Source: Bacteroidaceae bacterium (GTDB lineage Bacteria; Bacteroidota; Bacteroidia; Bacteroidales; Bacteroidaceae). From it: a stretch of DNA of 56,634 nt. Every line of letters starts with the position of its first letter. Position 1 is the stretch's first letter. Of this stretch, positions 1-56,634 are shown piece after piece. Under the pieces are notes generated by a model that did not search any database, was not told the DNA's origin, and saw only the letters and a program-made list of their open reading frames with translations. The translations under genes were made by a program, and so were the position numbers. The stretch covers positions 1 through 56,634 of the forward strand of contig JAFRQD010000024.1 in the NCBI GenBank assembly GCA_017428785.1. The letters are read 5' to 3'.

Positions 1-39
1 TACTACAATCTCTGTCTATGTAAATCTTTCAAAGAGCGT

Positions 40-105
40 GCTCCCGATGGAGCGCATTGAAGATTGGCCACCTCCAGAGAGGCGGTCAGCTCTCATTTGC
101 GGGTG
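40..105 (-). other. 5' leader hairpin element, degenerate copy (copy 1)
   Basis: Read on the minus strand, the leader starting just after the promoter at 106-113 holds a CCTC-TCT-GGAGG hairpin with flanking GCC/GGC pairing. The same arrangement (short purine-rich start, CCTC-loop-GGAGG stem, closing CCC) lies immediately after the promoters at 6496 and 7139, so this is probably a conserved RNA leader. This copy is the most diverged, and its outer stem is weaker. Function unknown. Confidence 0.4.
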
Positions 106-137
106 CAAAGGTACGCCTTTTCCTGAAACTGGCAAAA
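106..137 (-). promoter_or_regulatory. Bacteroidetes-type promoter facing left, off the window
   Basis: On the minus strand a -7 element TACCTTTG (106-113) is preceded after exactly 19 bp by a TTG at 133-135 (-33 element). This matches the TTTG / TAnnTTTG promoter of Bacteroidetes. It would drive a minus-strand transcript leaving the window at position 1; the gene it serves is not visible. Its leader resembles those of the promoters near 6496 and 7139. Confidence 0.65.
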
Positions 138-220
138 CATTTCGAGACTTTTTTCTAAAAAAGATGCATTTTATGCTCCTTTACATTATATATATAATAC
201 GCGCGCGAAAGAAAGATAGG

Positions 221-255
221 AAAAACGGCAGCCACTCAATGTAGAGAGACTGCCG
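221..255 (-). terminator. Rho-independent terminator of the large secreted-protein gene
   Basis: On the minus strand the stem CGGCAG...CTGCCG (250-255 pairing with 226-231) is followed directly by five T residues. It lies about 32 bp beyond the stop codon of the gene ending at 287. A clear intrinsic terminator. Confidence 0.8.
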
Positions 256-286
256 CTGATGTTATAGGAAAAGAATCTTAAGCGGA

Positions 287-3200
287 CTACTTCACCATGA
301 CTATCTTTCCGTTCATGATGTAAATGCCCCTCGGCAATTTTCCATTTGACAATTTTCCATTTACGATTTGGCGTCCGCTGAGATCATAAATACTATCGTC
401 ATCCGACGGTTTTTGCTCTTGGACACCTCGGACACCTGTAGCATAATTAATGCTCAGCGGCGCATACTTCCATGTCGTTCCGTCTGCATGTGCAAAGACT
501 ATATCGTCGAACAGCCAGTCGCTTTCGGAGAACCAGTCCAGTTTCAGTTGCAGGAGTGTTCCCTCCGTGCCAGTAAAGGATTGGCGACTCATGGAATAGG
601 CAACGATGATAACCTCATGCTCTGACAGCCAGTTCGTAACCAGCACATGGTCTGTGCCTCGCTTGAGCATCATGTCCACCTGTTCGCGGCCAATGTCTTG
701 GGGCGTGGTCAGTCGCATTTGGAATGCTGTGTAATTCTGCTGACCCCATAAATCAATCTTCAACAGGCTGTCCCAAAGGTCACAAGTGAGCAAAGCAGAG
801 GAGCTACCGGCATCATTATTGCCATCGGCGATAATGCCAGCAATCATATTCAAGTCTCCTACATTGATTTCTCCGTCGCCATTGACATCGGCATTACGTG
901 TGGAGAATCCTTCTGGTTCTTTGCCAAGAATAAAGTTCAGCGTCTGCGTCACGTCAGCCGCATCCACCGCCTTGTCGAGGTTCACGTCGCCCTTCAGTAT
1001 TGCTGTCATTGCGACAGGTATCGTCAACTCTGCCGAGAGGCCGGAGCCGTCAAGCGTTGTTGCCTTGACAGTCACGTTGCCGTTTCCGCCGTATGCTGTC
1101 AATAATCCACGGCTGTCGATGGAAGCCATTTCCTCACCTTCAACGATGCTCCATGCCACACGGCTGATAGTGGTGTAGGCAGGCAATACGATACTATAGA
1201 GCTGTAACGCGGGCTGCTCGTCGGTGAGCCTCAAGTCTTCGGAGGCTGCAACGATGCGCACCTGGTTTGCCGTCACCACATTCACCGCTGTTCCTGTCGA
1301 GATGATGTTGCTCTTGATGCTGCCGTCATCAGCCAAGACTGCCCTGCGACTGCTTTGTGGCATATAGCCTGTCATGGGTATGAAGCTTACAAAGTAATAA
1401 ACACTGCCATTGGTGGGAGCGCTGAGGTCGGTGTAGCTTTGCTGCCAGCCAGCCACATTGGCGATGGCTGACATGTTGTTCTCGTCTGTGCCACGCCAGA
1501 TGGTGTATGTTCCGACGGTGAGACCCTCGTAGGCATTCCATGTCAGGTTGTAGCCGCCCAATGGCGAGTAGGTCAACATGATGTGCATAGGTGTATGGGG
1601 AGCACCGGGTGTACTCGTCTGCCCATTCGTGGCGATGAGTCTCAGTCTGTAGCGACACGATGCTATCATTGCATTCGATGAAAGGTCGGTATATGTACCC
1701 GTCGTAGCATTGATGGTGTCGAGGGGAAGGAACAGGTCTCTCTGCGCACTCTCTTTCTCGATGATTACCTTATTTATATATGTAGGCAGTTGCGACCAGC
1801 TTACCACATAGTTGCTGTTTCCTTCGATATCGACACGGTCAATCTCGGCATTGGGCATCGCGTTGTTCACGGTCACATTCCTTGTATATTGGTTGCCGCG
1901 CACAGCATCATCGTATGATGCTGTCAAGAGGTAGTTGCCTGTCGATAGGAATGTGACAAGCGCGGTCTTGGCTCCTGGGGTATATTCCACCTTCGCACCT
2001 TCGCACTTGAAGTCCACTCCAACCGAAAGGGCAGCCATTTCGTCACTCAAGTTGACGGTGAGCGGTGCGCCTGCCAATATCATGCTTGGCAGCGTGAACG
2101 ACACATCAACACGTTTGACAACTGTAATCTGCGATGTCACCACCGTCGCGCCGGCAGTGATGGTGTAGGTCTTTACGCCTGTCGTACTCCACTTCACAGC
2201 GTACTTTCCGTTGCCATAGTCCTTGACAATGCTTCCGCCTTCGCCCAGATTGATGCTGTAGTTTGCGGCTTGTGCGGCATGGAGGGTGAGGATGGTCTCG
2301 GTATCGACGGCTATGCGGTCTGGTGCTTCAATGTAGCCGCCGCGCCCCATCGTGAACTCTACAACTTGCGTCATAGGCGAGTGTGCGCCCCACAGGTCGA
2401 TGGCTTGCACTTGAATCTCGTAGGTCTTGCCGACAGTGAGTGCCGTCGATGGCACAAGCATCTGCGTACACTTCTTGTAGTCGTAGCCCGGCACAATGGC
2501 AGCCTCATCCCAGAGGCCGTTCAGAGGCGAGATAACAAATGCCCCGTCGCCAGTTTTTCCTTTCTGTTTGACGCTGATGTTGTAACGCATCTGCATGGCA
2601 GGCGTGTAATCGTCCTGTGCGTCGCTCCATGTGATGAGCATACCGTTCTGTGTCTGCCGGACAGACACCTCTGTAGGCGCAGCAGGTGGCTGGTTCTGAA
2701 TGCCAGTCTTGTAGAGGGTGGAGCCTGTGAGAATGTCTCCCTGGTTGGCGAATGGCACAATGTCATCGCCAATATCGCTGTAATGATGGATTTCTGGGTT
2801 CTGCACCATGCGGTAGCTGAAGTCAGGGCCTATAAGCAAGGAATGGATATTGTGGACGTAGCGATCTACTGCAGTATCAATATAGGGAATGTCCAAGAAA
2901 CCATCGTTGTTCAGGTCTAGTAGAGTAGTAGTCCAGTCATCAAAATCCGTGCCGAAGTCATGCGTCATGACGACCTCTGAACTGTTACCTTCGGGATGGC
3001 CTTTCAAGATGAGGAGTGTGTAATCCCGGCGAGTACCATTGCCGCCGCCTAAATCTGTTTCTTTACCACTCATGTAAGCCAAATCCACATAGCCGTCGTT
3101 GTTAAAGTCTGCAAGGACAATATCGTCACAGACGTAACCTTTTTCCGCAGGCATGGAGAATAGGATTTGCGGTTCGCTGTAAGTGAAGCTTCGCGTGCTG

Positions 3201-6200
3201 TCCTTATAGCAAACATATAATTTATTTGTATCGTCCGGCACATTTTTGGATCTGGTTTTCCAATAAACGATATCTGGGAAGCCGTCGCGGTTGACATCGT
3301 AAAAGGATGGGTTGGAAAAGCCTTCGCCATTGCCCCATAACAATTCAGGAACGACAACCGTTGAAGTATAGTTGATGCCGTCGTCTGTGACGAGTGCCTC
3401 TAAATTGGTTATTGAATACTCTTTACCATCTATTATGCGGTAACTGCCAGTTGACCGGAAATTAAGATTTTCCTTGCAGTCCATCAGACCGTCGTTGTTC
3501 AAATCAATGAGAGCTCCGCCTGGATGCTTTTCAGTGTAGTATCCTCCAGAAGTATAGTTGAAGCCCACCGTCTGGTAGTCGAAATCGAAGTCCTGTTCTC
3601 CGTAGTTCAGGAAGATATTGCCCTTTGAACTTTTGCTGAGCATATCGGGATAGCCATCGCGGTTGAAGTCATATATTGTCGAGAAGCTGCCGCGGCCAAT
3701 GTCGGCAAAGGTACTGAGTAGCACTTTGTCGAATGTGCCGTCACCATTGTTCTTGACGATGATGATTGTCGAGCCACCTATCGTATAGTCAATGGTGCCG
3801 TCCTGATTCCAATCAAATAATGTTTCCACTGAATAATTAGGATTATCTATCAAGGAGAAATCTGCCTTCTTCATCGAAGCTACATAGACAGTTTGCGGTG
3901 TAGCTGGGTAGCTGATGCCGTCCAGCGTCATTGTCAGTCCTATCTCGTGGTCGCCTTCTCGGTGGAAGACCATTTTGGCTCCCAACTCCGTCTGTTCGAT
4001 GATTTCCCCTTCTGATATCCGCCATTCATAGGAAGCACTTGGTAAAGGAGTCTTCACATAAACCGACAGTGTGTCAGCAGTGGTCAGACTTTCTGCGGAG
4101 GCATAGAATACAGGAGCATGCAATGCGTGCTCATAGACGAACTCGTCCGAGAATGCACCACCCAGCCCGCCTTGGTCGATGGCTTGTACGGCGATATAGT
4201 ACTTGCCGGGCTTCAGTGCTGCAGCATTGAAGAGCATTTGCCGCATTGTGCCTTGGTTGCCCTCGCGGATAGTCAGTCGCTTGCCGTCTGCCGTTGACTC
4301 TGCCCTCAGCACGTCGCCCAAACCGGGCTGTGTGCCGATGCGCAGCTCGTAGGTGAGGTCGCAGGATGATGTCTCTGCGTCCGAACCGTACTGCCAGGCA
4401 ATCTTCAGCCTGTTCATCTCCGGCAAAAACATTGCAGTGGGCATCGCCATCTTCTGTGGACGTGTGTTGGGTTGGGTCTGTGAACGGAGATGGCCGTAGA
4501 ATCTACCGCCACCGCAATAGAACTCTGTCAGGCCGTCACCCGTGAAGTCGCCGAGAAGCAATTGTGAATAATCAACACCATATTGGTTCGTAAACAGTTC
4601 GTCCACAGTGGTGAGAGTAAAGTCGGCATTCACCTTCATCAGGGTTGTCTTACTGCCATCGGTGACATTCAGCTCGTAGCAGCCATCGGCATCGTAGTCG
4701 CGGCATTCTACGAATTCATACTTGATGCCAGCGAAGTTCTGTTCTTTGCGGCGGAAGGTGCCGTTGCCATTGTTGCGCAGGAACACGAAATAAGAGTTAT
4801 AAGAAGATGCATTATAATTCGAGTTGCGCACACAGAGGAACGCCAGAATGTCGATGTCGCCGTCGTGGTCGAAGTCGCGGAACTCCACGTGGTCGATGCG
4901 CGAGTTGCTGTAGAGGTCGCGGCGCGTTTCTTCGCCGCCGGTAAGGTTGGTCACCACATAGAGCTTCGAGCCGTCGTAGCAGACATAATCGACCTCGCCG
5001 TCGCCGTCGATGTCGTAGGGATAGACCGCCTCGTTGGTCTCGCGGCAGTAAAACTTGTTGTCATCGTAACTGTAGAGCAGTCCGCTGAAGCCGATGAGGT
5101 CGCGGATGCCGTCGCCGTTCAAATCGACAGCGTCCTGTTTTATTGAGGCATTCACGCTGGTGGTGCCGCCGTCCACGAACATACTATTCCTCAGCCAACC
5201 CCGTATCATGTCTATCCATGTGCCGCCAGAGAAGGGTGTCGGCTCCTTCTCTTCATTGGTGACGGACAGCTCACGGGTGGAAGGAGAGCCGTCGGCCAAC
5301 TGGAAGTTGGCTGTCATGGCTTTCTCACTCTCTGTCATTGTTGCCGAAGTAATGAGGTCTTTGCGCCCGTCGTTGTCGATGTCGCAAACAAACAAACCAC
5401 CCTGGTAGCGCAACCCGTCGTCTTGTCTTGTGAAAATGTGTTCACCATTTCCAGACATTTTATATACAAGATTATTGCCTACTGGTGAACGCTCCACCTG
5501 TATGTTTCCGTGACTACCGCCAATAGTGCCGGTAGTGTATCCGTATCCTCTTATGATGTAGAAAAAACCTAAGTAGCAATTTGTAACCGAATCGCGGTAT
5601 ACGCGCTCGTCACCATTCATAAACGTAAAGCGAATATAATTATAAAGTTCTCCTTTGCTATCATAACTTTTATACGATTGGTCATACCCTACCAACTCCA
5701 TGCGTCCGTCACCGTCCAGGTCATAGACGCTTGTCGAGCTGAAGCCTTTGATATTTTCGCCTTTGATATTTTCAATATTAAAGTTCACGCGCTCCACGTT
5801 CTGCCCCTCTTCGATTATCGCAAAAGATTTGTATTTTTCATAGAAGGCTGCCCCTGCTCCTGCCGGCACATACATCACCCGCATTTTGGGATAGGAATTG
5901 CCATAGAAGGTTAGCGTAGCAGGCGGCGTGGGCTGATGGAATACCATCTCCTGGCACAAAGGCAGGTATGCGTAAGTCACGGCATTGTCTAATAATTCGA
6001 TGCGCCTTACTCTCGAGCGGTTGGCAAAGCATTTTATGTCGGGAATGACGTGTATGCCTTCGCCAATGACGAGTACGCTGTCTTTGGCATACTTGTACGG
6101 CACATAGACAAGCGTGTCGCCCGTGATGGTACACAGCAAGCCGCTATTGCTGGTGTAGAGCGGATGCCCCTCTTCAACCAATACTTCCTCCAAATCCCGG

Positions 6201-6328
6201 AACTGGTTCAAGTAGTTGATGACACCCATGGTCATGTCCTTTGGTATTGTGACGGATGTCTGAGCAAAGGTTAAAATACTGCTGCTCAGCACGGCCAGCA
6301 CAGCAGCCAATAGTCTTTTCCTGTTCAT
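287..6328 (-). CDS. Giant secreted VCBS/FG-GAP-repeat protein with dockerin-like module and T9SS-type tail
   Basis: A 2013-residue exported protein. It opens with a signal peptide (MNRKRLLAAVLAV..., about residues 1-23), then a BspA-like region (about 50-170) with a YVPAGAG-type motif. About thirteen Ca-binding D-x-D/N-x-D-G motifs of the VCBS/FG-GAP beta-propeller type (DLDGDGRMELV, DIDNDGRKDLI, DFNRDGYPDML, DLNNDGFLDIP) lie between roughly residues 206 and 1145. Fibronectin-III/Ig-like and bacterial Ig (BIG2-like) modules follow. A dockerin-like pair of Ca loops (GDVNLDKAVDAADV; NADVNGDGEINVGDL) is at about 1780-1830. A possible cohesin-like beta domain comes next, then a final 40 residues (YDLSGRQI...LPRGIYIMNGKIVMVK) typical of type IX secretion sorting tails. 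Likely surface-attached or secreted, with a binding or adhesive role; no enzymatic motif was seen. It has its own promoter and terminator, so it is monocistronic. Confidence 0.85.
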   Translation of the reverse strand: MNRKRLLAAVLAVLSSSILTFAQTSVTIPKDMTMGVINYLNQFRDLEEVLVEEGHPLYTSNSGLLCTITGDTLVYVPYKYAKDSVLVIGEGIHVIPDIKCFANRSRVRRIELLDNAVTYAYLPLCQEMVFHQPTPPATLTFYGNSYPKMRVMYVPAGAGAAFYEKYKSFAIIEEGQNVERVNFNIENIKGENIKGFSSTSVYDLDGDGRMELVGYDQSYKSYDSKGELYNYIRFTFMNGDERVYRDSVTNCYLGFFYIIRGYGYTTGTIGGSHGNIQVERSPVGNNLVYKMSGNGEHIFTRQDDGLRYQGGLFVCDIDNDGRKDLITSATMTESEKAMTANFQLADGSPSTRELSVTNEEKEPTPFSGGTWIDMIRGWLRNSMFVDGGTTSVNASIKQDAVDLNGDGIRDLIGFSGLLYSYDDNKFYCRETNEAVYPYDIDGDGEVDYVCYDGSKLYVVTNLTGGEETRRDLYSNSRIDHVEFRDFDHDGDIDILAFLCVRNSNYNASSYNSYFVFLRNNGNGTFRRKEQNFAGIKYEFVECRDYDADGCYELNVTDGSKTTLMKVNADFTLTTVDELFTNQYGVDYSQLLLGDFTGDGLTEFYCGGGRFYGHLRSQTQPNTRPQKMAMPTAMFLPEMNRLKIAWQYGSDAETSSCDLTYELRIGTQPGLGDVLRAESTADGKRLTIREGNQGTMRQMLFNAAALKPGKYYIAVQAIDQGGLGGAFSDEFVYEHALHAPVFYASAESLTTADTLSVYVKTPLPSASYEWRISEGEIIEQTELGAKMVFHREGDHEIGLTMTLDGISYPATPQTVYVASMKKADFSLIDNPNYSVETLFDWNQDGTIDYTIGGSTIIIVKNNGDGTFDKVLLSTFADIGRGSFSTIYDFNRDGYPDMLSKSSKGNIFLNYGEQDFDFDYQTVGFNYTSGGYYTEKHPGGALIDLNNDGLMDCKENLNFRSTGSYRIIDGKEYSITNLEALVTDDGINYTSTVVVPELLWGNGEGFSNPSFYDVNRDGFPDIVYWKTRSKNVPDDTNKLYVCYKDSTRSFTYSEPQILFSMPAEKGYVCDDIVLADFNNDGYVDLAYMSGKETDLGGGNGTRRDYTLLILKGHPEGNSSEVVMTHDFGTDFDDWTTTLLDLNNDGFLDIPYIDTAVDRYVHNIHSLLIGPDFSYRMVQNPEIHHYSDIGDDIVPFANQGDILTGSTLYKTGIQNQPPAAPTEVSVRQTQNGMLITWSDAQDDYTPAMQMRYNISVKQKGKTGDGAFVISPLNGLWDEAAIVPGYDYKKCTQMLVPSTALTVGKTYEIQVQAIDLWGAHSPMTQVVEFTMGRGGYIEAPDRIAVDTETILTLHAAQAANYSINLGEGGSIVKDYGNGKYAVKWSTTGVKTYTITAGATVVTSQITVVKRVDVSFTLPSMILAGAPLTVNLSDEMAALSVGVDFKCEGAKVEYTPGAKTALVTFLSTGNYLLTASYDDAVRGNQYTRNVTVNNAMPNAEIDRVDIEGNSNYVVSWSQLPTYINKVIIEKESAQRDLFLPLDTINATTGTYTDLSSNAMIASCRYRLRLIATNGQTSTPGAPHTPMHIMLTYSPLGGYNLTWNAYEGLTVGTYTIWRGTDENNMSAIANVAGWQQSYTDLSAPTNGSVYYFVSFIPMTGYMPQSSRRAVLADDGSIKSNIISTGTAVNVVTANQVRIVAASEDLRLTDEQPALQLYSIVLPAYTTISRVAWSIVEGEEMASIDSRGLLTAYGGNGNVTVKATTLDGSGLSAELTIPVAMTAILKGDVNLDKAVDAADVTQTLNFILGKEPEGFSTRNADVNGDGEINVGDLNMIAGIIADGNNDAGSSSALLTCDLWDSLLKIDLWGQQNYTAFQMRLTTPQDIGREQVDMMLKRGTDHVLVTNWLSEHEVIIVAYSMSRQSFTGTEGTLLQLKLDWFSESDWLFDDIVFAHADGTTWKYAPLSINYATGVRGVQEQKPSDDDSIYDLSGRQIVNGKLSNGKLPRGIYIMNGKIVMVK

Positions 6329-6368
6329 AATTATTTCTTTTTATCCTTAATTCCTAATCTCTAATTCT

Positions 6369-6384
6369 TATATATATATATATA
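6369..6384. repeat. (TA)8 dinucleotide tract in the 5' leader
   Basis: Eight consecutive TA units in the 5' untranslated region of the giant secreted-protein gene, about 40 bp upstream of its start codon. Such tracts can slip in length and change leader structure; whether this one varies is unknown. Confidence 0.8.
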
Positions 6385-6489
6385 CACGGCGGAAGCGTGG
6401 CACTGTATCTGCTCAAGACGAGCATAACGCTTCGATATTCCAGTAAAATTGAGGAAGGGCACCTCCGCTGAGGTCGTTTCATGCCCATC
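6385..6489 (-). other. Structured 5' leader of the giant secreted-protein gene (leader copy 2)
   Basis: The minus-strand transcript begins near 6489. It first shows GGGCA / TGCCC enclosing a CCTC-AGC-GGAGG hairpin (6459-6485). A second hairpin follows, GAAGCGT...ACGCTTC, with an internal TGCTC/GAGCA stem (about 6390-6435). The first hairpin recurs almost unchanged at 7098-7128 after another promoter. A cis-regulatory RNA or mRNA-stabilising 5' structure is the simplest reading; the ligand or factor is unknown. Confidence 0.5.
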
Positions 6490-6495
6490 CGACTG

Positions 6496-6527
6496 CAAAT
6501 ATACGAGTTATAATTCAAATGTCAAAA
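6496..6527 (-). promoter_or_regulatory. Promoter of the giant secreted-protein gene
   Basis: Minus-strand -7 element TATATTTG (6496-6503) with a TTTTG -33 element (TTG at 6523-6525) after exactly 19 bp. This predicts a start near 6489 and a leader of about 160 nt before the ATG at 6328. Confidence 0.75.
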
Positions 6528-6600
6528 TTATTTAGGTGTTATCTCACAAAGTGTACGGAAAAAGGCTCTCTCCTTCCGCAGGACGAATCCCCAAAACAAT

Positions 6601-6763
6601 CTCTAAGGAGTCAAGGAGTTGAGGAGTTGGTTCCACAAGAGACTCCTTTACTCCTAAACTCCTTAGACAGATACAAAATTCTGCCGCACGAAACTGTCTC
6701 TAAGGAGTCAAGGAGATGTGGAGTTTTTTTTAGAAGAGACTCCTTTCCTCCTAAACTCCTTAG
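6601..6763. repeat. Two copies of a 66-bp inverted-repeat element
   Basis: Two near-identical 66-bp blocks, 6601-6666 and 6698-6763, each start CTCTAAGGAGTCAAGGAG and end CTCCTAAACTCCTTAG, so each folds into a long hairpin. They lie in tandem 31 bp apart. The loop sequences differ (one has a run of eight T). No coding sequence is associated. They lie upstream of the giant secreted-protein promoter. Confidence 0.85.
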
Positions 6764-7097
6764 CCATGAAAATCCCAGTCGCGAGAAAGTATCGCTAAAG
6801 CGTGTAAAATCCTTAATTTAGAACAACGGATTGAACTGATTAAACGGATTTGTCAACCGTTAAACTCTTAAACTTTTCACCTTTTTATAGGTACAGTCCC
6901 TATGAGGGGAAGGACGCGTCCCTATGAGGAGAGGGACACGTCCCTAAAATCCACGTGAGGATTTTCCGAGTTTTGCAAGTGGTTAGAAAACAAAAAGACT
7001 GACAACAGAGAGCAGTCGTAATTTAATAACCAGTCAACTCTATATAGTCGTCCGACAGAAAACTGACAACCTAAATCAGCGAACTACAATTTGGAAA
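6764..7097. other. Gene-free stretch with short hairpin repeats
   Basis: No convincing gene. Around 6892-6950 a short element of the type GTCCCTATGAGG is repeated three times with GGACGCGTCC-like palindromes. Around 6995-7080 several ACTGACAAC/CAGTC-type short repeats occur. The stretch lies downstream of the orphan leftward promoter at 7139 and may be its untranslated transcript. Confidence 0.5.
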
Positions 7098-7138
7098 GGG
7101 CGCCTCCGCTGAGGCGACATTTCATGCCCTACCGACGA
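7098..7138 (-). other. Orphan copy of the 5' leader hairpin (leader copy 3)
   Basis: Read on the minus strand this begins about 8 nt after a -7 element. It has GGGCATGAAA, then GCCTCAGCGGAGGC and a closing GCCC, nearly identical to the leader at 6459-6485. No open reading frame follows before the next promoter, so this unit has lost its gene or makes an untranslated RNA. Confidence 0.55.
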
Positions 7139-7170
7139 CAAAGATACGAAGAAAAATTAAACCCAAATCG
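7139..7170 (-). promoter_or_regulatory. Orphan leftward promoter abutting the MITE-like element
   Basis: Minus-strand -7 element TATCTTTG at 7139-7146. A TTG about 18 bp upstream falls inside the left terminal repeat of the MITE-like element, so the insertion seems to have replaced the original -33 region. It points into a 0.6-kb stretch without genes. Confidence 0.5.
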
Positions 7171-7359
7171 GTCATTAGAACGAAGGACTCAAAGATATGA
7201 ATCTAAGAACTTCTATTTTATTCCTCGCACATTTCTTCTTGGCATCTTTCCGCCTTATGTGCGGTCACAATGCCTGCATTGCTCCCTTACATAAGACGAA
7301 AACCTGCTCTAAGAAGAAATGCACGCTGACTAAAATTCTAATGACCGATTTGGGTTAAA
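7157..7359. mobile_element. MITE-like element with 19-bp terminal inverted repeats
   Basis: Perfect 19-bp inverted repeats beginning CCCAAATCGGTCATTAGAA lie at 7162-7180 and 7336-7354. They are flanked on both sides by the direct repeat TTAAA (7157-7161 and 7355-7359), consistent with a target-site duplication. The 193-bp interior carries no transposase, so it is non-autonomous and would need a full-length relative elsewhere in the genome. Confidence 0.75.
7197..7358 (+). CDS. Possible 53-residue ORF inside the MITE-like element
   Basis: An ATG-started frame with a hydrophobic N-terminus (MNLRTSILFLAHFFLASF) and a basic half with four cysteines and many lysines. It ends using the right terminal repeat and the TTAAA duplication for its stop codon. 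It could be a tiny exported peptide, or chance in a short element. I do not recognise it; low confidence. Confidence 0.2.
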   Translation: MNLRTSILFLAHFFLASFRLMCGHNACIAPLHKTKTCSKKKCTLTKILMTDLG

Positions 7360-7428
7360 ACAGGAAAAGGAAAAGGCGTTTTTTTATGATTAGCCTGCGA
7401 TTATACATCTCAAGCACTTGTCCAAATC

Positions 7429-7504
7429 AACGTGTTGGGTTATCTAACTAAACGTGTTGGGTTATCTAACTAAACGTGTTGGGTTATCTAACTAAACGTG
7501 TTGG
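7429..7504. repeat. 22-bp tandem repeat, about 3.5 copies
   Basis: Three perfect 22-bp units (AACGTGTTGGGTTATCTAAC plus TA) at 7429-7450, 7451-7472 and 7473-7494, with a partial fourth. The perfect identity suggests recent expansion or a set of phased binding sites. It lies between the MITE-like element and the lipoprotein gene. Confidence 0.9.
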
Positions 7505-7676
7505 GGTTTGAGGGCTGACGGGAGTGCTTCCCCAAACAACTGTTGGGCAGCAGCATTTTCCATGCAGGGACCGATGGGAGAACTGTGAAGTGAGAAATTA
7601 TTCGGCCGCAGGGCAATAAAAGCAGAGGCTGGCTCGTTCTTAAAGAAAGACGAACAAAAAAACATCACTACGAACC
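7505..7676. other. Gene-free leader region of the lipoprotein gene
   Basis: A short CCCAAACAACTGTTGGG hairpin lies at about 7532-7548. I see no good -7 element. The region presumably holds the start signals of the gene at 7677. Confidence 0.4.
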
Positions 7677-8393
7677 ATGAAAATGAGATTTTCCACTATT
7701 CTTTCGGAGAAAACGATTCGGCGAGCAACCTTGATTCTGACGGCTGCGGTGCTGACGACGCTGACGGCTTGCCGAAACAACGAGACACACCGCACGAGGC
7801 TGACGAATACGGAGATGGACTCCTACGGCAAGGCAATTGCCGGTCAGTATGAGGGCTCCTACATTATCTTGTGGTCGAACAGCACCATGCCTTGGCACGA
7901 GACGGAGGACGGGCGCAAGGTGAGGGAGAATGTGCGGGAGACGGTGGAGGACGTGAGCATCACCGTGACGGACAACACGCTGAGAAGCATCGCGTTCCAC
8001 AAGTTCCCCATTCGTATGCTCAGCCACATCGTGGAGGGCAACGAGGCCTTGCAGAAAGCGCTTGCCGAGGTGCCGGACATGGACTTGACGGCTCGCTATG
8101 GCTGGGATCTCTATACGGACGAACTGTCGCCCATCTGGGGAATGGAGGACATGATGACGCCGCTGACGCTGACCTACGGCGGACAGGAGCATACCATCAT
8201 CCTGAAGTTCAGAAATGACACGAGGCAGTTACTCGACAAGACGAAGCTGGAAGGCAGCAAGGGCTTCAGCCAGGTGAGCACCCTGCAGCTAAGCTTCGAC
8301 GAACTCCGTGTGGACGGAGAACTTGTGCAGAAGGATGAATCGTGGGAGACAAACAGCGGCGAGCTGCTGGCCATCTTTAGGATGAAGCAGTAA
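7677..8393 (+). CDS. Lipoprotein, DUF4840-like (238 aa)
   Basis: The N-terminus has a hydrophobic stretch ending LTTLTACRN, a lipobox with the lipidated cysteine at about residue 33, so this is an envelope lipoprotein. The body alternates beta-strand-like segments (YEGSYIILW, VEDVSITV, LTYGGQEHTIILKF) and resembles the small Bacteroidales DUF4840 lipoproteins, though that call is from memory of the family. Function unknown. It stands alone, separated from the sulfatase gene by a repeat-rich 187-bp gap. Confidence 0.65.
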   Translation: MKMRFSTILSEKTIRRATLILTAAVLTTLTACRNNETHRTRLTNTEMDSYGKAIAGQYEGSYIILWSNSTMPWHETEDGRKVRENVRETVEDVSITVTDNTLRSIAFHKFPIRMLSHIVEGNEALQKALAEVPDMDLTARYGWDLYTDELSPIWGMEDMMTPLTLTYGGQEHTIILKFRNDTRQLLDKTKLEGSKGFSQVSTLQLSFDELRVDGELVQKDESWETNSGELLAIFRMKQ

Positions 8394-8394
8394 G

Positions 8395-8512
8395 GATGAC
8401 TGATACGACACGTAGCAGGGACAGACACGTTGCTAGGACAAAGACAACACGTCGCAAGGACAGACACGACACGTCGCAAAGGTGAACACGACGTGTCGTG
8501 TTTTATTGTATC
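8395..8512. repeat. Degenerate tandem repeat of ACACGTCGCAAGGACAGAC type
   Basis: About five imperfect units of 19-22 bp, each with an ACACGT core followed by GC(A/T)AGGACA, end in a GACACGTCGTG-like palindrome. The array fills the gap between the lipoprotein stop and the sulfatase promoter. It may contribute to termination through its ACGACGTGTCGT hairpin. Confidence 0.7.
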
Positions 8513-8565
8513 GTGTTATGCTATTGTTTTTGAGCAACTTTGTTTCATATCTCAAGAAAAAGTCT

Positions 8566-8573
8566 TATCTTTG
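8566..8573 (+). promoter_or_regulatory. -7 element of the sulfatase operon
   Basis: TATCTTTG at 8566-8573, seven bases before the ATG at 8581. No well-spaced -33 TTG is evident (the nearest is 23 bp upstream). The spacing predicts transcription starting at or next to the start codon, a leaderless or nearly leaderless mRNA. Confidence 0.6.
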
Positions 8574-8580
8574 CAGCACT

Positions 8581-10161
8581 ATGAAGAAAGAATCCCTACT
8601 CCGCTACGGCACGCTGGCTTCGGCCCTGCTGCCCGTCGTTCCCGCTTGTGCAAAGGCAAAGAAGGGGAACCCTGTCGATAATCGTCAGCAACCCAATGTG
8701 ATTATCCTCTACGCCGATGACCTGGGCTACGGCGACCTCGAGTGCTTTGGCGCCACGCGGGTGCAGACGCCCAACGTCAACGCGTTGGCAAAGAGCGGCA
8801 TACGGCTGACGAATGTCCACGCGATTGCCGCCACGAGCACGCCGTCGCGCTATGGTCTGCTGACGGGCGAGTATGCTTTCCGCCACGCGGGGACGGACAT
8901 CGCTCGGGGCAATGCGGGCATGATAATCCGTCCGGAGCAGTTCACGATGGCCGATGCGTTCAAGAACGCGGGCTACGCGACGGCAGCCATCGGCAAGTGG
9001 CACCTCGGACTGGGCGACAAGGATGCGGAGCAGGACTGGAACGCGCAGCTGCCCATGCACCTCGGCGACATCGGGTTCGACTACCACTACATCATGGCCG
9101 CGACGGCCGACCGCACGCCTTGCGTCTTCATCGAGCAAGGACATGTGGCGAACTATGACGAGTCGGCCCCCATAGAGGTCAGCTACGAGGAGAACTTCCC
9201 GGGCGAGCCGACGGGAAAGGAGAATCCGGAGCTGCTCTTCAACCTCAAAGCCAGTCACGGCCACAACCAGAGCATCGTGAACGGCATCGGTCGCATCGGC
9301 TATATGAAAGGCGGCGGCAAGGCGCTCTGGAAGGACGAGAACATTGCCGACAGCATCGCTGCCCACGCGCTCGGCTTCATTCGCAAGCACCAGCAGGAGC
9401 CCTTCTTCATGTACCTCGCCACGAACGATGTGCATGTGCCTCGCTTCCCCCACGAACGCTTCCGTGGAAAGAACCCGATGGGCTTCCGTGGCGACGCCAT
9501 CGCGCAGTTCGACTGGACGGTGGGGCAGGTGGTCGGCGAGCTGGAGCGCTTGGGCCTCAGACAGAACACGCTCATCGTCCTGAGCAGCGACAACGGTCCG
9601 GTGGTCGATGACGGCTATCAGGACCGCGCCGTCGAACTGCTTGGCGACCACAAGCCTGCCGGTCCGTATCGTGCAGGCAAATACAGCACTTTCGAAGGCG
9701 GCACAATTGTTCCGGCCATCGTCTCTTGGCCGAAGAGGATAGAGGCAGGCGGAGAGTCGGACGCCCTGATTTCGCAGATCGACTGGCTGGCTTCGCTCTC
9801 TGCCCTCGTTGGGGCTCGCATCCCCAAAGGCGGCGCAATAGACAGCCAGAACAGGCTGGGCACACTCCTTGGCGAGAACAGGGAAGACCGCCCGTATGTC
9901 CTGGAGCAGGCCGCCAATCACGCTCTATCGGTCCGCACGAAGGAGTGGAAATACATCCCGCCAAGCCAGGGACCAGCCGTCATCGCAGGTCCGAACATGG
10001 AGAGCGGCTATGCACGGGAACCGCAGCTCTACAATATGCGTCAGGCCTTCGAACAGGAGAACGTCGCCCTCAAGAACCCCAAAGTCGTGTTCGAGATGCA
10101 GGCCTTTTTAGAGAAGGAGCGTGCAAAAGGAAGCACCTATAAGTCGCCTATCTCGAAGTGA
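8581..10161 (+). CDS. S-type sulfatase (arylsulfatase family, 526 aa)
   Basis: Hydrolyses sulfate esters. The metal-binding opening motif NVIILYADDLGYGDLE puts two aspartates at residues 46-47. The modification motif S86-T-P-S-R90-YGLLTG shows that the formylglycine would be made from serine, which needs an anaerobic sulfatase-maturing radical SAM enzyme (not in this window). An N-terminal hydrophobic segment ends VVPAC at residue 23, a possible but imperfect lipobox, so the enzyme is probably exported and perhaps lipidated. The ATG at 8581 was chosen because an upstream in-frame start (8482) would place the promoter inside the gene. It leads a likely four-gene unit with the phytase-like, GH16 and VanX-like genes. 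The substrate cannot be read from the sequence. Confidence 0.92.
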   Translation: MKKESLLRYGTLASALLPVVPACAKAKKGNPVDNRQQPNVIILYADDLGYGDLECFGATRVQTPNVNALAKSGIRLTNVHAIAATSTPSRYGLLTGEYAFRHAGTDIARGNAGMIIRPEQFTMADAFKNAGYATAAIGKWHLGLGDKDAEQDWNAQLPMHLGDIGFDYHYIMAATADRTPCVFIEQGHVANYDESAPIEVSYEENFPGEPTGKENPELLFNLKASHGHNQSIVNGIGRIGYMKGGGKALWKDENIADSIAAHALGFIRKHQQEPFFMYLATNDVHVPRFPHERFRGKNPMGFRGDAIAQFDWTVGQVVGELERLGLRQNTLIVLSSDNGPVVDDGYQDRAVELLGDHKPAGPYRAGKYSTFEGGTIVPAIVSWPKRIEAGGESDALISQIDWLASLSALVGARIPKGGAIDSQNRLGTLLGENREDRPYVLEQAANHALSVRTKEWKYIPPSQGPAVIAGPNMESGYAREPQLYNMRQAFEQENVALKNPKVVFEMQAFLEKERAKGSTYKSPISK

Positions 10162-10233
10162 AAAGTGAAAAGTTAAAAGTGAAAAATCAAAAGATGAAGT
10201 GGGAGATAGTGAGGGGTGAATAATAGAGAGACG

Positions 10234-11283
10234 ATGAGGGGGTTGCTGGCATTTGTGATGCTGCTGACGGCGTTTGGTCTTTGCGCTCAGGAGGTGCAGA
10301 GCTTCAAGCAGCACAACATGAAGCGGTGGGGCATTCCGGCTGGAAACTACAGCGGCATCGCCCACATCGGAGGCGACCGGTATGCGCTCATCAGCGACAA
10401 GCAGGAAGCCGATGGATGGACGGAAGTGAGCATCGCCTTCCGTGCTTCCGGCGATATCGACCGGATGAAGTTCATAGCGCACCACTATAATCAGGCAACT
10501 GCAGGCAAGGCCCGCGACAGCGAAGGCATCGCCTATGTGCCGGGCCGAGGGCTCTATGTCTCAGCGGAGAACGACCAAAAGATTTTGGAGCTCTCTGCGA
10601 ATGGTGCGGCAACAGGGAGGAGCCTCTCTGTCCCGACGTGCTTCAGCACTTCCAACATCTTCCCAAACTATGGCTTTGAGGCGCTGACATACGATGCCGG
10701 ACAAGGCGTCTTCTGGACCACTACGGAGCAGGGACTGAGGTCGGATGTGGCGACAATGACCACCTATGCGTCGCCCAGCCCTACCCTGTTGCGCATCCAG
10801 TCTTTCGGCTCCGACATGCAACCTCTGCAGCAGTATGCCTATATGACTGAAGCACCCATCGCAAGGCATTCCCCTATACACTATGCCTTTGGCGTGCCTG
10901 AGCTGTTGGCCTTCGACGACGGCACACTGATAGTCATGGAACGCGAGCTCAGCATTCCCAGGAACTACAATCGTGCCGCATGCCACATTCGCCTGTTCAG
11001 CGTCGAGCCAGGCAAAGGGCAAGCCATTGCCGAGAATTCCATTCCTCTTCGCGAGGCGGATTCAAACACCTTCCTCCAAAAGAAACCCCTCTACGCGTTC
11101 CATACAGGAATACGCCTTTTGGGCAAGAAGAACTTCGCCAACTACGAGGGCATGTGCCTGGGGCCGAGACTGGCGGACGGCAGGCAGACCGTCCTGCTCG
11201 TGGCCGACTCACAGAACCGCGCCGGCAACTCCATTTATCATTTGAAGGACTACATTAAGGTGGTCGTCATTAAGAACAATTAA
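10234..11283 (+). CDS. Secreted esterase-like phytase-domain protein (about 349 aa)
   Basis: A signal peptide (MRGLLAFVMLLTAFGLCAQ) is followed by a beta-propeller-type domain with YSGIAHIGGDRYALISD, DSEGIAYVPGRGLYVSAEND and NYGFEALTYD segments. These are characteristic of the Pfam phytase-like (esterase-like activity of phytase) family. Despite the family name, activity on phytate is not assured. The start is taken at ATG 10234, preceded by GAGAGACG; a GTG at 10216 is in frame. The gene is separated from the sulfatase by a short AAAAGT-repeat stretch and followed after only 7 bp by the GH16 gene. Confidence 0.8.
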   Translation: MRGLLAFVMLLTAFGLCAQEVQSFKQHNMKRWGIPAGNYSGIAHIGGDRYALISDKQEADGWTEVSIAFRASGDIDRMKFIAHHYNQATAGKARDSEGIAYVPGRGLYVSAENDQKILELSANGAATGRSLSVPTCFSTSNIFPNYGFEALTYDAGQGVFWTTTEQGLRSDVATMTTYASPSPTLLRIQSFGSDMQPLQQYAYMTEAPIARHSPIHYAFGVPELLAFDDGTLIVMERELSIPRNYNRAACHIRLFSVEPGKGQAIAENSIPLREADSNTFLQKKPLYAFHTGIRLLGKKNFANYEGMCLGPRLADGRQTVLLVADSQNRAGNSIYHLKDYIKVVVIKNN

Positions 11284-11290
11284 ATACCGC

Positions 11291-12157
11291 ATGAAGATGA
11301 ACAAAACTCTGGTTGTGCTGCTGCTCATGGCCGTTTGCTTCGGCTCAGCCGACAACGTGCAGGCGAAGGTTAAGAAACGTCGCGCGTGTATTGAATTCTC
11401 GAAGAAAGAGCTGAAAAAAGCGCTGAAACGTGAACGCGAGGGCTGGCAGCTGGTGTGGTACGACGAGTTCGACGGCAAGTCGCTCTCCGACGCCTGGACG
11501 CGCATCCCCCGTTATCCGAATCCGCCCGAATGGAACAAGTTCATGAGTTCCGATGACAGGCTCTACAAGGTGAAAGGCGGGAAGCTCACACTCTACGGTC
11601 GTGTGAACGACTTCCTGCCGGAGGACACGGCCCATGTCCTGACGGGCGGCGTCTTTACGGAGCACAAGGTGTACTTCCAGCGAGGCAGGATAGACATCCG
11701 CCTGAAGATGGACGACGCCTCGGGAGCCTGGCCGGCGGCATGGCTGCTGCCCGACGGCCAATGGCCTTACGGTGGCGAGATAGACATCATGGAACGCCTG
11801 AACTACGACGACTTTGCGCATCAGACGATACACTCGGCACACACCGAATACGAGAAAGAAAAGCGGAAGACTCAGGAATCGCATGCCACGGCACCCATTC
11901 GGAAAGGCGACTGGAACGTCTATAGCGTGGAGCTGTACGAGGACAGCGTCTGCTTCCTTGTCAACGACAAGCTGACCTTCACCTATCGGAAAGAGCCGGA
12001 GCACGGACCCCAGCAGTTCCCCTACGACCGCCCGATGTTCCTCCTGCTCGACATGCAGCTAGGAGGTCACTGGGTGGGGCAAGTGAAGCCCGAAGAACTG
12101 CCCTACCGCTACCAGATAGACTACGTGCGGTTCTATAAAAAGAAGAACGAAGAATGA
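11291..12157 (+). CDS. Secreted GH16 family glycoside hydrolase (288 aa)
   Basis: Endo-acting beta-glycanase family (laminarinases, lichenases, agarases, porphyranases). The catalytic signature E163-I-D165-I-M-E168 is intact, giving the nucleophile and acid/base residues, within GGEIDIMERLNYDDF. The signal peptide is MKMNKTLVVLLLMAVCFGSA. A GAWPAAWLLPDG strand typical of the family precedes the active site. The neighbouring sulfatase hints at a sulfated polysaccharide, but no SusC/SusD pair is in the window, so the substrate is open. Its stop codon overlaps the next start (ATGA). Confidence 0.9.
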   Translation: MKMNKTLVVLLLMAVCFGSADNVQAKVKKRRACIEFSKKELKKALKREREGWQLVWYDEFDGKSLSDAWTRIPRYPNPPEWNKFMSSDDRLYKVKGGKLTLYGRVNDFLPEDTAHVLTGGVFTEHKVYFQRGRIDIRLKMDDASGAWPAAWLLPDGQWPYGGEIDIMERLNYDDFAHQTIHSAHTEYEKEKRKTQESHATAPIRKGDWNVYSVELYEDSVCFLVNDKLTFTYRKEPEHGPQQFPYDRPMFLLLDMQLGGHWVGQVKPEELPYRYQIDYVRFYKKKNEE

Positions 12158-12840
12158 AGAATGAAGAATGGAAGAAGCTGATTGCTTCGCTGGCGATGTT
12201 GCTGGTTTGGGCGGGTTGCTTCGCCCAACCGAGCGCGACGGCCAAGCGGATGGCTGAGCAGGGACTGGTGGACATCCTGTCCCTCGACTCGACGATACAC
12301 GTGAGCCTGATGTATAGCCGGGCAGACAACTTCACGGGCAAGGTGCTCTATACCGACCTTCGCGAGGCGTATCTCCACCCGAAGGCGGCTGCCGCTCTTG
12401 CAAAGGCCCAACAAGCCCTCAGGAAACGCCGCCCGGAGCTCAGCCTGAAAGTCTATGATGCCACGCGACCCATGAGCGTACAGCAGAAGATGTGGAACAC
12501 GGTGGTGGGCACAAAACAGCAGAACTATGTGAGCAATCCGCGCAACGGCGGCGGCATGCACAACTACGGGCTGGCGGTGGACATCACGCTCTGCGAGGCT
12601 GCTACGGGCGACACGCTCGACATGGGCACCAAGGTGGATTTCCTCGGCTCCTACGCCCACATAGACAACGAGGCCGCACTCGTCAGCCGACACATCATAT
12701 CGAAAAAGGCAAAGCAAAACCGCGAACTGCTCCGCGAGGTGATGAGCGAAGCCGGCTTCAAGCCGCTCCGGACCGAGTGGTGGCACTTCAACCTCGTCTC
12801 CCGTGCAGAGGCCAAAGCACACTATAAAGCAGTGCGGTGA
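12154..12840 (+). CDS. VanX-like D-alanyl-D-alanine dipeptidase, peptidase M15D (228 aa)
   Basis: Zinc dipeptidase that cleaves D-Ala-D-Ala. Visible active-site residues: R105 in DATRP, H136 and D143 in MHNYGLAVD, catalytic E208 and zinc ligand H211 in RTEWWHF. The hydrophobic N-terminus ending in GCFAQ suggests export or lipidation. The start overlaps the GH16 stop by 4 bp, so the two are translationally coupled. Without vanH/vanA-type partners a resistance role is unlikely; peptidoglycan turnover or use of released dipeptide is more probable. Confidence 0.9.
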   Translation: MKNEEWKKLIASLAMLLVWAGCFAQPSATAKRMAEQGLVDILSLDSTIHVSLMYSRADNFTGKVLYTDLREAYLHPKAAAALAKAQQALRKRRPELSLKVYDATRPMSVQQKMWNTVVGTKQQNYVSNPRNGGGMHNYGLAVDITLCEAATGDTLDMGTKVDFLGSYAHIDNEAALVSRHIISKKAKQNRELLREVMSEAGFKPLRTEWWHFNLVSRAEAKAHYKAVR

Positions 12841-12863
12841 AAATCGCCCCTTGAGGCCCTTTC

Positions 12864-12950
12864 AAACGCCGCCTGCGGCGATGGCAATCCCCGCGTGCGG
12901 CGTTGGTCATCCCCGCGTGCGGCGTTGGCAATCCCCGCACGCGGCGTTTT
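12864..12950 (+). repeat. Four-core palindromic array A
   Basis: Four GC-rich cores of type CCGC(GT/AC)GCGG on a 22-bp period, bounded by AAACGCCG and CGGCGTTTT. Spacers read ATGGCAAT, TTGGTCAT and TTGGCAAT. An outer inverted repeat AGGCCCTTT / AAAGGCCCT (12854-12862 and 12962-12970) encloses it. It sits between convergent genes (VanX-like and EnvC-like), so it may also terminate both. Confidence 0.9.
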
Positions 12951-12968
12951 CAGACATCGCCAAAGGCC

Positions 12969-14288
12969 CTATTTTCCTATCCAAGCCTCGGGGTTGAGCT
13001 TGGCTGTTTCCTTGCGCAACTGGAAGTGGAGCGTGCAGTTGCCGCTGCCGTCGTCGGCCACCGTGCCGAGTATGTCCTTCGCCTTCACCTTCTGCCCCTT
13101 TTGGACGATTGTGCTGGAGAGGTTGCAATAGACGGAGATGTAGCTGCCGTGGCGGACCAGGACGTTTCGGGTGCCGGCGAACTGGAAGACGCTGGTCACC
13201 ACTCCGTCGAAGATGGCACGGGCTCGGGCACCAGGTCGCCCGATGTAGTTCGTGCCCTTGTTGTCGAGCTGGACATTCTTCATGCCGGGCACATTATAGA
13301 TGCCGAACCGACTGCCCAGCATGTACTGCCCCGTGATGGGGACAGGCAGTCGCCCTTTGTTCTGCTCGAAGGTACCGTTGAGCTGGCGGTCCTCCGCCGT
13401 AAGCCAGGTGCCCGTCTTCTTGGGGGCAGAGGGCGTGGTCTGCTTCGGCGCTGACGGTGTGGACGTCTGCTTGCCCTTCTTCTCCGCCTCCTTCTTCTTG
13501 CGGGCAGCTTCCGCCTCAGCCTTCTTCCGAGCCTCTTCCTCCGCTTTCTTGCGGGCCTGCTCTATCTCGTAGGCTATGACCTGCTCTATCTTCTTGTCGA
13601 GCGCTGCCAACTGCTTCTGCTGCTCTGCCACCTTGCCCTGCAGTCCGCTCTCCTGTTTCTTCAGGCCTGCCACCTTCTTCCGCTCCTGAACTTGCTGGGC
13701 GTTAAGGTCTTTGCGCTGCAGCATCACCTCGTGCAGGACACCGTTCTTCTGGCTCTTGGCGGTAAGCAAGAGGTTCTGGGCATCGAGCAGCTCAGCCTGT
13801 TTCTGGAGAATCTGCTCGCCGAGGTTCTGCTGATAGGCCACATACTCTCGAGCATACCGAGCCCGTCTGTACATCTGGCTAAAGGTCTTGGCAGAAAGGA
13901 CGAACACGACGGGGTTGCGGTTCTCGCGCAAGGCTCTGGCATTGCGCACGGCGGCCTTGAGGCGCTGGCGGCGCATACGCACCTCGCTGTCGAGCTCCGT
14001 GATGTTCTTCTGCAGGCGCAGGATGTCGGACTCGAGGTCGTCGAGTTCCTGCTCGAGCTGGTGAATGCGGGAAAGGCGGTTGTTCATCTGCAGCCCGAGG
14101 AAGTCCACGTTCTGCTGTCCCGTCTTCACCTGTTTCCGGGTCTGGTCGAGCTGTGTCTTGGACTTCTGTAGCTCGGTCTTCAACTTCGACTGCTGCTGCT
14201 TCAAGTCCTTCACCCTCTTGCTGTTCTGCGCAGCAAGAGGAAGAGCCAGGATGAAAAGGAGGAAGAGAAATACGGACTGCTTCATCAT
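12969..14288 (-). CDS. EnvC-like murein hydrolase activator (M23/LytM domain, coiled coil, 439 aa)
   Basis: A signal peptide (MMKQSVFLFLLFILALPLAAQ) is followed by a long coiled coil (about residues 25-260, rich in K/E/Q heptads), a low-complexity Lys/Glu/Ala then Pro/Thr linker, and a C-terminal LytM-like domain from about 310. The domain keeps the fold motifs (SRFGIY, GTVADDGSGNCTLHFQLR), but the zinc site looks broken: the usual HxxxD is NVQLD, and the HxH is reduced to LHF. That points to an amidase activator rather than an active endopeptidase. Last gene of the dgt-dut-TPR-DUF4292 run, 12 bp after the DUF4292 stop. Confidence 0.88.
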   Translation of the reverse strand: MMKQSVFLFLLFILALPLAAQNSKRVKDLKQQQSKLKTELQKSKTQLDQTRKQVKTGQQNVDFLGLQMNNRLSRIHQLEQELDDLESDILRLQKNITELDSEVRMRRQRLKAAVRNARALRENRNPVVFVLSAKTFSQMYRRARYAREYVAYQQNLGEQILQKQAELLDAQNLLLTAKSQKNGVLHEVMLQRKDLNAQQVQERKKVAGLKKQESGLQGKVAEQQKQLAALDKKIEQVIAYEIEQARKKAEEEARKKAEAEAARKKKEAEKKGKQTSTPSAPKQTTPSAPKKTGTWLTAEDRQLNGTFEQNKGRLPVPITGQYMLGSRFGIYNVPGMKNVQLDNKGTNYIGRPGARARAIFDGVVTSVFQFAGTRNVLVRHGSYISVYCNLSSTIVQKGQKVKAKDILGTVADDGSGNCTLHFQLRKETAKLNPEAWIGK

Positions 14289-14300
14289 ATCGGCCGGAGC

Positions 14301-15011
14301 TTATAGAGACAAACTCATGATGCGTGAAATAAGTTCATCCACAGACACTTCTTTGTAACGCGACGAGACTTGCGTGCGCTTCTCCCATTCGGAATCGGTG
14401 GTGAGATTAGAGAGCGTGAGGTCGGCCTTTATGGTCTTCTTGCTCGTGGGAATCGTGATGGAATGCTTCGTGGGCAGGCTCTTGCCGCCGACGCTCACGA
14501 AGTCCTTGCGCACCCAGCCCGAATAGTTCGACGTCTGCTCGTCCCAGAAATAGGCTTGCAGGTAATAGAAATCGACATTGCCGTCCCTCAGGAACGACAC
14601 CTCATTGTAGGGCGACTTGACATACTGCTTACCCACCTTGTCGATGAGCATGAAGTAGTCGGGCGTCATCTCGATGCGCGCCACCTCGAGCACGCCGAAG
14701 GTGACGATGGAGAGCTGTATGACGTCGTTCCGCTTCATGCGCAGCGTGCCTCCGACCGACGCGTTGTTTCCTCCCGTGGAGAGGTCGAGACGAAGCCTCG
14801 CCGTGACGCACATCTCATCCTGGAGCTTGCTGTCCTTGGATTGTTTGCCATCGGTGGGGGCTGATGTGGTGGCAGTCGTCTGATCAGGGACTGTGTTGGA
14901 AGTGGAAACGGCATGTTTCTTGCTGGCGCATGCGGCAAGCAGGACGCAGAGCAATAACAGGACTCCCCTACTCCCTTTAGAGGGAGAAAGGAGGATTTTG
15001 GACTTGGACAT
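14301..15011 (-). CDS. DUF4292 lipoprotein (about 236 aa)
   Basis: The N-terminus carries a lipobox (LLLLCVLLAACASKK). The body contains the DUF4292 features (LRMKRNDVIQLSIVTFGVLEVARIEMTPDYFMLIDKVGKQYVKSPY). The family is LolA/LolB-like in shape, and a role in lipid or lipoprotein handling is only inferred. The start is placed at MSKSKILL (15011); MLKRS at 15026 is also possible. The signal-peptide segment LLSPSKGSRGV is encoded by a perfect CTCCCTTTAGAGGGAG palindrome (14971-14986), one of the in-frame palindromes. Lies between the TPR and EnvC-like genes. Confidence 0.82.
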   Translation of the reverse strand: MSKSKILLSPSKGSRGVLLLLCVLLAACASKKHAVSTSNTVPDQTTATTSAPTDGKQSKDSKLQDEMCVTARLRLDLSTGGNNASVGGTLRMKRNDVIQLSIVTFGVLEVARIEMTPDYFMLIDKVGKQYVKSPYNEVSFLRDGNVDFYYLQAYFWDEQTSNYSGWVRKDFVSVGGKSLPTKHSITIPTSKKTIKADLTLSNLTTDSEWEKRTQVSSRYKEVSVDELISRIMSLSL

Positions 15012-15075
15012 TGAACGTTTTAGCATTTTGGAACAATTCGTTAATTGTTGTCTGACTTGTTCCCTCTAAAGGGGG

Positions 15076-16797
15076 TTAAGGGGTCTTGATGTACTTCTTT
15101 CGTTTTATCTTCTTGCGGAGTTGCGGGGTGCAGGTGCCGTCGCCTTTCTGCCAGGCGAGCTTCCACAGGCGGAGCGCCGTTTCGGGTTCGCCGACATGGG
15201 CATAGATGTCGCCCGAGTGCTCGATGAGGTTTCCCATGAGCCGCTCGTCGGAAAGCAGTTCCTCGTCGGTCTTCTCGGGGTTCACCACCTTGTCCATATA
15301 GGTTCGTGCATGGGCGTAGTCGCCTTTCATGAAGAGGATCCAGGCATACGTGTCGAGGTAGGTGATGTTCTCCGGCTCCTGGCGTATGGTGCGATAGCTC
15401 ATCTCCTCGGCCTTGTCGAGCTGCTCGCCTTTGAGGCTCAGGTAGTAGGCATAGTTGTTGAGGCACATGATGTTGTCCTCCATATAGACCAGTGCCGAGT
15501 CGTAGGCCGCGAAGGCTTCCTGCTCCTTGTGTTGCTGATAGTAGATGTCGCCCAGCACGCCGAAGACGTTCGACACGAGGTGGGGGTGCATTTCGTCTGT
15601 GCGGACGCGCAGTCCCTGCTGGAGCACCTCCGCGGCATCCGTGAGCTTCTTCTGCTCGGCGAGAGCCATACCGAGGTAGTAGGCGTAGGCTATCTCCTCG
15701 GGATGGTAGTTGAGACCTCGTCGGCTGATGTCCTCCACGCCTTTCCCGTCGTTCTGCTCGGCATAGTACTGCAGGAGTTCGCGCAATGCCGTCTCGTTGC
15801 CCGGGTCCACCTCGAGCACCTGCCGCATCGTCTTCATGAGCTCCTCCTGGGGTTGCTTGCTATAGACTTGATAGGCGGCCTTCATGATGAGCACCTCGGC
15901 ATCCTGCTGGGGTCGTGCGAGGAGGGTGTCGAAGGCGGCCTCGAGGCGTGGGGCGTAGGTGGAGTCGCGTTGCACGTCGGCTATGTAGGACCTGAGCATC
16001 AGCACTCGCAGCTGTGCCGGCGACTCGGAATGGAAGAGGAGCGAGTCGCGCATCGTGTTGTAGAGAGCGTCCTGCCCGCTATCCTTGTAGTAGTCCATCA
16101 TGGCGAGCTGCAGGCTGGTGATGGTGGGCTCCTGCCGGCGCACTTCGTCGTAGATCTGGAGCGCCTTGACGGTGTCGCCCGCCTGCATGTAGAGGTTGCC
16201 GACCACGACGCGCAGGTTCATGTCGTGGGGTGCGTCGGCGCAGAGTGCCTCCAGCTGCACGAATGCCGAGTCGAGCTGCCCTTTCTCCTTGTAGAGCCTG
16301 AACTTCTCGACGCTCACCTGCGGACTGGGACCTTCGAGCAGCTCGATGCGGCTGAGGGCGCCGATGGCTTTGTCGGTGGCGCCCACCGTGCTGTAGAGCT
16401 GCACCAGCTGCAGGAGGATGTCGCTGCGGCGGGACTGGAGGGTTGTCATCTTCTCGAGGACAGGTATGGCAGCCTCTGCATCCCGTTTGTCGAGGTAGAG
16501 AGCGGCGAGCGTCTCGAGGTAATACGGATTGTTGGCGTCGTGCTCGCAAGCCCGCCTTATGTAGGCCGTGCCGAGGCTGTCGGAGTGCAGGTAGAGATGG
16601 AGCAGGCCGATATTATAGAGTGCCTCGGGCGCCTCGGGATTGATGTCGAGGCAATGGCGATAGAGGTCCATGGCGGACGAATAGTCTTCCTGCAGGCGGC
16701 ATTTCTCAGCCTCCAGGTAGAAGTAGTCGAAAGTGCTCTGAGCCCCGATTCCAAGGGCTCTGAGCGACAGGGCGAATATGATAAGAAATTTTCTCAA
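15076..16797 (-). CDS. Secreted tetratricopeptide-repeat protein (about 573 aa)
   Basis: A hydrophobic leader (RKFLIIFALSLRALGIGAQS) is followed by at least ten TPR-like units (for example EDYSSAMDLYRHCLDINPEAPEAL, NIGLLHLYLHSDSLGTAYIRRA, GKGVEDISRRGLNYHPEEIAYAYYLG). It is a periplasmic or outer-membrane scaffold; partner unknown. The only in-frame ATG (16833) lies inside repeat array B, so I prefer the TTG at 16797. The last residues before the stop come from a CCCTCTAAAGGGGG palindrome. It follows dut with array B in between and precedes DUF4292, an order I recall as conserved in Bacteroidales. Confidence 0.8.
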   Translation of the reverse strand: MRKFLIIFALSLRALGIGAQSTFDYFYLEAEKCRLQEDYSSAMDLYRHCLDINPEAPEALYNIGLLHLYLHSDSLGTAYIRRACEHDANNPYYLETLAALYLDKRDAEAAIPVLEKMTTLQSRRSDILLQLVQLYSTVGATDKAIGALSRIELLEGPSPQVSVEKFRLYKEKGQLDSAFVQLEALCADAPHDMNLRVVVGNLYMQAGDTVKALQIYDEVRRQEPTITSLQLAMMDYYKDSGQDALYNTMRDSLLFHSESPAQLRVLMLRSYIADVQRDSTYAPRLEAAFDTLLARPQQDAEVLIMKAAYQVYSKQPQEELMKTMRQVLEVDPGNETALRELLQYYAEQNDGKGVEDISRRGLNYHPEEIAYAYYLGMALAEQKKLTDAAEVLQQGLRVRTDEMHPHLVSNVFGVLGDIYYQQHKEQEAFAAYDSALVYMEDNIMCLNNYAYYLSLKGEQLDKAEEMSYRTIRQEPENITYLDTYAWILFMKGDYAHARTYMDKVVNPEKTDEELLSDERLMGNLIEHSGDIYAHVGEPETALRLWKLAWQKGDGTCTPQLRKKIKRKKYIKTP

Positions 16798-16812
16798 GGC
16801 GATGCTGAAAAT

Positions 16813-16895
16813 CCCCGCGTGCGGCGTTGGCAATCCCCGCGTGCGGCGTTGGTCATTTCCGCGTGCGGCGTTGGCAATCCCCGCACGCGGCGTTT
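16813..16895 (+). repeat. Four-core palindromic array B
   Basis: Four cores on a 22-bp period, ending CCCCGCACGCGGCGTTTA. Its left boundary lacks the AACGCC half of the outer repeat. The dut stop codon lies exactly at its right edge, and the TPR gene starts just left of it. Confidence 0.85.
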
Positions 16896-17328
16896 ATTTT
16901 GTCCCGCTGTGGCCAAATCCGCCAGCCCCGCGTTCGGTTTCTGACAGCACCTCCACGGGTTCCCATTCCGCCTGTTCGTGACGGGCGATGACCATCTGTG
17001 CGATGCGCTCTCCGTCGGCAATGAGGAAGGGTTCGTCCGAGAGGTTGACAAGGATGACGCACACCTCGCCGCGATAGTCGGCATCGATGGTGCCGGGCGT
17101 GTTGAGCACTGTGATGCCATGCTTGATGGCCAGTCCGCTACGGGGCCTGACCTGCGCCTCGTAGCCCGGGGGCAGAGCCATAAACAGCCCTGTAGGCACA
17201 AGGCGGCGCTCCATCGGCCTCAGCTCGATGGGCGACTCGATATTTGCACGGAGGTCAACGCCGGCGGACAACGGCGTTGCGTACTTGGGCAGCTCATGAT
17301 GGCTGCGATTGATAATCTGGACTTTCAT
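16894..17328 (-). CDS. dut: dUTP diphosphatase (144 aa)
   Basis: Cleaves dUTP to dUMP and pyrophosphate, keeping uracil out of DNA and supplying dTMP synthesis. The conserved trimeric dUTPase motifs are all visible: [11 protein letters not shown] (motif 2), [14 protein letters not shown] (motif 3), [11 protein letters not shown] (motif 4) and the C-terminal [11 protein letters not shown] (motif 5, closes over the active site). Usual length. Lies 53 bp downstream of dgt, giving a nucleotide-pool pair. The stop codon abuts array B. Confidence 0.97.
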
Positions 17329-17381
17329 TGCAACTATTAAATAAGACTCTAAACTCTAAACTCTGAACTCTCAACTCCAAA

Positions 17382-18740
17382 CTACACATCCGGCAGGCTC
17401 ATGCCGTTTATCTTGCGATAGAGGTCGAGGGCAAAGACATCGGTCATGCCCGATATGTAGTCGAGCACAGCCATGATGCGCCCGTAGAGCGTGGGGGCGA
17501 GGATGTCGTACTGCGTGCTGACGCGGTTGATGAGCAATTGCGAGAAGGCACGCTCGGGATGCGTTGCCGCGTGCACCATCAGGTCGGTCAGCGTCATGAT
17601 GACTTTGTAGCCGGCAATCTCTATATCCACCACGTCCTTGCAATGATATATCTTCTTGAAGGCGACGCTTTCGCACTGCCTATACGCCTGTCGCGGCAGC
17701 TCGTCGATATGCTTGATGAGCGAGCCCTCGAAAGTGCCGCTCAGGATGCTCTGCTCGTTCTCTGTGAAGACACGCACACACTGCTGCTCCAGGCAGTTGA
17801 TGACGCAGGAGCGGAGATAGACTATCTGCTCGTTGATGTCGTCCAGGAGCTGCTCCATGCGCTCCTCGATGTGCCGCTGCTGCTCCTCGCTGAAATAGGC
17901 GAGGAAGAGTTGCTTTGTCTCCTCTGTCGTCAGAAGCTTGAGCTTGTGGGCGTCCTCGATGTCCATAATCTGATAGCAGATGTCGTCGGCAGCCTCCACC
18001 AGATAGACGAGCGGATGGCGGGCATAGCGGACAGAGCCGTCGGGGGCAGGGAGCTTCAGGATGCCGAGCTCCTGGGCGATGCGCTCATAGTCGTCCACCT
18101 CGCTCCGGAAGAAGCCGAACTTGCGCTTGTTGCCTGCGAGGTCGGAAGTGAAGGGGTACTTGACGATGCTTGCCAGCGTGCTGTATGTCATGACGAAGCC
18201 GCCCTTGCGACGCCCCTTGAAGTGGTGCGTGAGGAGGCGGAAGGCGTTGGCATTGCCCTCGAAGTGCGTGATGTCCTCCCACTCCTGGGGCGAGAGGCCG
18301 TCGCCCGTCTCGGGACAGATGTAGTCCTTCAGGAAGAGTCCGTCGCCCTCGCTGAAGTAAGTGCCGATAGCCTTCTCGCCGCTATGGCCGAAGGGCGGGT
18401 TGCCGAGGTCGTGGGCAAGGCAGGCAGCGCTGACGATGTTGCCCAGCTCGGTGAAGTGCGTGCTGTAGAGCTCGGGATGCTGCTTCAGGATGAGGCGGCT
18501 GATGTCGTTGCCGAGACTGCGCCCCACACTGCTCACCTCCAGACTGTGCGTGAGGCGGTTGTGCACGAAGATGCTGCCGGGCAGAGGAAAGACCTGCGTC
18601 TTGTTCTGCAGGCGGCGGAAGGGAGCCGAGAATATCAGGCGGTCATAGTCGCGCTGGAACTCAGTGCGGTCATCGTCCCGCCGCTGCATCTCCTCCTGCC
18701 CAAGGCGCTTCGTGGAGAGCAGCTGCTCCCATTTCATCAT
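17382..18740 (-). CDS. dgt: Deoxyguanosinetriphosphate triphosphohydrolase-like protein (HD domain, about 452 aa)
   Basis: Hydrolyses dGTP (or other dNTPs) to the deoxynucleoside and triphosphate. The HD-domain motifs NRLTHSLEVSSVGRS and ACLAHDLGNPPFGHSGEKAI supply the metal ligands, and the N-terminal FSAPFRRLQNKTQVFP is typical of the family. The start is taken at MMKWEQLL (18740); nine further residues upstream are encoded by a low-complexity TTTACCAT repeat and are probably not translated. First gene of the run continuing into dut. Confidence 0.93.
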   Translation of the reverse strand: MMKWEQLLSTKRLGQEEMQRRDDDRTEFQRDYDRLIFSAPFRRLQNKTQVFPLPGSIFVHNRLTHSLEVSSVGRSLGNDISRLILKQHPELYSTHFTELGNIVSAACLAHDLGNPPFGHSGEKAIGTYFSEGDGLFLKDYICPETGDGLSPQEWEDITHFEGNANAFRLLTHHFKGRRKGGFVMTYSTLASIVKYPFTSDLAGNKRKFGFFRSEVDDYERIAQELGILKLPAPDGSVRYARHPLVYLVEAADDICYQIMDIEDAHKLKLLTTEETKQLFLAYFSEEQQRHIEERMEQLLDDINEQIVYLRSCVINCLEQQCVRVFTENEQSILSGTFEGSLIKHIDELPRQAYRQCESVAFKKIYHCKDVVDIEIAGYKVIMTLTDLMVHAATHPERAFSQLLINRVSTQYDILAPTLYGRIMAVLDYISGMTDVFALDLYRKINGMSLPDV

Positions 18741-18767
18741 ATCATTTACCATTATATCATTTACCAT

Positions 18768-18819
18768 TTACCATTTTCCCCCTCCCCCTTGTGGGGGAGG
18801 TCGGGAGGGGGCTGGGGAG
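18768..18819. repeat. C/G-rich palindrome cluster between dgt and the GNAT gene
   Basis: CTCCCCCTTGTGGGGGAG followed by GGGAGGGGGCTGGGGAG, preceded by TTTACCATTTACCATTTTCC low-complexity sequence. The same family continues into the end of the upstream gene at 18849-18865. Confidence 0.85.
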
Positions 18820-19878
18820 TTAGAGGGCGTCTTTTACCGTATTTGTCTCCCCTCTCTTGGAGGGGTTGGGGGAGGCTATAGGTTTATAGAAGATGCGGTT
18901 GGCGCCGCTTGTTATCTTCACCAGCTCGGGATGTTCTGCCGCGAAGGTGTCGATGTGGCGCATGCGCTTCTCCTGCAGGATTTCATCTACGGCGATGAGG
19001 ATGCCCGTCTCCTCCACATCCCCGAACCCGTCGTTGATGGCGGTGCCGAAGAGCTTCATGGTGGGGCTCAGCCCCATGTAGGCATTGACGAGCGGCGGTA
19101 TGTTGTAGCCCAAGGCGCGCACCTCGTGGTTGAGGATGCGATAGTCTGCCTTGAAGTCTTCCTCGGTGAAGAGCTTCTTGAACTGCTCGGGGTCGTGCCA
19201 CAGCTTGAGGGGCTTCATGGGATAGATGAGGTTGTCGGGGTCGGGGAAGTGCTTGCCGAGGAAGTACAGTATCATGTCGCGGGCCATTCGGTCGTAGCTG
19301 GGATACATGGTGAACTTGCCGAAGAGGTATCTCACCGTAGGCTCTATGACCACGATTGCCCCGAGGCCGTCCCAGAGATTGTCGAGGGCGAAGATGCCTT
19401 TGCGGCCCCGCAGTGTGCTCTGATACTCGAGGGTGACGAAGCTGCGGCCCAGTTCGATGGTCCACGGCGCATAGTCCTTCATGAACTTCTCGGAGAAGCG
19501 GAACATGTGGCTGGTGGCGAGGATGGGCTGTCCGTCGGGCGCTATCTGCCAGTCCTTGCCGAGGATGTAGCGGTAGCCGCCTACGATTTCCTCGGTCTCG
19601 GGGTCCCAGACGAGGAGTTGCTTGTAGCAGTTCTCGCATGTGTCGAACTCGTCGAGGTCGAAGCTCTTGCCCGTTCCTCCTCCGGCTGCGCGGAAGGCTA
19701 TCTCGCGGAGGCGTCCTATCTCGCGGACCACATGCGGCGAGTCGTGCCAAGTGACTACATAGACTTCGTTGCTGCTCTTGTTGGTCATGCGCAACTTCTT
19801 GTCCGGGGTGAGTTCTGCCTTCAGCACATCAACGGGAATAGGCTCTGCTATTGGTTCCATTTTTTTGTGTTCTTCCAT
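18820..19878 (-). CDS. glsB: GNAT N-acyltransferase, probable glycine-lipid synthase subunit (GlsB/OlsB type, 352 aa)
   Basis: Acyltransf_5/hemolysin-type domain: EIGRLREIAFRAAGGGTGKSFDLDEFD, YKQLLVWDPETEEIVGGYRYILG, and ELGRSFVTLEYQ. In Bacteroides thetaiotaomicron such a protein (GlsB) puts a 3-hydroxyacyl group on glycine, and a PlsC-type partner (GlsA) adds the second acyl chain. Here the partner lies directly upstream with no gap, which supports the call. The start at 19878 (MEEHKK) is chosen; 19860 is an alternative. The C-terminal SPNPSKRGETN tail is encoded by a CCCCTCTCTTGGAGGGG palindrome and probably was not in the ancestral protein. Confidence 0.8.
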   Translation of the reverse strand: MEEHKKMEPIAEPIPVDVLKAELTPDKKLRMTNKSSNEVYVVTWHDSPHVVREIGRLREIAFRAAGGGTGKSFDLDEFDTCENCYKQLLVWDPETEEIVGGYRYILGKDWQIAPDGQPILATSHMFRFSEKFMKDYAPWTIELGRSFVTLEYQSTLRGRKGIFALDNLWDGLGAIVVIEPTVRYLFGKFTMYPSYDRMARDMILYFLGKHFPDPDNLIYPMKPLKLWHDPEQFKKLFTEEDFKADYRILNHEVRALGYNIPPLVNAYMGLSPTMKLFGTAINDGFGDVEETGILIAVDEILQEKRMRHIDTFAAEHPELVKITSGANRIFYKPIASPNPSKRGETNTVKDAL

Positions 19879-19896
19879 AATTCTCTTTACTCTCAA

Positions 19897-20700
19897 CTAT
19901 AAACTATAAACTTTGTCCTGCACCCATCTGCCCCATTCTGCAGGCTGTTTTGTCTTGTCGAATGTCTGCCAGGGGATGGGTTTGCCGATGCGCACCGTGA
20001 AGTGTTTTCCCTTACACCGGTACATCTCATCGGGCAGGAGGGCCATTGCGAAGTTGGGCAGATGCAGCCGCTTGCACCATCGGGCCACGTTGTAGAAGCG
20101 GTTGCTGTTCTTCCCGTCGAAATGGATGGGCACGATGTCGCGCTGATGCTGCACGCTCTTCACGATGAAGGCCTTGTTCCATGGGAGGTCGCGGATGGTG
20201 CCGTCGTCTTGCTTGCGACTGCAGAGTCCTGCGGGGAACATGATGACGTGGCAGTCGCTGGCAAAGGTTCCGTCCACCAGAGCAGGGAAGGAGCGGGCGT
20301 TCTTGCCAATCTTGTTGACGGGGACGCACAGGGGAGCGAGTCCCTGGAGGTTCATCAGCAGGTCGTTCACCAGGTATTTTATCTTGCCGCCATAGTGTTC
20401 GCCTATGATCCATCCGAGTGTGACGCCGTCGACTGCTCCGAGCGGATGGTTGCTCACGAAGGTGCAGAGCCTGCCGTCGTCGGGCAGGTTTTCCTTGCCT
20501 TCCACGCTGACATCGGCTCCCACATACTCCACGACGCCTTTGCAGAAGTCCACTCCTACCCTGCCCTGGCGCAGGTAGATGTTGATGAAGTCCTGGTGGA
20601 TGATTCGCGCAAGCAGCCTGGTGAGCCACTTCGGGATGAACCTGGCCTTCTTGCCTGCACGGTCGCGAATTATCTTGTCTATGTCTATTTCACCTCTCAT
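19897..20700 (-). CDS. glsA: PlsC-family O-acyltransferase, probable glycine-lipid partner (GlsA/OlsA type, 267 aa)
   Basis: 1-acylglycerol-phosphate-acyltransferase-like fold with the motif VSNHPLGAVDG (catalytic His and Asp), a VIMFPAGLCSRK substrate-binding motif, and a RDIVPIHFDGKNSNRFYN segment typical of the lysophospholipid acyltransferases near hemolysin-like GNATs. It would O-acylate the hydroxyl of the monoacyl-glycine made by the next gene. Cytoplasmic face of the inner membrane. Its stop is adjacent to the start region of the GNAT gene. Assignment rests on the pair and motifs, not on a search. Confidence 0.78.
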   Translation of the reverse strand: MRGEIDIDKIIRDRAGKKARFIPKWLTRLLARIIHQDFINIYLRQGRVGVDFCKGVVEYVGADVSVEGKENLPDDGRLCTFVSNHPLGAVDGVTLGWIIGEHYGGKIKYLVNDLLMNLQGLAPLCVPVNKIGKNARSFPALVDGTFASDCHVIMFPAGLCSRKQDDGTIRDLPWNKAFIVKSVQHQRDIVPIHFDGKNSNRFYNVARWCKRLHLPNFAMALLPDEMYRCKGKHFTVRIGKPIPWQTFDKTKQPAEWGRWVQDKVYSL

Positions 20701-20727
20701 TTACCATTTAATCATTTACCATTTACC

Positions 20728-20866
20728 ATTTTTTTCCTCCCCCTTGAGGGGGCCTGAGGGGGCCTTCTCATCTTTTTTCCTCCCCCTAGAGGGGGAGTCA
20801 GAGGGGGTCTGCCAGGGGGAGTCTGAGGGGGTCTGCTCAGGGGGAGTCTGAGGGGGTCTGCCTTCT
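20728..20866. repeat. C/G-rich palindrome cluster with a 26-bp tandem
   Basis: CTCCCCCTTGAGGGGG and CTCCCCCTAGAGGGGGAG palindromes are followed by units of the type AGGGGGAGTCTGAGGGGGTC repeated at least twice in tandem, just 3' of the small secreted-protein gene. Same family as the palindromes found in frame in several genes here. Confidence 0.9.
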
Positions 20867-21235
20867 TCAGTTTATCGTTATGGGACGGTTATTGATGAAG
20901 TATTGCCCTCGTGGCAGGCCGCCCAGCCAGTTCTTCCCTTTGTTGAGGCGGGCGGTCATGTAGAGCACGCCGCCGGCGTTGTAGATGGGCAGGAGCTGGT
21001 TGTGGTCGCTCTGTATCTGTACGACGCGCCCCGTGACGCTTATCTGCACGGGATAGGTCGATGTGTTCATCTTCCTTGAGACAGGCATTTCGGGCGGTAC
21101 GAAGGGTACGACCAGCGTGTCCGGAGCACGACGAGTACGCACCTTCCGTTTGCGGATGGCGCCCTCGGCCGGCCAGCACATTGCGGCTGCCAGCAGCAAA
21201 AGAGCTGTTCGCTGTATCGTTGTCCTTACTCGCAT
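20867..21235 (-). CDS. Small secreted protein, unknown (122 aa)
   Basis: Starts MRVRTTIQRTALLLLAAAMCWPAEGA, a signal peptide. The mature part is basic at first (RKRKVRTRRAP), then a short beta domain (YPVQISVTGRVVQIQSDHNQLLPIYNAGGVLYMT) ending GLPRGQYFINNRPITIN. The ending resembles the last strands of T9SS-type or DUF3244-like tails. An upstream extension (to 21316) would run through the promoter and is rejected. No function can be assigned. It has its own promoter at 21286. Confidence 0.6.
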   Translation of the reverse strand: MRVRTTIQRTALLLLAAAMCWPAEGAIRKRKVRTRRAPDTLVVPFVPPEMPVSRKMNTSTYPVQISVTGRVVQIQSDHNQLLPIYNAGGVLYMTARLNKGKNWLGGLPRGQYFINNRPITIN

Positions 21236-21285
21236 ATCACTGTCGCAAGCGGAAAGTAATGAAAGCCTTCTCCCCTTACAAGCCA

Positions 21286-21293
21286 CAAAATTA
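21286..21293 (-). promoter_or_regulatory. -7 element of the small secreted-protein gene
   Basis: Minus-strand TAATTTTG, about 50 bp upstream of the chosen start at 21235. Matches TAnnTTTG; the -33 region is AT-rich and not clear. Confidence 0.5.
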
Positions 21294-21393
21294 CACATTT
21301 CCGAGCAAAAAGCCAAATATTCAGTTGAGTTTTTCTTTCAACTATAGTAACTATAGAAACGATAGGTACTATAAACCCCCTTTCGGGGGCATA

Positions 21394-21483
21394 AAAAACG
21401 CCGCGTGCGGGGATTGCCAACGCCGCACGCGGAAATGGTCATCGCCGCACGCGGGGATTGCAATCGCCGCACGCGGCGTTTTT
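21394..21483 (-). repeat. Four-core palindromic array C
   Basis: Same element as array A in reverse orientation, with four cores and both outer halves (AAAACGCCGCGTGCGG and CCGCACGCGGCGTTTT) present. An extra GGGGGC / GCCCCC outer stem lies at 21385-21390 and 21486-21491. It lies at the 3' end of thiL. Confidence 0.9.
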
Positions 21484-21526
21484 AAGCCCCCTTTACGGGA
21501 CTTCCGAACCCCCTGTTCCGGCCTTG

Positions 21527-22588
21527 TCAGAGCCGCCAGCCCTGGGCCTTGAGGACGTGCTCTCCGCCGTCGCGCGTGATGAGGGAGCAGCCCTTCTCCT
21601 GCTCGGTGATATAGCCGATGACGTGGATGTCCTCGAGGGCCGAGACGGTGTCGTTCTGGGAGAGCGGCACAGTGAAGAGCAGCTCGTAGTCTTCGCCGCC
21701 GTTGAGGGCACAAGTGCTGACGTTCAGGTTCAGCTCTTCGGCCATTGCGGCGGTCTGGTAGTCGAGGGGCAACCGCTCCTCGTAGATGCGGCAACCCGTC
21801 TGGCTCTGCTTGCAGATGTGCATCACCTCGCTGCTCAGTCCGTCGCTGATGTCTATCATGCTCGTCGGGTGAATGCCGGCCTTTCGGAGAGCCTCGATGA
21901 TGTCTCCCCTTGCCTCCGGCTTGAGTTGCCGCTCGAGGATGTACTCCCTGCCGCTGAAGTCGGGCTGAGCCTCGCGCAGCGCCTCCATCTGCTCCTTGCT
22001 GCCGCTGCGGCGGGCCTCCTCAACCTGCTCGTTGTAGATGACCTTCTCCCTCTCCAGCAGCTGCAGGCCCATATAGGCGGCGCCAAGGTTTCCGCTGACG
22101 CAGATGAGGTCGGTGGGCTGGGCTCCCGAGCGCAGGACGAGGTCCTCGCTCCGTGCCTCGCCGATGGCCGTGATGCTGATGACGAGGCCGGTCAGGCTGG
22201 CTGTCGTGTCGCCGCCCACAATGTCGACGCCCCATTTCTCGCAGGCCAGACGCATACCGGCATAGAGGTCCTCGATGTTCTCCACCTTGAACTTGCTCGA
22301 GATGGCGAGGCTCACGGTCACTTGGCGCGGCCTGGCATTCATGGCGAAGACATCGCTGAGGTTCACCATCACCGCCTTGTAGCCCAAGTGCCGCAGGGGA
22401 ACGTATATGAGGTCGAAGTGGATGCCCTCCACAAGCAAGTCGGTCGTGACAACGGTCCGCAAGCCTTCCGCAGGCGCAATGATGGCGCAGTCGTCGCCTA
22501 TGCCCTTGATGGTGGACTCGTTCTTTGTGGTTATGTCTTTCGCGAGGCGGTCAATAAGACCAAACTCACCCAGTTCTGAGATTTCCAT
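21527..22588 (-). CDS. thiL: Thiamine-phosphate kinase (353 aa)
   Basis: Phosphorylates thiamine monophosphate to the diphosphate coenzyme. AIRS/PurM-type ATP-binding fold: the N-terminus IGDDCAII, VMVNLSDVFAMNARPRQVTVSLAI, the substrate and magnesium region VDIVGGDTTAS, and the C-terminal MIDISDGLSSEVMHICKQS and LNGGEDYELLF. Usual length. Final gene of the sppA-lpxK-PNP-thiL run, 33 bp after the PNP gene. No thiamine riboswitch was seen upstream. Confidence 0.95.
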   Translation of the reverse strand: MEISELGEFGLIDRLAKDITTKNESTIKGIGDDCAIIAPAEGLRTVVTTDLLVEGIHFDLIYVPLRHLGYKAVMVNLSDVFAMNARPRQVTVSLAISSKFKVENIEDLYAGMRLACEKWGVDIVGGDTTASLTGLVISITAIGEARSEDLVLRSGAQPTDLICVSGNLGAAYMGLQLLEREKVIYNEQVEEARRSGSKEQMEALREAQPDFSGREYILERQLKPEARGDIIEALRKAGIHPTSMIDISDGLSSEVMHICKQSQTGCRIYEERLPLDYQTAAMAEELNLNVSTCALNGGEDYELLFTVPLSQNDTVSALEDIHVIGYITEQEKGCSLITRDGGEHVLKAQGWRL

Positions 22589-22621
22589 TAGCAGTCTTCT
22601 CTAAACTCTAAACTATCAACT

Positions 22622-23431
22622 TTAAACTATCTTCACCATTTCCTCTATGATGGTAGCCATGTAGGGCTGGGCTGCCTCGGCAGCCTTGAGCACCTCTTCG
22701 TGCGTGATCTTCATCGGATTCTCCATGCCTCCGAGGTCGGTGATGATGCTCATGCCGAACACTTTTATACCGCAATGATGGGCGACAATCACTTCGGGAA
22801 CGGTGCTCATGCCTACGGCGTCGGCTCCCCAACGCGCAAACATGCGGTACTCCGCCGGCGTCTCATAGGTGGGGCCTTGTGTGGCGAGATACACGCCATG
22901 CTGCACCTTGATGCCATGCTCCTCGGCAATCTTGTCGGCCCGGGCTATGAGCTCCTTGCTGTAGGCCTCTCCCATGTCCGGGAAACGCGGGCCGGGAGGG
23001 ATGTTGGGGCCGTGCAGGGGATTCTCCGGCATGTAGTTGATGTGGTCGGTTATTATCATGAGGTCGCCGATGTGGAAGCCGGGATTGGTGCCTCCGGCAG
23101 CGTTGCTGACGAAGAGCGTCTCGATGCCCAGTTCGTACATGATGCGTATGGGGAACGTCACTTGCTGCATCGTCCAGCCCTCATAGTAATGGAAACGGCC
23201 CTCCATCGCCATGATATCCACGCCTCCAAGCCGTCCGAAGATGAGTTCTCCTGCGTGACCCTCGACTGTGGAGACAGGGAAGTTGGGGATTTCGCTGTAA
23301 GGGAAAGTCTTCAGTCGCTCGATGCGCTTTGCCAGTTCGCCCAGGCCGGAGCCAAGCACGATGGCAATTGTCGGTGCATTAGGCATCCGCTCGCGGAGCC
23401 ATTCAGCAGTTTCTTTTATTTTCTTGTACAT
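22622..23431 (-). CDS. punA: Purine nucleoside phosphorylase I (inosine/guanosine, 269 aa)
   Basis: Phosphorolysis of inosine and guanosine to base plus ribose-1-phosphate for purine salvage. Motifs: IVLGSGLGELAKRI (phosphate site), VSTVEGHAGELIFG, AMEGRFHYYEGW, SNAAGGTNPGFHIGD (base-binding region) and AVGMSTVPEVIVAHHCGIKVFGMSIITD. The start overlaps the end of lpxK by 29 bp, consistent with co-translation. Confidence 0.95.
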   Translation of the reverse strand: MYKKIKETAEWLRERMPNAPTIAIVLGSGLGELAKRIERLKTFPYSEIPNFPVSTVEGHAGELIFGRLGGVDIMAMEGRFHYYEGWTMQQVTFPIRIMYELGIETLFVSNAAGGTNPGFHIGDLMIITDHINYMPENPLHGPNIPPGPRFPDMGEAYSKELIARADKIAEEHGIKVQHGVYLATQGPTYETPAEYRMFARWGADAVGMSTVPEVIVAHHCGIKVFGMSIITDLGGMENPMKITHEEVLKAAEAAQPYMATIIEEMVKIV

Positions 23432-24491
23432 AGTCGTTTATCGTTTTGTCGAACTTGTCTTTTTCATCCCGCATGATGCTGATGCTGATGGGAAGCACGT
23501 AGGTGTGCTTCCTCACCTCCTCGCTGAGGCCTTGCAGGTGGAGAAGCCTGGCCGCGTCCTTCTCCGTAGTGATGATGATATGCGGCTTCGGCAGGTCTTG
23601 CAGCGCTTGATTGATGGCATCCGCATCACGCTTCGTATAGTAATGATGGTCGGGGAAAGTGAGAGGCACGATGTGTTGGACGAAACGCCTGACGTCCTGC
23701 TCCATCTGACGCGGGTTGCCGATTCCTGTGAGGAGGAGTACGTGGGCATTGTCCTTGCGCAGCGTCTCCGGCTCCAGCGTGCCGTCGCCCCATAGCTGAT
23801 GCATGGTCTCGTAAGTGAACGTGCTGAAGAAGAGATGCTGGTATGGCCTGATGTTGAGGGAAGAGAGGATGACGCGGAATCCCATCGCATTGATGTGCTG
23901 CGGGCACTTCGTCACAATGACCGTTGTGGCGCGACTGCTGGCAGAGGGCCGTTCACGCAGCCGTCCTGCCGGCAACAGCTTGTCGTCGGATATGATGCGG
24001 TGATAGTCGACGAGCAGGATGTTGTAGCCCGGCTTCACATACCGGTGCTGGTAGGCATCGTCGAGGAGTATGACCTCCACATCCTTCGTAGCCTCATCCT
24101 TCATGAGCCGCTCGATGCCATGCCTCCTGTCGGCATCCACGGCAACACACACCTCGGGGAACTTCTGCTTTATCTGCCAGGGCTCATCGCCGATTTCCTC
24201 CATGGTGGAAGCCGCCGTAGCAAGGAGATATCCCTTTGTCTTCCGCTTGTAACCCCTGCTGAGGACTGCCACGCGATAGCGGCCCGCAAGGAGGCGGATA
24301 AGGTACTCCACATGAGGCGTCTTGCCTGTGCCGCCCACGGTGATGTTGCCCACATTGATGATGGGTATGTCATACGACACAGAAGGCATCACGCCCATGT
24401 CGAAGAGGGCATTCCTGATGTCCACTCCTGCTCCATAGAGCCAGCTGAGCGGCGTCAGCCAACGGCGTATCTGTGTCATATCTCCTTCCAT
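23403..24491 (-). CDS. lpxK: Tetraacyldisaccharide 4'-kinase (lipid A synthesis, 362 aa)
   Basis: Adds the 4'-phosphate to the lipid A disaccharide precursor at the inner membrane. P-loop NVGNITVGGTGKTPHVEYL, LSRGYKRKTKGYLL and VILLDDAYQHRYVKPGYNILLVDYHR are diagnostic. Starts at 24491 or at MTQIRRW (24479). Overlaps punA; separated from sppA by a repeat-rich 117-bp gap. Confidence 0.95.
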   Translation of the reverse strand: MEGDMTQIRRWLTPLSWLYGAGVDIRNALFDMGVMPSVSYDIPIINVGNITVGGTGKTPHVEYLIRLLAGRYRVAVLSRGYKRKTKGYLLATAASTMEEIGDEPWQIKQKFPEVCVAVDADRRHGIERLMKDEATKDVEVILLDDAYQHRYVKPGYNILLVDYHRIISDDKLLPAGRLRERPSASSRATTVIVTKCPQHINAMGFRVILSSLNIRPYQHLFFSTFTYETMHQLWGDGTLEPETLRKDNAHVLLLTGIGNPRQMEQDVRRFVQHIVPLTFPDHHYYTKRDADAINQALQDLPKPHIIITTEKDAARLLHLQGLSEEVRKHTYVLPISISIMRDEKDKFDKTINDYVQENKRNC

Positions 24492-24608
24492 GAAAAGTTG
24501 AAAAGGTAAAGAGGTTTAAAGTTGAAAAGGTAAAAAGGTGAAAGGGGGGAAGGGGGAAGGGTGGAGCCTTGCTTTTTTCACCTTTTCCCCTCTTCGCCTT
24601 TTTCACTT
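24492..24608. repeat. Purine-rich low-complexity repeat between sppA and lpxK
   Basis: Repeated AAAAGGT(A/G)AA and TTGAAAAGG units, then the complement (TTTTTCACCTTTTCCCC), so the spacer can fold back on itself. The same simple motif fills other intergenic gaps here. Confidence 0.75.
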
Positions 24609-26378
24609 TTACTTGATGTTGGGGTCGAACGGCATGCGAGCCTGGATGGGGTCCATCTTGCCGATGCGGCGGATGAGTGAGAAGGCGGGATAGTATTCGC
24701 CGAGTGCGGCGCGCATCCGGCCTTCCATGTAATCGTTGACTTCCGTGTCGAGCAAGCCCATGTACCATGGCTCGGGAGCGGGATAGCGGCCGATGGTGTA
24801 CTTCTCCATCTCAGCAAGCTCTGCAGCTTCCTTGATGGCGTCGTCGAGGTTGCCGAGCTTGTCCACGAGACCTATCTTGAGGGCTTGTTCGCCGGTCCAC
24901 ACACGGCCTTCGCCAATGACCTTCACGCTGTCCTGGGCCAAGGCACGTCCGCCGGCCACGCGTCCCGTGAAGAGTTCGTAGCCCTGGTTGACGTGGTTTT
25001 GCAAGATGGCTGCCTCGTTGGCATTGAACGGCCTGCCCATTGCGCCGAAGTCGCTCAGGGCATTTGTCTTCACGACGTCGAAGGTGAGGCCGAGCTTTTG
25101 CGTGAGCAGTTCGCTTGCGTCGGGAATCATGCCGAAGATGCCGATGCTGCCCGTCAAGGTCATCGGGTCGGCATAGATCTTATTGGCGCCGCAGCTGATA
25201 TAGTAGCCACCGCTGGCTGCCAGTCCGCCCATGCTGACCACGACTGGCTTTTCTGCACGGAGGAGCTGGACCTCGTGCCATATCTGTTCGCTTGCGAAGG
25301 CCGAACCGCCTGGGCTGTTGACGCGGATGACGACGGCTTTCACGTCCTTATCCTTTCTAAGCTTCTGCAATTCGGTTATCGTTTCCTTCGTGGTGATTTG
25401 GTGTTCTTGGCTGAAGTCGAAGCCCTTGCTGTCGTTGATTTCTCCATAGGCATAGTAGACGGCCACCTCGTCGTCGACCTTATCTCCCAGGTCGTCGGCA
25501 GCTGCCACATCGGCAAGGGTAGTGAACTTCAGGTCGTCGTCTTCTTCTATTTCGAGGCGCTGCTTCAGGGCATCCTTCACGTCGCTGAGGTAAGCGAGCT
25601 TGTCGGCGAGTTTGTTGTCGATGAAGTATTGTGCCTCACAGAACTGTGTGGTGGAATCTGCGAGGGCATTGAGGGCGTCCGTTTCGAACTTCCTGCTCTT
25701 GGCCACGTCCTTGAGCATATTGTTCCAGATGCTGCTCAGGTAGCTCATTGTCTGCTCGCGGTTGGCGTCGCTCATCTCGGTGTTGATGAACGGCTCCACG
25801 GCGCTCTTGTATGTGCCGACCTTGAAGACTTGCATCTTCACGCCGAGCTTCTTCATCAGGCCGGTGTAGAAGATGGGCTGGCTCGACATTCCGCTCCAGT
25901 CGATCGCCCCGATAGGATTGAGGAAGATCTCGTCGGCCACGGAGCACAGATAGTAGGCTGCACGGGAATAGCTATCGCCGTAGGCCACAATCCACTTGCC
26001 CGACTCCTTGAACTCGACAAGTGCGCTGCGCAGTTCCTGCAGGTCGGCGGGATAGGCGCCAAACGAACCGGCTTCGAGATAGATGCCCTTCACGCGGTCG
26101 TTCTTTGCGGCCTTCTTCAGGGCGTCGAGAGCCTGGTCGAGGCCGATGGTGAAGTCTTCTTCCTGGCTGAAGAGGTCAAATGGACTGCCTTCGCCGGCTC
26201 GTTCCACTACTTCGCCCTGCAGCTTTAAGCGGAGCACCGCATTCTTGGGAACGGAACTGGAGGCTCCTTCGCTGGCCATCATACCGGCAAGAGACACGAT
26301 TGAGATGATGGTGAAAATGATGCTGGTCAGGATGATACCTACGATTGTGGCCAGCACATACTTGAAAAACTCTTTCAT
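24609..26378 (-). CDS. sppA: Signal peptide peptidase SppA, 67-kDa type (589 aa)
   Basis: Membrane-anchored serine protease that degrades cleaved signal peptides. One N-terminal membrane segment (MKEFFKYVLATIVGIILTSIIFTIISIVSLAG) is followed by two ClpP-like domains. The catalytic lysine region is in the first (SGKWIVAYGDSYSRAAYYL), and the nucleophile serine in MTLTGSIGIFGMIPD in the second, with the conserved VIRVNSPGGSAFASEQIW before it. The start at 26378 was chosen because an 18-residue upstream extension would be AT-rich untranslated leader after the -7 element at 26430. First gene of the lpxK-punA-thiL run. Confidence 0.94.
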   Translation of the reverse strand: MKEFFKYVLATIVGIILTSIIFTIISIVSLAGMMASEGASSSVPKNAVLRLKLQGEVVERAGEGSPFDLFSQEEDFTIGLDQALDALKKAAKNDRVKGIYLEAGSFGAYPADLQELRSALVEFKESGKWIVAYGDSYSRAAYYLCSVADEIFLNPIGAIDWSGMSSQPIFYTGLMKKLGVKMQVFKVGTYKSAVEPFINTEMSDANREQTMSYLSSIWNNMLKDVAKSRKFETDALNALADSTTQFCEAQYFIDNKLADKLAYLSDVKDALKQRLEIEEDDDLKFTTLADVAAADDLGDKVDDEVAVYYAYGEINDSKGFDFSQEHQITTKETITELQKLRKDKDVKAVVIRVNSPGGSAFASEQIWHEVQLLRAEKPVVVSMGGLAASGGYYISCGANKIYADPMTLTGSIGIFGMIPDASELLTQKLGLTFDVVKTNALSDFGAMGRPFNANEAAILQNHVNQGYELFTGRVAGGRALAQDSVKVIGEGRVWTGEQALKIGLVDKLGNLDDAIKEAAELAEMEKYTIGRYPAPEPWYMGLLDTEVNDYMEGRMRAALGEYYPAFSLIRRIGKMDPIQARMPFDPNIK

Positions 26379-26429
26379 TTTCTTATTATAATTGGTTAAT
26401 ACTTTATTTATTTTATATAGAATGGCACG

Positions 26430-26437
26430 CAAAGTTA
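26430..26437 (-). promoter_or_regulatory. -7 element of the sppA operon
   Basis: Minus-strand TAACTTTG about 50 bp upstream of the sppA start. Confidence 0.6.
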
Positions 26438-26535
26438 GCGATAATTCCCCATTCCTGCAAGGTTTTTGGAAAAAAATGATAGGTTTGGGACTTTATGAGG
26501 ATTGCAGAGCCGAAAATCGCCCCAAAAGGCACCGG

Positions 26536-26623
26536 AAAACGCCGCCTGCGGCGATGCCAATCCCCGCGTGCGGCGTTGACCATTTCCGCGTGCGGCGTTG
26601 CCCATCCCCGCACGCGGCGTTTT
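26536..26623 (+). repeat. Four-core palindromic array D
   Basis: Four 22-bp-phased cores, starting AAAACGCCGCCTGCGG and ending CCGCACGCGGCGTTTT. Spacers ATGCCAAT, TTGACCAT and TTGCCCAT differ from those in array A. Lies between the sppA promoter and the 3' end of the LPG-synthase-type gene. Confidence 0.9.
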
Positions 26624-26631
26624 CAACCCCC

Positions 26632-27627
26632 TCAACGGGCGGTTTTCCTGCGCATGGCCAAGGCCACGGACGACCACACGCCAAGCAGCGCCACAAGCAG
26701 CGTCTGGAGGGTATGGACGATGAGGACGAAGAGGGCTGCCTCGGTCTGTCCCACGCCATAAAGCACGAGGACCGTCTTCACGGCGAAGTGCCAGGAGCCG
26801 GCGCCGTTGGGAGTGGGCACAAGTACGGCGAAGGTGCCGACCACGAATGCCACGAGCGCTGCCATAGGGCCGAGCCCTGCGGTGAAGTCGAAGCAGAAGA
26901 AGGTGAGGTAGAAGTGCAGGAAGTAGCTCACCCAGATGCCTACGGAATAGAGCCAGAAGAGCAGCGGGCTCTCCACCTTCCTGACGGAGAGAAGGCCGTT
27001 CTTCAAGTCGGAGACAACGGACTTCGTCTTCGAGAAAAGCCGGAACCTGCGGGAGACAAGCACGATACAGACAAGAGCCAGCAGTCCGCAAACCGCCGTC
27101 ACCAGCCAGCCCGTCAGGGAGAAACGGCTCAGCAGGCCGTCCAGCGAAACACCCGTCTCACGGAAGAAATGCAGGAAGACAGGTATCTGAGTCAGAAAAG
27201 TCAACAGGGAAAGCAGGAGGATGAGCAGCGTGTCGATGATGCGCTCCGTAACGACAGTGCCCAGGCAGCAAGTGAAATTCGAGCCCTCATAGCGCTTCAG
27301 TATGCCGCATCGCAGCACCTCGCCCACTCTCGGCACAACGAGACTGCTGGCATAGCTGAGGAAGATGGCGTGTGTGCAAGTGGACAGCCGCGGACGCTCG
27401 CCGGCCGGAGCCAGCACCTGGCGCCACCTGACGGCACGCAGCACCTGCGCCAAGATGCCGAAAGGCATGCTCAGAAGCATCCACGTCCACGACATCTTAT
27501 GCGACAGCGCATCCACAAGCGCCTCCCACCCAATGCCGCGGTACATCCACCACAGTATGCCGGCTGCCAAAGCAAAAGGCAGCGCTATCTTTATCAATTT
27601 GACAAAATCACAATTTGACGATTTCAC
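26632..27627 (-). CDS. LPG-synthase-type integral membrane protein (UPF0104, 331 aa)
   Basis: Flippase/lysylphosphatidylglycerol-synthase TM family. Several hydrophobic helices (ALPFALAAGILWWMY, WMLLSMPFGILAQVLRAVRW, IIDTLLILLLSLLTFLTQI, GWLVTAVCGLLALVCIVLV, MAALVAFVVGTFAVLVPTP) with the typical RAVRWRQVL and VPRVGEVLRCGILKRYEG motifs, the latter facing the cytoplasm. There is no aminoacyl-transfer domain, so the substrate lipid is unknown. Diverges from rsmA, with promoters back to back in an 88-bp gap. Confidence 0.85.
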   Translation of the reverse strand: MKSSNCDFVKLIKIALPFALAAGILWWMYRGIGWEALVDALSHKMSWTWMLLSMPFGILAQVLRAVRWRQVLAPAGERPRLSTCTHAIFLSYASSLVVPRVGEVLRCGILKRYEGSNFTCCLGTVVTERIIDTLLILLLSLLTFLTQIPVFLHFFRETGVSLDGLLSRFSLTGWLVTAVCGLLALVCIVLVSRRFRLFSKTKSVVSDLKNGLLSVRKVESPLLFWLYSVGIWVSYFLHFYLTFFCFDFTAGLGPMAALVAFVVGTFAVLVPTPNGAGSWHFAVKTVLVLYGVGQTEAALFVLIVHTLQTLLVALLGVWSSVALAMRRKTAR

Positions 27628-27671
27628 AATTATTTTTTCCCTTTCTTCTTTCGCTTATCACTTATTCTTCG

Positions 27672-27692
27672 TATTTTTGCACCGCAAAGGTA
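27672..27692. promoter_or_regulatory. Back-to-back -7 elements for the membrane-protein gene and rsmA
   Basis: Plus-strand TATTTTTG at 27672-27679 points to rsmA; minus-strand TACCTTTG at 27685-27692 points to the LPG-synthase-type gene. They are only 5 bp apart, so polymerase binding to one should exclude the other. Confidence 0.6.
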
Positions 27693-27733
27693 AGAAATAA
27701 ATTCAAATTGTCAAATTGTTAAATTGTGAATTT

Positions 27734-28555
27734 GTGAAATATAAGCCCGTTAAGCCGAAAAAGTTCCTCGGACAGCATTTTCTGACCGATTTGAGCATCG
27801 CCAGCCGCATAGCCGACACGGTGGATGCCTGTCCGGAGCTGCCCATCCTGGAGGTCGGGCCGGGCATGGGCGTCATGACCCAGTACCTGGTTCGGAAATC
27901 CAGGCAGGTGAAGGTGGTCGAGATAGACTACGAAAGTGTGGAATACCTGCGGCGCACTTACCCCGAACTGGAGGAGAGCATCATCGAGGACGACTTCCTG
28001 AAGATGCATCTCGACCGCACATTCGAGGGCAAGCCCTTCGTCCTGACAGGCAACTATCCCTACAACATCTCCAGTCAGATCTTCTTCAAAATGCTCGACT
28101 TCAAGGAGCTGATTCCCTGTTGCACGGGCATGATCCAGAAAGAGGTGGCGGAGCGAATGGCGGCAAAGCCAGGCGGGAAGACCTACGGCATACTGAGCGT
28201 GCTCATTCAGGCCTGGTATGATGTGGAATACCTCTTCACGGTGGAGCCCGGCGTCTTCAACCCGCCTCCCAAAGTCCGCAGCGCAGTCGTGCGGCTCACC
28301 CGTAATGAAACCACCGACCTGGGCTGCGACGAAAAACTCTTCAGGCGGCTCGTCAAGACAACATTCAACCAGAGGAGAAAGATGCTCCGCAACAACATCC
28401 AGCCGCTCCTACAGTCTCTCTCCACAACCGACAACGAGTCTCCCTTTAAGGGAGATTTAGAGGGTCTCCCCTTCATGACGCTTCGGCCGGAACAGCTCAG
28501 TGTGGAGGACTTCATCGCCCTCACCCGCCGCATACAAGACATTATCGAACAATAG
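27734..28555 (+). CDS. rsmA: 16S rRNA adenine dimethyltransferase (about 273 aa)
   Basis: Dimethylates two adjacent adenines near the 3' end of 16S rRNA. Motifs: KKFLGQHFLTD at the N-terminus, SAM-binding ILEVGPGMGVMTQYL, DDFLKMHL, and GNYPYNISSQIFFKM (catalytic NxxY). The start is taken as GTG 27734, because the extra residues from TTG 27716 come from an AAATTGT repeat. Near the C-terminus ESPFKGDLEGLPF is encoded by a palindrome CTCCCTTTAAGGGAG (28440-28454), inserted in frame before the conserved LRPEQLSVEDFIAL. Confidence 0.95.
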   Translation: MKYKPVKPKKFLGQHFLTDLSIASRIADTVDACPELPILEVGPGMGVMTQYLVRKSRQVKVVEIDYESVEYLRRTYPELEESIIEDDFLKMHLDRTFEGKPFVLTGNYPYNISSQIFFKMLDFKELIPCCTGMIQKEVAERMAAKPGGKTYGILSVLIQAWYDVEYLFTVEPGVFNPPPKVRSAVVRLTRNETTDLGCDEKLFRRLVKTTFNQRRKMLRNNIQPLLQSLSTTDNESPFKGDLEGLPFMTLRPEQLSVEDFIALTRRIQDIIEQ

Positions 28556-28572
28556 CCAACATCCCATCTGCC

Positions 28573-30609
28573 ATGAATAATACCGACATGCGATTGCTGC
28601 AGCTCCTGGCTCAGACGTTTCCCAACAGCGAGAGCGCAAGCACGGAAATCATCAACCTCGAGGCCATTCTCAGCCTGCCGAAAGGCACCGAACACTTCGT
28701 GGCCGACATCCACGGCGAACACGAGGCTTTCCTCCACATACTCCGAAATGCCAGCGGCAACATCAAGCGAAAGGTGTACGACCTCTTCGGAGATACGCTT
28801 CCCAAACAGGAGATGCGCGACCTCTGCACGCTCATCTACTATCCCGAGAAGCGGCTGGAGATGATCGAGGAAAGCTCGGAGGAGGACCTCTCCGGCTTCT
28901 ATGCCCGAACGCTGCTGCAGCTCATACAGGTCTGCCAGTCGGTCAGCAGCAAATACACCCGCAGCAAAGTCCGCAAGGCGCTGCCCTCGCAATTTGCCTA
29001 CATCATCGAGGAGCTCCTACACGAAAGCCCGAACGACGAGGACAAGGACGCATACGTGCAACGCATCGTTGAGACAATCGTGCAGATCGGGCAGGCGCGT
29101 AACTTCATCACGGCCATCTGCAATGTCATCCACAAGCTGAGCATCGACCAGCTCCACATTCTGGGCGACATCTTCGACCGTGGTCCGGGCGCCCACATCA
29201 TCATGGACTACCTGCTTTCCCGCGAGAACTTCGACCTGCAATGGGGTAATCACGATGCACTTTGGATGGGCGCCGCTGCCGGTCAGGACGCGTGCATCGC
29301 CATCGTGCTGCGCCTCTCGTTGCGCTTCGCCAACTTGGCCACGCTCGAAGAGGGCTACGGCATCAACCTCCTGCCGCTCGCCACGTTTGCGATGGAGACC
29401 TACGCCGACGACCCCTGCCTGCAGTTCCGTCCTATTGACAATGGTCAAAAGACAACGGACAACAGTCAAAAGACAACGGACGACGAGAAGCGGCTTCGCC
29501 TCATCGCACAGATGCACAAGGCCATCTCCATCATACAGTTCAAGCTCGAGGGACAGCTCGTGCGGCAGCATCCCGAGTGGAACATCGACCGGCGGGGCAC
29601 GCTGGAGAACATCGACTTCGGCCGCGGCACCTATCGCTTCGAAGGGAAGGACTATCCGCTGCTCGACACCCTTTTCCCCACCGTCGGCAAGGACGACCCC
29701 TACCGCCTGACGCCCGAGGAGGAGGAGTTGATGAAACGCCTCCACCACTCGTTCCGCATCTCCGAGAAGCTGCAGAAGCACATCCGATGCCTCTTCAGGC
29801 ACGGCTCGATGTTCCTGGTCAGCAACAGCAACCTCCTCTTCCACGCGTCCGTCCCCCTCAATGCCGACGGCAGCTTCCGGCAGGTGGAGATAGACGGCAA
29901 GATGTACGAGGGCCGCGAACTCATGCAGCAAGTGGAGTTCAAGATGCGTGCCGCAAGCCTCTCCCCAACCCTCTCCAAAGGAGAGGGGGACGGTCCGCGG
30001 CAGTTCACCCCTCCTTTGGAGGGGAGGGGGAGGCCTCGCGACTTCTTCTGGTACCTGTGGTGCGGCCCCGACAGCCCGCTCTTCGACAAGAATCGCATGG
30101 CGACGTTCGAGCGTTACTTTCTCGCCGAACCAGCTACGCATCACGAAGAGAAGGGCGCTTACTATCAACTCAGAGAAAACCCTGCCGTTTGCAGCCGCAT
30201 CCTCGACCACTTCGAAGTGGAAGGCGAGACGCGCCACATCATCAACGGCCATGTGCCCGTGCATGCCAGCCAGGGCGAGAACCCCATCAAGGCCGACGGC
30301 ATGCTGATGGTCATCGACGGCGGGTTCTCGAAGTCGTACCACCACACGACGGGCATCGCCGGCTATACGCTCGTCTATCACAGCCGCGGCTTCCAACTCA
30401 TTCAGCACGAGCCGTTTACCAGCACGGCAGAGGCTGTTGCCAAAGGCACCGACATCAAGAGCAGTACGCAAATCGTGGAGATGATGGGCCGACGCATCCG
30501 TGTGCGCGACACCGACAGGGGCCGGCAGATACAGGAGCAGATAAAAGAGCTGCGCAGCCTGCTCCACGCATACCGTCACGGCATCATCAAGGAAAACACC
30601 AAGAAATAG
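28573..30609 (+). CDS. fbp: Fructose-1,6-bisphosphatase class III (678 aa)
   Basis: Gluconeogenic enzyme of the class found in Firmicutes and Bacteroidetes. Metallophosphatase motifs: HFVADIHGEHEAFLH, LGDIFDRGPGAHIIMDYLL (about residue 195), WGNHDALWMGAAAG and the late INGHVPVHASQGENPIKADG. Two in-frame insertions are visible: QKTTDNSQKTTD (about residues 294-308, from a duplicated AAAGACAACGGACAA motif) and SLSPTLSKGEGDGPRQFTPP (DNA 29957-30034), which carries two perfect palindromes before the conserved DFFWYLWCGPDSPLF. Lies 17 bp after rsmA; its 3' end faces pssA with array E between. Confidence 0.95.
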   Translation: MNNTDMRLLQLLAQTFPNSESASTEIINLEAILSLPKGTEHFVADIHGEHEAFLHILRNASGNIKRKVYDLFGDTLPKQEMRDLCTLIYYPEKRLEMIEESSEEDLSGFYARTLLQLIQVCQSVSSKYTRSKVRKALPSQFAYIIEELLHESPNDEDKDAYVQRIVETIVQIGQARNFITAICNVIHKLSIDQLHILGDIFDRGPGAHIIMDYLLSRENFDLQWGNHDALWMGAAAGQDACIAIVLRLSLRFANLATLEEGYGINLLPLATFAMETYADDPCLQFRPIDNGQKTTDNSQKTTDDEKRLRLIAQMHKAISIIQFKLEGQLVRQHPEWNIDRRGTLENIDFGRGTYRFEGKDYPLLDTLFPTVGKDDPYRLTPEEEELMKRLHHSFRISEKLQKHIRCLFRHGSMFLVSNSNLLFHASVPLNADGSFRQVEIDGKMYEGRELMQQVEFKMRAASLSPTLSKGEGDGPRQFTPPLEGRGRPRDFFWYLWCGPDSPLFDKNRMATFERYFLAEPATHHEEKGAYYQLRENPAVCSRILDHFEVEGETRHIINGHVPVHASQGENPIKADGMLMVIDGGFSKSYHHTTGIAGYTLVYHSRGFQLIQHEPFTSTAEAVAKGTDIKSSTQIVEMMGRRIRVRDTDRGRQIQEQIKELRSLLHAYRHGIIKENTKK

Positions 30610-30637
30610 GCCTTTCCAACCCCCTCTGGAGGGCATG

Positions 30638-30729
30638 AAAAACGCCGCGTGCGGCGATTGCAATCCCCGCGTGCGGCGTTGGTCATTTCCGCGTGCGGCG
30701 TTGGCAATCCCCGCACGCGGCGTTTTTTT
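30638..30729 (+). repeat. Four-core palindromic array E
   Basis: Four 22-bp-phased cores with complete outer halves AAAACGCCGCGTGCGG and CCGCACGCGGCG followed by TTTTTTT. Lies between the convergent genes fbp and pssA, where it looks like a bidirectional terminator. Confidence 0.9.
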
Positions 30730-30730
30730 C

Positions 30731-31432
30731 CTATGATTTCACGAGTTTCGGGAAGGCTATCGACACCACTATATACCATATTATAATAGCGGCCAGAGCC
30801 GAGGTGCCGAGCGCCAAAAGAGGCAGGCTGCCTATGAGGAAGACATAGCGCTCCTTGTTGTCCGCCCAACTGAAATTCCTGAACTTCAGCGCCAGCATCG
30901 GCACTTCCGAGACCAGGAGGAAGCAGAAGAGCAGCATGAAGAGGAAGAGGAAGACGGCGTTGAACTTCAGCGAAACGAGGAAGGCATGCTCTCCCAGCAC
31001 AAGGCTGCCCCAGAAAAGGGCATTGGCGGGAGTGGGCAGTCCGATGAAGCCGTAGTGCTGGCGCTCGTCGAGGTTGAACTTGGCCAGTCGCAAAGCGGAG
31101 AAGGCCGCCATCAGGAAGGCCGTATAGGGCAGGAAGTCCTGGACGGGGGCGAGCATCTCGGGACAGTGCACTTCGTGGAAAAGATGGAAGATGATGCAGC
31201 TGGGAGCCACGCCGAAGGTGACGACATCGGCCAGCGAGTCGAGCTCCTTGCCTATCTCCGAAGACACACCAAGGGCTCTGGCCACCATGCCGTCGAAGAA
31301 ATCGAACACGGCTCCGAGGATAATCATCAGCACAGCCCAGCTGTAGTGCCCGTAGAAAGCAGCGCCGGTGGCCATGCAGCCGCAAATCAGATTGCAGCAA
31401 GTCAGGGTATTGGGAAGGTTAATTATTCGCAT
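30731..31432 (-). CDS. pssA: CDP-diacylglycerol-serine O-phosphatidyltransferase (233 aa)
   Basis: Makes phosphatidylserine from CDP-DAG and serine at the inner membrane. CDP-alcohol phosphotransferase motif D47-G-x-x-A-R52-x8-G61-x3-D65-x3-D69 (DGMVARALGVSSEIGKELDSLAD), with several membrane helices. Lies downstream of psd on the same strand, so the two steps to phosphatidylethanolamine are adjacent. Confidence 0.95.
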   Translation of the reverse strand: MRIINLPNTLTCCNLICGCMATGAAFYGHYSWAVLMIILGAVFDFFDGMVARALGVSSEIGKELDSLADVVTFGVAPSCIIFHLFHEVHCPEMLAPVQDFLPYTAFLMAAFSALRLAKFNLDERQHYGFIGLPTPANALFWGSLVLGEHAFLVSLKFNAVFLFLFMLLFCFLLVSEVPMLALKFRNFSWADNKERYVFLIGSLPLLALGTSALAAIIIWYIVVSIAFPKLVKS

Positions 31433-31435
31433 ATC

Positions 31436-31538
31436 AACATTATGATTGTCATTCTTACCACGAGCTGCACGAATTTCACGAAGGAATCGATGACTTAAAG
31501 GGCGTGGCCCATTCGTGCAATTCGTGTGATTCGTGGTA
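31436..31538. repeat. Inverted repeat of ATTCGTG type between psd and pssA
   Basis: CACGAATTTCACGAA near 31467 pairs with CAATTCGTGTGATTCGTGG near 31515, a fold-back over about 85 bp. No coding content. Confidence 0.7.
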
Positions 31539-32243
31539 TTATTTTGTCGCTTCTGACTTCAGTCTCGCAATGATGGTCTCGTTGCCGACGGTCTTCTGGT
31601 CGAGCTTCACACACACCTCGGTGCCCAAGGGCAGGTAGAGGTCAACACGCGAGCCGAACTTGATGAACCCCAGGTGCTCGTCCACATAGCACTCCTCTCC
31701 CACGGATGGATAGGTGACGATGCGCCGGGCCATGGCTCCTGCCACCTGACGGGCCAGAATCTCTGTGCCGTCGGGCGTCTCGATGACCACCAGGCTGTGC
31801 TCGTTCTCGTCGCTCGCCTTGGGGAGCCAAGCCTTGTGGAAATTGCCGTCGAAGTGGCTCACATGCTTGATGGTGCCGTCCACGGGAACCCAGTTGGCAT
31901 GCACATTGAACAGACTCATGAAGATGCTCACCATGATGCGACGGTCGTGGAAATACTCGTTCTCGTCGGTCTCCTCCACCACAACCACCTTTCCGTCCGC
32001 AGGCGCCAGGACAAGACCGTCCGTCTCACCCTCGAAAGTGCGGATGGGACACTGGAAGAAGTTCAGCAGGACGCCGTAGAGAATGGCACTCACGGTGATG
32101 CAGATATCAAATGGCAAACGCGACTCGAATGTATGCAGTATGATGAAGTTGAGCACCACCAATACGATGGCACTCCACAGAAGCGTCGATTTTCCTTCGT
32201 GATGAAGGCGTATTTTCTTTAGTTTTCTTAGCCTTTTACCCAT
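31539..32243 (-). CDS. psd: Phosphatidylserine decarboxylase (234 aa)
   Basis: Pyruvoyl enzyme that makes phosphatidylethanolamine. Starting at [19 protein letters not shown] it has one or two membrane segments ([34 protein letters not shown]). Conserved [11 protein letters not shown] and [16 protein letters not shown] follow, and the self-cleavage site [14 protein letters not shown], where the serine becomes the pyruvoyl group. A start at 32255 is possible but would leave essentially no leader after the promoter. Precedes pssA. Confidence 0.94.
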
Positions 32244-32264
32244 AGTTTTTGGCATAGTGCGCCT

Positions 32265-32294
32265 CAAAGTTAGCACTTTTTTTTGAACCTGCAA
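32265..32294 (-). promoter_or_regulatory. Promoter of psd-pssA
   Basis: Minus-strand TAACTTTG at 32265-32272 with a TTG (32292-32294) after exactly 19 bp, a full Bacteroidetes promoter match. Confidence 0.7.
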
Positions 32295-32355
32295 GGGCAA
32301 ATGATACCTTTTTCTGCAATTTTCTTCATTGCGGGAGAAAAAAGATGTCTTTCCC

Positions 32356-32386
32356 TTGCCCAATACAAAAAAAAGCGCTAACTTCG
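32356..32386 (+). promoter_or_regulatory. Promoter of dnaE
   Basis: TTG at 32356-32358, 20 bp, then TAACTTCG at 32379-32386 (one mismatch to TAnnTTTG), 26 bp before the dnaE ATG. Divergent from the psd promoter. Confidence 0.6.
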
Positions 32387-32412
32387 CATTCTCATCTTAC
32401 ACTTGTAACAAT

Positions 32413-35400
32413 ATGGAGGACTTCGTACACTTACACGTCCACTCACAGTATTCTCTGCTTGATGGGCAGGCGTCCATCAAAGGCATGGTGGACAAGGCCG
32501 TCGGCGACGGCATGCGCGGCATGGCACTCACCGATCATGGTAACATGTTTGGCGTCAAAGAACTGTACGATTACTGCAAAAAGGTCAACAAGGACAGGGC
32601 AAAGAAAGGCGAGGAGCCCTTCAAGCCCATCTTCGGCTGCGAGATGTATGTGGCCAGAAACGGCGACAAGAGCGTGCACGAAGGCGGCAAGGAATATCAG
32701 TCCGGCTGGCACCTCATCGTGCTGGCCAAGAACCTGAAGGGCTATCACAACCTCATCAAGCTCGTCTCTCGCTCGTGGGTGGACGGCTTCTACATGCGCC
32801 CCCGCACCGACCACAAGGACCTGGAGCTCTTCCACGAAGGCCTCATCATCTGCTCGGCCTGCATAGGCGGAGAGATTCCGAAGAAGATACAAAACGGCGA
32901 CATAGAGGGGGCGGAGAAAGCCATACAGTGGTTCAAGAACATCTGGGGCGACGACTACTACATCGAGCTGCAGCGACATGAAGTGACCAACCCTACGCAG
33001 ATGGCCAACCGCGAGTTCTTCGAGATACAGCAACGCGTCAATCCCATACTCATCGAGCTGGCGAAGAAACACGGCGTGAAGCTCATCTGCACCAACGACT
33101 CGCACTTCCTCAACGAGGACGACGCCGAGGCGCACGACCTGCTGCTCTGTCTCTCGACCGGCAGAGACCTCGACGACCCCAACCGCATGCGCTACAGCAA
33201 GCAGGAATGGTTCAAGACGAAAGCTGAGATGAACGCCGTCTTCGCAGACCTCCCCGAGGCATTGGCCAATACGTGCGATATATTAAATAAGGTAGAGGTG
33301 TACGACCTCGAGTCGAACCCCATCATGCCCTTCTATCCCATCCCCGAAGAATTCGGCACCGAAGAAGGCTGGAGGCAGAAATACTCCGAGGAAGACCTCT
33401 TCAAGGAGTTCACGAGCGACGAGAACGGCGAGAACCCTCTTCCCGAAGAGGAAGGCAGGAAGAAGATAGAGAAACTGGGCGGCATCGACAAACTCTACCG
33501 CATAAAGTTCGAGGCGGACTATTTGGCAAAACTCGCCTACGAAGGTGCCGAACGCCTCTACCCCACTCCGCTCTCCAAGGAACTGAACGACAGGATTCGC
33601 TATGAACTGCACATCATGAAGACGATGGGCTTCCCGGGTTACTTCCTCATCGTGCAGGACTTCATCAACGCAGCACGCAACGAACTGGGCGTCTGGGTAG
33701 GCCCTGGCCGAGGCTCGGCAGCCGGCTCGGTGGTCGCCTACTGCCTCGGCATCACACGCCTCGACCCCCTCAAGTACGACCTCCTGTTCGAGCGCTTCCT
33801 CAACCCCGACCGCATCTCCCTGCCCGATATCGACACCGACTTCGACGACGACGGCAGAGGCAAAGTGCTGCAATGGGTGATGGACAAGTACGGCGAAGAA
33901 AACTGCGCACACATCATCACCTATGGCGCCATGGCGGCCAAAAGCAGCATCAAGGACGTGGGACGCGTGGAGAAGGTTCCCCTCTCTATCGTCAATGCCT
34001 GGTGCAAGGCCATGCCCGACCGTCTGCCCGATGGCAAGAAGCAGACGCTGGAGAACTACATAGAGGCCACGCCCGAACTGAAAGAAGCGAAGTTCTCGAG
34101 AGACAAGAAGGAAGCAGACACCATCAAATACGCCCTGAAGCTCGAGGGCACGGTCCGCAATACAGGCATCCACGCCTGCGGCTTCATCATCTGCCGCGAC
34201 CCCATCAGCGACCATGTGCCCGTCTCGACAGCCGACGACCCCGACTTCCCCGACCGCAAGACTGCCGTCACACAATACGACGGCCACGTCATCGAGAGCA
34301 CCGGCCTCATCAAGATGGACTTCCTCGGCCTCAAGACGCTTTCGCAACTCAAGGAAGCCTGCCGCATCGTCAAGGAAGCCCACGGCATAGACATCGACCT
34401 GGACAACATCCCCATCGACGACGAGCTGACCTACAAGCTCTATCAGGAAGGCAGAACCGTCGGCACCTTCCAGTTCGAGTCTCCCGGCATGAGGAAGTAC
34501 CTGAAGGAACTGCACCCGACAGTCTTCGAAGACCTCATCGCCATGAATGCCCTATACCGACCGGGACCGATGGAATACATCCCACAGTTCATCAGACGCA
34601 AGAACGGACAGGAAGACATCACATACGACCTGCCGGCTTGCGAGGAATACCTGCGCGACACCTACGGCATCACCGTCTATCAGGAGCAGGTCATGCTGCT
34701 GTCGCGAAAGCTCGCCGGCTTCACCCGAGGCGAGAGCGACAACCTCCGCAAAGCGATGGGCAAGAAGAAAAAGGACATCGTGGACGAGATGAAACCCAAA
34801 TTCATCAATGGCGGCACAAAGAACGGGCACGACCCGAAGGTTCTTGAGAAAATCTGGGCAGACTGGGAGAAGTTCGCCTCCTATGCATTCAACAAGTCGC
34901 ATGCCGCTTGCTACTCCTGGGTATCATACCAGACGGCCTACATGAAGGCGCACTATCCGGCAGAGTTCATGGCGGCGCTCCTCACCCGAGGCAAGGACGA
35001 TGTGAAGGAGGTGACGAAGCTCCTGGAGGAATGCCACGCCATGAAGATCGAGGTGCTTGGCCCCGATGTCAACGAGTCGTACCGCGACTTCGGCGTCAAC
35101 GACCGGCAGCAGATACGCTACGGACTGACGGCCATCAAGGGCCTTGGCGAAGCTGCCGTACAGGCCATCGTGGAGGAAAGGGAGAAGAACGGGCCGTTCA
35201 AGGACATCTTTAACTTCGCAGAGCGCGTCAGCATGTCCGCCATCAAGCGCAACGGCTTGGAATGCCTTGCCTTGAGCGGCGCCTTTGACAACATCGCCGG
35301 CAACATACGCCGAGAACAGTTCGTGGCAGCAAACACGAAGGGTGACATCTTCCTCGACTTGCTGATGCGCTACGGGCAACAGTTCCAGCAGACACAGATG

Positions 35401-36129
35401 GAGGCGCAGTTCTCGCTCTTCGGCATGGACGCCATAGAGCTCAACAAGCCCGCTGTGCCCGAGGCTGAGGAGTGGACCACACTGGAACGCCTCAACAAGG
35501 AGCGTTCGCTGGTCGGCATCTATCTATCGGCCCATCCTCTCGACGAATACGCTGTCATCCTGGAGCATGTCTGCAACCTGAAGATGGCCGAGATGGAATA
35601 CCTCTCGGCGTTCGCCGGACAGAACGTCCGCCTGGGCGGCATCGTCACCGCGGTCCGTTCCGGCACGACACAGAAAGGGAAGCCCTACGGCGTGGCGACC
35701 ATCGAGGACTTCAGCGGCACAGGCGAGATTGCCCTCTTCGGCGACAACTGGGTGAAATGGGGAAGTTATCTGAGCATCGACCGCTCTGTGCTCATCACAG
35801 GCAGCATCGACAAGCATCGCTTCAAAGAGGGTGAGTTCGAGCTCAAGATAGGACACATCGACTGGCTTGCCGACGTCAGCGACAAGCTGATAGAGCGCAT
35901 TACGATTACCGTGAACACAGGCTCTTTAGTCAAGGACGACGTGGAGATGCTGACATCCTATGCAGAAGAGAACCCAGGGAATACTGCCCTACAGTTCGTC
36001 TTCGTAGATGCCACCAATCCTCACAACAAACTTCACCTGACTTCCCACAAGCATCCCATCAAGGTGACGCGGCAGCTCCTGAACGATATCGAGGCAAGCG
36101 ACGCCTTATCATATAGCATTAACCTATAA
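32413..36129 (+). CDS. dnaE: DNA polymerase III alpha subunit (1238 aa)
   Basis: Replicative polymerase catalytic subunit. An N-terminal PHP domain (FVHLHVHSQYSLLDGQASIKGMV) comes first, then the polymerase core with GPGRGSAAGSVVAYCLGI (about residue 430) and the metal-binding SLPDIDTDFDDDGRG (about 467-481). AFNKSHAACYSWVSYQTAYMKAHYPAEF and helix-hairpin-helix repeats follow, with a C-terminal OB fold (RLGGIVTAVRSGTTQKGKPYGVATIEDF). The start at 32413 follows the promoter and gives the normal N-terminus. Followed 13 bp later by trxA. Confidence 0.97.
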   Translation: MEDFVHLHVHSQYSLLDGQASIKGMVDKAVGDGMRGMALTDHGNMFGVKELYDYCKKVNKDRAKKGEEPFKPIFGCEMYVARNGDKSVHEGGKEYQSGWHLIVLAKNLKGYHNLIKLVSRSWVDGFYMRPRTDHKDLELFHEGLIICSACIGGEIPKKIQNGDIEGAEKAIQWFKNIWGDDYYIELQRHEVTNPTQMANREFFEIQQRVNPILIELAKKHGVKLICTNDSHFLNEDDAEAHDLLLCLSTGRDLDDPNRMRYSKQEWFKTKAEMNAVFADLPEALANTCDILNKVEVYDLESNPIMPFYPIPEEFGTEEGWRQKYSEEDLFKEFTSDENGENPLPEEEGRKKIEKLGGIDKLYRIKFEADYLAKLAYEGAERLYPTPLSKELNDRIRYELHIMKTMGFPGYFLIVQDFINAARNELGVWVGPGRGSAAGSVVAYCLGITRLDPLKYDLLFERFLNPDRISLPDIDTDFDDDGRGKVLQWVMDKYGEENCAHIITYGAMAAKSSIKDVGRVEKVPLSIVNAWCKAMPDRLPDGKKQTLENYIEATPELKEAKFSRDKKEADTIKYALKLEGTVRNTGIHACGFIICRDPISDHVPVSTADDPDFPDRKTAVTQYDGHVIESTGLIKMDFLGLKTLSQLKEACRIVKEAHGIDIDLDNIPIDDELTYKLYQEGRTVGTFQFESPGMRKYLKELHPTVFEDLIAMNALYRPGPMEYIPQFIRRKNGQEDITYDLPACEEYLRDTYGITVYQEQVMLLSRKLAGFTRGESDNLRKAMGKKKKDIVDEMKPKFINGGTKNGHDPKVLEKIWADWEKFASYAFNKSHAACYSWVSYQTAYMKAHYPAEFMAALLTRGKDDVKEVTKLLEECHAMKIEVLGPDVNESYRDFGVNDRQQIRYGLTAIKGLGEAAVQAIVEEREKNGPFKDIFNFAERVSMSAIKRNGLECLALSGAFDNIAGNIRREQFVAANTKGDIFLDLLMRYGQQFQQTQMEAQFSLFGMDAIELNKPAVPEAEEWTTLERLNKERSLVGIYLSAHPLDEYAVILEHVCNLKMAEMEYLSAFAGQNVRLGGIVTAVRSGTTQKGKPYGVATIEDFSGTGEIALFGDNWVKWGSYLSIDRSVLITGSIDKHRFKEGEFELKIGHIDWLADVSDKLIERITITVNTGSLVKDDVEMLTSYAEENPGNTALQFVFVDATNPHNKLHLTSHKHPIKVTRQLLNDIEASDALSYSINL

Positions 36130-36142
36130 ATATATAAGTATT

Positions 36143-36460
36143 ATGGCACAAGTAATCAACACTGGAAATTTTGAGGCTTTGGTAGGAACCGGTAAGCCTG
36201 TTGTTATTGACTTTTGGGCAACATGGTGCGGCCCCTGCAAGCGCCTGGCTCCCGTTATTGAGGAACTCGCTAAGGACTACGACGGCCTGGCTATCGTTGG
36301 CAAGTGTGATGTGGAGGAGGACGAGGACCTGCCCATGCGCTTTGGTGTGCGCAACATCCCCACGGTGGTCTTCCTGAAGGATGGCAAGGAAGTGGACCGC
36401 AGCGTCGGCCTCGTGCCGAAGCCTGCTCTCGAGGAGAAAATCAAGGCGATGCTGGGCTAG
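36143..36460 (+). CDS. trxA: Thioredoxin (105 aa)
   Basis: Small disulfide reductase with the active site WATWCGPCKRLAP (about residues 28-40) and the cis-proline segment VRNIPTVVFLKDGKEV. Standard length, cytoplasmic (no signal peptide). Immediately downstream of dnaE and upstream of a small acidic protein. Confidence 0.96.
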   Translation: MAQVINTGNFEALVGTGKPVVIDFWATWCGPCKRLAPVIEELAKDYDGLAIVGKCDVEEDEDLPMRFGVRNIPTVVFLKDGKEVDRSVGLVPKPALEEKIKAMLG

Positions 36461-36508
36461 GAAAACCTAGGAATGCCTAGGAATGCCTATAACAAATAAT
36501 CAGAAGCT
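36461..36508. repeat. Short CCTAGG-type repeat
   Basis: GGAAAACCTAGGAATGCC followed by TAGGAATGCC, the same motif family as the longer run at 50380-50450. Lies between trxA and the small acidic-protein gene. Confidence 0.7.
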
Positions 36509-36829
36509 ATGAGTACCTTTGAAGAAGACCTCATCCTCGATGCTGAGGACGACCGCAAGACGGTAGAGTACATCAAGAACTATCTGCCGCAGGAGCTCAA
36601 GGACCGTTTCACGGAGGACGAGCTTTACTACTTCATCGATGTCATCGGAGAGTATTATGTCGACCTCCTCGACAAGCACAATGACGACGAGGAGATAGAC
36701 ATCGACGTGGAGGAAGTGGCGAAGTATGTCGCCAAGCAAGCCAAGAAGGACAAGATGGGCGAGTTCGACCCCGAAGACCTGCGTTGGGTTGTGGACGGTG
36801 AGCTGGAGTACGGAGAGACGCAAAATTAA
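36509..36829 (+). CDS. Small acidic conserved-type protein (106 aa)
   Basis: Highly acidic (MSTFEEDLILDAEDD..., many D/E), mostly predicted helix, no signal peptide or membrane segment. The YYFIDVIGEYYVDLLDKHND and VEEVAKYVAKQAKKDKMGEFDPEDLRWVVDGE segments suggest a folded helical domain. I do not recognise the family with certainty. Position after trxA suggests co-expression with it. Confidence 0.7.
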   Translation: MSTFEEDLILDAEDDRKTVEYIKNYLPQELKDRFTEDELYYFIDVIGEYYVDLLDKHNDDEEIDIDVEEVAKYVAKQAKKDKMGEFDPEDLRWVVDGELEYGETQN

Positions 36830-36940
36830 TTAAGAATTAAGAATTAAGAAAGAAGAATTATGGAAGAACACTTCGTGCGACATTCTGTCAATGCAATTCT
36901 TAATTCTTCTCTCTTAATTCTTAATTAAAAACAATCAGCA
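36830..36940. repeat. AATTAAGAATT inverted-repeat spacer before cysS
   Basis: AATTAAGAATTAAGAATT near 36826-36850 is mirrored by AATTCTTAATTCTT...AATTCTTAATTAA near 36896-36928. The spacer can form a long AT stem, perhaps a weak terminator or processing site. No gene. Confidence 0.75.
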
Positions 36941-38440
36941 ATGGAACAACCACTCCTTATTTATAATACCCTGAGCAGGCAGAAGGAACTCTTCAAGCCG
37001 CTCAATCCGGGTCGCGTCGGGATGTATGTCTGCGGCCCTACAGTCTATGGCGATGCGCACCTCGGACATGCTCGTCCTGCCATCACCTTCGACCTCCTGT
37101 TCCGCTACCTGCAGCACATCGGCTACAAGGTGCGCTATGTGCGGAACATCACGGACGTCGGCCACCTGGAGCACGATGCCGACGAGGGCGAGGACAAGAT
37201 AGCCAAGAAGGCACGCCTGGAACAGCTCGAGCCGATGGAGGTGGCGCAGTACTACACCAACCGCTTCCACGAGGCGATGGATGCGCTGGGCTGTCTGCCC
37301 CCAAGCATCGAGCCGCACGCCACAGGCCACATCATCGAGCAGCAGGCGCTCGTCAAGCAGATCCTCGACAACGGCTATGCCTACGAGAGCAACGGCAGCA
37401 TCTACTTCGACATAGAGAAGTACAACAAGGACCACCGCTGGGGCATCCTCTCGGGCCGTGACCTGGAGAACATCAAGGACGCGAGCCGTGAACTGGCCGG
37501 CGTGGGCGAGAAGAAGAACCAAGCGGACTTTGCCCTTTGGAAGGCCGCACAGCCCGAGCACATCATGCGGTGGCCTTCGCCCTGGAGCGACGGCTTCCCG
37601 GGCTGGCACTGCGAGTGCACGGCGATGGGCCGCAAGTATCTGGGCGACCACTTCGACATCCACGGAGGCGGCATGGACCTCATCTTCCCTCACCACGAGT
37701 GCGAGATAGCGCAGGCCGTAGCCAGTCAGGGCGACCAGATGGTGCACTACTGGATGCACAACAACATGATCACCATCGACGGCAAGAAGATGGGCAAGTC
37801 CTACAACAACTTCATCACCTTGCCGCAGTTCTTCACGGGCGACCATCCGCTGCTCTCCCAGGCCTACACGCCGATGACCATCCGCTTCTTCATCCTGCAG
37901 GCACACTACCGCTCGACCGTCGATTTCGGCAACGAGGCGCTGCAGGCTGCCGAGAAAGGCCTTGCCCGCCTCATGGACGGACTGAAGAACCTGCGCCGCC
38001 TGCAAGACGGCCAGAAGGTGAAGGGCCAGCCCCAAATCGAGTCCTCGTATGTTGCGATGTTATCGCAACAGCTCTACGACGCCATGAACGACGACCTGAA
38101 CTCGCCCATCGTCATCAGCCATCTCTTCGACGCCTGCCGCGTCATCAACACGCTCATCGACAAGAAGGCGAGCATCACAGCCGAAGTGGCACAGGCCCTG
38201 CTCAAGCTCATGGAGACCTTCACGACCGACATCCTCGGCCTCCGTCAGGACACGGGCGTGAGCAACAAGGCCCGCGAGGAGGCCTTCGGTGCCGTCGTCA
38301 ACATGCTCTTGGAGCAACGACAGGCAGCCAAGGCCGAGAAGAACTGGGCTCTGAGCGACAAGATTCGCGACGACCTGGCAGCCCTCGGCTTCGAGGTGAA
38401 GGACACGAAAGACGGCTTCAGCTGGACGCTGAACAAGTAA
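36941..38440 (+). CDS. cysS: Cysteinyl-tRNA synthetase (499 aa)
   Basis: Class I synthetase charging tRNA-Cys. Zinc and signature motifs: [30 protein letters not shown] (HIGH-like HLGH at about residue 41), [34 protein letters not shown], and the KMSKS loop [12 protein letters not shown] (about 282). Usual length plus a modest C-terminal helical domain. Followed by a strong terminator. Confidence 0.97.
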
Positions 38441-38452
38441 AGGCCAACAATA

Positions 38453-38483
38453 AGCCCCCTTCCTTCAACGGGAGGGGGCTTTT
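38453..38483 (+). terminator. Terminator after cysS
   Basis: Perfect 8-bp stem AGCCCCCT (38453-38460) / AGGGGGCT (38473-38480) followed by TTT. It lies just past the cysS stop and between it and the convergent nitroreductase remnant. Confidence 0.75.
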
Positions 38484-38487
38484 CATA

Positions 38488-38930
38488 TCAGAAGAACTTT
38501 ACCGTTTCCTCCAAGTCCTTATGCCTCGGCGTTCGGGGTTCCGCAGCCCTGTAGCCCAAAGCAATGACCGCCATGATTGTTTCGTTTTCGGGGATGGAGA
38601 AGAGTGCCCGCAGCTTGTCGGCATCGCGCATACCCATGATGAGCGTGTCGAAGCCCATTGCCCTTGCCTTCAGGACAAGGTAGGCGTCGCTCAGTCCGTT
38701 GTCGTGAGCACCCCAACCGTCGCCCACCTCGTTCGTCTGCTGCCCTCCGAAGAAACCCGACTTCCCCCGCTCGAAGGTAGAGACCAACAGCACAGGGGCG
38801 TTGGCTATCCTGTCCTTGTTGCCTCCCACCATGTCCTGCACGGCAGCCAGCTTCTCGGGGCTGATGGCTACATAATACTTCGTAGGTTGCTGGTTGGCCC
38901 CATCGCCTCGAACCGAGGGCTGTGATTGGA
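38488..38930 (-). pseudogene. 5'-truncated nitroreductase-family gene
   Basis: The C-terminal two thirds of an FMN-dependent nitroreductase is present: GANQQPTKYYVAISPEKLAAVQDMV, a middle segment, and the C-terminal DNGLSDAYLVLKARAMGFDTLIMGMRD, NETIMAVIALGYRAAEP. The first 50-60 residues expected in the family, including the FMN-binding RRSxR segment, are missing. The homologous part begins about 38905-38930, exactly where a nested palindrome (38912-39117) starts. An open frame continues to 39180 through the palindrome but encodes repeat-derived sequence. Most likely a pseudogene; a short protein from a re-acquired start cannot be excluded. Confidence 0.65.
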
Positions 38931-39117
38931 GCCTGGAAGGCTCTACTTTGAGTAACCGAGGGCAACGCCCTCGGACAGAAGGAGCTCCTCGCCGGTCCTG
39001 CCTGGAAGGCAGTACCCATAGCCAAACATAGTACTGCCTTCCAGGCAGCAAGGTGCAGCCGATTCGCTGATACCGAGGGCGTTGCCCTCGGTTACTCAAA
39101 GTAAAGCCTTCCAGGCT
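38912..39117. repeat. Nested palindromic element disrupting the nitroreductase
   Basis: Three nested inverted pairs: AGCCTGGAAGGCT (38930-38942) with AGCCTTCCAGGCT (39105-39117); a perfect 31-bp pair starting TACTTTGAGTAACCGAGGGC (38944-38974) and ending GGTTACTCAAAGTA (39073-39103); and GCCTGGAAGGCAGTAC (39000-39015) with GTACTGCCTTCCAGGC (39031-39046). The whole would extrude a long cruciform. No transposase is associated. Confidence 0.9.
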
Positions 39118-39338
39118 TTCAGCCACTTGCCTCCGTCGAACAGAGCACTGCTTTCTCCTCTCTCGGGGACAGAGCCACATTTAGTGGCTCCTCTAAAGCC
39201 CACTCGTTCGCCCCTTAGAGGGGCGCAATGTTCACCTGGCTTCGAATGCACCCCACCTCGGCCTTCGACCACTCCTCCCCTTAAAGGGGCGGAGAGCAGG
39301 CCTTCCCAACTGGCATGAAAACCCTTGATTTCGAGGTC
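39118..39338. other. Gene-free repeat debris
   Basis: Several short palindromes (CGCCCCTTAGAGGGGCG, CTCCCCTTAAAGGGGCG) and TTAGTGGCTCC-type words, but no gene. Probably the degraded 5' end of the nitroreductase plus repeat insertions. Confidence 0.5.
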
Positions 39339-39426
39339 AAAAACGCCGCACGCGGCGATGCCCAACGCCGCACGCGGGGATTGCCATCGCCGCACGCGGA
39401 ATTTGCCATCGCCGCACGCGGCGTTT
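39339..39426 (-). repeat. Four-core palindromic array F
   Basis: Four 22-bp-phased cores, reverse orientation relative to A. The order of CCCC- and TTCC-preceded cores is permuted compared with the others. Lies at the 3' end of the DUF4294 gene. Confidence 0.9.
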
Positions 39427-39446
39427 CCGATGCCCTCACAAGGGGG

Positions 39447-40079
39447 TTAAATCTGCCCCGTTTCTACCTGACGCACAACGCGTTCGATGAGTTTGTCCTC
39501 CTCCTCCGGATGGTACTCCTTCTTCAGGCTGGCTCGGAATGTCCAGGCAAAGACCTGATAGAATGCGGCTCGAGCCGGACCGAGGAAGGCCTGCACGATT
39601 TCATAGGAAGACTGGTTGCATTCCCTGTCCACCAACTTGATGAGCAGCTTGCCCTGCGAGTAGGTGAGCTTCTTCATCTGAGGCGTGTACTGCGCCTTGA
39701 TGTCCCTTTCCACCGCGCTGATGTGGGCCTGTTTCTCCTTCTTGGTAGGCAGCATCTCGAGCGTCTCGTAGGTCTCGGCAATCAGGCCGTTCACCTCCTG
39801 TGCGATGGGCAGCACTTTCTTCACATTATAAACGAGGCGATTGTAGGCACGGCGCTGCTTCTCGCTCTTGAACTTGAGCGGCGGATAGACCCACAGCTCG
39901 GGCAAGAGGTAGCACCACATTGTGTCGCCATCCTCTATCAGAGGCTTCACATAGCGGAACCGCTGCAGCTTGAGCTTGTAGTTGACCGGCTCCTGCGGCA
40001 ACAGCTCGTCCTCCTCCTGAGCGTACACAAAGGGGCTCAGAAGCATCAACAAGCTCAATATAATCGCCTTACGTGCCAT
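39447..40079 (-). CDS. DUF4294 exported protein (210 aa)
   Basis: A signal peptide (MARKAIILSLLMLLSPFVYAQ) is followed by the DUF4294 core: DGDTMWCYLLPELWVYPPLKFKSEKQRRAYNRLVYNVKKVLPIAQEV and LLIKLVDRECNQSSYEIVQAFLGPARAAFYQVFAWTF. Bacteroidetes-specific periplasmic family of unknown function. The start at 40079 lies 8 bp after a -7 element, which rules out the longer upstream start. Confidence 0.88.
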   Translation of the reverse strand: MARKAIILSLLMLLSPFVYAQEEDELLPQEPVNYKLKLQRFRYVKPLIEDGDTMWCYLLPELWVYPPLKFKSEKQRRAYNRLVYNVKKVLPIAQEVNGLIAETYETLEMLPTKKEKQAHISAVERDIKAQYTPQMKKLTYSQGKLLIKLVDRECNQSSYEIVQAFLGPARAAFYQVFAWTFRASLKKEYHPEEEDKLIERVVRQVETGQI

Positions 40080-40087
40080 TTCTGCTG

Positions 40088-40095
40088 CAAAAGTA
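40088..40095 (-). promoter_or_regulatory. -7 element of the DUF4294 gene
   Basis: Minus-strand TACTTTTG ending 8 bp before the ATG at 40079, predicting a leaderless or nearly leaderless transcript. Confidence 0.6.
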
Positions 40096-40139
40096 CGACT
40101 TTTTAGTTCATACTCCATAGTTCATCGTTCATAATTATG

Positions 40140-40290
40140 TTTTTTTAATTCTTTGCCCGTAGCCACGATTTTTATTTTCCAACCCTCCATTTTCTATTTT
40201 TTATCTTTCAATTTTCAATTATTATCTTTCGTTTTTCAATTTTCTATTTTCAATTTTCAATTTTTTTTCTTTCAATTTTCAATTATATTG
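40140..40290. repeat. TTTTCAATTTTC low-complexity spacer
   Basis: About 150 bp of repeated TTTTCAATTTTCAATT and TATTTT words upstream of the radical SAM gene. No gene. Confidence 0.8.
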
Positions 40291-40292
40291 CC

Positions 40293-40300
40293 TACCTTTG
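40293..40300 (+). promoter_or_regulatory. -7 element of the radical SAM gene
   Basis: TACCTTTG ending 8 bp before the ATG at 40309; predicts an almost leaderless mRNA. Confidence 0.6.
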
Positions 40301-40308
40301 CACAAGTT

Positions 40309-41085
40309 ATGAGCACAATTATCTACGATTCCCCCATCTTCGGCCCTATCCACAGCCGCCGGCTGGGCATCTCCCTGGGCATAAACCTGCTGCCGGAAGG
40401 TGGGAAGTTTTGCAGCTTCGACTGCATCTATTGCGAGTGCGGCCTGAACAAAGAGCGACGCACGAAGAACCCGTTGCCAAGCGCCGACGAGGTGGTGGAT
40501 GGCCTGAAGGAGAAGCTTCAGGCACTCGGGCAGGAGGGCATCGTGCCCGACGTACTGACCTTTGCCGGAAACGGCGAGCCGACGCTCCATCCGCATTTCC
40601 CCGAAATCGTCGACAGAGTGCGCGAAGTGAGGGACGCCCTCTGCCCGTCGGCCAAGATGAGCATCCTTTCGAACGCCACGCAGATACGCCGGCCCGAGAT
40701 TCGCGAAGCACTACTCCACTTCGACAACAACATCCTGAAGCTCGACACCGTCAGCCCTATATATATATATAATGTGGACCGTCCGCAAGGGCACTACGAT
40801 GTGGAGGAACAAATCGAGTGCCTCGCGCTCTTCCGCGGGCATTGCATCATACAGACGATGCTCATGAGGGGAGAATACGAAGGGCACAGCGTGGACAATA
40901 CCGGCGAGGAGTACGTAGCCCCCTACCTCGAAGCGCTGGCACGCATCAAGCCCAAAGCCGTGATGCTCTACACGCTCGACAGGGAAACGCCCGTCAGCGG
41001 ACTCCTCAAGGCCGAACCCGCCGCGATGCAAGCCATTGCGGAGCGCATCAGGGCACTCGGCATCGAAGTATCAGTAAGCTGCTAA
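40309..41085 (+). CDS. Radical SAM protein (258 aa)
   Basis: The Cx3Cx2C cluster motif CSFDCIYCECG binds the 4Fe-4S cluster. GPIHSRRLGISLGINLLP at the N-terminus and TFAGNGEPTLHPHFPEIVDRV are characteristic of the subfamily related to MoaA-like and wyosine-type radical SAM proteins. A (TA)7 tract (40758-40771) encodes the IYIYN segment. Substrate unknown. The upstream extension is AT-repeat and not translated. It stands alone, convergent with trkH. Confidence 0.85.
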   Translation: MSTIIYDSPIFGPIHSRRLGISLGINLLPEGGKFCSFDCIYCECGLNKERRTKNPLPSADEVVDGLKEKLQALGQEGIVPDVLTFAGNGEPTLHPHFPEIVDRVREVRDALCPSAKMSILSNATQIRRPEIREALLHFDNNILKLDTVSPIYIYNVDRPQGHYDVEEQIECLALFRGHCIIQTMLMRGEYEGHSVDNTGEEYVAPYLEALARIKPKAVMLYTLDRETPVSGLLKAEPAAMQAIAERIRALGIEVSVSC

Positions 41086-41106
41086 GGCATTCCTCCGCAT
41101 AACGCG

Positions 41107-42582
41107 CTACTTCCTGTCCTTCCAGTAGCCAGGCATCAGAAGGAAGAGCACCGTGAAGATCTCCAGACGACCTATCAACATGTAGACACTCATGAGCCAT
41201 TTGCCCGAGGCGGGAACGTTGGCGAAAGTGCTGGCAGGCCCCGTGGCACCAGTTGCCGGGCCTACATTGCTCAGCATGCTGATGCTGCTGCCAAGGGCTG
41301 TATCGACATCGGCCCCAAGCAGCGAGTAACAGGTCATCGCGATGACTACCAAGAGGAAATAGATGAAGACAAAAACCAGAGCCTGACGCACCTTATGCTC
41401 CGACACAATCTGCTTGTTGACGCGGACTCCAAGGACGGCTCTGGGGTGGAGCATCCGGATGAGTTCATTGAAGGCGCTCTTGGCACAGATGATGATGCGG
41501 ATGACCTTTATGCCACCTGCCGTGCTGCCTGCACACGAGCCGATTGCCATGATGACGACCGTCGGCATCCAGAACGAAGCTCCCCAAGCCACATAATCGA
41601 ACTTCTGGGCAGAGAAGCCGGTGCTCGTCGCAACGCTGCTCACATGGAAGAGCGCCGAGCGGAACGACTCCTCGAAGCCCTTGGGCAACAACGCGTCGGC
41701 TTTCTCAGGAACAGGGGCAAAGTAGAAAAGCAGCATGAAGATGACGACAGAAATGCCTATGTAAGACAGAAACACACGCACCTCCTCGTTCTGGAAGAGC
41801 ACGCGGCTGCGGCGTATGCTCATATAGTAGTAGAGGGAGAAATTGATGCTGCTGATAATCATAAAGAAGCTGGCCACATATTCCAGATAGCTGCTGTGGA
41901 AATAGGCGATGCTCGACGAGTGGGTGCTGAAGCCGCCTGTCGCGATTGTCGTGAACGAGTGGCAGACGGCATCGTAGAGGCTCATCGGTCCGAGCCAATA
42001 AAGGAAGGCACAGGAACCGGTCAGCACAAGGTATATCAAGAGCACACGCCGGGCCGTGGAACCTATCTTCGGGCGAAGCTTGTCGAGGCCTAAGCCGGTC
42101 ACCTCCGCCGAGTAGATGTTGCTGTTCTTCATCTCGTAGACCGGGATGAGGGCGAAGGAGAAGACGACGATGCCCAGACCGCCTATCCATTGTGTCAGCG
42201 CTCGCCAGAAGAGCAGGCTCTTCGGCAAAGGATCTATCTCCTCGATGCAAGTGGCACCGGTCGTCGTGAAGCCGCTCATCGTCTCGAAGAAGGCGCTGGA
42301 AAGGTTCATGTGGGCCAGGTAGAGGAACGGCACCATGCCGATGATGGAGAAGACTATCCAGGAAAGGGCCACAACGAGGAAGTTGTCGGCTCTCCGCATG
42401 CGTTTGTTTTCCCCCTTGCGGCTCCAGAAGACACACAGCGCACCCACTCCCGCTGCTCCCAGAGCCGTCAGCAGAAAGCACTGCCAGCAGTTCTGCTCGT
42501 CGTTGATGAGAGCAACAACCATCGAGAGCAACAGGAAGAAGCTCTCCATGATGATGAGCATGCCGAGGATTCCCTTTTTCAT
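41107..42582 (-). CDS. trkH: Trk-type potassium uptake channel subunit (491 aa)
   Basis: About ten membrane segments with the four pore-like repeats of the TrkH/KtrB family, each with a selectivity glycine (for example SGFTTTGATCIEEIDPLP, TIATGGFSTHSS, VATSTGFSAQKFDY, LSNVGPATGATGP). The start is taken at MKKGILGMLIIME (42582). The TrkA regulatory subunit needed for gating is not next to it and not in the window. Separated from nadB by a GAGGAGCAAGG-type repeat. Confidence 0.93.
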   Translation of the reverse strand: MKKGILGMLIIMESFFLLLSMVVALINDEQNCWQCFLLTALGAAGVGALCVFWSRKGENKRMRRADNFLVVALSWIVFSIIGMVPFLYLAHMNLSSAFFETMSGFTTTGATCIEEIDPLPKSLLFWRALTQWIGGLGIVVFSFALIPVYEMKNSNIYSAEVTGLGLDKLRPKIGSTARRVLLIYLVLTGSCAFLYWLGPMSLYDAVCHSFTTIATGGFSTHSSSIAYFHSSYLEYVASFFMIISSINFSLYYYMSIRRSRVLFQNEEVRVFLSYIGISVVIFMLLFYFAPVPEKADALLPKGFEESFRSALFHVSSVATSTGFSAQKFDYVAWGASFWMPTVVIMAIGSCAGSTAGGIKVIRIIICAKSAFNELIRMLHPRAVLGVRVNKQIVSEHKVRQALVFVFIYFLLVVIAMTCYSLLGADVDTALGSSISMLSNVGPATGATGPASTFANVPASGKWLMSVYMLIGRLEIFTVLFLLMPGYWKDRK

Positions 42583-42589
42583 AGTTATT

Positions 42590-42683
42590 TCTGGGGCGAG
42601 GAGCAAGAGGCGAGGAGCAAGGGGACACCATTCGTGTCGCGCTCGATTCTATTCTCTTGCACCCTGCTCCTTGCCCCTTGTTC
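42590..42683. repeat. GAGGAGCAAGGGG inverted-repeat spacer
   Basis: GGCGAGGAGCAAGAGGCGAG near 42594 is mirrored by CCCTGCTCCTTGCCCCTTG near 42662. The same CTTGCCCCTTG words appear inside metH at about 46641-46669. Confidence 0.75.
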
Positions 42684-44282
42684 CTATTTGTTAATAGTCT
42701 TGTCCAGCGCGTGCTTGGCGTAGTCGATGGTATAGTGCAGGCCGCGGCTCTCTTTGCGTTCGAGGGCCTGACGCGTGATGAGGTAACCCACATTGATCAT
42801 GTTGCGGAGCTCGCATATGTCCTTGGTGGGCTTCACACGCTTGAAGAGGTGTTCCGTCTCTTCGTAGAGCAGATCGAGGCGTTCCCAGGCACGATGCAGA
42901 CGCAGGTCGCTGCGCACGATGCCCACGTAGGTGCTCATGATTTGGTTCACCTCCTTGACGTCCTGAGCGATGAGGACCTTCTCCTCGTTCGTCATGGTGC
43001 CTTCATCGTTCCATTCAGGCACGCGGTCGTTGAACTCGTACTGGTCGATGACCTCGAGCGAGTGACGGGCTGCGGCGTCGGCATAGACGACGGCTTCGAT
43101 GAGCGAGTTGCTGGCCAGACGGTTGCCGCCATGCAGTCCGGTGCACGAGCATTCGCCCACGGCATAGAGGCGGCGGATGCTGCTCTGCCCGTCGAGGTCC
43201 ACCTTGATGCCGCCGCACATGTAGTGTGCGCTGGGCGCCACGGGGATGTACTGCTTGGTGATGTCGATGCCGATGCTGAGGCACTTGGCGTAGATGTTGG
43301 GGAAGTGATGCTTGGTCTCCTCGGGGTCTTTGTGTGTGACGTCGAGGCAGACGTGGTCCAGGCCGTGGATCTTCATCTCGCGGTCGATGGCGCGGGCCAC
43401 GATGTCGCGGGGTGCCAGGGAGAGCCGCTCGTCGTATTTCTGCATGAACTCCTCGCCGTTCGGCAGACGGAGGATGCCTCCGTAGCCGCGCATCGCCTCG
43501 GTGATGAGATAGGCGGGATGCGTCTCCTGAGGGTTGTAGAGCACGGTGGGATGGAACTGCACGAACTCCATGTCCTTCACCTTGCCTTTGGCTCGATAGA
43601 CCATCGCTATGCCGTCGCCCGTCGCGATATTGGGGTTGGAGGTTGTGGCATAGATGGCTCCGGTGCCGCCGGTGGCCATGAGTGTGACTTTGCTCAGGTA
43701 GGTGTCCACCTTTCCCGTATTGGGGTTGAGCACATAGGCTCCGTAGCACTCGATGTCGGGCGTGCGGCGGGTGACACGGATGCCGAGGTGGTGCTGGGTG
43801 ATGATCTCGACGGCGAAGTGGTGCTCCAGTATCTCGATGTTGGGATTGCTGCGGACTGCCTCCATGAGGCCGCGCTGGATCTCGGCTCCGGTGTCGTCGG
43901 CATGGTGGAGGATGCGGAACTCCGAGTGTCCGCCCTCGCGATGGAGGTCGAACTCGCCGTCGTCCTTCTTGTCGAAGTTCACGCCCCAGCGGACAAGGTC
44001 GCGTATGCCCTGCGGAGCGTTGCGCACCACCTGTTCCACAGCCGCCGGGTCGCTGATGTAGTCGCCCGCTATCATCGTGTCCTCGATGTGCTTTTCGAAG
44101 TTATCAACCAACAGGTTCGTCACCGAAGCGATGCCGCCCTGAGCCTTTGCCGTATTGGCCTCCTCGAGCGTCGTCTTGCAGATGAGCGTCACCTTGCCCT
44201 TGCCGGCATTTGCCACTTTCAGCGCGTAGCTCATTCCGGCCACACCGCTGCCTATTATCAGGAATTCTGTCTTCTTTATCAT
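42684..44282 (-). CDS. nadB: L-aspartate oxidase (532 aa)
   Basis: FAD enzyme making iminoaspartate for NAD synthesis. Dinucleotide-binding N-terminus LIIGSGVAGMSYAL, SGGIASVTN-like AQGGIASVTNLLVD, LMATGGTGAIYATTSNPNIATGDGIAM, FHPTVLYNPQ, and YMCGGIKVDLDGQSSIRRLYAVGECSCTGLHGGNRLASNSLIEA. NadA and NadC are not adjacent. Diverges from metH across array G. Confidence 0.96.
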   Translation of the reverse strand: MIKKTEFLIIGSGVAGMSYALKVANAGKGKVTLICKTTLEEANTAKAQGGIASVTNLLVDNFEKHIEDTMIAGDYISDPAAVEQVVRNAPQGIRDLVRWGVNFDKKDDGEFDLHREGGHSEFRILHHADDTGAEIQRGLMEAVRSNPNIEILEHHFAVEIITQHHLGIRVTRRTPDIECYGAYVLNPNTGKVDTYLSKVTLMATGGTGAIYATTSNPNIATGDGIAMVYRAKGKVKDMEFVQFHPTVLYNPQETHPAYLITEAMRGYGGILRLPNGEEFMQKYDERLSLAPRDIVARAIDREMKIHGLDHVCLDVTHKDPEETKHHFPNIYAKCLSIGIDITKQYIPVAPSAHYMCGGIKVDLDGQSSIRRLYAVGECSCTGLHGGNRLASNSLIEAVVYADAAARHSLEVIDQYEFNDRVPEWNDEGTMTNEEKVLIAQDVKEVNQIMSTYVGIVRSDLRLHRAWERLDLLYEETEHLFKRVKPTKDICELRNMINVGYLITRQALERKESRGLHYTIDYAKHALDKTINK

Positions 44283-44314
44283 CTTATTAGGATATTTTAT
44301 GCTTGTTTGCGCTG

Positions 44315-44322
44315 CAAATTTA
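44315..44322 (-). promoter_or_regulatory. -7 element of nadB
   Basis: Minus-strand TAAATTTG about 32 bp upstream of the nadB ATG. Confidence 0.5.
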
Positions 44323-44432
44323 CGAATTACACAGCGAACCGCAAAAGAAAAAGCATTTTTTCTTTTTTATTGTTGCATGCTTGATTTCTATACAGTTACT
44401 CTGGTTCCTACAGGTACCCCACAGAGGGGTTG

Positions 44433-44520
44433 AAAACGCCGCCTGCGGAATTGCCCATCGCCGCACGCGGGGATGGCCATCGCCGCACGCGGAATTTGCC
44501 ATCGCCGCACGCGGCGTTTT
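44433..44520 (-). repeat. Four-core palindromic array G, between divergent genes
   Basis: Four 22-bp-phased cores with a perfect additional outer inverted repeat CCCCACAGAG (44417-44426) / CTCTGTGGGG (44526-44535). It is the only copy not at a gene 3' end: it lies between the divergent promoters of nadB and metH. Confidence 0.9.
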
Positions 44521-44584
44521 CAACACTCTGTGGGGCTTCTGAATTTTTCTTCTTTCATAACTCCGAATTCTTAATTTTTCTTCG

Positions 44585-44592
44585 TACCTTTG
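44585..44592 (+). promoter_or_regulatory. -7 element of metH
   Basis: TACCTTTG, 10 bp before the ATG at 44603. No SAM, cobalamin or other riboswitch is visible in the 320-bp gap, which is largely array G. Confidence 0.6.
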
Positions 44593-44602
44593 TCCCCCGA
44601 AA

Positions 44603-47600
44603 ATGGAACACACATTTAAGGAAATAAGGGATCAGCTGGCTCGGCGCATCCTCATCATGGACGGTGCGATGGGCACCAGGATACAGGCTTACGGACTTTC
44701 CGCAGAGAGTTTTCACAGGGGAAAGTTCGAGGGTTGGCCGGTCTCGCTGGTCGGGAACAACGATGTGCTGTGCCTGACCGAACCCGATGTCATCAGGGAG
44801 ATTCACCGCCGCTACATCGAGGCTGGAGCCGACATCATCGCCACCAACACCTTCTCCTCCAACCGCATCAGCCAGCACGAGTACGGATGCTCGGACATCG
44901 CTGCAGAGATGGCTTGCGAAGGTGCAAGGCTGGCAAGGCAGGTTGCCGACAGACCCACCCCCAACCCCACCCTTGAAGGGAGGGGAGAAGTTACTTCTTC
45001 TGACATCTTTACCAGTGGCAAAACTATTAACTCCTCTCCCAACAAGGGAGAGGTTGGGAGAGGGTCTGGCAGGAAGATATATGTGGCCGGCTCGATGGGG
45101 CCTACGGCAAAGTCCCTCACACTCCCTTCCGAGATGGGCGAGCCAGGGAAAAGAGCCGTTTCGTTCGATGAAATGGCCGATTCCTATCGCGAACAGGCAG
45201 AAGCGCTCCTCGAAGGAGGCGCCGATTTCCTCTTGCTGGAAACATGCTACGATGCCCTCAACACAAAGGCCGCACTCTATGCCATAAGTTCCTTAAATGA
45301 GCGATTCCATCGGGAAATACCGGTCATGGTGTCCGTCACCGTCAACGACCGGAGCGGCCGCACGCTCACAGGCCAGACACTCTGGGCCTTCTATACGAGC
45401 ATCAGCCACTATCCCTACCTGCTCAGCTTCGGCCTGAACTGTTCGTTCGGCGTCACCGACCTGCTCCCGTTCGTGGAACAGCTGTCGGCCAATGTTCCCC
45501 TGCCTGTTTCGCTCTATCCGAACGCCGGCCTCCCCAACCAAATGGGCGAATACGAGGAGCTGCCCGACTTCACGGCCTCACACATCCGCAAGATGGCCGA
45601 GGCCGGACTCATCAATATCGCCGGCGGCTGCTGCGGCACCGACGAGCACCACATCAAGGCGATTGCCGAGGCGCTGCGCGACATCAAACCAAGAAACATC
45701 CCGTCCGAGGACAAGAAACTGCGAGTCTCGGGCCTCGAACCACTCCTCATCGACCGCGAGACGCAGAACTTCACGAATGTCGGGGAGCGCACGAATGTGG
45801 CCGGCTCAAGGCGCTTCGCACGTCTCATCGCTGAGAAGCAATACGGCGAGGCGCTCTCCGTAGCACGACAACAAATAGAAGGGGGAGCAACGGTCATCGA
45901 CATCAACATGGACGATGCGATGCTCGACAGCCGGCTCGAGATGCAGACCTTCTGCCGACACATCAGCGGGGAGCCGGCGGTGGGAAAAGCCGTTCTCATG
46001 ATCGACAGCAGCGACTGGCAAACTATCCTGGCCGGCCTGAAGAATGCCGGCGGCAAGTGTATCGTGAACTCCATCAGCCTCAAGGGCGGAGAACAGGACT
46101 TCCTTTCCAAAGCCCTCGACCTCAGGCGCTTGGGAGCCGCAGTGGTCGTGATGGCGTTCGACGAAGAAGGCCAGGCCACGACCTACGAACGCAAGATTGC
46201 CATCTCGCAAAGGGCATACAACCTGCTGACGAACATCGGCTTTCCGCCGCAGGACATCATCTTCGACGTCAACATACTCTCCGTCGGCACAGGCATCAAG
46301 GAGCATCAGAATTATGCCGTGGACTTCATCCGAGCCGTGCGTTGGATAAAGCAGAACCTGCCCTATGCCAAGACGAGCGGCGGCGTGAGCAACCTCTCCT
46401 TCGCCTTTCGCGGCAACAACAGGGTGCGCGAGGCGATGCACTCCGTCTTCCTCTATCATGCCATCCGCGCCGGCCTCGACATGGCCATCGTCAATCCCGC
46501 GATACTCCAGGTGTACGACGACATCGAGCCTGCCCTGCTCCGAGCCGTGGAAGATGTCATCCTGAACACAGACGACGAAGCCACCGACAGGCTGCTCGCC
46601 TTGAGTGAAGAACTAAAGAATGAGGCCTCAACAGACAAAACTCTTGCCCCTTGCTCCATGCCCCTTGCCCCGGATCTCCCCATTGAGCAACGCCTCATGA
46701 ACGCTCTGACGAAGGGGGACAGCACTCACCTTGCTGAGGATGTGCCCGAGGCGCTTGCCAAATACGGCCAGCCCATCAAGGTCATCGAGGGACCCCTCAT
46801 GCAGGCCATGGAACACATCGGCACGCTGTTCGGCGACGGCAAGGTGTTCCTGCCGCAAGTCGTGCGGTCGGCGCAGGTGATGAAGGACGCGGTGGCCATT
46901 CTCCAGCCCTACATCGACGCATCGGACGAAACGGGGAGAGAGCAGAGAAAGCCTTGCGTAGTGCTTGCCACAGCCAACGGCGATGTGCACGACATCGGCA
47001 AGAACATCGTGGGCATCGTGCTGGCGTGCAACGGCTTCGAAGTCATCGACCTCGGTGTCATGGTGCCGTGCGAGACGATTCTGGAGGCGGCAAAAGCACA
47101 CAACCCTGTCCTCGTCGGCATCAGCGGCCTGATAACGCCGTCGCTGAAGGAGATGGAGAAACTCTGCCTGACATTCCAGGAAGCACATCTCAGCATACCA
47201 ATCTTGGTGGGCGGGGCAACGACGTCGGCCGTCCACACTGCCGTGAAACTGGCACCGCTCTACGACGGCCTGGTCATTTATGGCGGCGACGCCTCACAAA
47301 CCTCCGTGCTGGCAAAGCGATTATCGACAAAAACACCCCATTTTATCGAACAAATAAAGGCCGAACAAGGGCAGATACGCGATGCCTACAACGAGCATCA
47401 CGCACCCCTCACGCCCTACGGGGAAGCCAACAAACGAAGCCCCCTCCTTGCTCCCCCTTTGGGGGAGTGTCCCAATGCCTCAGCCTCTACCACCATTATA
47501 GCACTCCCCCAAAGGGGGAGCGGGGAGGGGGCTCTTCTTTCCCTCATCGACTGGCGGATGTTCCTCCTGTTCTGGGGCTTCAAAGGCGAAACGCTGCCAC

Positions 47601-48292
47601 AGCTCCTGGTCAATCCCGAGGCAGAAAAGACGCTGCGCAAAGGCAAGCAATTCCTCGAGAAGTGCATCGAGAACAACAGTTTGGAGGTGAAAGCTTTATA
47701 TAAGGAAGAGGCGGCCATACGCAGGGGCAACGACATTGTCCTCACGGAAGACGGGCAAACACTGCCCATGCTTCGCAGTCAGTCGGCTGCCCATCATTAC
47801 CGTTGCCTCGCGGACTACTTCGATACGCAGCAGCCCTCGCCCATCGGTCTCTTTGTGGTGACTGCCCGACCCCTGCAGGAGCCGACAGACGAAGAAGAGC
47901 GCCTGATGACTCATGCCCTCTGCGCCCGTCTGGCAGAAGCGGCAGCAGAAAAGACCCTCTCTGACTCCCCCTTAAAGGAGGAGAAACAGGAGTCAGAGGG
48001 GGTTCGCCCTTTGCGAGTTGCCTTCGGCTACGCCACTTGTCCCGACCACTCCCTCAAGCGCATCGTGTTCGACAGGCTGCAGGCAGAGGAGAAACTGGGC
48101 ATCACGCTTACCGACCACTATAGCATCCAGCCCTCCACCTCCGTGTGCGGCCTCATCATCCACCATCCCGAAGCAAAGTACTTCCCCGTGGGCCGCATCG
48201 ACCGCGACCAGCTCCGCGATTACTGCCAGCGGCGAGGCATCACCATCGAGGAGGGCGAACAGCTCCTCTCCAAGTTCATAGCAACCTCATAA
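44603..48292 (+). CDS. metH: Cobalamin-dependent methionine synthase (1229 aa)
   Basis: Methylates homocysteine from methyl-tetrahydrofolate via B12. The homocysteine domain (ILIMDGAMGTRIQ, zinc cysteines in FGLNCSFGV and GGCCGTDEHH at about 340) is followed by the pterin domain (GERTNVAGSRRF, INMDDAMLDS, IDSSDW) and the B12 cap and binding domain with DVHDIGKNIVG (about 793). The C-terminal activation domain contains the SAM-site region AFGYATCPDHSLKR. Four repeat-derived in-frame inserts are visible: TPNPTLEGRGEV...GSG (DNA 44955-45070), LAPCSMPLAP (46641-46675), PLLAPPLGEC...GEGALL (47438-47535), and SDSPLKEEKQESEGV (47958-48008). Followed by metF. Confidence 0.97.
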   Translation: MEHTFKEIRDQLARRILIMDGAMGTRIQAYGLSAESFHRGKFEGWPVSLVGNNDVLCLTEPDVIREIHRRYIEAGADIIATNTFSSNRISQHEYGCSDIAAEMACEGARLARQVADRPTPNPTLEGRGEVTSSDIFTSGKTINSSPNKGEVGRGSGRKIYVAGSMGPTAKSLTLPSEMGEPGKRAVSFDEMADSYREQAEALLEGGADFLLLETCYDALNTKAALYAISSLNERFHREIPVMVSVTVNDRSGRTLTGQTLWAFYTSISHYPYLLSFGLNCSFGVTDLLPFVEQLSANVPLPVSLYPNAGLPNQMGEYEELPDFTASHIRKMAEAGLINIAGGCCGTDEHHIKAIAEALRDIKPRNIPSEDKKLRVSGLEPLLIDRETQNFTNVGERTNVAGSRRFARLIAEKQYGEALSVARQQIEGGATVIDINMDDAMLDSRLEMQTFCRHISGEPAVGKAVLMIDSSDWQTILAGLKNAGGKCIVNSISLKGGEQDFLSKALDLRRLGAAVVVMAFDEEGQATTYERKIAISQRAYNLLTNIGFPPQDIIFDVNILSVGTGIKEHQNYAVDFIRAVRWIKQNLPYAKTSGGVSNLSFAFRGNNRVREAMHSVFLYHAIRAGLDMAIVNPAILQVYDDIEPALLRAVEDVILNTDDEATDRLLALSEELKNEASTDKTLAPCSMPLAPDLPIEQRLMNALTKGDSTHLAEDVPEALAKYGQPIKVIEGPLMQAMEHIGTLFGDGKVFLPQVVRSAQVMKDAVAILQPYIDASDETGREQRKPCVVLATANGDVHDIGKNIVGIVLACNGFEVIDLGVMVPCETILEAAKAHNPVLVGISGLITPSLKEMEKLCLTFQEAHLSIPILVGGATTSAVHTAVKLAPLYDGLVIYGGDASQTSVLAKRLSTKTPHFIEQIKAEQGQIRDAYNEHHAPLTPYGEANKRSPLLAPPLGECPNASASTTIIALPQRGSGEGALLSLIDWRMFLLFWGFKGETLPQLLVNPEAEKTLRKGKQFLEKCIENNSLEVKALYKEEAAIRRGNDIVLTEDGQTLPMLRSQSAAHHYRCLADYFDTQQPSPIGLFVVTARPLQEPTDEEERLMTHALCARLAEAAAEKTLSDSPLKEEKQESEGVRPLRVAFGYATCPDHSLKRIVFDRLQAEEKLGITLTDHYSIQPSTSVCGLIIHHPEAKYFPVGRIDRDQLRDYCQRRGITIEEGEQLLSKFIATS

Positions 48293-48340
48293 CCCCGTTA
48301 TGACGAAATAACGCAATCACGACATCACGACATCAGCAAC

Positions 48341-49297
48341 ATGAAAGTCATCGACATCCTCCGCAGCAGCAAGCGCCCCTTCGCCAGCTTCGAGCTCGTT
48401 CCTCCCCTGAAGGGCAGCGACGCGAGCCGCCTCTACCAGAGCCTCGACCCCTTGATGGAGTTCCAGCCTCCCTTTATCAACATCACTTGCCACCGCGACG
48501 AGATAGAATATGTGCCGGACGGCGACGGCACCTTCCGGCGCATGACGCTGGCCAAACGCCCCGGCACGGTGGCCATCGTGGCAGCCATCATGCGCCGCTA
48601 CCCCGAGCTGGAGATCGTGCCGCACGTCATCTGCGGCGGCTCCTCGTCGAGCCATGTAGAGAGCGAGCTGCTGGACCTCCACTTCCTGGGCATCAAGAAC
48701 ATCATGGCCCTTCGCGGCGACGCCCTGCCCGGCCAAAAGGTCTTCATCCCCGAGCCCGACGGATTCTCGCACAGCTCGGAACTGGTGGGCATGATAAGCA
48801 ACCTGAATCGAGGCCAATACCTCGACCCGACGGTGAAGCAGGGCCTCAGCACCGACTTCTGCATCGGCGTGGCGGCCTATCCCGAGAAGCATTTCGAGGC
48901 AGCCAACCTGGAGAGCGACATACAGCACCTCAAACAGAAGGTGGAGGCAGGCGCCGACTACATCGTCACCCAGATGTTCTTCGACAACGAGCGTTTCTTC
49001 CGCTTTGCCGAACTATGCAGGAAGGCCGGCATCAGCGTTCCCATCATCCCTGGCCTCAAGCCCATCTCGTCGAAGAAGCAGATCGAGATGCTTCCGCGAG
49101 CCTTCCACATCGACATCCCGCAGCCGCTCGTCAGCCTGATGAAGAAGACGAAGACCGCCGAAGAGGCCTACCAGGCCGGCATCGACTGGGCAGTCCGGCA
49201 GAGCCGCGAGCTCCTCGAACACGGCGTCCCGGCCATACATTATTATACTATGGCCAAGCCCGACAACGTCTGCGAGATAGTCCGCGCCGTGTTCTGA
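48341..49297 (+). CDS. metF: Methylenetetrahydrofolate reductase (318 aa)
   Basis: FAD enzyme making the methyl donor for MetH. FASFELVPPLKG at the N-terminus, NITCHRDEIEY, IKNIMALRGDALPGQ, and AGADYIVTQMFFDNERFF with IPGLKPISSKKQ match the family. Length is normal. It lies 48 bp after metH, so both steps of the methyl cycle are in one unit; array H follows. Confidence 0.96.
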   Translation: MKVIDILRSSKRPFASFELVPPLKGSDASRLYQSLDPLMEFQPPFINITCHRDEIEYVPDGDGTFRRMTLAKRPGTVAIVAAIMRRYPELEIVPHVICGGSSSSHVESELLDLHFLGIKNIMALRGDALPGQKVFIPEPDGFSHSSELVGMISNLNRGQYLDPTVKQGLSTDFCIGVAAYPEKHFEAANLESDIQHLKQKVEAGADYIVTQMFFDNERFFRFAELCRKAGISVPIIPGLKPISSKKQIEMLPRAFHIDIPQPLVSLMKKTKTAEEAYQAGIDWAVRQSRELLEHGVPAIHYYTMAKPDNVCEIVRAVF

Positions 49298-49353
49298 GCA
49301 GCATAAATCTGAGCAAAAAACAGCAGACGAAACAACCCCCTTGAAGGGGCTTG

Positions 49354-49440
49354 AAAACGCCGCCTGCGGAATTGGCAAACGCCGCACGCGGAAATGGCAA
49401 TCGCCGCACGCGGAATTTGGCATCGCCGCACGCGGCGTTT
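49354..49440 (-). repeat. Four-core palindromic array H
   Basis: Four 22-bp-phased cores; its right edge provides the first base of the gluQ stop codon. Lies between the convergent genes metF and gluQ. Confidence 0.9.
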
Positions 49441-50351
49441 CAGAGGCTGGCTGTGATGTCTGTTTTCGGCACTTTTTGCCAGTCGAAAAGAGGCAGCAAA
49501 TCTTTGGGATTTATGGGAGTGGAAGCAGGCAGTATTCCTGCCAAAAAAGCTAAAAAACCCACGATTTCATCGGGATTTTTGTGTTTCTCACGAAGATAGG
49601 AAAGGTCGAGGGACTTGTCGCGCTTGCAGAGGCGCTGGCCGTTTTCGTTCACCAGAAGCGGATGATGGATGTAGTGCGGTTCTGGAAAGCCCAGCGTGCG
49701 ATAGAGGTGCAACTGTTGTGGAGTGCTCAACAAGAGGTCGCGGCCTCGCACCACCTCCGTGATGCCCATCAAAGCGTCGTCAACCACGACAGCCAACTGA
49801 TAAGCCCAGGCTCCGTCGCGCCGCCTGAGGATGTAGTCGCCGCAATGCTTCGCCAGGTTCACCTGCTGCGGGCCATAATGTCCGTCTTGGAATGCGATGA
49901 CCTCGTCCGGCACCATGAATCTTGTGGCATAAGGCGTGTTTTGCGCCATTTCATCGAGCTTTTTGCCCCTGCATGTGCCAGCATAGACGATGCGACCGTC
50001 CGTCTCGTGAGGCGCCTGAGTGGCCATGATGTCGGCACGCGTACAGAAGCAAGGATAGGTGAGTCCCATGTCCTGTAACTGCTTGAGGTAGTGCTCGTAG
50101 ATGTCCCCGCGCTGGCTCTGCCACACGACCTCCCCGTCCCATGGGAGTCCGAGCCACTGAAGGTCGTCCATCAGCTGCAAGGCAAAGTCGCGACGCGAGC
50201 GGTCGGGGTCGAGGTCTTCGATGCGCAGACGCCACGCTCCCCCCCTGCTCTTCGCCGAAAGCCACGAGAGGAGGGCGCAGAAGACGTTGCCCAGGTGCAT
50301 CCGTCCGGTAGGGGAAGGGGCAAAACGGGAAATGGGAGGAAGGGAAGTCAC
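49440..50351 (-). CDS. gluQ: Glutamyl-Q tRNA(Asp) synthetase (303 aa)
   Basis: A GluRS paralogue lacking the anticodon-binding half, which glutamylates the queuosine of tRNA-Asp. FAPSPTGRMHLGNVFCALLSWL carries the HIGH-like motif, LRIEDLDPDRS follows, and the KMSKS-like site is KRDKSLDLSYLR. The zinc ligands lie in YPCFCTRADI and YAGTCRG. The short length and zinc pattern separate it from true GltX. Confidence 0.93.
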   Translation of the reverse strand: MTSLPPISRFAPSPTGRMHLGNVFCALLSWLSAKSRGGAWRLRIEDLDPDRSRRDFALQLMDDLQWLGLPWDGEVVWQSQRGDIYEHYLKQLQDMGLTYPCFCTRADIMATQAPHETDGRIVYAGTCRGKKLDEMAQNTPYATRFMVPDEVIAFQDGHYGPQQVNLAKHCGDYILRRRDGAWAYQLAVVVDDALMGITEVVRGRDLLLSTPQQLHLYRTLGFPEPHYIHHPLLVNENGQRLCKRDKSLDLSYLREKHKNPDEIVGFLAFLAGILPASTPINPKDLLPLFDWQKVPKTDITASL

Positions 50352-50369
50352 AAGGAGATAGTTTATTAT

Positions 50370-50450
50370 AGAAGGGTTTGGGAGTGCCTAGGAAAACCTA
50401 GGAGTGCCAAGGAAAACCTAGGAGAGCCTAGGAAAACCTAGGAGTGCCTA
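50370..50450. repeat. CCTAGGAAAACCTAGGAGTGCC repeat run
   Basis: Four to five imperfect units of about 20 bp containing CCTAGG palindromes (GGAAAACCTAGGAGTGCC), between gluQ and the polyprenyl synthetase gene. Same family as the short run at 36461. Confidence 0.85.
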
Positions 50451-51419
50451 AAAGACTCTTTCCGCGACGAAAGAGGCAAGCTGGTGCAGCGCTTCGGTGA
50501 TAGCAGGGTCGCGTGTGTCGTCGATTAGGCCGTCGGCCATGCCTTGCATGTCTTTCATACGCCATTGCGCATACTCCAATCCGCCCTCTTTCTCTGCAAA
50601 CTGGATGAGGTCCTGTATCTCTTTGGCAGTCGCCTCACGCCGCCGCACCTTCAAAGCCAGCTCGCGCATGTCCTCGTTGTCACTGTAGTTGACGACATAA
50701 ATGGCTGGCAATGTGAGCTTTCCCTCCCTCATGTCGTTGCCTACGGGCTTGCCCACCTCTGCCGTTCCATAATCGAATACGTCGTCGCGAATCTGGAAGC
50801 AGATGCCGATGAGCTTGCCGAACTGTGCCAGTCGCTCCGCTTCGGCCTCGCTGCCGCCTGCTGCCAAGGCACCCAAGCGTGCACAGACCGAGAACAGGCT
50901 CGCCGTTTTGCGAGAGATGACATCGAAGTAGGCGGCCTCCGAAAGCACGTCGGAATCCTTGCTGTCGAGCTGCAGCAGTTCGCCGTCGGCAAGTGTCTGA
51001 CCGAGCTGTGCAATGTGGCGAACCACCCGTACATCCTCTGTCAGAGCGGCACATTCCAAAGCCTTGCTTAGTATGAAATCCCCACTAAGAACGGCAACTT
51101 GACTGGAGAGAAAGGCATTGAGGGAAGGCAATCCGCGCCGTCGGTCGCTTTCGTCCACCACATCGTCGTGCACCAAAGTGGCCGTGTGAAGCATCTCCAA
51201 AGCCAGAGCCACCTGTATGACCTTGTCGTTGACCTCGGCCACCATTCGTGCCGAAAGCAGCACGAGGAGCGGACGAAGCTGCTTGCCGGGGGCTTTGAGC
51301 AAGTGTTCCACAGCCTGTTCGAGCAGTGGATTGTCGGAATATAGCGTTTTGCGGAAAGCATCGTTGAATTGCTCCAATTCTGCCGCAACAGGGGCCTTTA
51401 TCTTATCAAGTACGTCCAT
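50448..51419 (-). CDS. ispB: Polyprenyl (octaprenyl-type) diphosphate synthase (323 aa)
   Basis: Trans-prenyltransferase for the quinone side chain. The first aspartate-rich motif is D85-D-V-V-D89 (TLVHDDVVDESDRRRGLPSLN), the second DDVFDYGT (about 215); HLLKAPGKQLRPLLVLLSA and LSGDFILSKALE are typical. Chain length cannot be read from the sequence. The 3' end faces gluQ across a CCTAGG repeat; the promoter is at 51439. Confidence 0.9.
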   Translation of the reverse strand: MDVLDKIKAPVAAELEQFNDAFRKTLYSDNPLLEQAVEHLLKAPGKQLRPLLVLLSARMVAEVNDKVIQVALALEMLHTATLVHDDVVDESDRRRGLPSLNAFLSSQVAVLSGDFILSKALECAALTEDVRVVRHIAQLGQTLADGELLQLDSKDSDVLSEAAYFDVISRKTASLFSVCARLGALAAGGSEAEAERLAQFGKLIGICFQIRDDVFDYGTAEVGKPVGNDMREGKLTLPAIYVVNYSDNEDMRELALKVRRREATAKEIQDLIQFAEKEGGLEYAQWRMKDMQGMADGLIDDTRDPAITEALHQLASFVAERVF

Positions 51420-51438
51420 TTATCGCATCTTTAGAGTG

Positions 51439-51446
51439 CAAAGGTA
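51439..51446 (-). promoter_or_regulatory. -7 element of the polyprenyl synthetase gene
   Basis: Minus-strand TACCTTTG 20 bp upstream of the ATG at 51419. Confidence 0.55.
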
Positions 51447-51512
51447 CAAAGAAAAGTTGAAAAGTTGAAAAGTTAAAGGGTTAAAATGAAAGAAGAATTG
51501 AGAAATATTTCG

Positions 51513-51520
51513 TAACTTTG
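51513..51520 (+). promoter_or_regulatory. -7 element of polA
   Basis: TAACTTTG about 55 bp upstream of the polA ATG. The leader contains four TTTCAACC-type repeats. The -33 region is not clear. Confidence 0.55.
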
Positions 51521-51574
51521 CACTGACAACCCTTTAATTTTTCAACCTTTCAACCTTTCAACTTTTATCGATAG

Positions 51575-54094
51575 ATGCAGAAACTCTATTTACTGGATGC
51601 CTACGCACTGATTTATCGTGCTTATTACGCCTTCATAAAGAACCCGCGAATCAACTCGAAGGGCGAAAACACATCTGCCATTCTCGGTTTTGTGAATACG
51701 CTGGAAGAGGTCATCAGCAAGGAGCAGCCCACACACATCGGCGTTGCCTTCGACCCGCACGGCGGCACGTTCCGCCACGAAGCCTTCCCCGAATACAAAG
51801 CCCAACGCGAGGAGACGCCCGAAGCCATCAGGTTTGCCGTGCCCATCATCAAGGAGGTGCTGGCCGCCTACGGCATCCCCGTGCTCGAAGTTCCCGGGTT
51901 CGAGGCGGACGACGTCATCGGCACGTTGGCTCATCAGGCTGACCTGAAGGGCATAGACACCTTTATGATGACGCCCGACAAGGACTTCGGACAGCTCGTG
52001 ACGGAACGCGTCAAGATGTATCGCCCTGCGGTGGGAAGGAACAGCGAGGCAGAGATCCTGGGCATCGAGGAAGTGAAGAAGAAGTGGGGACTCGAGTCGC
52101 CTTTGCAAGTCATCGACATGCTGGGACTGATGGGCGACAGCGTCGACAACATCCCTGGCTGCCCGGGTGTGGGAGAGAAGACGGCGCAGAAGCTCATCGA
52201 GGAGTTCGGAAGCATCGAAAACCTGCTGGCATCGACCGACAAGCTGAAAGGTGCGCTGAAGGACAAGATTGAGAATAATGTGGAACAAATCAAGCAGAGC
52301 AAGTGGCTGGCGACTATCAACCAGGAGGTTCCCATCAGCCTCGACATGAAGCTTCTCGAGCTGAAAGAGCCCGACAGGAACAAGCTGCAGGAGCTCTTCC
52401 GCAGGCTCGAGTTCCGGCAGCTGCTGAACAAAAGAAGCCCCCTCCCAGCCTCCCCAAAGGAGGAGGAGAGCCAACCCGCCAAGAACAACGACGGTTCCAC
52501 GCAGCTCGACCTCTTCGCAGCAGCTCCCGAAACCAAGAAAAAAAAGGAGCAGCCTCAGCAGCTCGACCTCTTCAGCATGGCCAGCCAAACTAGTCAAACT
52601 AGTCTGACTAGTGAAACTAGTAAAACCAGTCAGCCAGAGCCGTTCGTTGTGAAGGATGGCGTCGTCATCGGGCACAACCTCAAAGCGCATTGGAAAGAGC
52701 TCAAGGCGCAAGGGCTGACGGACCTCCCCATGTTCGACACCGAGATTGCCCACTACCTGCTGCACCCCGAGATGCGGCACTACATCGACTACCTCCTGTC
52801 CGTCTATGGCTGCAACGACCTGCTGCAACTGCAGGCAAGCCTCGAGGCAGAGCTCAGGAAGGAAGGCCTCTGGAGCCTTTTCACAGAGATAGAGATGCCG
52901 CTCATGCCGGTGCTGGCAGAGATGGAGGAGGCGGGCGTAATGATTGACACTGAGGGACTTAAAGAGACCAGCCGCCTCTTCACGGAGCAGATGCTGGCTC
53001 TGGAACAAGAGATACACAGCCTGGCCGGCCTGAACTTCAATATAAGCAGTCCGAAGCAGGTGGGCGAGGTGCTTTTCGACACACTCAAGCTCGACTCGAA
53101 AGCCAAGAAGACCAAGACGGGGCAGTACGTCACGAGCGAAGAGGTGCTTGAGGGGCTGAGGCGGAAGCACCCGATAGTCGGCAAGATTCTGGAGTACAGG
53201 GGACTGAAGAAGCTGCTGGGCACCTACATCGACGCCCTGCCGCAACTCATCAATCCTAAGACGGGACACATCCACACCTCTTTCAATCAGACAGTTACAG
53301 CCACAGGGCGACTCTCCTCGTCGAACCCCAACCTGCAGAACATCCCCGTTCGCGACGCCCAGGGTAAAGAGGTGCGCAAGGCCTTCATACCCTATCCGGG
53401 ACAGCTCTTCTTCAGCGCCGACTACAGCCAGATCGAGCTGCGCATCATGGCGCATCTCAGCAAGGACGAGAACCTCATTGAGGCCTTCCTGCATGGCAAC
53501 GACATCCATCAGGCGACGGCGGCAAAGATATTCAAGAAGCCCCTTGAGGAGGTCACTTCGGACGAAAGGCGGAAGGCTAAGACGGCCAACTTCGGCATCA
53601 TCTACGGCATCAGCGCCTTCGGTCTCGCCGAAAGGATGGGCGTGTCGAGGACCGAGGCGAAACAGCTCATCGACGAGTATTTCCAGACCTATCCCGGCGT
53701 GAAGGCCTATATGGACAAAAGCATCGCAATGGCTCGCGAGAAGGGCTACACCGAGACCATCTTCAAGCGCCGGTGCCAGTTGCCGGACATCAACTCGAAC
53801 AACGCGGTGGTTCGCGGCTACGCAGAGCGCAATGCCATCAACGCGCCGATACAGGGCTCGGCAGCCGACATCATCAAGATAGCCATGATTCGCGTCTTCA
53901 GAAGAATGAAGGCGGAGCAGCTCAAGTCGAAGATGATCCTGCAGGTGCACGACGAACTTAACTTCTCGGTCCTGCCAGAAGAGAAGGAGAAGTTGCAAGC
54001 CTTAGTGATAGAAGAGATGCAAGGTGCCGCGCAGCTCAGCGTCCCCCTTATCGCCGACTGCGGCTGGGGCACCAACTGGCTCGAAGCACATTAA
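51575..54094 (+). CDS. polA: DNA polymerase I with degenerate proofreading domain (839 aa)
   Basis: Repair and Okazaki-fragment polymerase. The 5' nuclease domain is intact (residues 1-290: YLLDAYALIYRAYYAFI, FEADDVIGTLAHQA, MLGLMGDSVDNIPGCPGVGEKTA). The polymerase domain is complete: SADYSQIELRIMAHLS (about 612-627), RRKAKTANFGIIYGISAFG and ILQVHDELNFSV (Asp about 791). The 3'-5' exonuclease region (about 350-430) has lost ExoI, carries a GHNLKAHW where the ExoII Asp is expected, and lacks ExoIII. It is preceded by a repeat-derived linker (SPLPASPKEEES, then SQTSQTSLTSETSKTS from ACTAGT repeats). Shorter than I recall for Bacteroidales PolA, fitting a deletion. Confidence 0.95.
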   Translation: MQKLYLLDAYALIYRAYYAFIKNPRINSKGENTSAILGFVNTLEEVISKEQPTHIGVAFDPHGGTFRHEAFPEYKAQREETPEAIRFAVPIIKEVLAAYGIPVLEVPGFEADDVIGTLAHQADLKGIDTFMMTPDKDFGQLVTERVKMYRPAVGRNSEAEILGIEEVKKKWGLESPLQVIDMLGLMGDSVDNIPGCPGVGEKTAQKLIEEFGSIENLLASTDKLKGALKDKIENNVEQIKQSKWLATINQEVPISLDMKLLELKEPDRNKLQELFRRLEFRQLLNKRSPLPASPKEEESQPAKNNDGSTQLDLFAAAPETKKKKEQPQQLDLFSMASQTSQTSLTSETSKTSQPEPFVVKDGVVIGHNLKAHWKELKAQGLTDLPMFDTEIAHYLLHPEMRHYIDYLLSVYGCNDLLQLQASLEAELRKEGLWSLFTEIEMPLMPVLAEMEEAGVMIDTEGLKETSRLFTEQMLALEQEIHSLAGLNFNISSPKQVGEVLFDTLKLDSKAKKTKTGQYVTSEEVLEGLRRKHPIVGKILEYRGLKKLLGTYIDALPQLINPKTGHIHTSFNQTVTATGRLSSSNPNLQNIPVRDAQGKEVRKAFIPYPGQLFFSADYSQIELRIMAHLSKDENLIEAFLHGNDIHQATAAKIFKKPLEEVTSDERRKAKTANFGIIYGISAFGLAERMGVSRTEAKQLIDEYFQTYPGVKAYMDKSIAMAREKGYTETIFKRRCQLPDINSNNAVVRGYAERNAINAPIQGSAADIIKIAMIRVFRRMKAEQLKSKMILQVHDELNFSVLPEEKEKLQALVIEEMQGAAQLSVPLIADCGWGTNWLEAH

Positions 54095-54215
54095 AGGCCT
54101 CTTTTCCTACCCCACCCCTCGATGCGCTCTACCCCTCCCCTTCGGGGAATGGGAGGGGAGTTGGGAATCACAGGGCTAAGTTTTAGCGGAGATTTATTAC
54201 CAAAGAAGGGGGTTC

Positions 54216-54305
54216 AAAACGCCGGCTGCGGCGTTGCTAATCGCCGCGTGCGGCGTTGACCATTTCCGCGTGCGGCGTTGGCAATCCCCGCACGCGGCGT
54301 TTTTT
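54216..54305 (+). repeat. Four-core palindromic array I
   Basis: Four 22-bp-phased cores, the first altered to GCCGGCTGCGGC, ending GCACGCGGCGTTTTTT. Between the convergent genes polA and the antiporter gene. The rest of the 243-bp gap is C/G-rich palindrome sequence (about 54105-54165). Confidence 0.9.
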
Positions 54306-54337
54306 GTGCTGGCATGGATAGTTTTTTTTCCTCGGAA

Positions 54338-56584
54338 TCATATCACCATCGATAGCATGCTGAGGTCGGCGTCTTCGCCAACGACCCAGACGATGTCGCC
54401 TTGAGCGAACTGTCGTTTCGCCGGTATGATGCCCAGATTGCCCTGCTCTGTCTCCACTCCTAACACCATGCAATTGTAACGATGGCGGAAGTCGATGTCC
54501 TGCAAGGTCTGTCCTATCAGCGGACTGCGCTCGCCGAGTTTGAGGGAAATGATGGAGAGGTTGTGCTTCTCCTTGTTGCGTTCCTGCAGAGGAAGTATTT
54601 CCTGCTCGCTTCTGGCACGCAGCGACTCGATGGCTTCCATGCCTGCCACCACCTCGAGTATGTCGCCGGGATATATGCGATGGCTTCCGCCAGGGATATT
54701 GATTCTGTGCCCTGCCCGCAGGATGGCCGCGATGTGCACGCGGTCGGTCTTGCCGAAATGCAGCTGCGCAAGCGTATGTCCGCCCCATTTCGAATGGGCG
54801 GGAATCTTAACTCGGGCAATCTGGAGGTCCTTGCCCCGCAGCTTTCTTCCATAACTCAGAGTGGCCTGTTGCTCCCTGAGGCGAAGGTTCTGCTTGAACG
54901 TCCGTTCCATTCTGATGCTGGTGTACTTGACGAACCGGCTCACTATCATCAGGAAAAGTGTCAACACACTGATGAGCACCTCCCAAACCCACCAGAGAGG
55001 CAGGACAATCGACACTACATTATATATTATTATGAAGCCCAAAAGCCACTTTGCAAAAAGGGTAAGGCGCACAAGAAAAGCTGATGTTTTTCCCGATGAA
55101 ACCAGGTATTTTACCTCTTTGCTATGGTTCTTCTTGATGACGATCGGTCTGATGCAGGGCGACAGAAGCAGGAGGGTCACGACGAGACACACATAGTTGC
55201 CGTACTTCTCGCCGATGATGTGTTGGCAAAGCGGCAGGATCGTGGCAAAACTGAACATCACAAAAGCGATGCTTATGGTGAGGTAAGCTATCGTGTAGTA
55301 GAAAATGTCCGACAACAGACGCTTCCATACGGACGCTTTCCTCGTCTCATCTTTTTTGGCAGAGGTGTAGGTATTGCGGTCACGAGAAAAGGGAATTACT
55401 CCTTTCCCCACAAGAGAGAGGCTGGGCGATATTCTGTTGGCGGCTTTCGGAGCGAGCTTGATGATGTAAGGCGTCAGGAAGGTCGTGATGATACTCACTG
55501 CCACAACCACCGGATAAAGGAACTCGCTTGTAACGCCCAGCTCTTGGCCCAAGGCGGCGATGATGAAGGCGAACTCACCTATCTGCACCATCGAGAAGCC
55601 ACTCCGAATGGCTGTCTGCACGTCGCCGGTCGTGGCGAAGAAGCTCATACTGCCGAAAAACATCTGCCCCAGCACTACGCCCAAGGTCAGGACGAGTACC
55701 GGTAACCAGTATTCTATCAGCACAGAAGGTTCTACCATCATGCCGACAGACACAAAGAACACTGCCCCGAAGAGGTCACGCAGCGAGCTCACGCCCTTCT
55801 CGATGTTCTCTGCCTCAAGCGTTTCGGCCAGGATGCTTCCCATCATAAACGCACCAAAAGCAGGACTGTAGCCCACCTTGCTCGCTATTACAGCCAGCAG
55901 GAAGCACAATCCTACCGAGACGACAAGGAGCGTCTCGCTGTTGATGTATTTCTTCGCCTTACGCAAAAGAAGCGGCAGAAGGTAGATGCCCACAATAAAC
56001 CACAGCAAGAGGAAGAAGCCCAATTGCATCAGGCTCTTTATCAGAGCGAGTCCCTGGAACGTCCGGCTCACGGCCAAAGCGCTCAGCATCACCATTAAGA
56101 GGATGCCTAGAATGTCCTCGATAATCAAAACCGAAATGACGCCTGAGGCAAAACGCTTGCTTCTGAGACCTAAGTCGTCGAACGCCTTGTAGATGATTGT
56201 CGTGGAACTCATGCTCAGCATACCGCCCAGGAAGAGCCGGTCCATGTTGTTCCATCCGAAGAGCAACGCTATCATTCCGCCGATGCCTATCATGCAGCAC
56301 ATCACCATCACAGCCGTCAGGATCGGTTGCATGCCCATCTTCACTATCTTCTTGAACGAGAACTCAAGTCCCAGCGTGAACATGAGGAAGATGACTCCCA
56401 ACTCGCTCCACTCGTGGATGCCGTCCATACTGCTTACCGACGGCGTGTACGGCATGTGAGGCCCTGCAAGGAAACCGGCCACTATATAGCCAAGAACAAG
56501 CGGTTGACGCAGCCGTTTGAATATAATCGTAACGATGCTTGCGACAACGAGGATGTAGGCGAGGTCGGTTATAAAGGAGGACAC
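54338..56584 (-). CDS. CPA2-type cation:proton antiporter with two RCK_C domains (748 aa)
   Basis: The N-terminal half has about twelve membrane helices of the Kef/CPA2 family (VVASIVTIIFKRLRQPLVLGYIVAGFLAGP, IFLMFTLGLEFSFKKI, GGMLSMSSTTIIYKAFDDL, YSPAFGAFMMGSILAET). More membrane segments follow, then two TrkA-C/RCK_C regulatory domains near the C-terminus (IARVKIPAHSKWGGHTLAQLHFG...GDILEVVAG and IISLKLGERSPLIGQTLQD...GDIVWVVGEDADL). No NAD-binding RCK_N domain is visible. Probably K+ or Na+ export for pH and osmotic balance. A region near 55390-55430 looks palindrome-derived (SPSLSLVGKGVIPFSRD). Confidence 0.88.
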   Translation of the reverse strand: MSSFITDLAYILVVASIVTIIFKRLRQPLVLGYIVAGFLAGPHMPYTPSVSSMDGIHEWSELGVIFLMFTLGLEFSFKKIVKMGMQPILTAVMVMCCMIGIGGMIALLFGWNNMDRLFLGGMLSMSSTTIIYKAFDDLGLRSKRFASGVISVLIIEDILGILLMVMLSALAVSRTFQGLALIKSLMQLGFFLLLWFIVGIYLLPLLLRKAKKYINSETLLVVSVGLCFLLAVIASKVGYSPAFGAFMMGSILAETLEAENIEKGVSSLRDLFGAVFFVSVGMMVEPSVLIEYWLPVLVLTLGVVLGQMFFGSMSFFATTGDVQTAIRSGFSMVQIGEFAFIIAALGQELGVTSEFLYPVVVAVSIITTFLTPYIIKLAPKAANRISPSLSLVGKGVIPFSRDRNTYTSAKKDETRKASVWKRLLSDIFYYTIAYLTISIAFVMFSFATILPLCQHIIGEKYGNYVCLVVTLLLLSPCIRPIVIKKNHSKEVKYLVSSGKTSAFLVRLTLFAKWLLGFIIIYNVVSIVLPLWWVWEVLISVLTLFLMIVSRFVKYTSIRMERTFKQNLRLREQQATLSYGRKLRGKDLQIARVKIPAHSKWGGHTLAQLHFGKTDRVHIAAILRAGHRINIPGGSHRIYPGDILEVVAGMEAIESLRARSEQEILPLQERNKEKHNLSIISLKLGERSPLIGQTLQDIDFRHRYNCMVLGVETEQGNLGIIPAKRQFAQGDIVWVVGEDADLSMLSMVI

Positions 56585-56588
56585 TTAT

Positions 56589-56634
56589 TATATTGAAAAT
56601 TGAATATTGAAAATTGAATATTGAAAATTGAATA
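56589..56634. repeat. Simple repeat at the window end
   Basis: Three 14-bp units of ATTGAAAATTGAAT upstream of the antiporter gene; the window ends inside the repeat, so the promoter is not visible. Confidence 0.85.

Follow-up and report, generated by a model that had tools for sequence, protein, structure and literature searches.

What are the phased palindromic elements that recur between the genes of a Bacteroidaceae bacterium? The window analysed here, a stretch of 56,634 nucleotides from a draft genome, contains nine such arrays, each with four cores, and all nine were found where the original prediction had placed them (no strand is assigned to any). Array A (12863-12950) lies in a convergent gap, array B (16809-16896) directly 3' of a dUTPase gene, and array C (21395-21482), with its cores in the opposite orientation, 3' of an AIR-synthase-like gene. 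Array D (26536-26623) is followed by array E (30639-30726), in the convergent gap 3' of the FBPase gene, where several relatives have other cores in the orthologous gap, and by array F (39340-39427), which has four CCGCACGCGG cores and lies 3' of a DUF4294 gene. Array G (44433-44520) occupies a divergent gap with a promoter-like region on either side, and arrays H (49354-49441) and I (54216-54303) occupy the convergent gaps 3' of the MTHFR and DNA polymerase A genes, respectively. The neighbouring genes scanned in the window are mostly ordinary housekeeping genes. Two unstranded arrays of other spelling also lie in the window: a non-CCGC array of equal 22-bp period, with a core of AACGTGTT type (7406-7510), and a 22-bp array with CGACACGTCG-type cores (8422-8492), the same core being found in arrays of the relatives G005 and G034. 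Three loci of this genome (L095 7405, L099 9569 and L106 9675) share a 22-bp unit whose core is of CATCATGATG type and whose odd spacer holds CAGCAATTGAT. No Rfam family matches the window at the gathering score. The minus strand of the window contains, at 287-6328, an open frame of 2013 aa with short internal repeats.

The core-to-core distance within the nine arrays is 22 bp in all 27 cases, as had been predicted; the spacers, predicted to be 8 bp long, are 12 nt. The motif CCGCRYGCGG fits 31 of the 36 cores, and shuffling gives an expectation of 0.49 per window, which rules out a chance origin. The five deviating cores, four of CCGCCTGCGG and one of CCGGCTGCGG, are in each case the first core of the array, where occasional deviation had been anticipated. 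The cores had also been described as palindromic, which is true of the 4-bp arms but not of the GT/AC centre between them (or CT/AG). By core centre, the commonest orientation is T-T-T-A, found in 23 of 34 aligned four-core arrays of this genome. The proposed outer inverted repeat, AAAACG...CGTTTT, matches exactly at both ends of five window copies but not of the other four. Terminal inverted repeats are present in this genome, in that 68 of 100 array ends are exactly AAAACG/CGTTTT, 21 are AAACG and 11 are of another kind. A spacer T at position 4 and a spacer A at position 9 have frequencies of 0.90-0.99 in the four genomes measured, which have three core spellings among them.

Beyond the end cores, at a distance of one register (22 bp), a weaker palindrome is often found. 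The mean number of paired arm positions, out of four, is 1.80 at this register in the source genome vs 0.92 at neighbouring offsets, and the corresponding values are 1.52 vs 0.86 in RUG12391, 1.20 vs 0.92 in G008 and 1.42 vs 0.95 in G005. When the source genome and RUG12391 are pooled, the commonest outer cores are CCCTACAGGG (5) and CCCTGTAGGG (3), of about 197 ends, with most being unique; both resemble CCCTATAGGG, the spelling of G005. In G008, the inner half of the outer cores ACTGCAGTTA (14) and ACCCCAGTTA (8), of about 64 ends, is the G008 arm. The outer palindromes may be caps, or relics of an older spelling.

Is this architecture a property of the window or of the genome? The genome is a 2.98-Mb draft of 71 contigs that is 84% complete, and 677 kb of it was sampled with at most one arm mismatch allowed. 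Four cores are present in 45 of 50 sampled arrays (two cores in 2, three in 2 and five in 1), and the spacing is 22 bp in 144 of 145 cases and 21 bp in the other. The fixed four-core design that had been proposed holds for this genome but is looser in relatives: four cores are found in 46 of 64 arrays in RUG12391, 8 of 18 in G005 and 3 of 32 in G008, where 22 of the 32 arrays have three cores. In the four-genome comparison, the spacing is 22 bp in 102/103 cases in the source genome, 58/60 in G008, 53/54 in G005 and 149/182 in RUG12391, whose other 33 spacings are 21 bp. The 21-bp steps of RUG12391 (for example, L027 1069 and L041 2099) have an 11-nt A/T-rich spacer such as AAATTAAATCG, usually at the array end in the cases listed. 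Scaling the 309 adjacent perfect core pairs of the whole genome by the 22 pairs per nine arrays of the window gives, very roughly, 130 arrays.

The arrays of this genome represent one spelling of a class found across the genus, in which related genomes have intergenic 22-bp-phased palindrome arrays with other cores. Adjacent pairs of CCGC(RY)GCGG number 309 in the source genome, 357 in RUG12391, 76 in CAMVDV and 3 in CAMJJD, with 2 each in G035 and G012, 1 each in G005 and G013, and none in the other 56 of a 61-genome set. The counts for the next three spellings come from the genome set without RUG12391, CAMVDV and CAMJJD. Pairs of TAAC(RY)GTTA number 239 in G008, 15 in G005, 11 in G035, 3 each in G012, G024 and G034, and 1 in G020, with none in the remaining 54 genomes, the source genome among them. 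Pairs of CCCTATAGGG number 113 in G005 and 3 in G034, with none in the other 59 genomes, and TCAC(RY)GTGA pairs number 1-9 in 7 of the 61 genomes, including 4 in the source genome. Additional spellings are found in single or few arrays of G012, G034, G035, G013, G016 and G001. One spelling dominates in each of the four genomes counted for this, namely the source genome, RUG12391, G008 and G005. The dominant cores are confined to arrays in the three genomes sampled, since 107/108 lie inside arrays in the source genome, 74/76 in G008 and 64/65 in G005, and none were found as singles in coding sequence. Related species of Neisseriaceae reportedly spell one short genome-wide word, the DNA uptake sequence, in different dialects, and the species-specific spelling of the arrays' short word is similar. 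An uptake word of this kind, scattered through the genome and its coding sequence, is not supported for the arrays, given that just 1/108, 2/76 and 1/65 cores lie outside arrays in these three genomes, none of them coding.

Intergenic self-similarity was also scanned at every lag from 10 to 60. The main peak is at lag 22, with its double at 44, and includes 57 arrays in the source genome, 55 in eight close relatives and 11 in ten other genomes of the genus; these densities, like those of the gap-class counts below, are not unbiased because stretches were picked at known hits. Of the source-genome stretches, the first 16 were picked at known arrays; the next 20 (304 kb, 15 arrays) were picked without regard to CCGC arrays, although two of these sit at other known hits. 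Known hits also determined the choice of several stretches in G005, G008, G012, G013 and G035. Off-peak lags are small, with 8 arrays at lag 43 and 5 at lag 21 in the eight close relatives. In 20 genomes of other families (71 kb intergenic, with stretches that are short for some genomes, the minimum being 422 bases), one array is at lag 22 and two are at lag 23. The arrays have an even-centred dyad score of 0.595 vs 0.44 in phase-permuted arrays, and an odd-centred score of 0.44 vs 0.45. The pattern is as if spacing and symmetry mattered and the spelling were exchanged across the whole genome.

Several observations came from the same searches. CAMVDV (L025 1226-1399 and 5891-6014) has an extra 22-bp array, with 7.9 copies of CACGTGTAGATTTCAAATTATC, and a CCGC-type array of 5.6 units. 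In G054, of another family, two intergenic 23-bp arrays (L200 8225 and 9625) have TCACAA...TTGTCAG units, at the period of the BrickBuilt element discussed below. A 63.8-kb IMG/VR contig has one array (L092 4865-4896) that by eye adjoins an apparent tRNA 3' end, and RUG12391 has a near-identical array at what is apparently the same site (L035 7625); the contig may include the host flank of a prophage. Among the matches listed from a scan of named genomes, those in Kordiimonas, Rhodobacteraceae, Paracoccus and Rhodospirillales lie inside coding sequence and by eye look like chance.

Where do the arrays lie relative to genes? In ten genomes, with gaps of at least 90 bp counted, 44 of 75 convergent gaps contain an array, as do 80 of 308 tandem gaps and 22 of 105 divergent ones, and ten control lags combined give 13 gap hits. 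The arrays in tandem gaps are nearer the upstream stop in 74 of 80 cases, at a median of 52 bp vs 207.5 bp to the next start. Therefore, the arrays are extragenic and chiefly 3' of genes, and they are also found between divergent promoters. No strand preference relative to transcription was seen in tandem gaps, where numbers are small.

These positions bring in the reading that the arrays are bidirectional intrinsic terminators, such that an array transcribed from either side folds to GC-rich hairpins followed by a U-run; we judge it unlikely. The place of the arrays in convergent gaps and just past stops fits this reading in the source genome and in RUG12391, as do the folding and the T-runs. 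Compared with shuffled sequence, the median folding z is -5.1 in the source genome and -4.9 in RUG12391 (at most 24 arrays each, both strands), and T-runs of at least five T in 8 nt past the last core are found on 0.39 of strands vs 0.20 in controls and on 0.60 vs 0.26, respectively. However, G008 arrays fold weakly (z -1.75, median MFE -14) and have T-runs at 0.20 vs 0.30 in the control, and G005 arrays have stable stems (z -4.8) yet T-runs at 0.14 vs 0.39. Nor does folding explain the fixed 22-bp spacing, the single genome-wide spelling, or the arrays that sit between divergent promoters in a slot kept across species. Since stem and T-run go together only in the source genome and RUG12391, and not in G008 or G005, plain termination is unlikely as the shared function; the arrays may terminate transcription in some species. 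A long-hairpin RNA was also considered and rejected. Mutual information in 31 arrays of the source genome does not reveal clear compensation across the array axis, complementarity between the two flanks runs no longer than in shuffled sequence (longest runs of 5.44 vs 5.60 in the source genome and 5.33 vs 5.52 in RUG12391), and core orientation in RUG12391 is free of the constraint that a long hairpin requires. At one outer position pair, 30 bp beyond the end cores, the bases are complementary in 0.66 of the 32 elements of the source genome vs 0.28 expected, which is treated as chance given so many tests.

Are the same gaps occupied in related species? Window gaps were compared with the orthologous gaps of eight relatives, which are 82-89% identical to the source genome over 15 concatenated proteins, by use of gene calls from a simple codon-usage caller. 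For window gaps with an array, the orthologous gap is also occupied in 20 of 31 comparisons, and for window gaps without one it is occupied in 0 of 47, although rows share species and hence are not independent; convergent and tandem gaps alone give 15/20 vs 0/33. Slots are conserved by this comparison, which the original prediction had proposed for orthologous gaps. The comparison took in seven of the nine array gaps plus the gap at 40047-40308, where the 'array' of the source genome is an AT-rich low-complexity repeat that is the source of 5 of the 11 misses and was kept in the count. Three more misses (G034 at 21071 and 44283, and G013 at 30610) are by eye two-unit or 21-bp arrays and were left as counted. 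Arrays F and H fell outside this comparison, since the genes flanking their gaps did not come out of the gene calls as adjacent orthologs.

The occupied slots are filled by differing sequences. A non-CCGC core is present in 16 of the 20 occupied orthologous gaps, and the other four are those of RUG12391 and CAMVDV. The gap 3' of FBPase has CCGC cores in the source genome, RUG12391 and CAMVDV, TAAC cores in G008, CACGTG-type cores in G035 and GGTTAACC cores in G012. In the divergent gap at 44283-44602, promoter-like flanks can be aligned in seven genomes, with unrelated cores between them. The slot of array H, 3' of MTHFR, has arrays in G034 and G012 and a short one in G035; RUG12391 is an exception to the slot rule, with no array in the stretch examined 3' of MTHFR. 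In this gene-flank comparison, minus-strand matches (such as those of G005 and G012 for FBPase) were left out, given that they show the wrong side of the gene. In an unrooted FastTree tree of the 15 concatenated proteins, with gaps, the source genome and G008 form a group and the genomes with the CCGC spelling are dispersed, which implies that the spelling has changed several times or been transferred laterally.

A change of spelling could also come about if the arrays were small mobile or selfish palindromic repeats, of a REP, REPIN or MITE-like kind, that copy themselves from locus to locus, each species being dominated by a different family. We consider this quite unlikely, although there is some evidence of copying in the source genome. 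The spacers of one array are linked (Mantel r of 0.42, 0.33 and 0.22, with 0, 2 and 39 of 1000 permutations as high; 34 arrays, 677 kb), and identical 36-nt spacer sets are found in four locus pairs (two groups, five loci), when 0.055 pairs are expected with a maximum of 1. The linkage extends to the 6 bp beside the outer cores on both sides (12 and 1/1000); beyond this it is absent on the left and weak to 30 bp on the right (14 and 22/1000). The flanks of near-identical arrays, with at most two differences, are unrelated (0.368 vs 0.355 for all pairs), and the number of CCGC pairs between close relatives ranges from 309 to 0-2. This suggests that arrays of this genome are copied into other slots as blocks of about 88 bp. 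A repeat analysis of 32 arrays from the first 373 kb gives a weaker signal, with 11 pairs of at most two differences (null mean 4.5, null maximum 11) and with one of three spacer pairs unlinked (151/1000). In addition, orientation errors can mimic linkage in the copying test, and its signal is weak in G008 and G005.

Other signs expected of a mobile element are lacking or inconsistent. No target duplication was found: in 31 aligned copies, the largest single-base excess has a z of 4.5 among about 12,500 offset tests, and the best-ranked offset pairs listed have direct matches of at least 4 bases in no more than three copies. The Y1 transposase family (PF01797) has one IS200-like match in the source genome and matches in 6 of 16 relatives, including one or two each in the array-bearing G013, G034 and CAMVDV, but none in the array-bearing G005, G008, G035, G012, G016 and RUG12391, an absence that is not absolute because the genomes are drafts. 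Mobilisation by a RAYT is not supported, given the six array-bearing relatives that are missing matches. The only match found in the source genome (L022 1402-1857, minus strand) is 151 aa long and IS200-like by eye. Moreover, the same slots are filled across species by differing spellings and other gaps stay empty, which speaks against a mobile repeat.

The arrays might instead be a mutational by-product, in which tandem duplication and template switching at quasi-palindromes yield functionless 22-bp minisatellites; this we consider very improbable. Tandem palindromes are expected hot spots of slippage and template switching, and the array of 5.6 units in CAMVDV is in keeping with such an origin. 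However, the likeness of spacers within vs between arrays, out of 12 positions, is 8.50 vs 8.61 in the source genome, 8.44 vs 8.84 in RUG12391 and 7.30 vs 8.24 in G008. With spacers no more alike within arrays in these three genomes, the arrays are unlike recent local duplications; G005 spacers are slightly more alike within than between arrays (9.07 vs 8.67). The conserved slots also speak against a mutational by-product.

No prior description of 22-bp phased palindrome arrays was found in the open-licence literature, and the known repeats nearest to them are compared here from partial texts of the sources. REP, BIME and REPIN elements are GTAG- and CGTC-tagged short extragenic palindromes in many copies, mostly 3' of genes; some REP families are species-specific, and the CGTC-tagged kind is reported in Bacteroidetes without a dedicated transposase (PMC3733652). 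As far as that text describes them, the arrays are similar in being extragenic, palindromic, multi-copy and chiefly 3' of genes, but differ in their head-to-tail order at a 22-bp phase, their 10-bp cores and the keeping of slots despite sequence change. By eye, neither tag is present in the aligned consensus of the source genome, AAAACG-core-CG(T/A)T. Therefore, the arrays are REP/BIME-like by location and palindromes, as these are described there, but lack the tags and add strict helical phasing and conserved slots. The nearest Bacteroidales repeat found, judging from the portion of the report used, is the BrickBuilt MITE of Porphyromonas gingivalis, with a 23-nt tandem unit, a leader and tail, and 19 copies in ATCC 33277 (PMC4596501). 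BrickBuilt is likewise intergenic and in tandem at about two helical turns, with small inverted-repeat ends, whereas the arrays have a 22-bp unit, a palindromic core and a per-species spelling, the latter two features not being noted for BrickBuilt in that portion. PINSR of Prevotella intermedia, a 188-bp intergenic repeat with 177-184 copies, lineage-restricted and without terminal inverted repeats (PMC4755523), resembles the arrays in being intergenic, in many copies and restricted to a lineage. Unlike PINSR, which the available text does not describe as tandem, the arrays are tandem and have terminal inverted repeats.

The reading that we prefer, and put somewhat short of an even chance, is that the arrays are phased binding arrays for a putative dimeric protein, that they bound transcription units and that they evolve in concert. 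A multi-site array for a dimer had been suggested originally beside a bidirectional terminator and a small mobile repeat, and it is the best fit to the 22-bp phasing and to the dyad symmetry kept across cores, although the protein itself is inferred. Phase, symmetry and place are common to all four genomes compared, which fits a protein that would lie on one face of the helix at the boundaries of transcription units. An array would then comprise mostly three to five dyad-like sites in a row, spaced at two helical turns, and would occupy a conserved slot between units. The putative dimeric DNA-binding protein would fill these sites on one helix face, probably cooperatively, and the bound array could act as a two-sided boundary that stops or insulates transcription, with an intrinsic terminator added in some species. 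The cores would be held alike within a genome by selection to match the protein, and probably also by copying between loci, and the shared spelling would change between species. Plasmid iterons, such as the 22-bp iterons of R6K, are direct repeats at two helical turns that are cooperatively bound by an initiator. The arrays also repeat at two helical turns, but are many chromosomal arrays between genes, and the DNA polymerase A gene beside array I is the sole replication gene noted next to the window arrays.

Several results count against a dimeric protein. By a strict test, a 10-bp dyad core is clear in no more than 72 of 124 arrays. The dominant core of the source genome has a non-palindromic GT/AC centre, with the CG tending to one side, so the site is not a pure dyad. 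Exact phasing is also open to objection, in that two turns at 10.5 bp come to slightly less than 22 bp and that RUG12391 takes some 21-bp steps. Finally, the linkage of spacers and the sharing of whole spacer sets by unrelated loci point to copying, by which cores could become uniform even if no protein reads them.

What the comparison offers is a case in which position, phase and symmetry are often kept and the sequence is wholly different between species with proteins 82-89% identical to the source genome's, over the 15 proteins used. With geometry and place kept and sequence differing, what is constrained (geometry and place) can be separated from what is unconstrained (spelling). The arrays are therefore a natural experiment for tracing the putative reader, by asking what varies in step with spelling. 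Extragenic palindromic repeats are usually explained as terminators or as products of transposases. A bolder reading, possible but rather unlikely, is that the arrays are chromosomal boundary landmarks read by a dimeric protein of fast-changing specificity, with species rewriting the sites genome-wide as places and helical phase are kept. If true, this would be a bacterial counterpart to recombination hot spots or centromere repeats, which co-evolve rapidly with the proteins that bind them.
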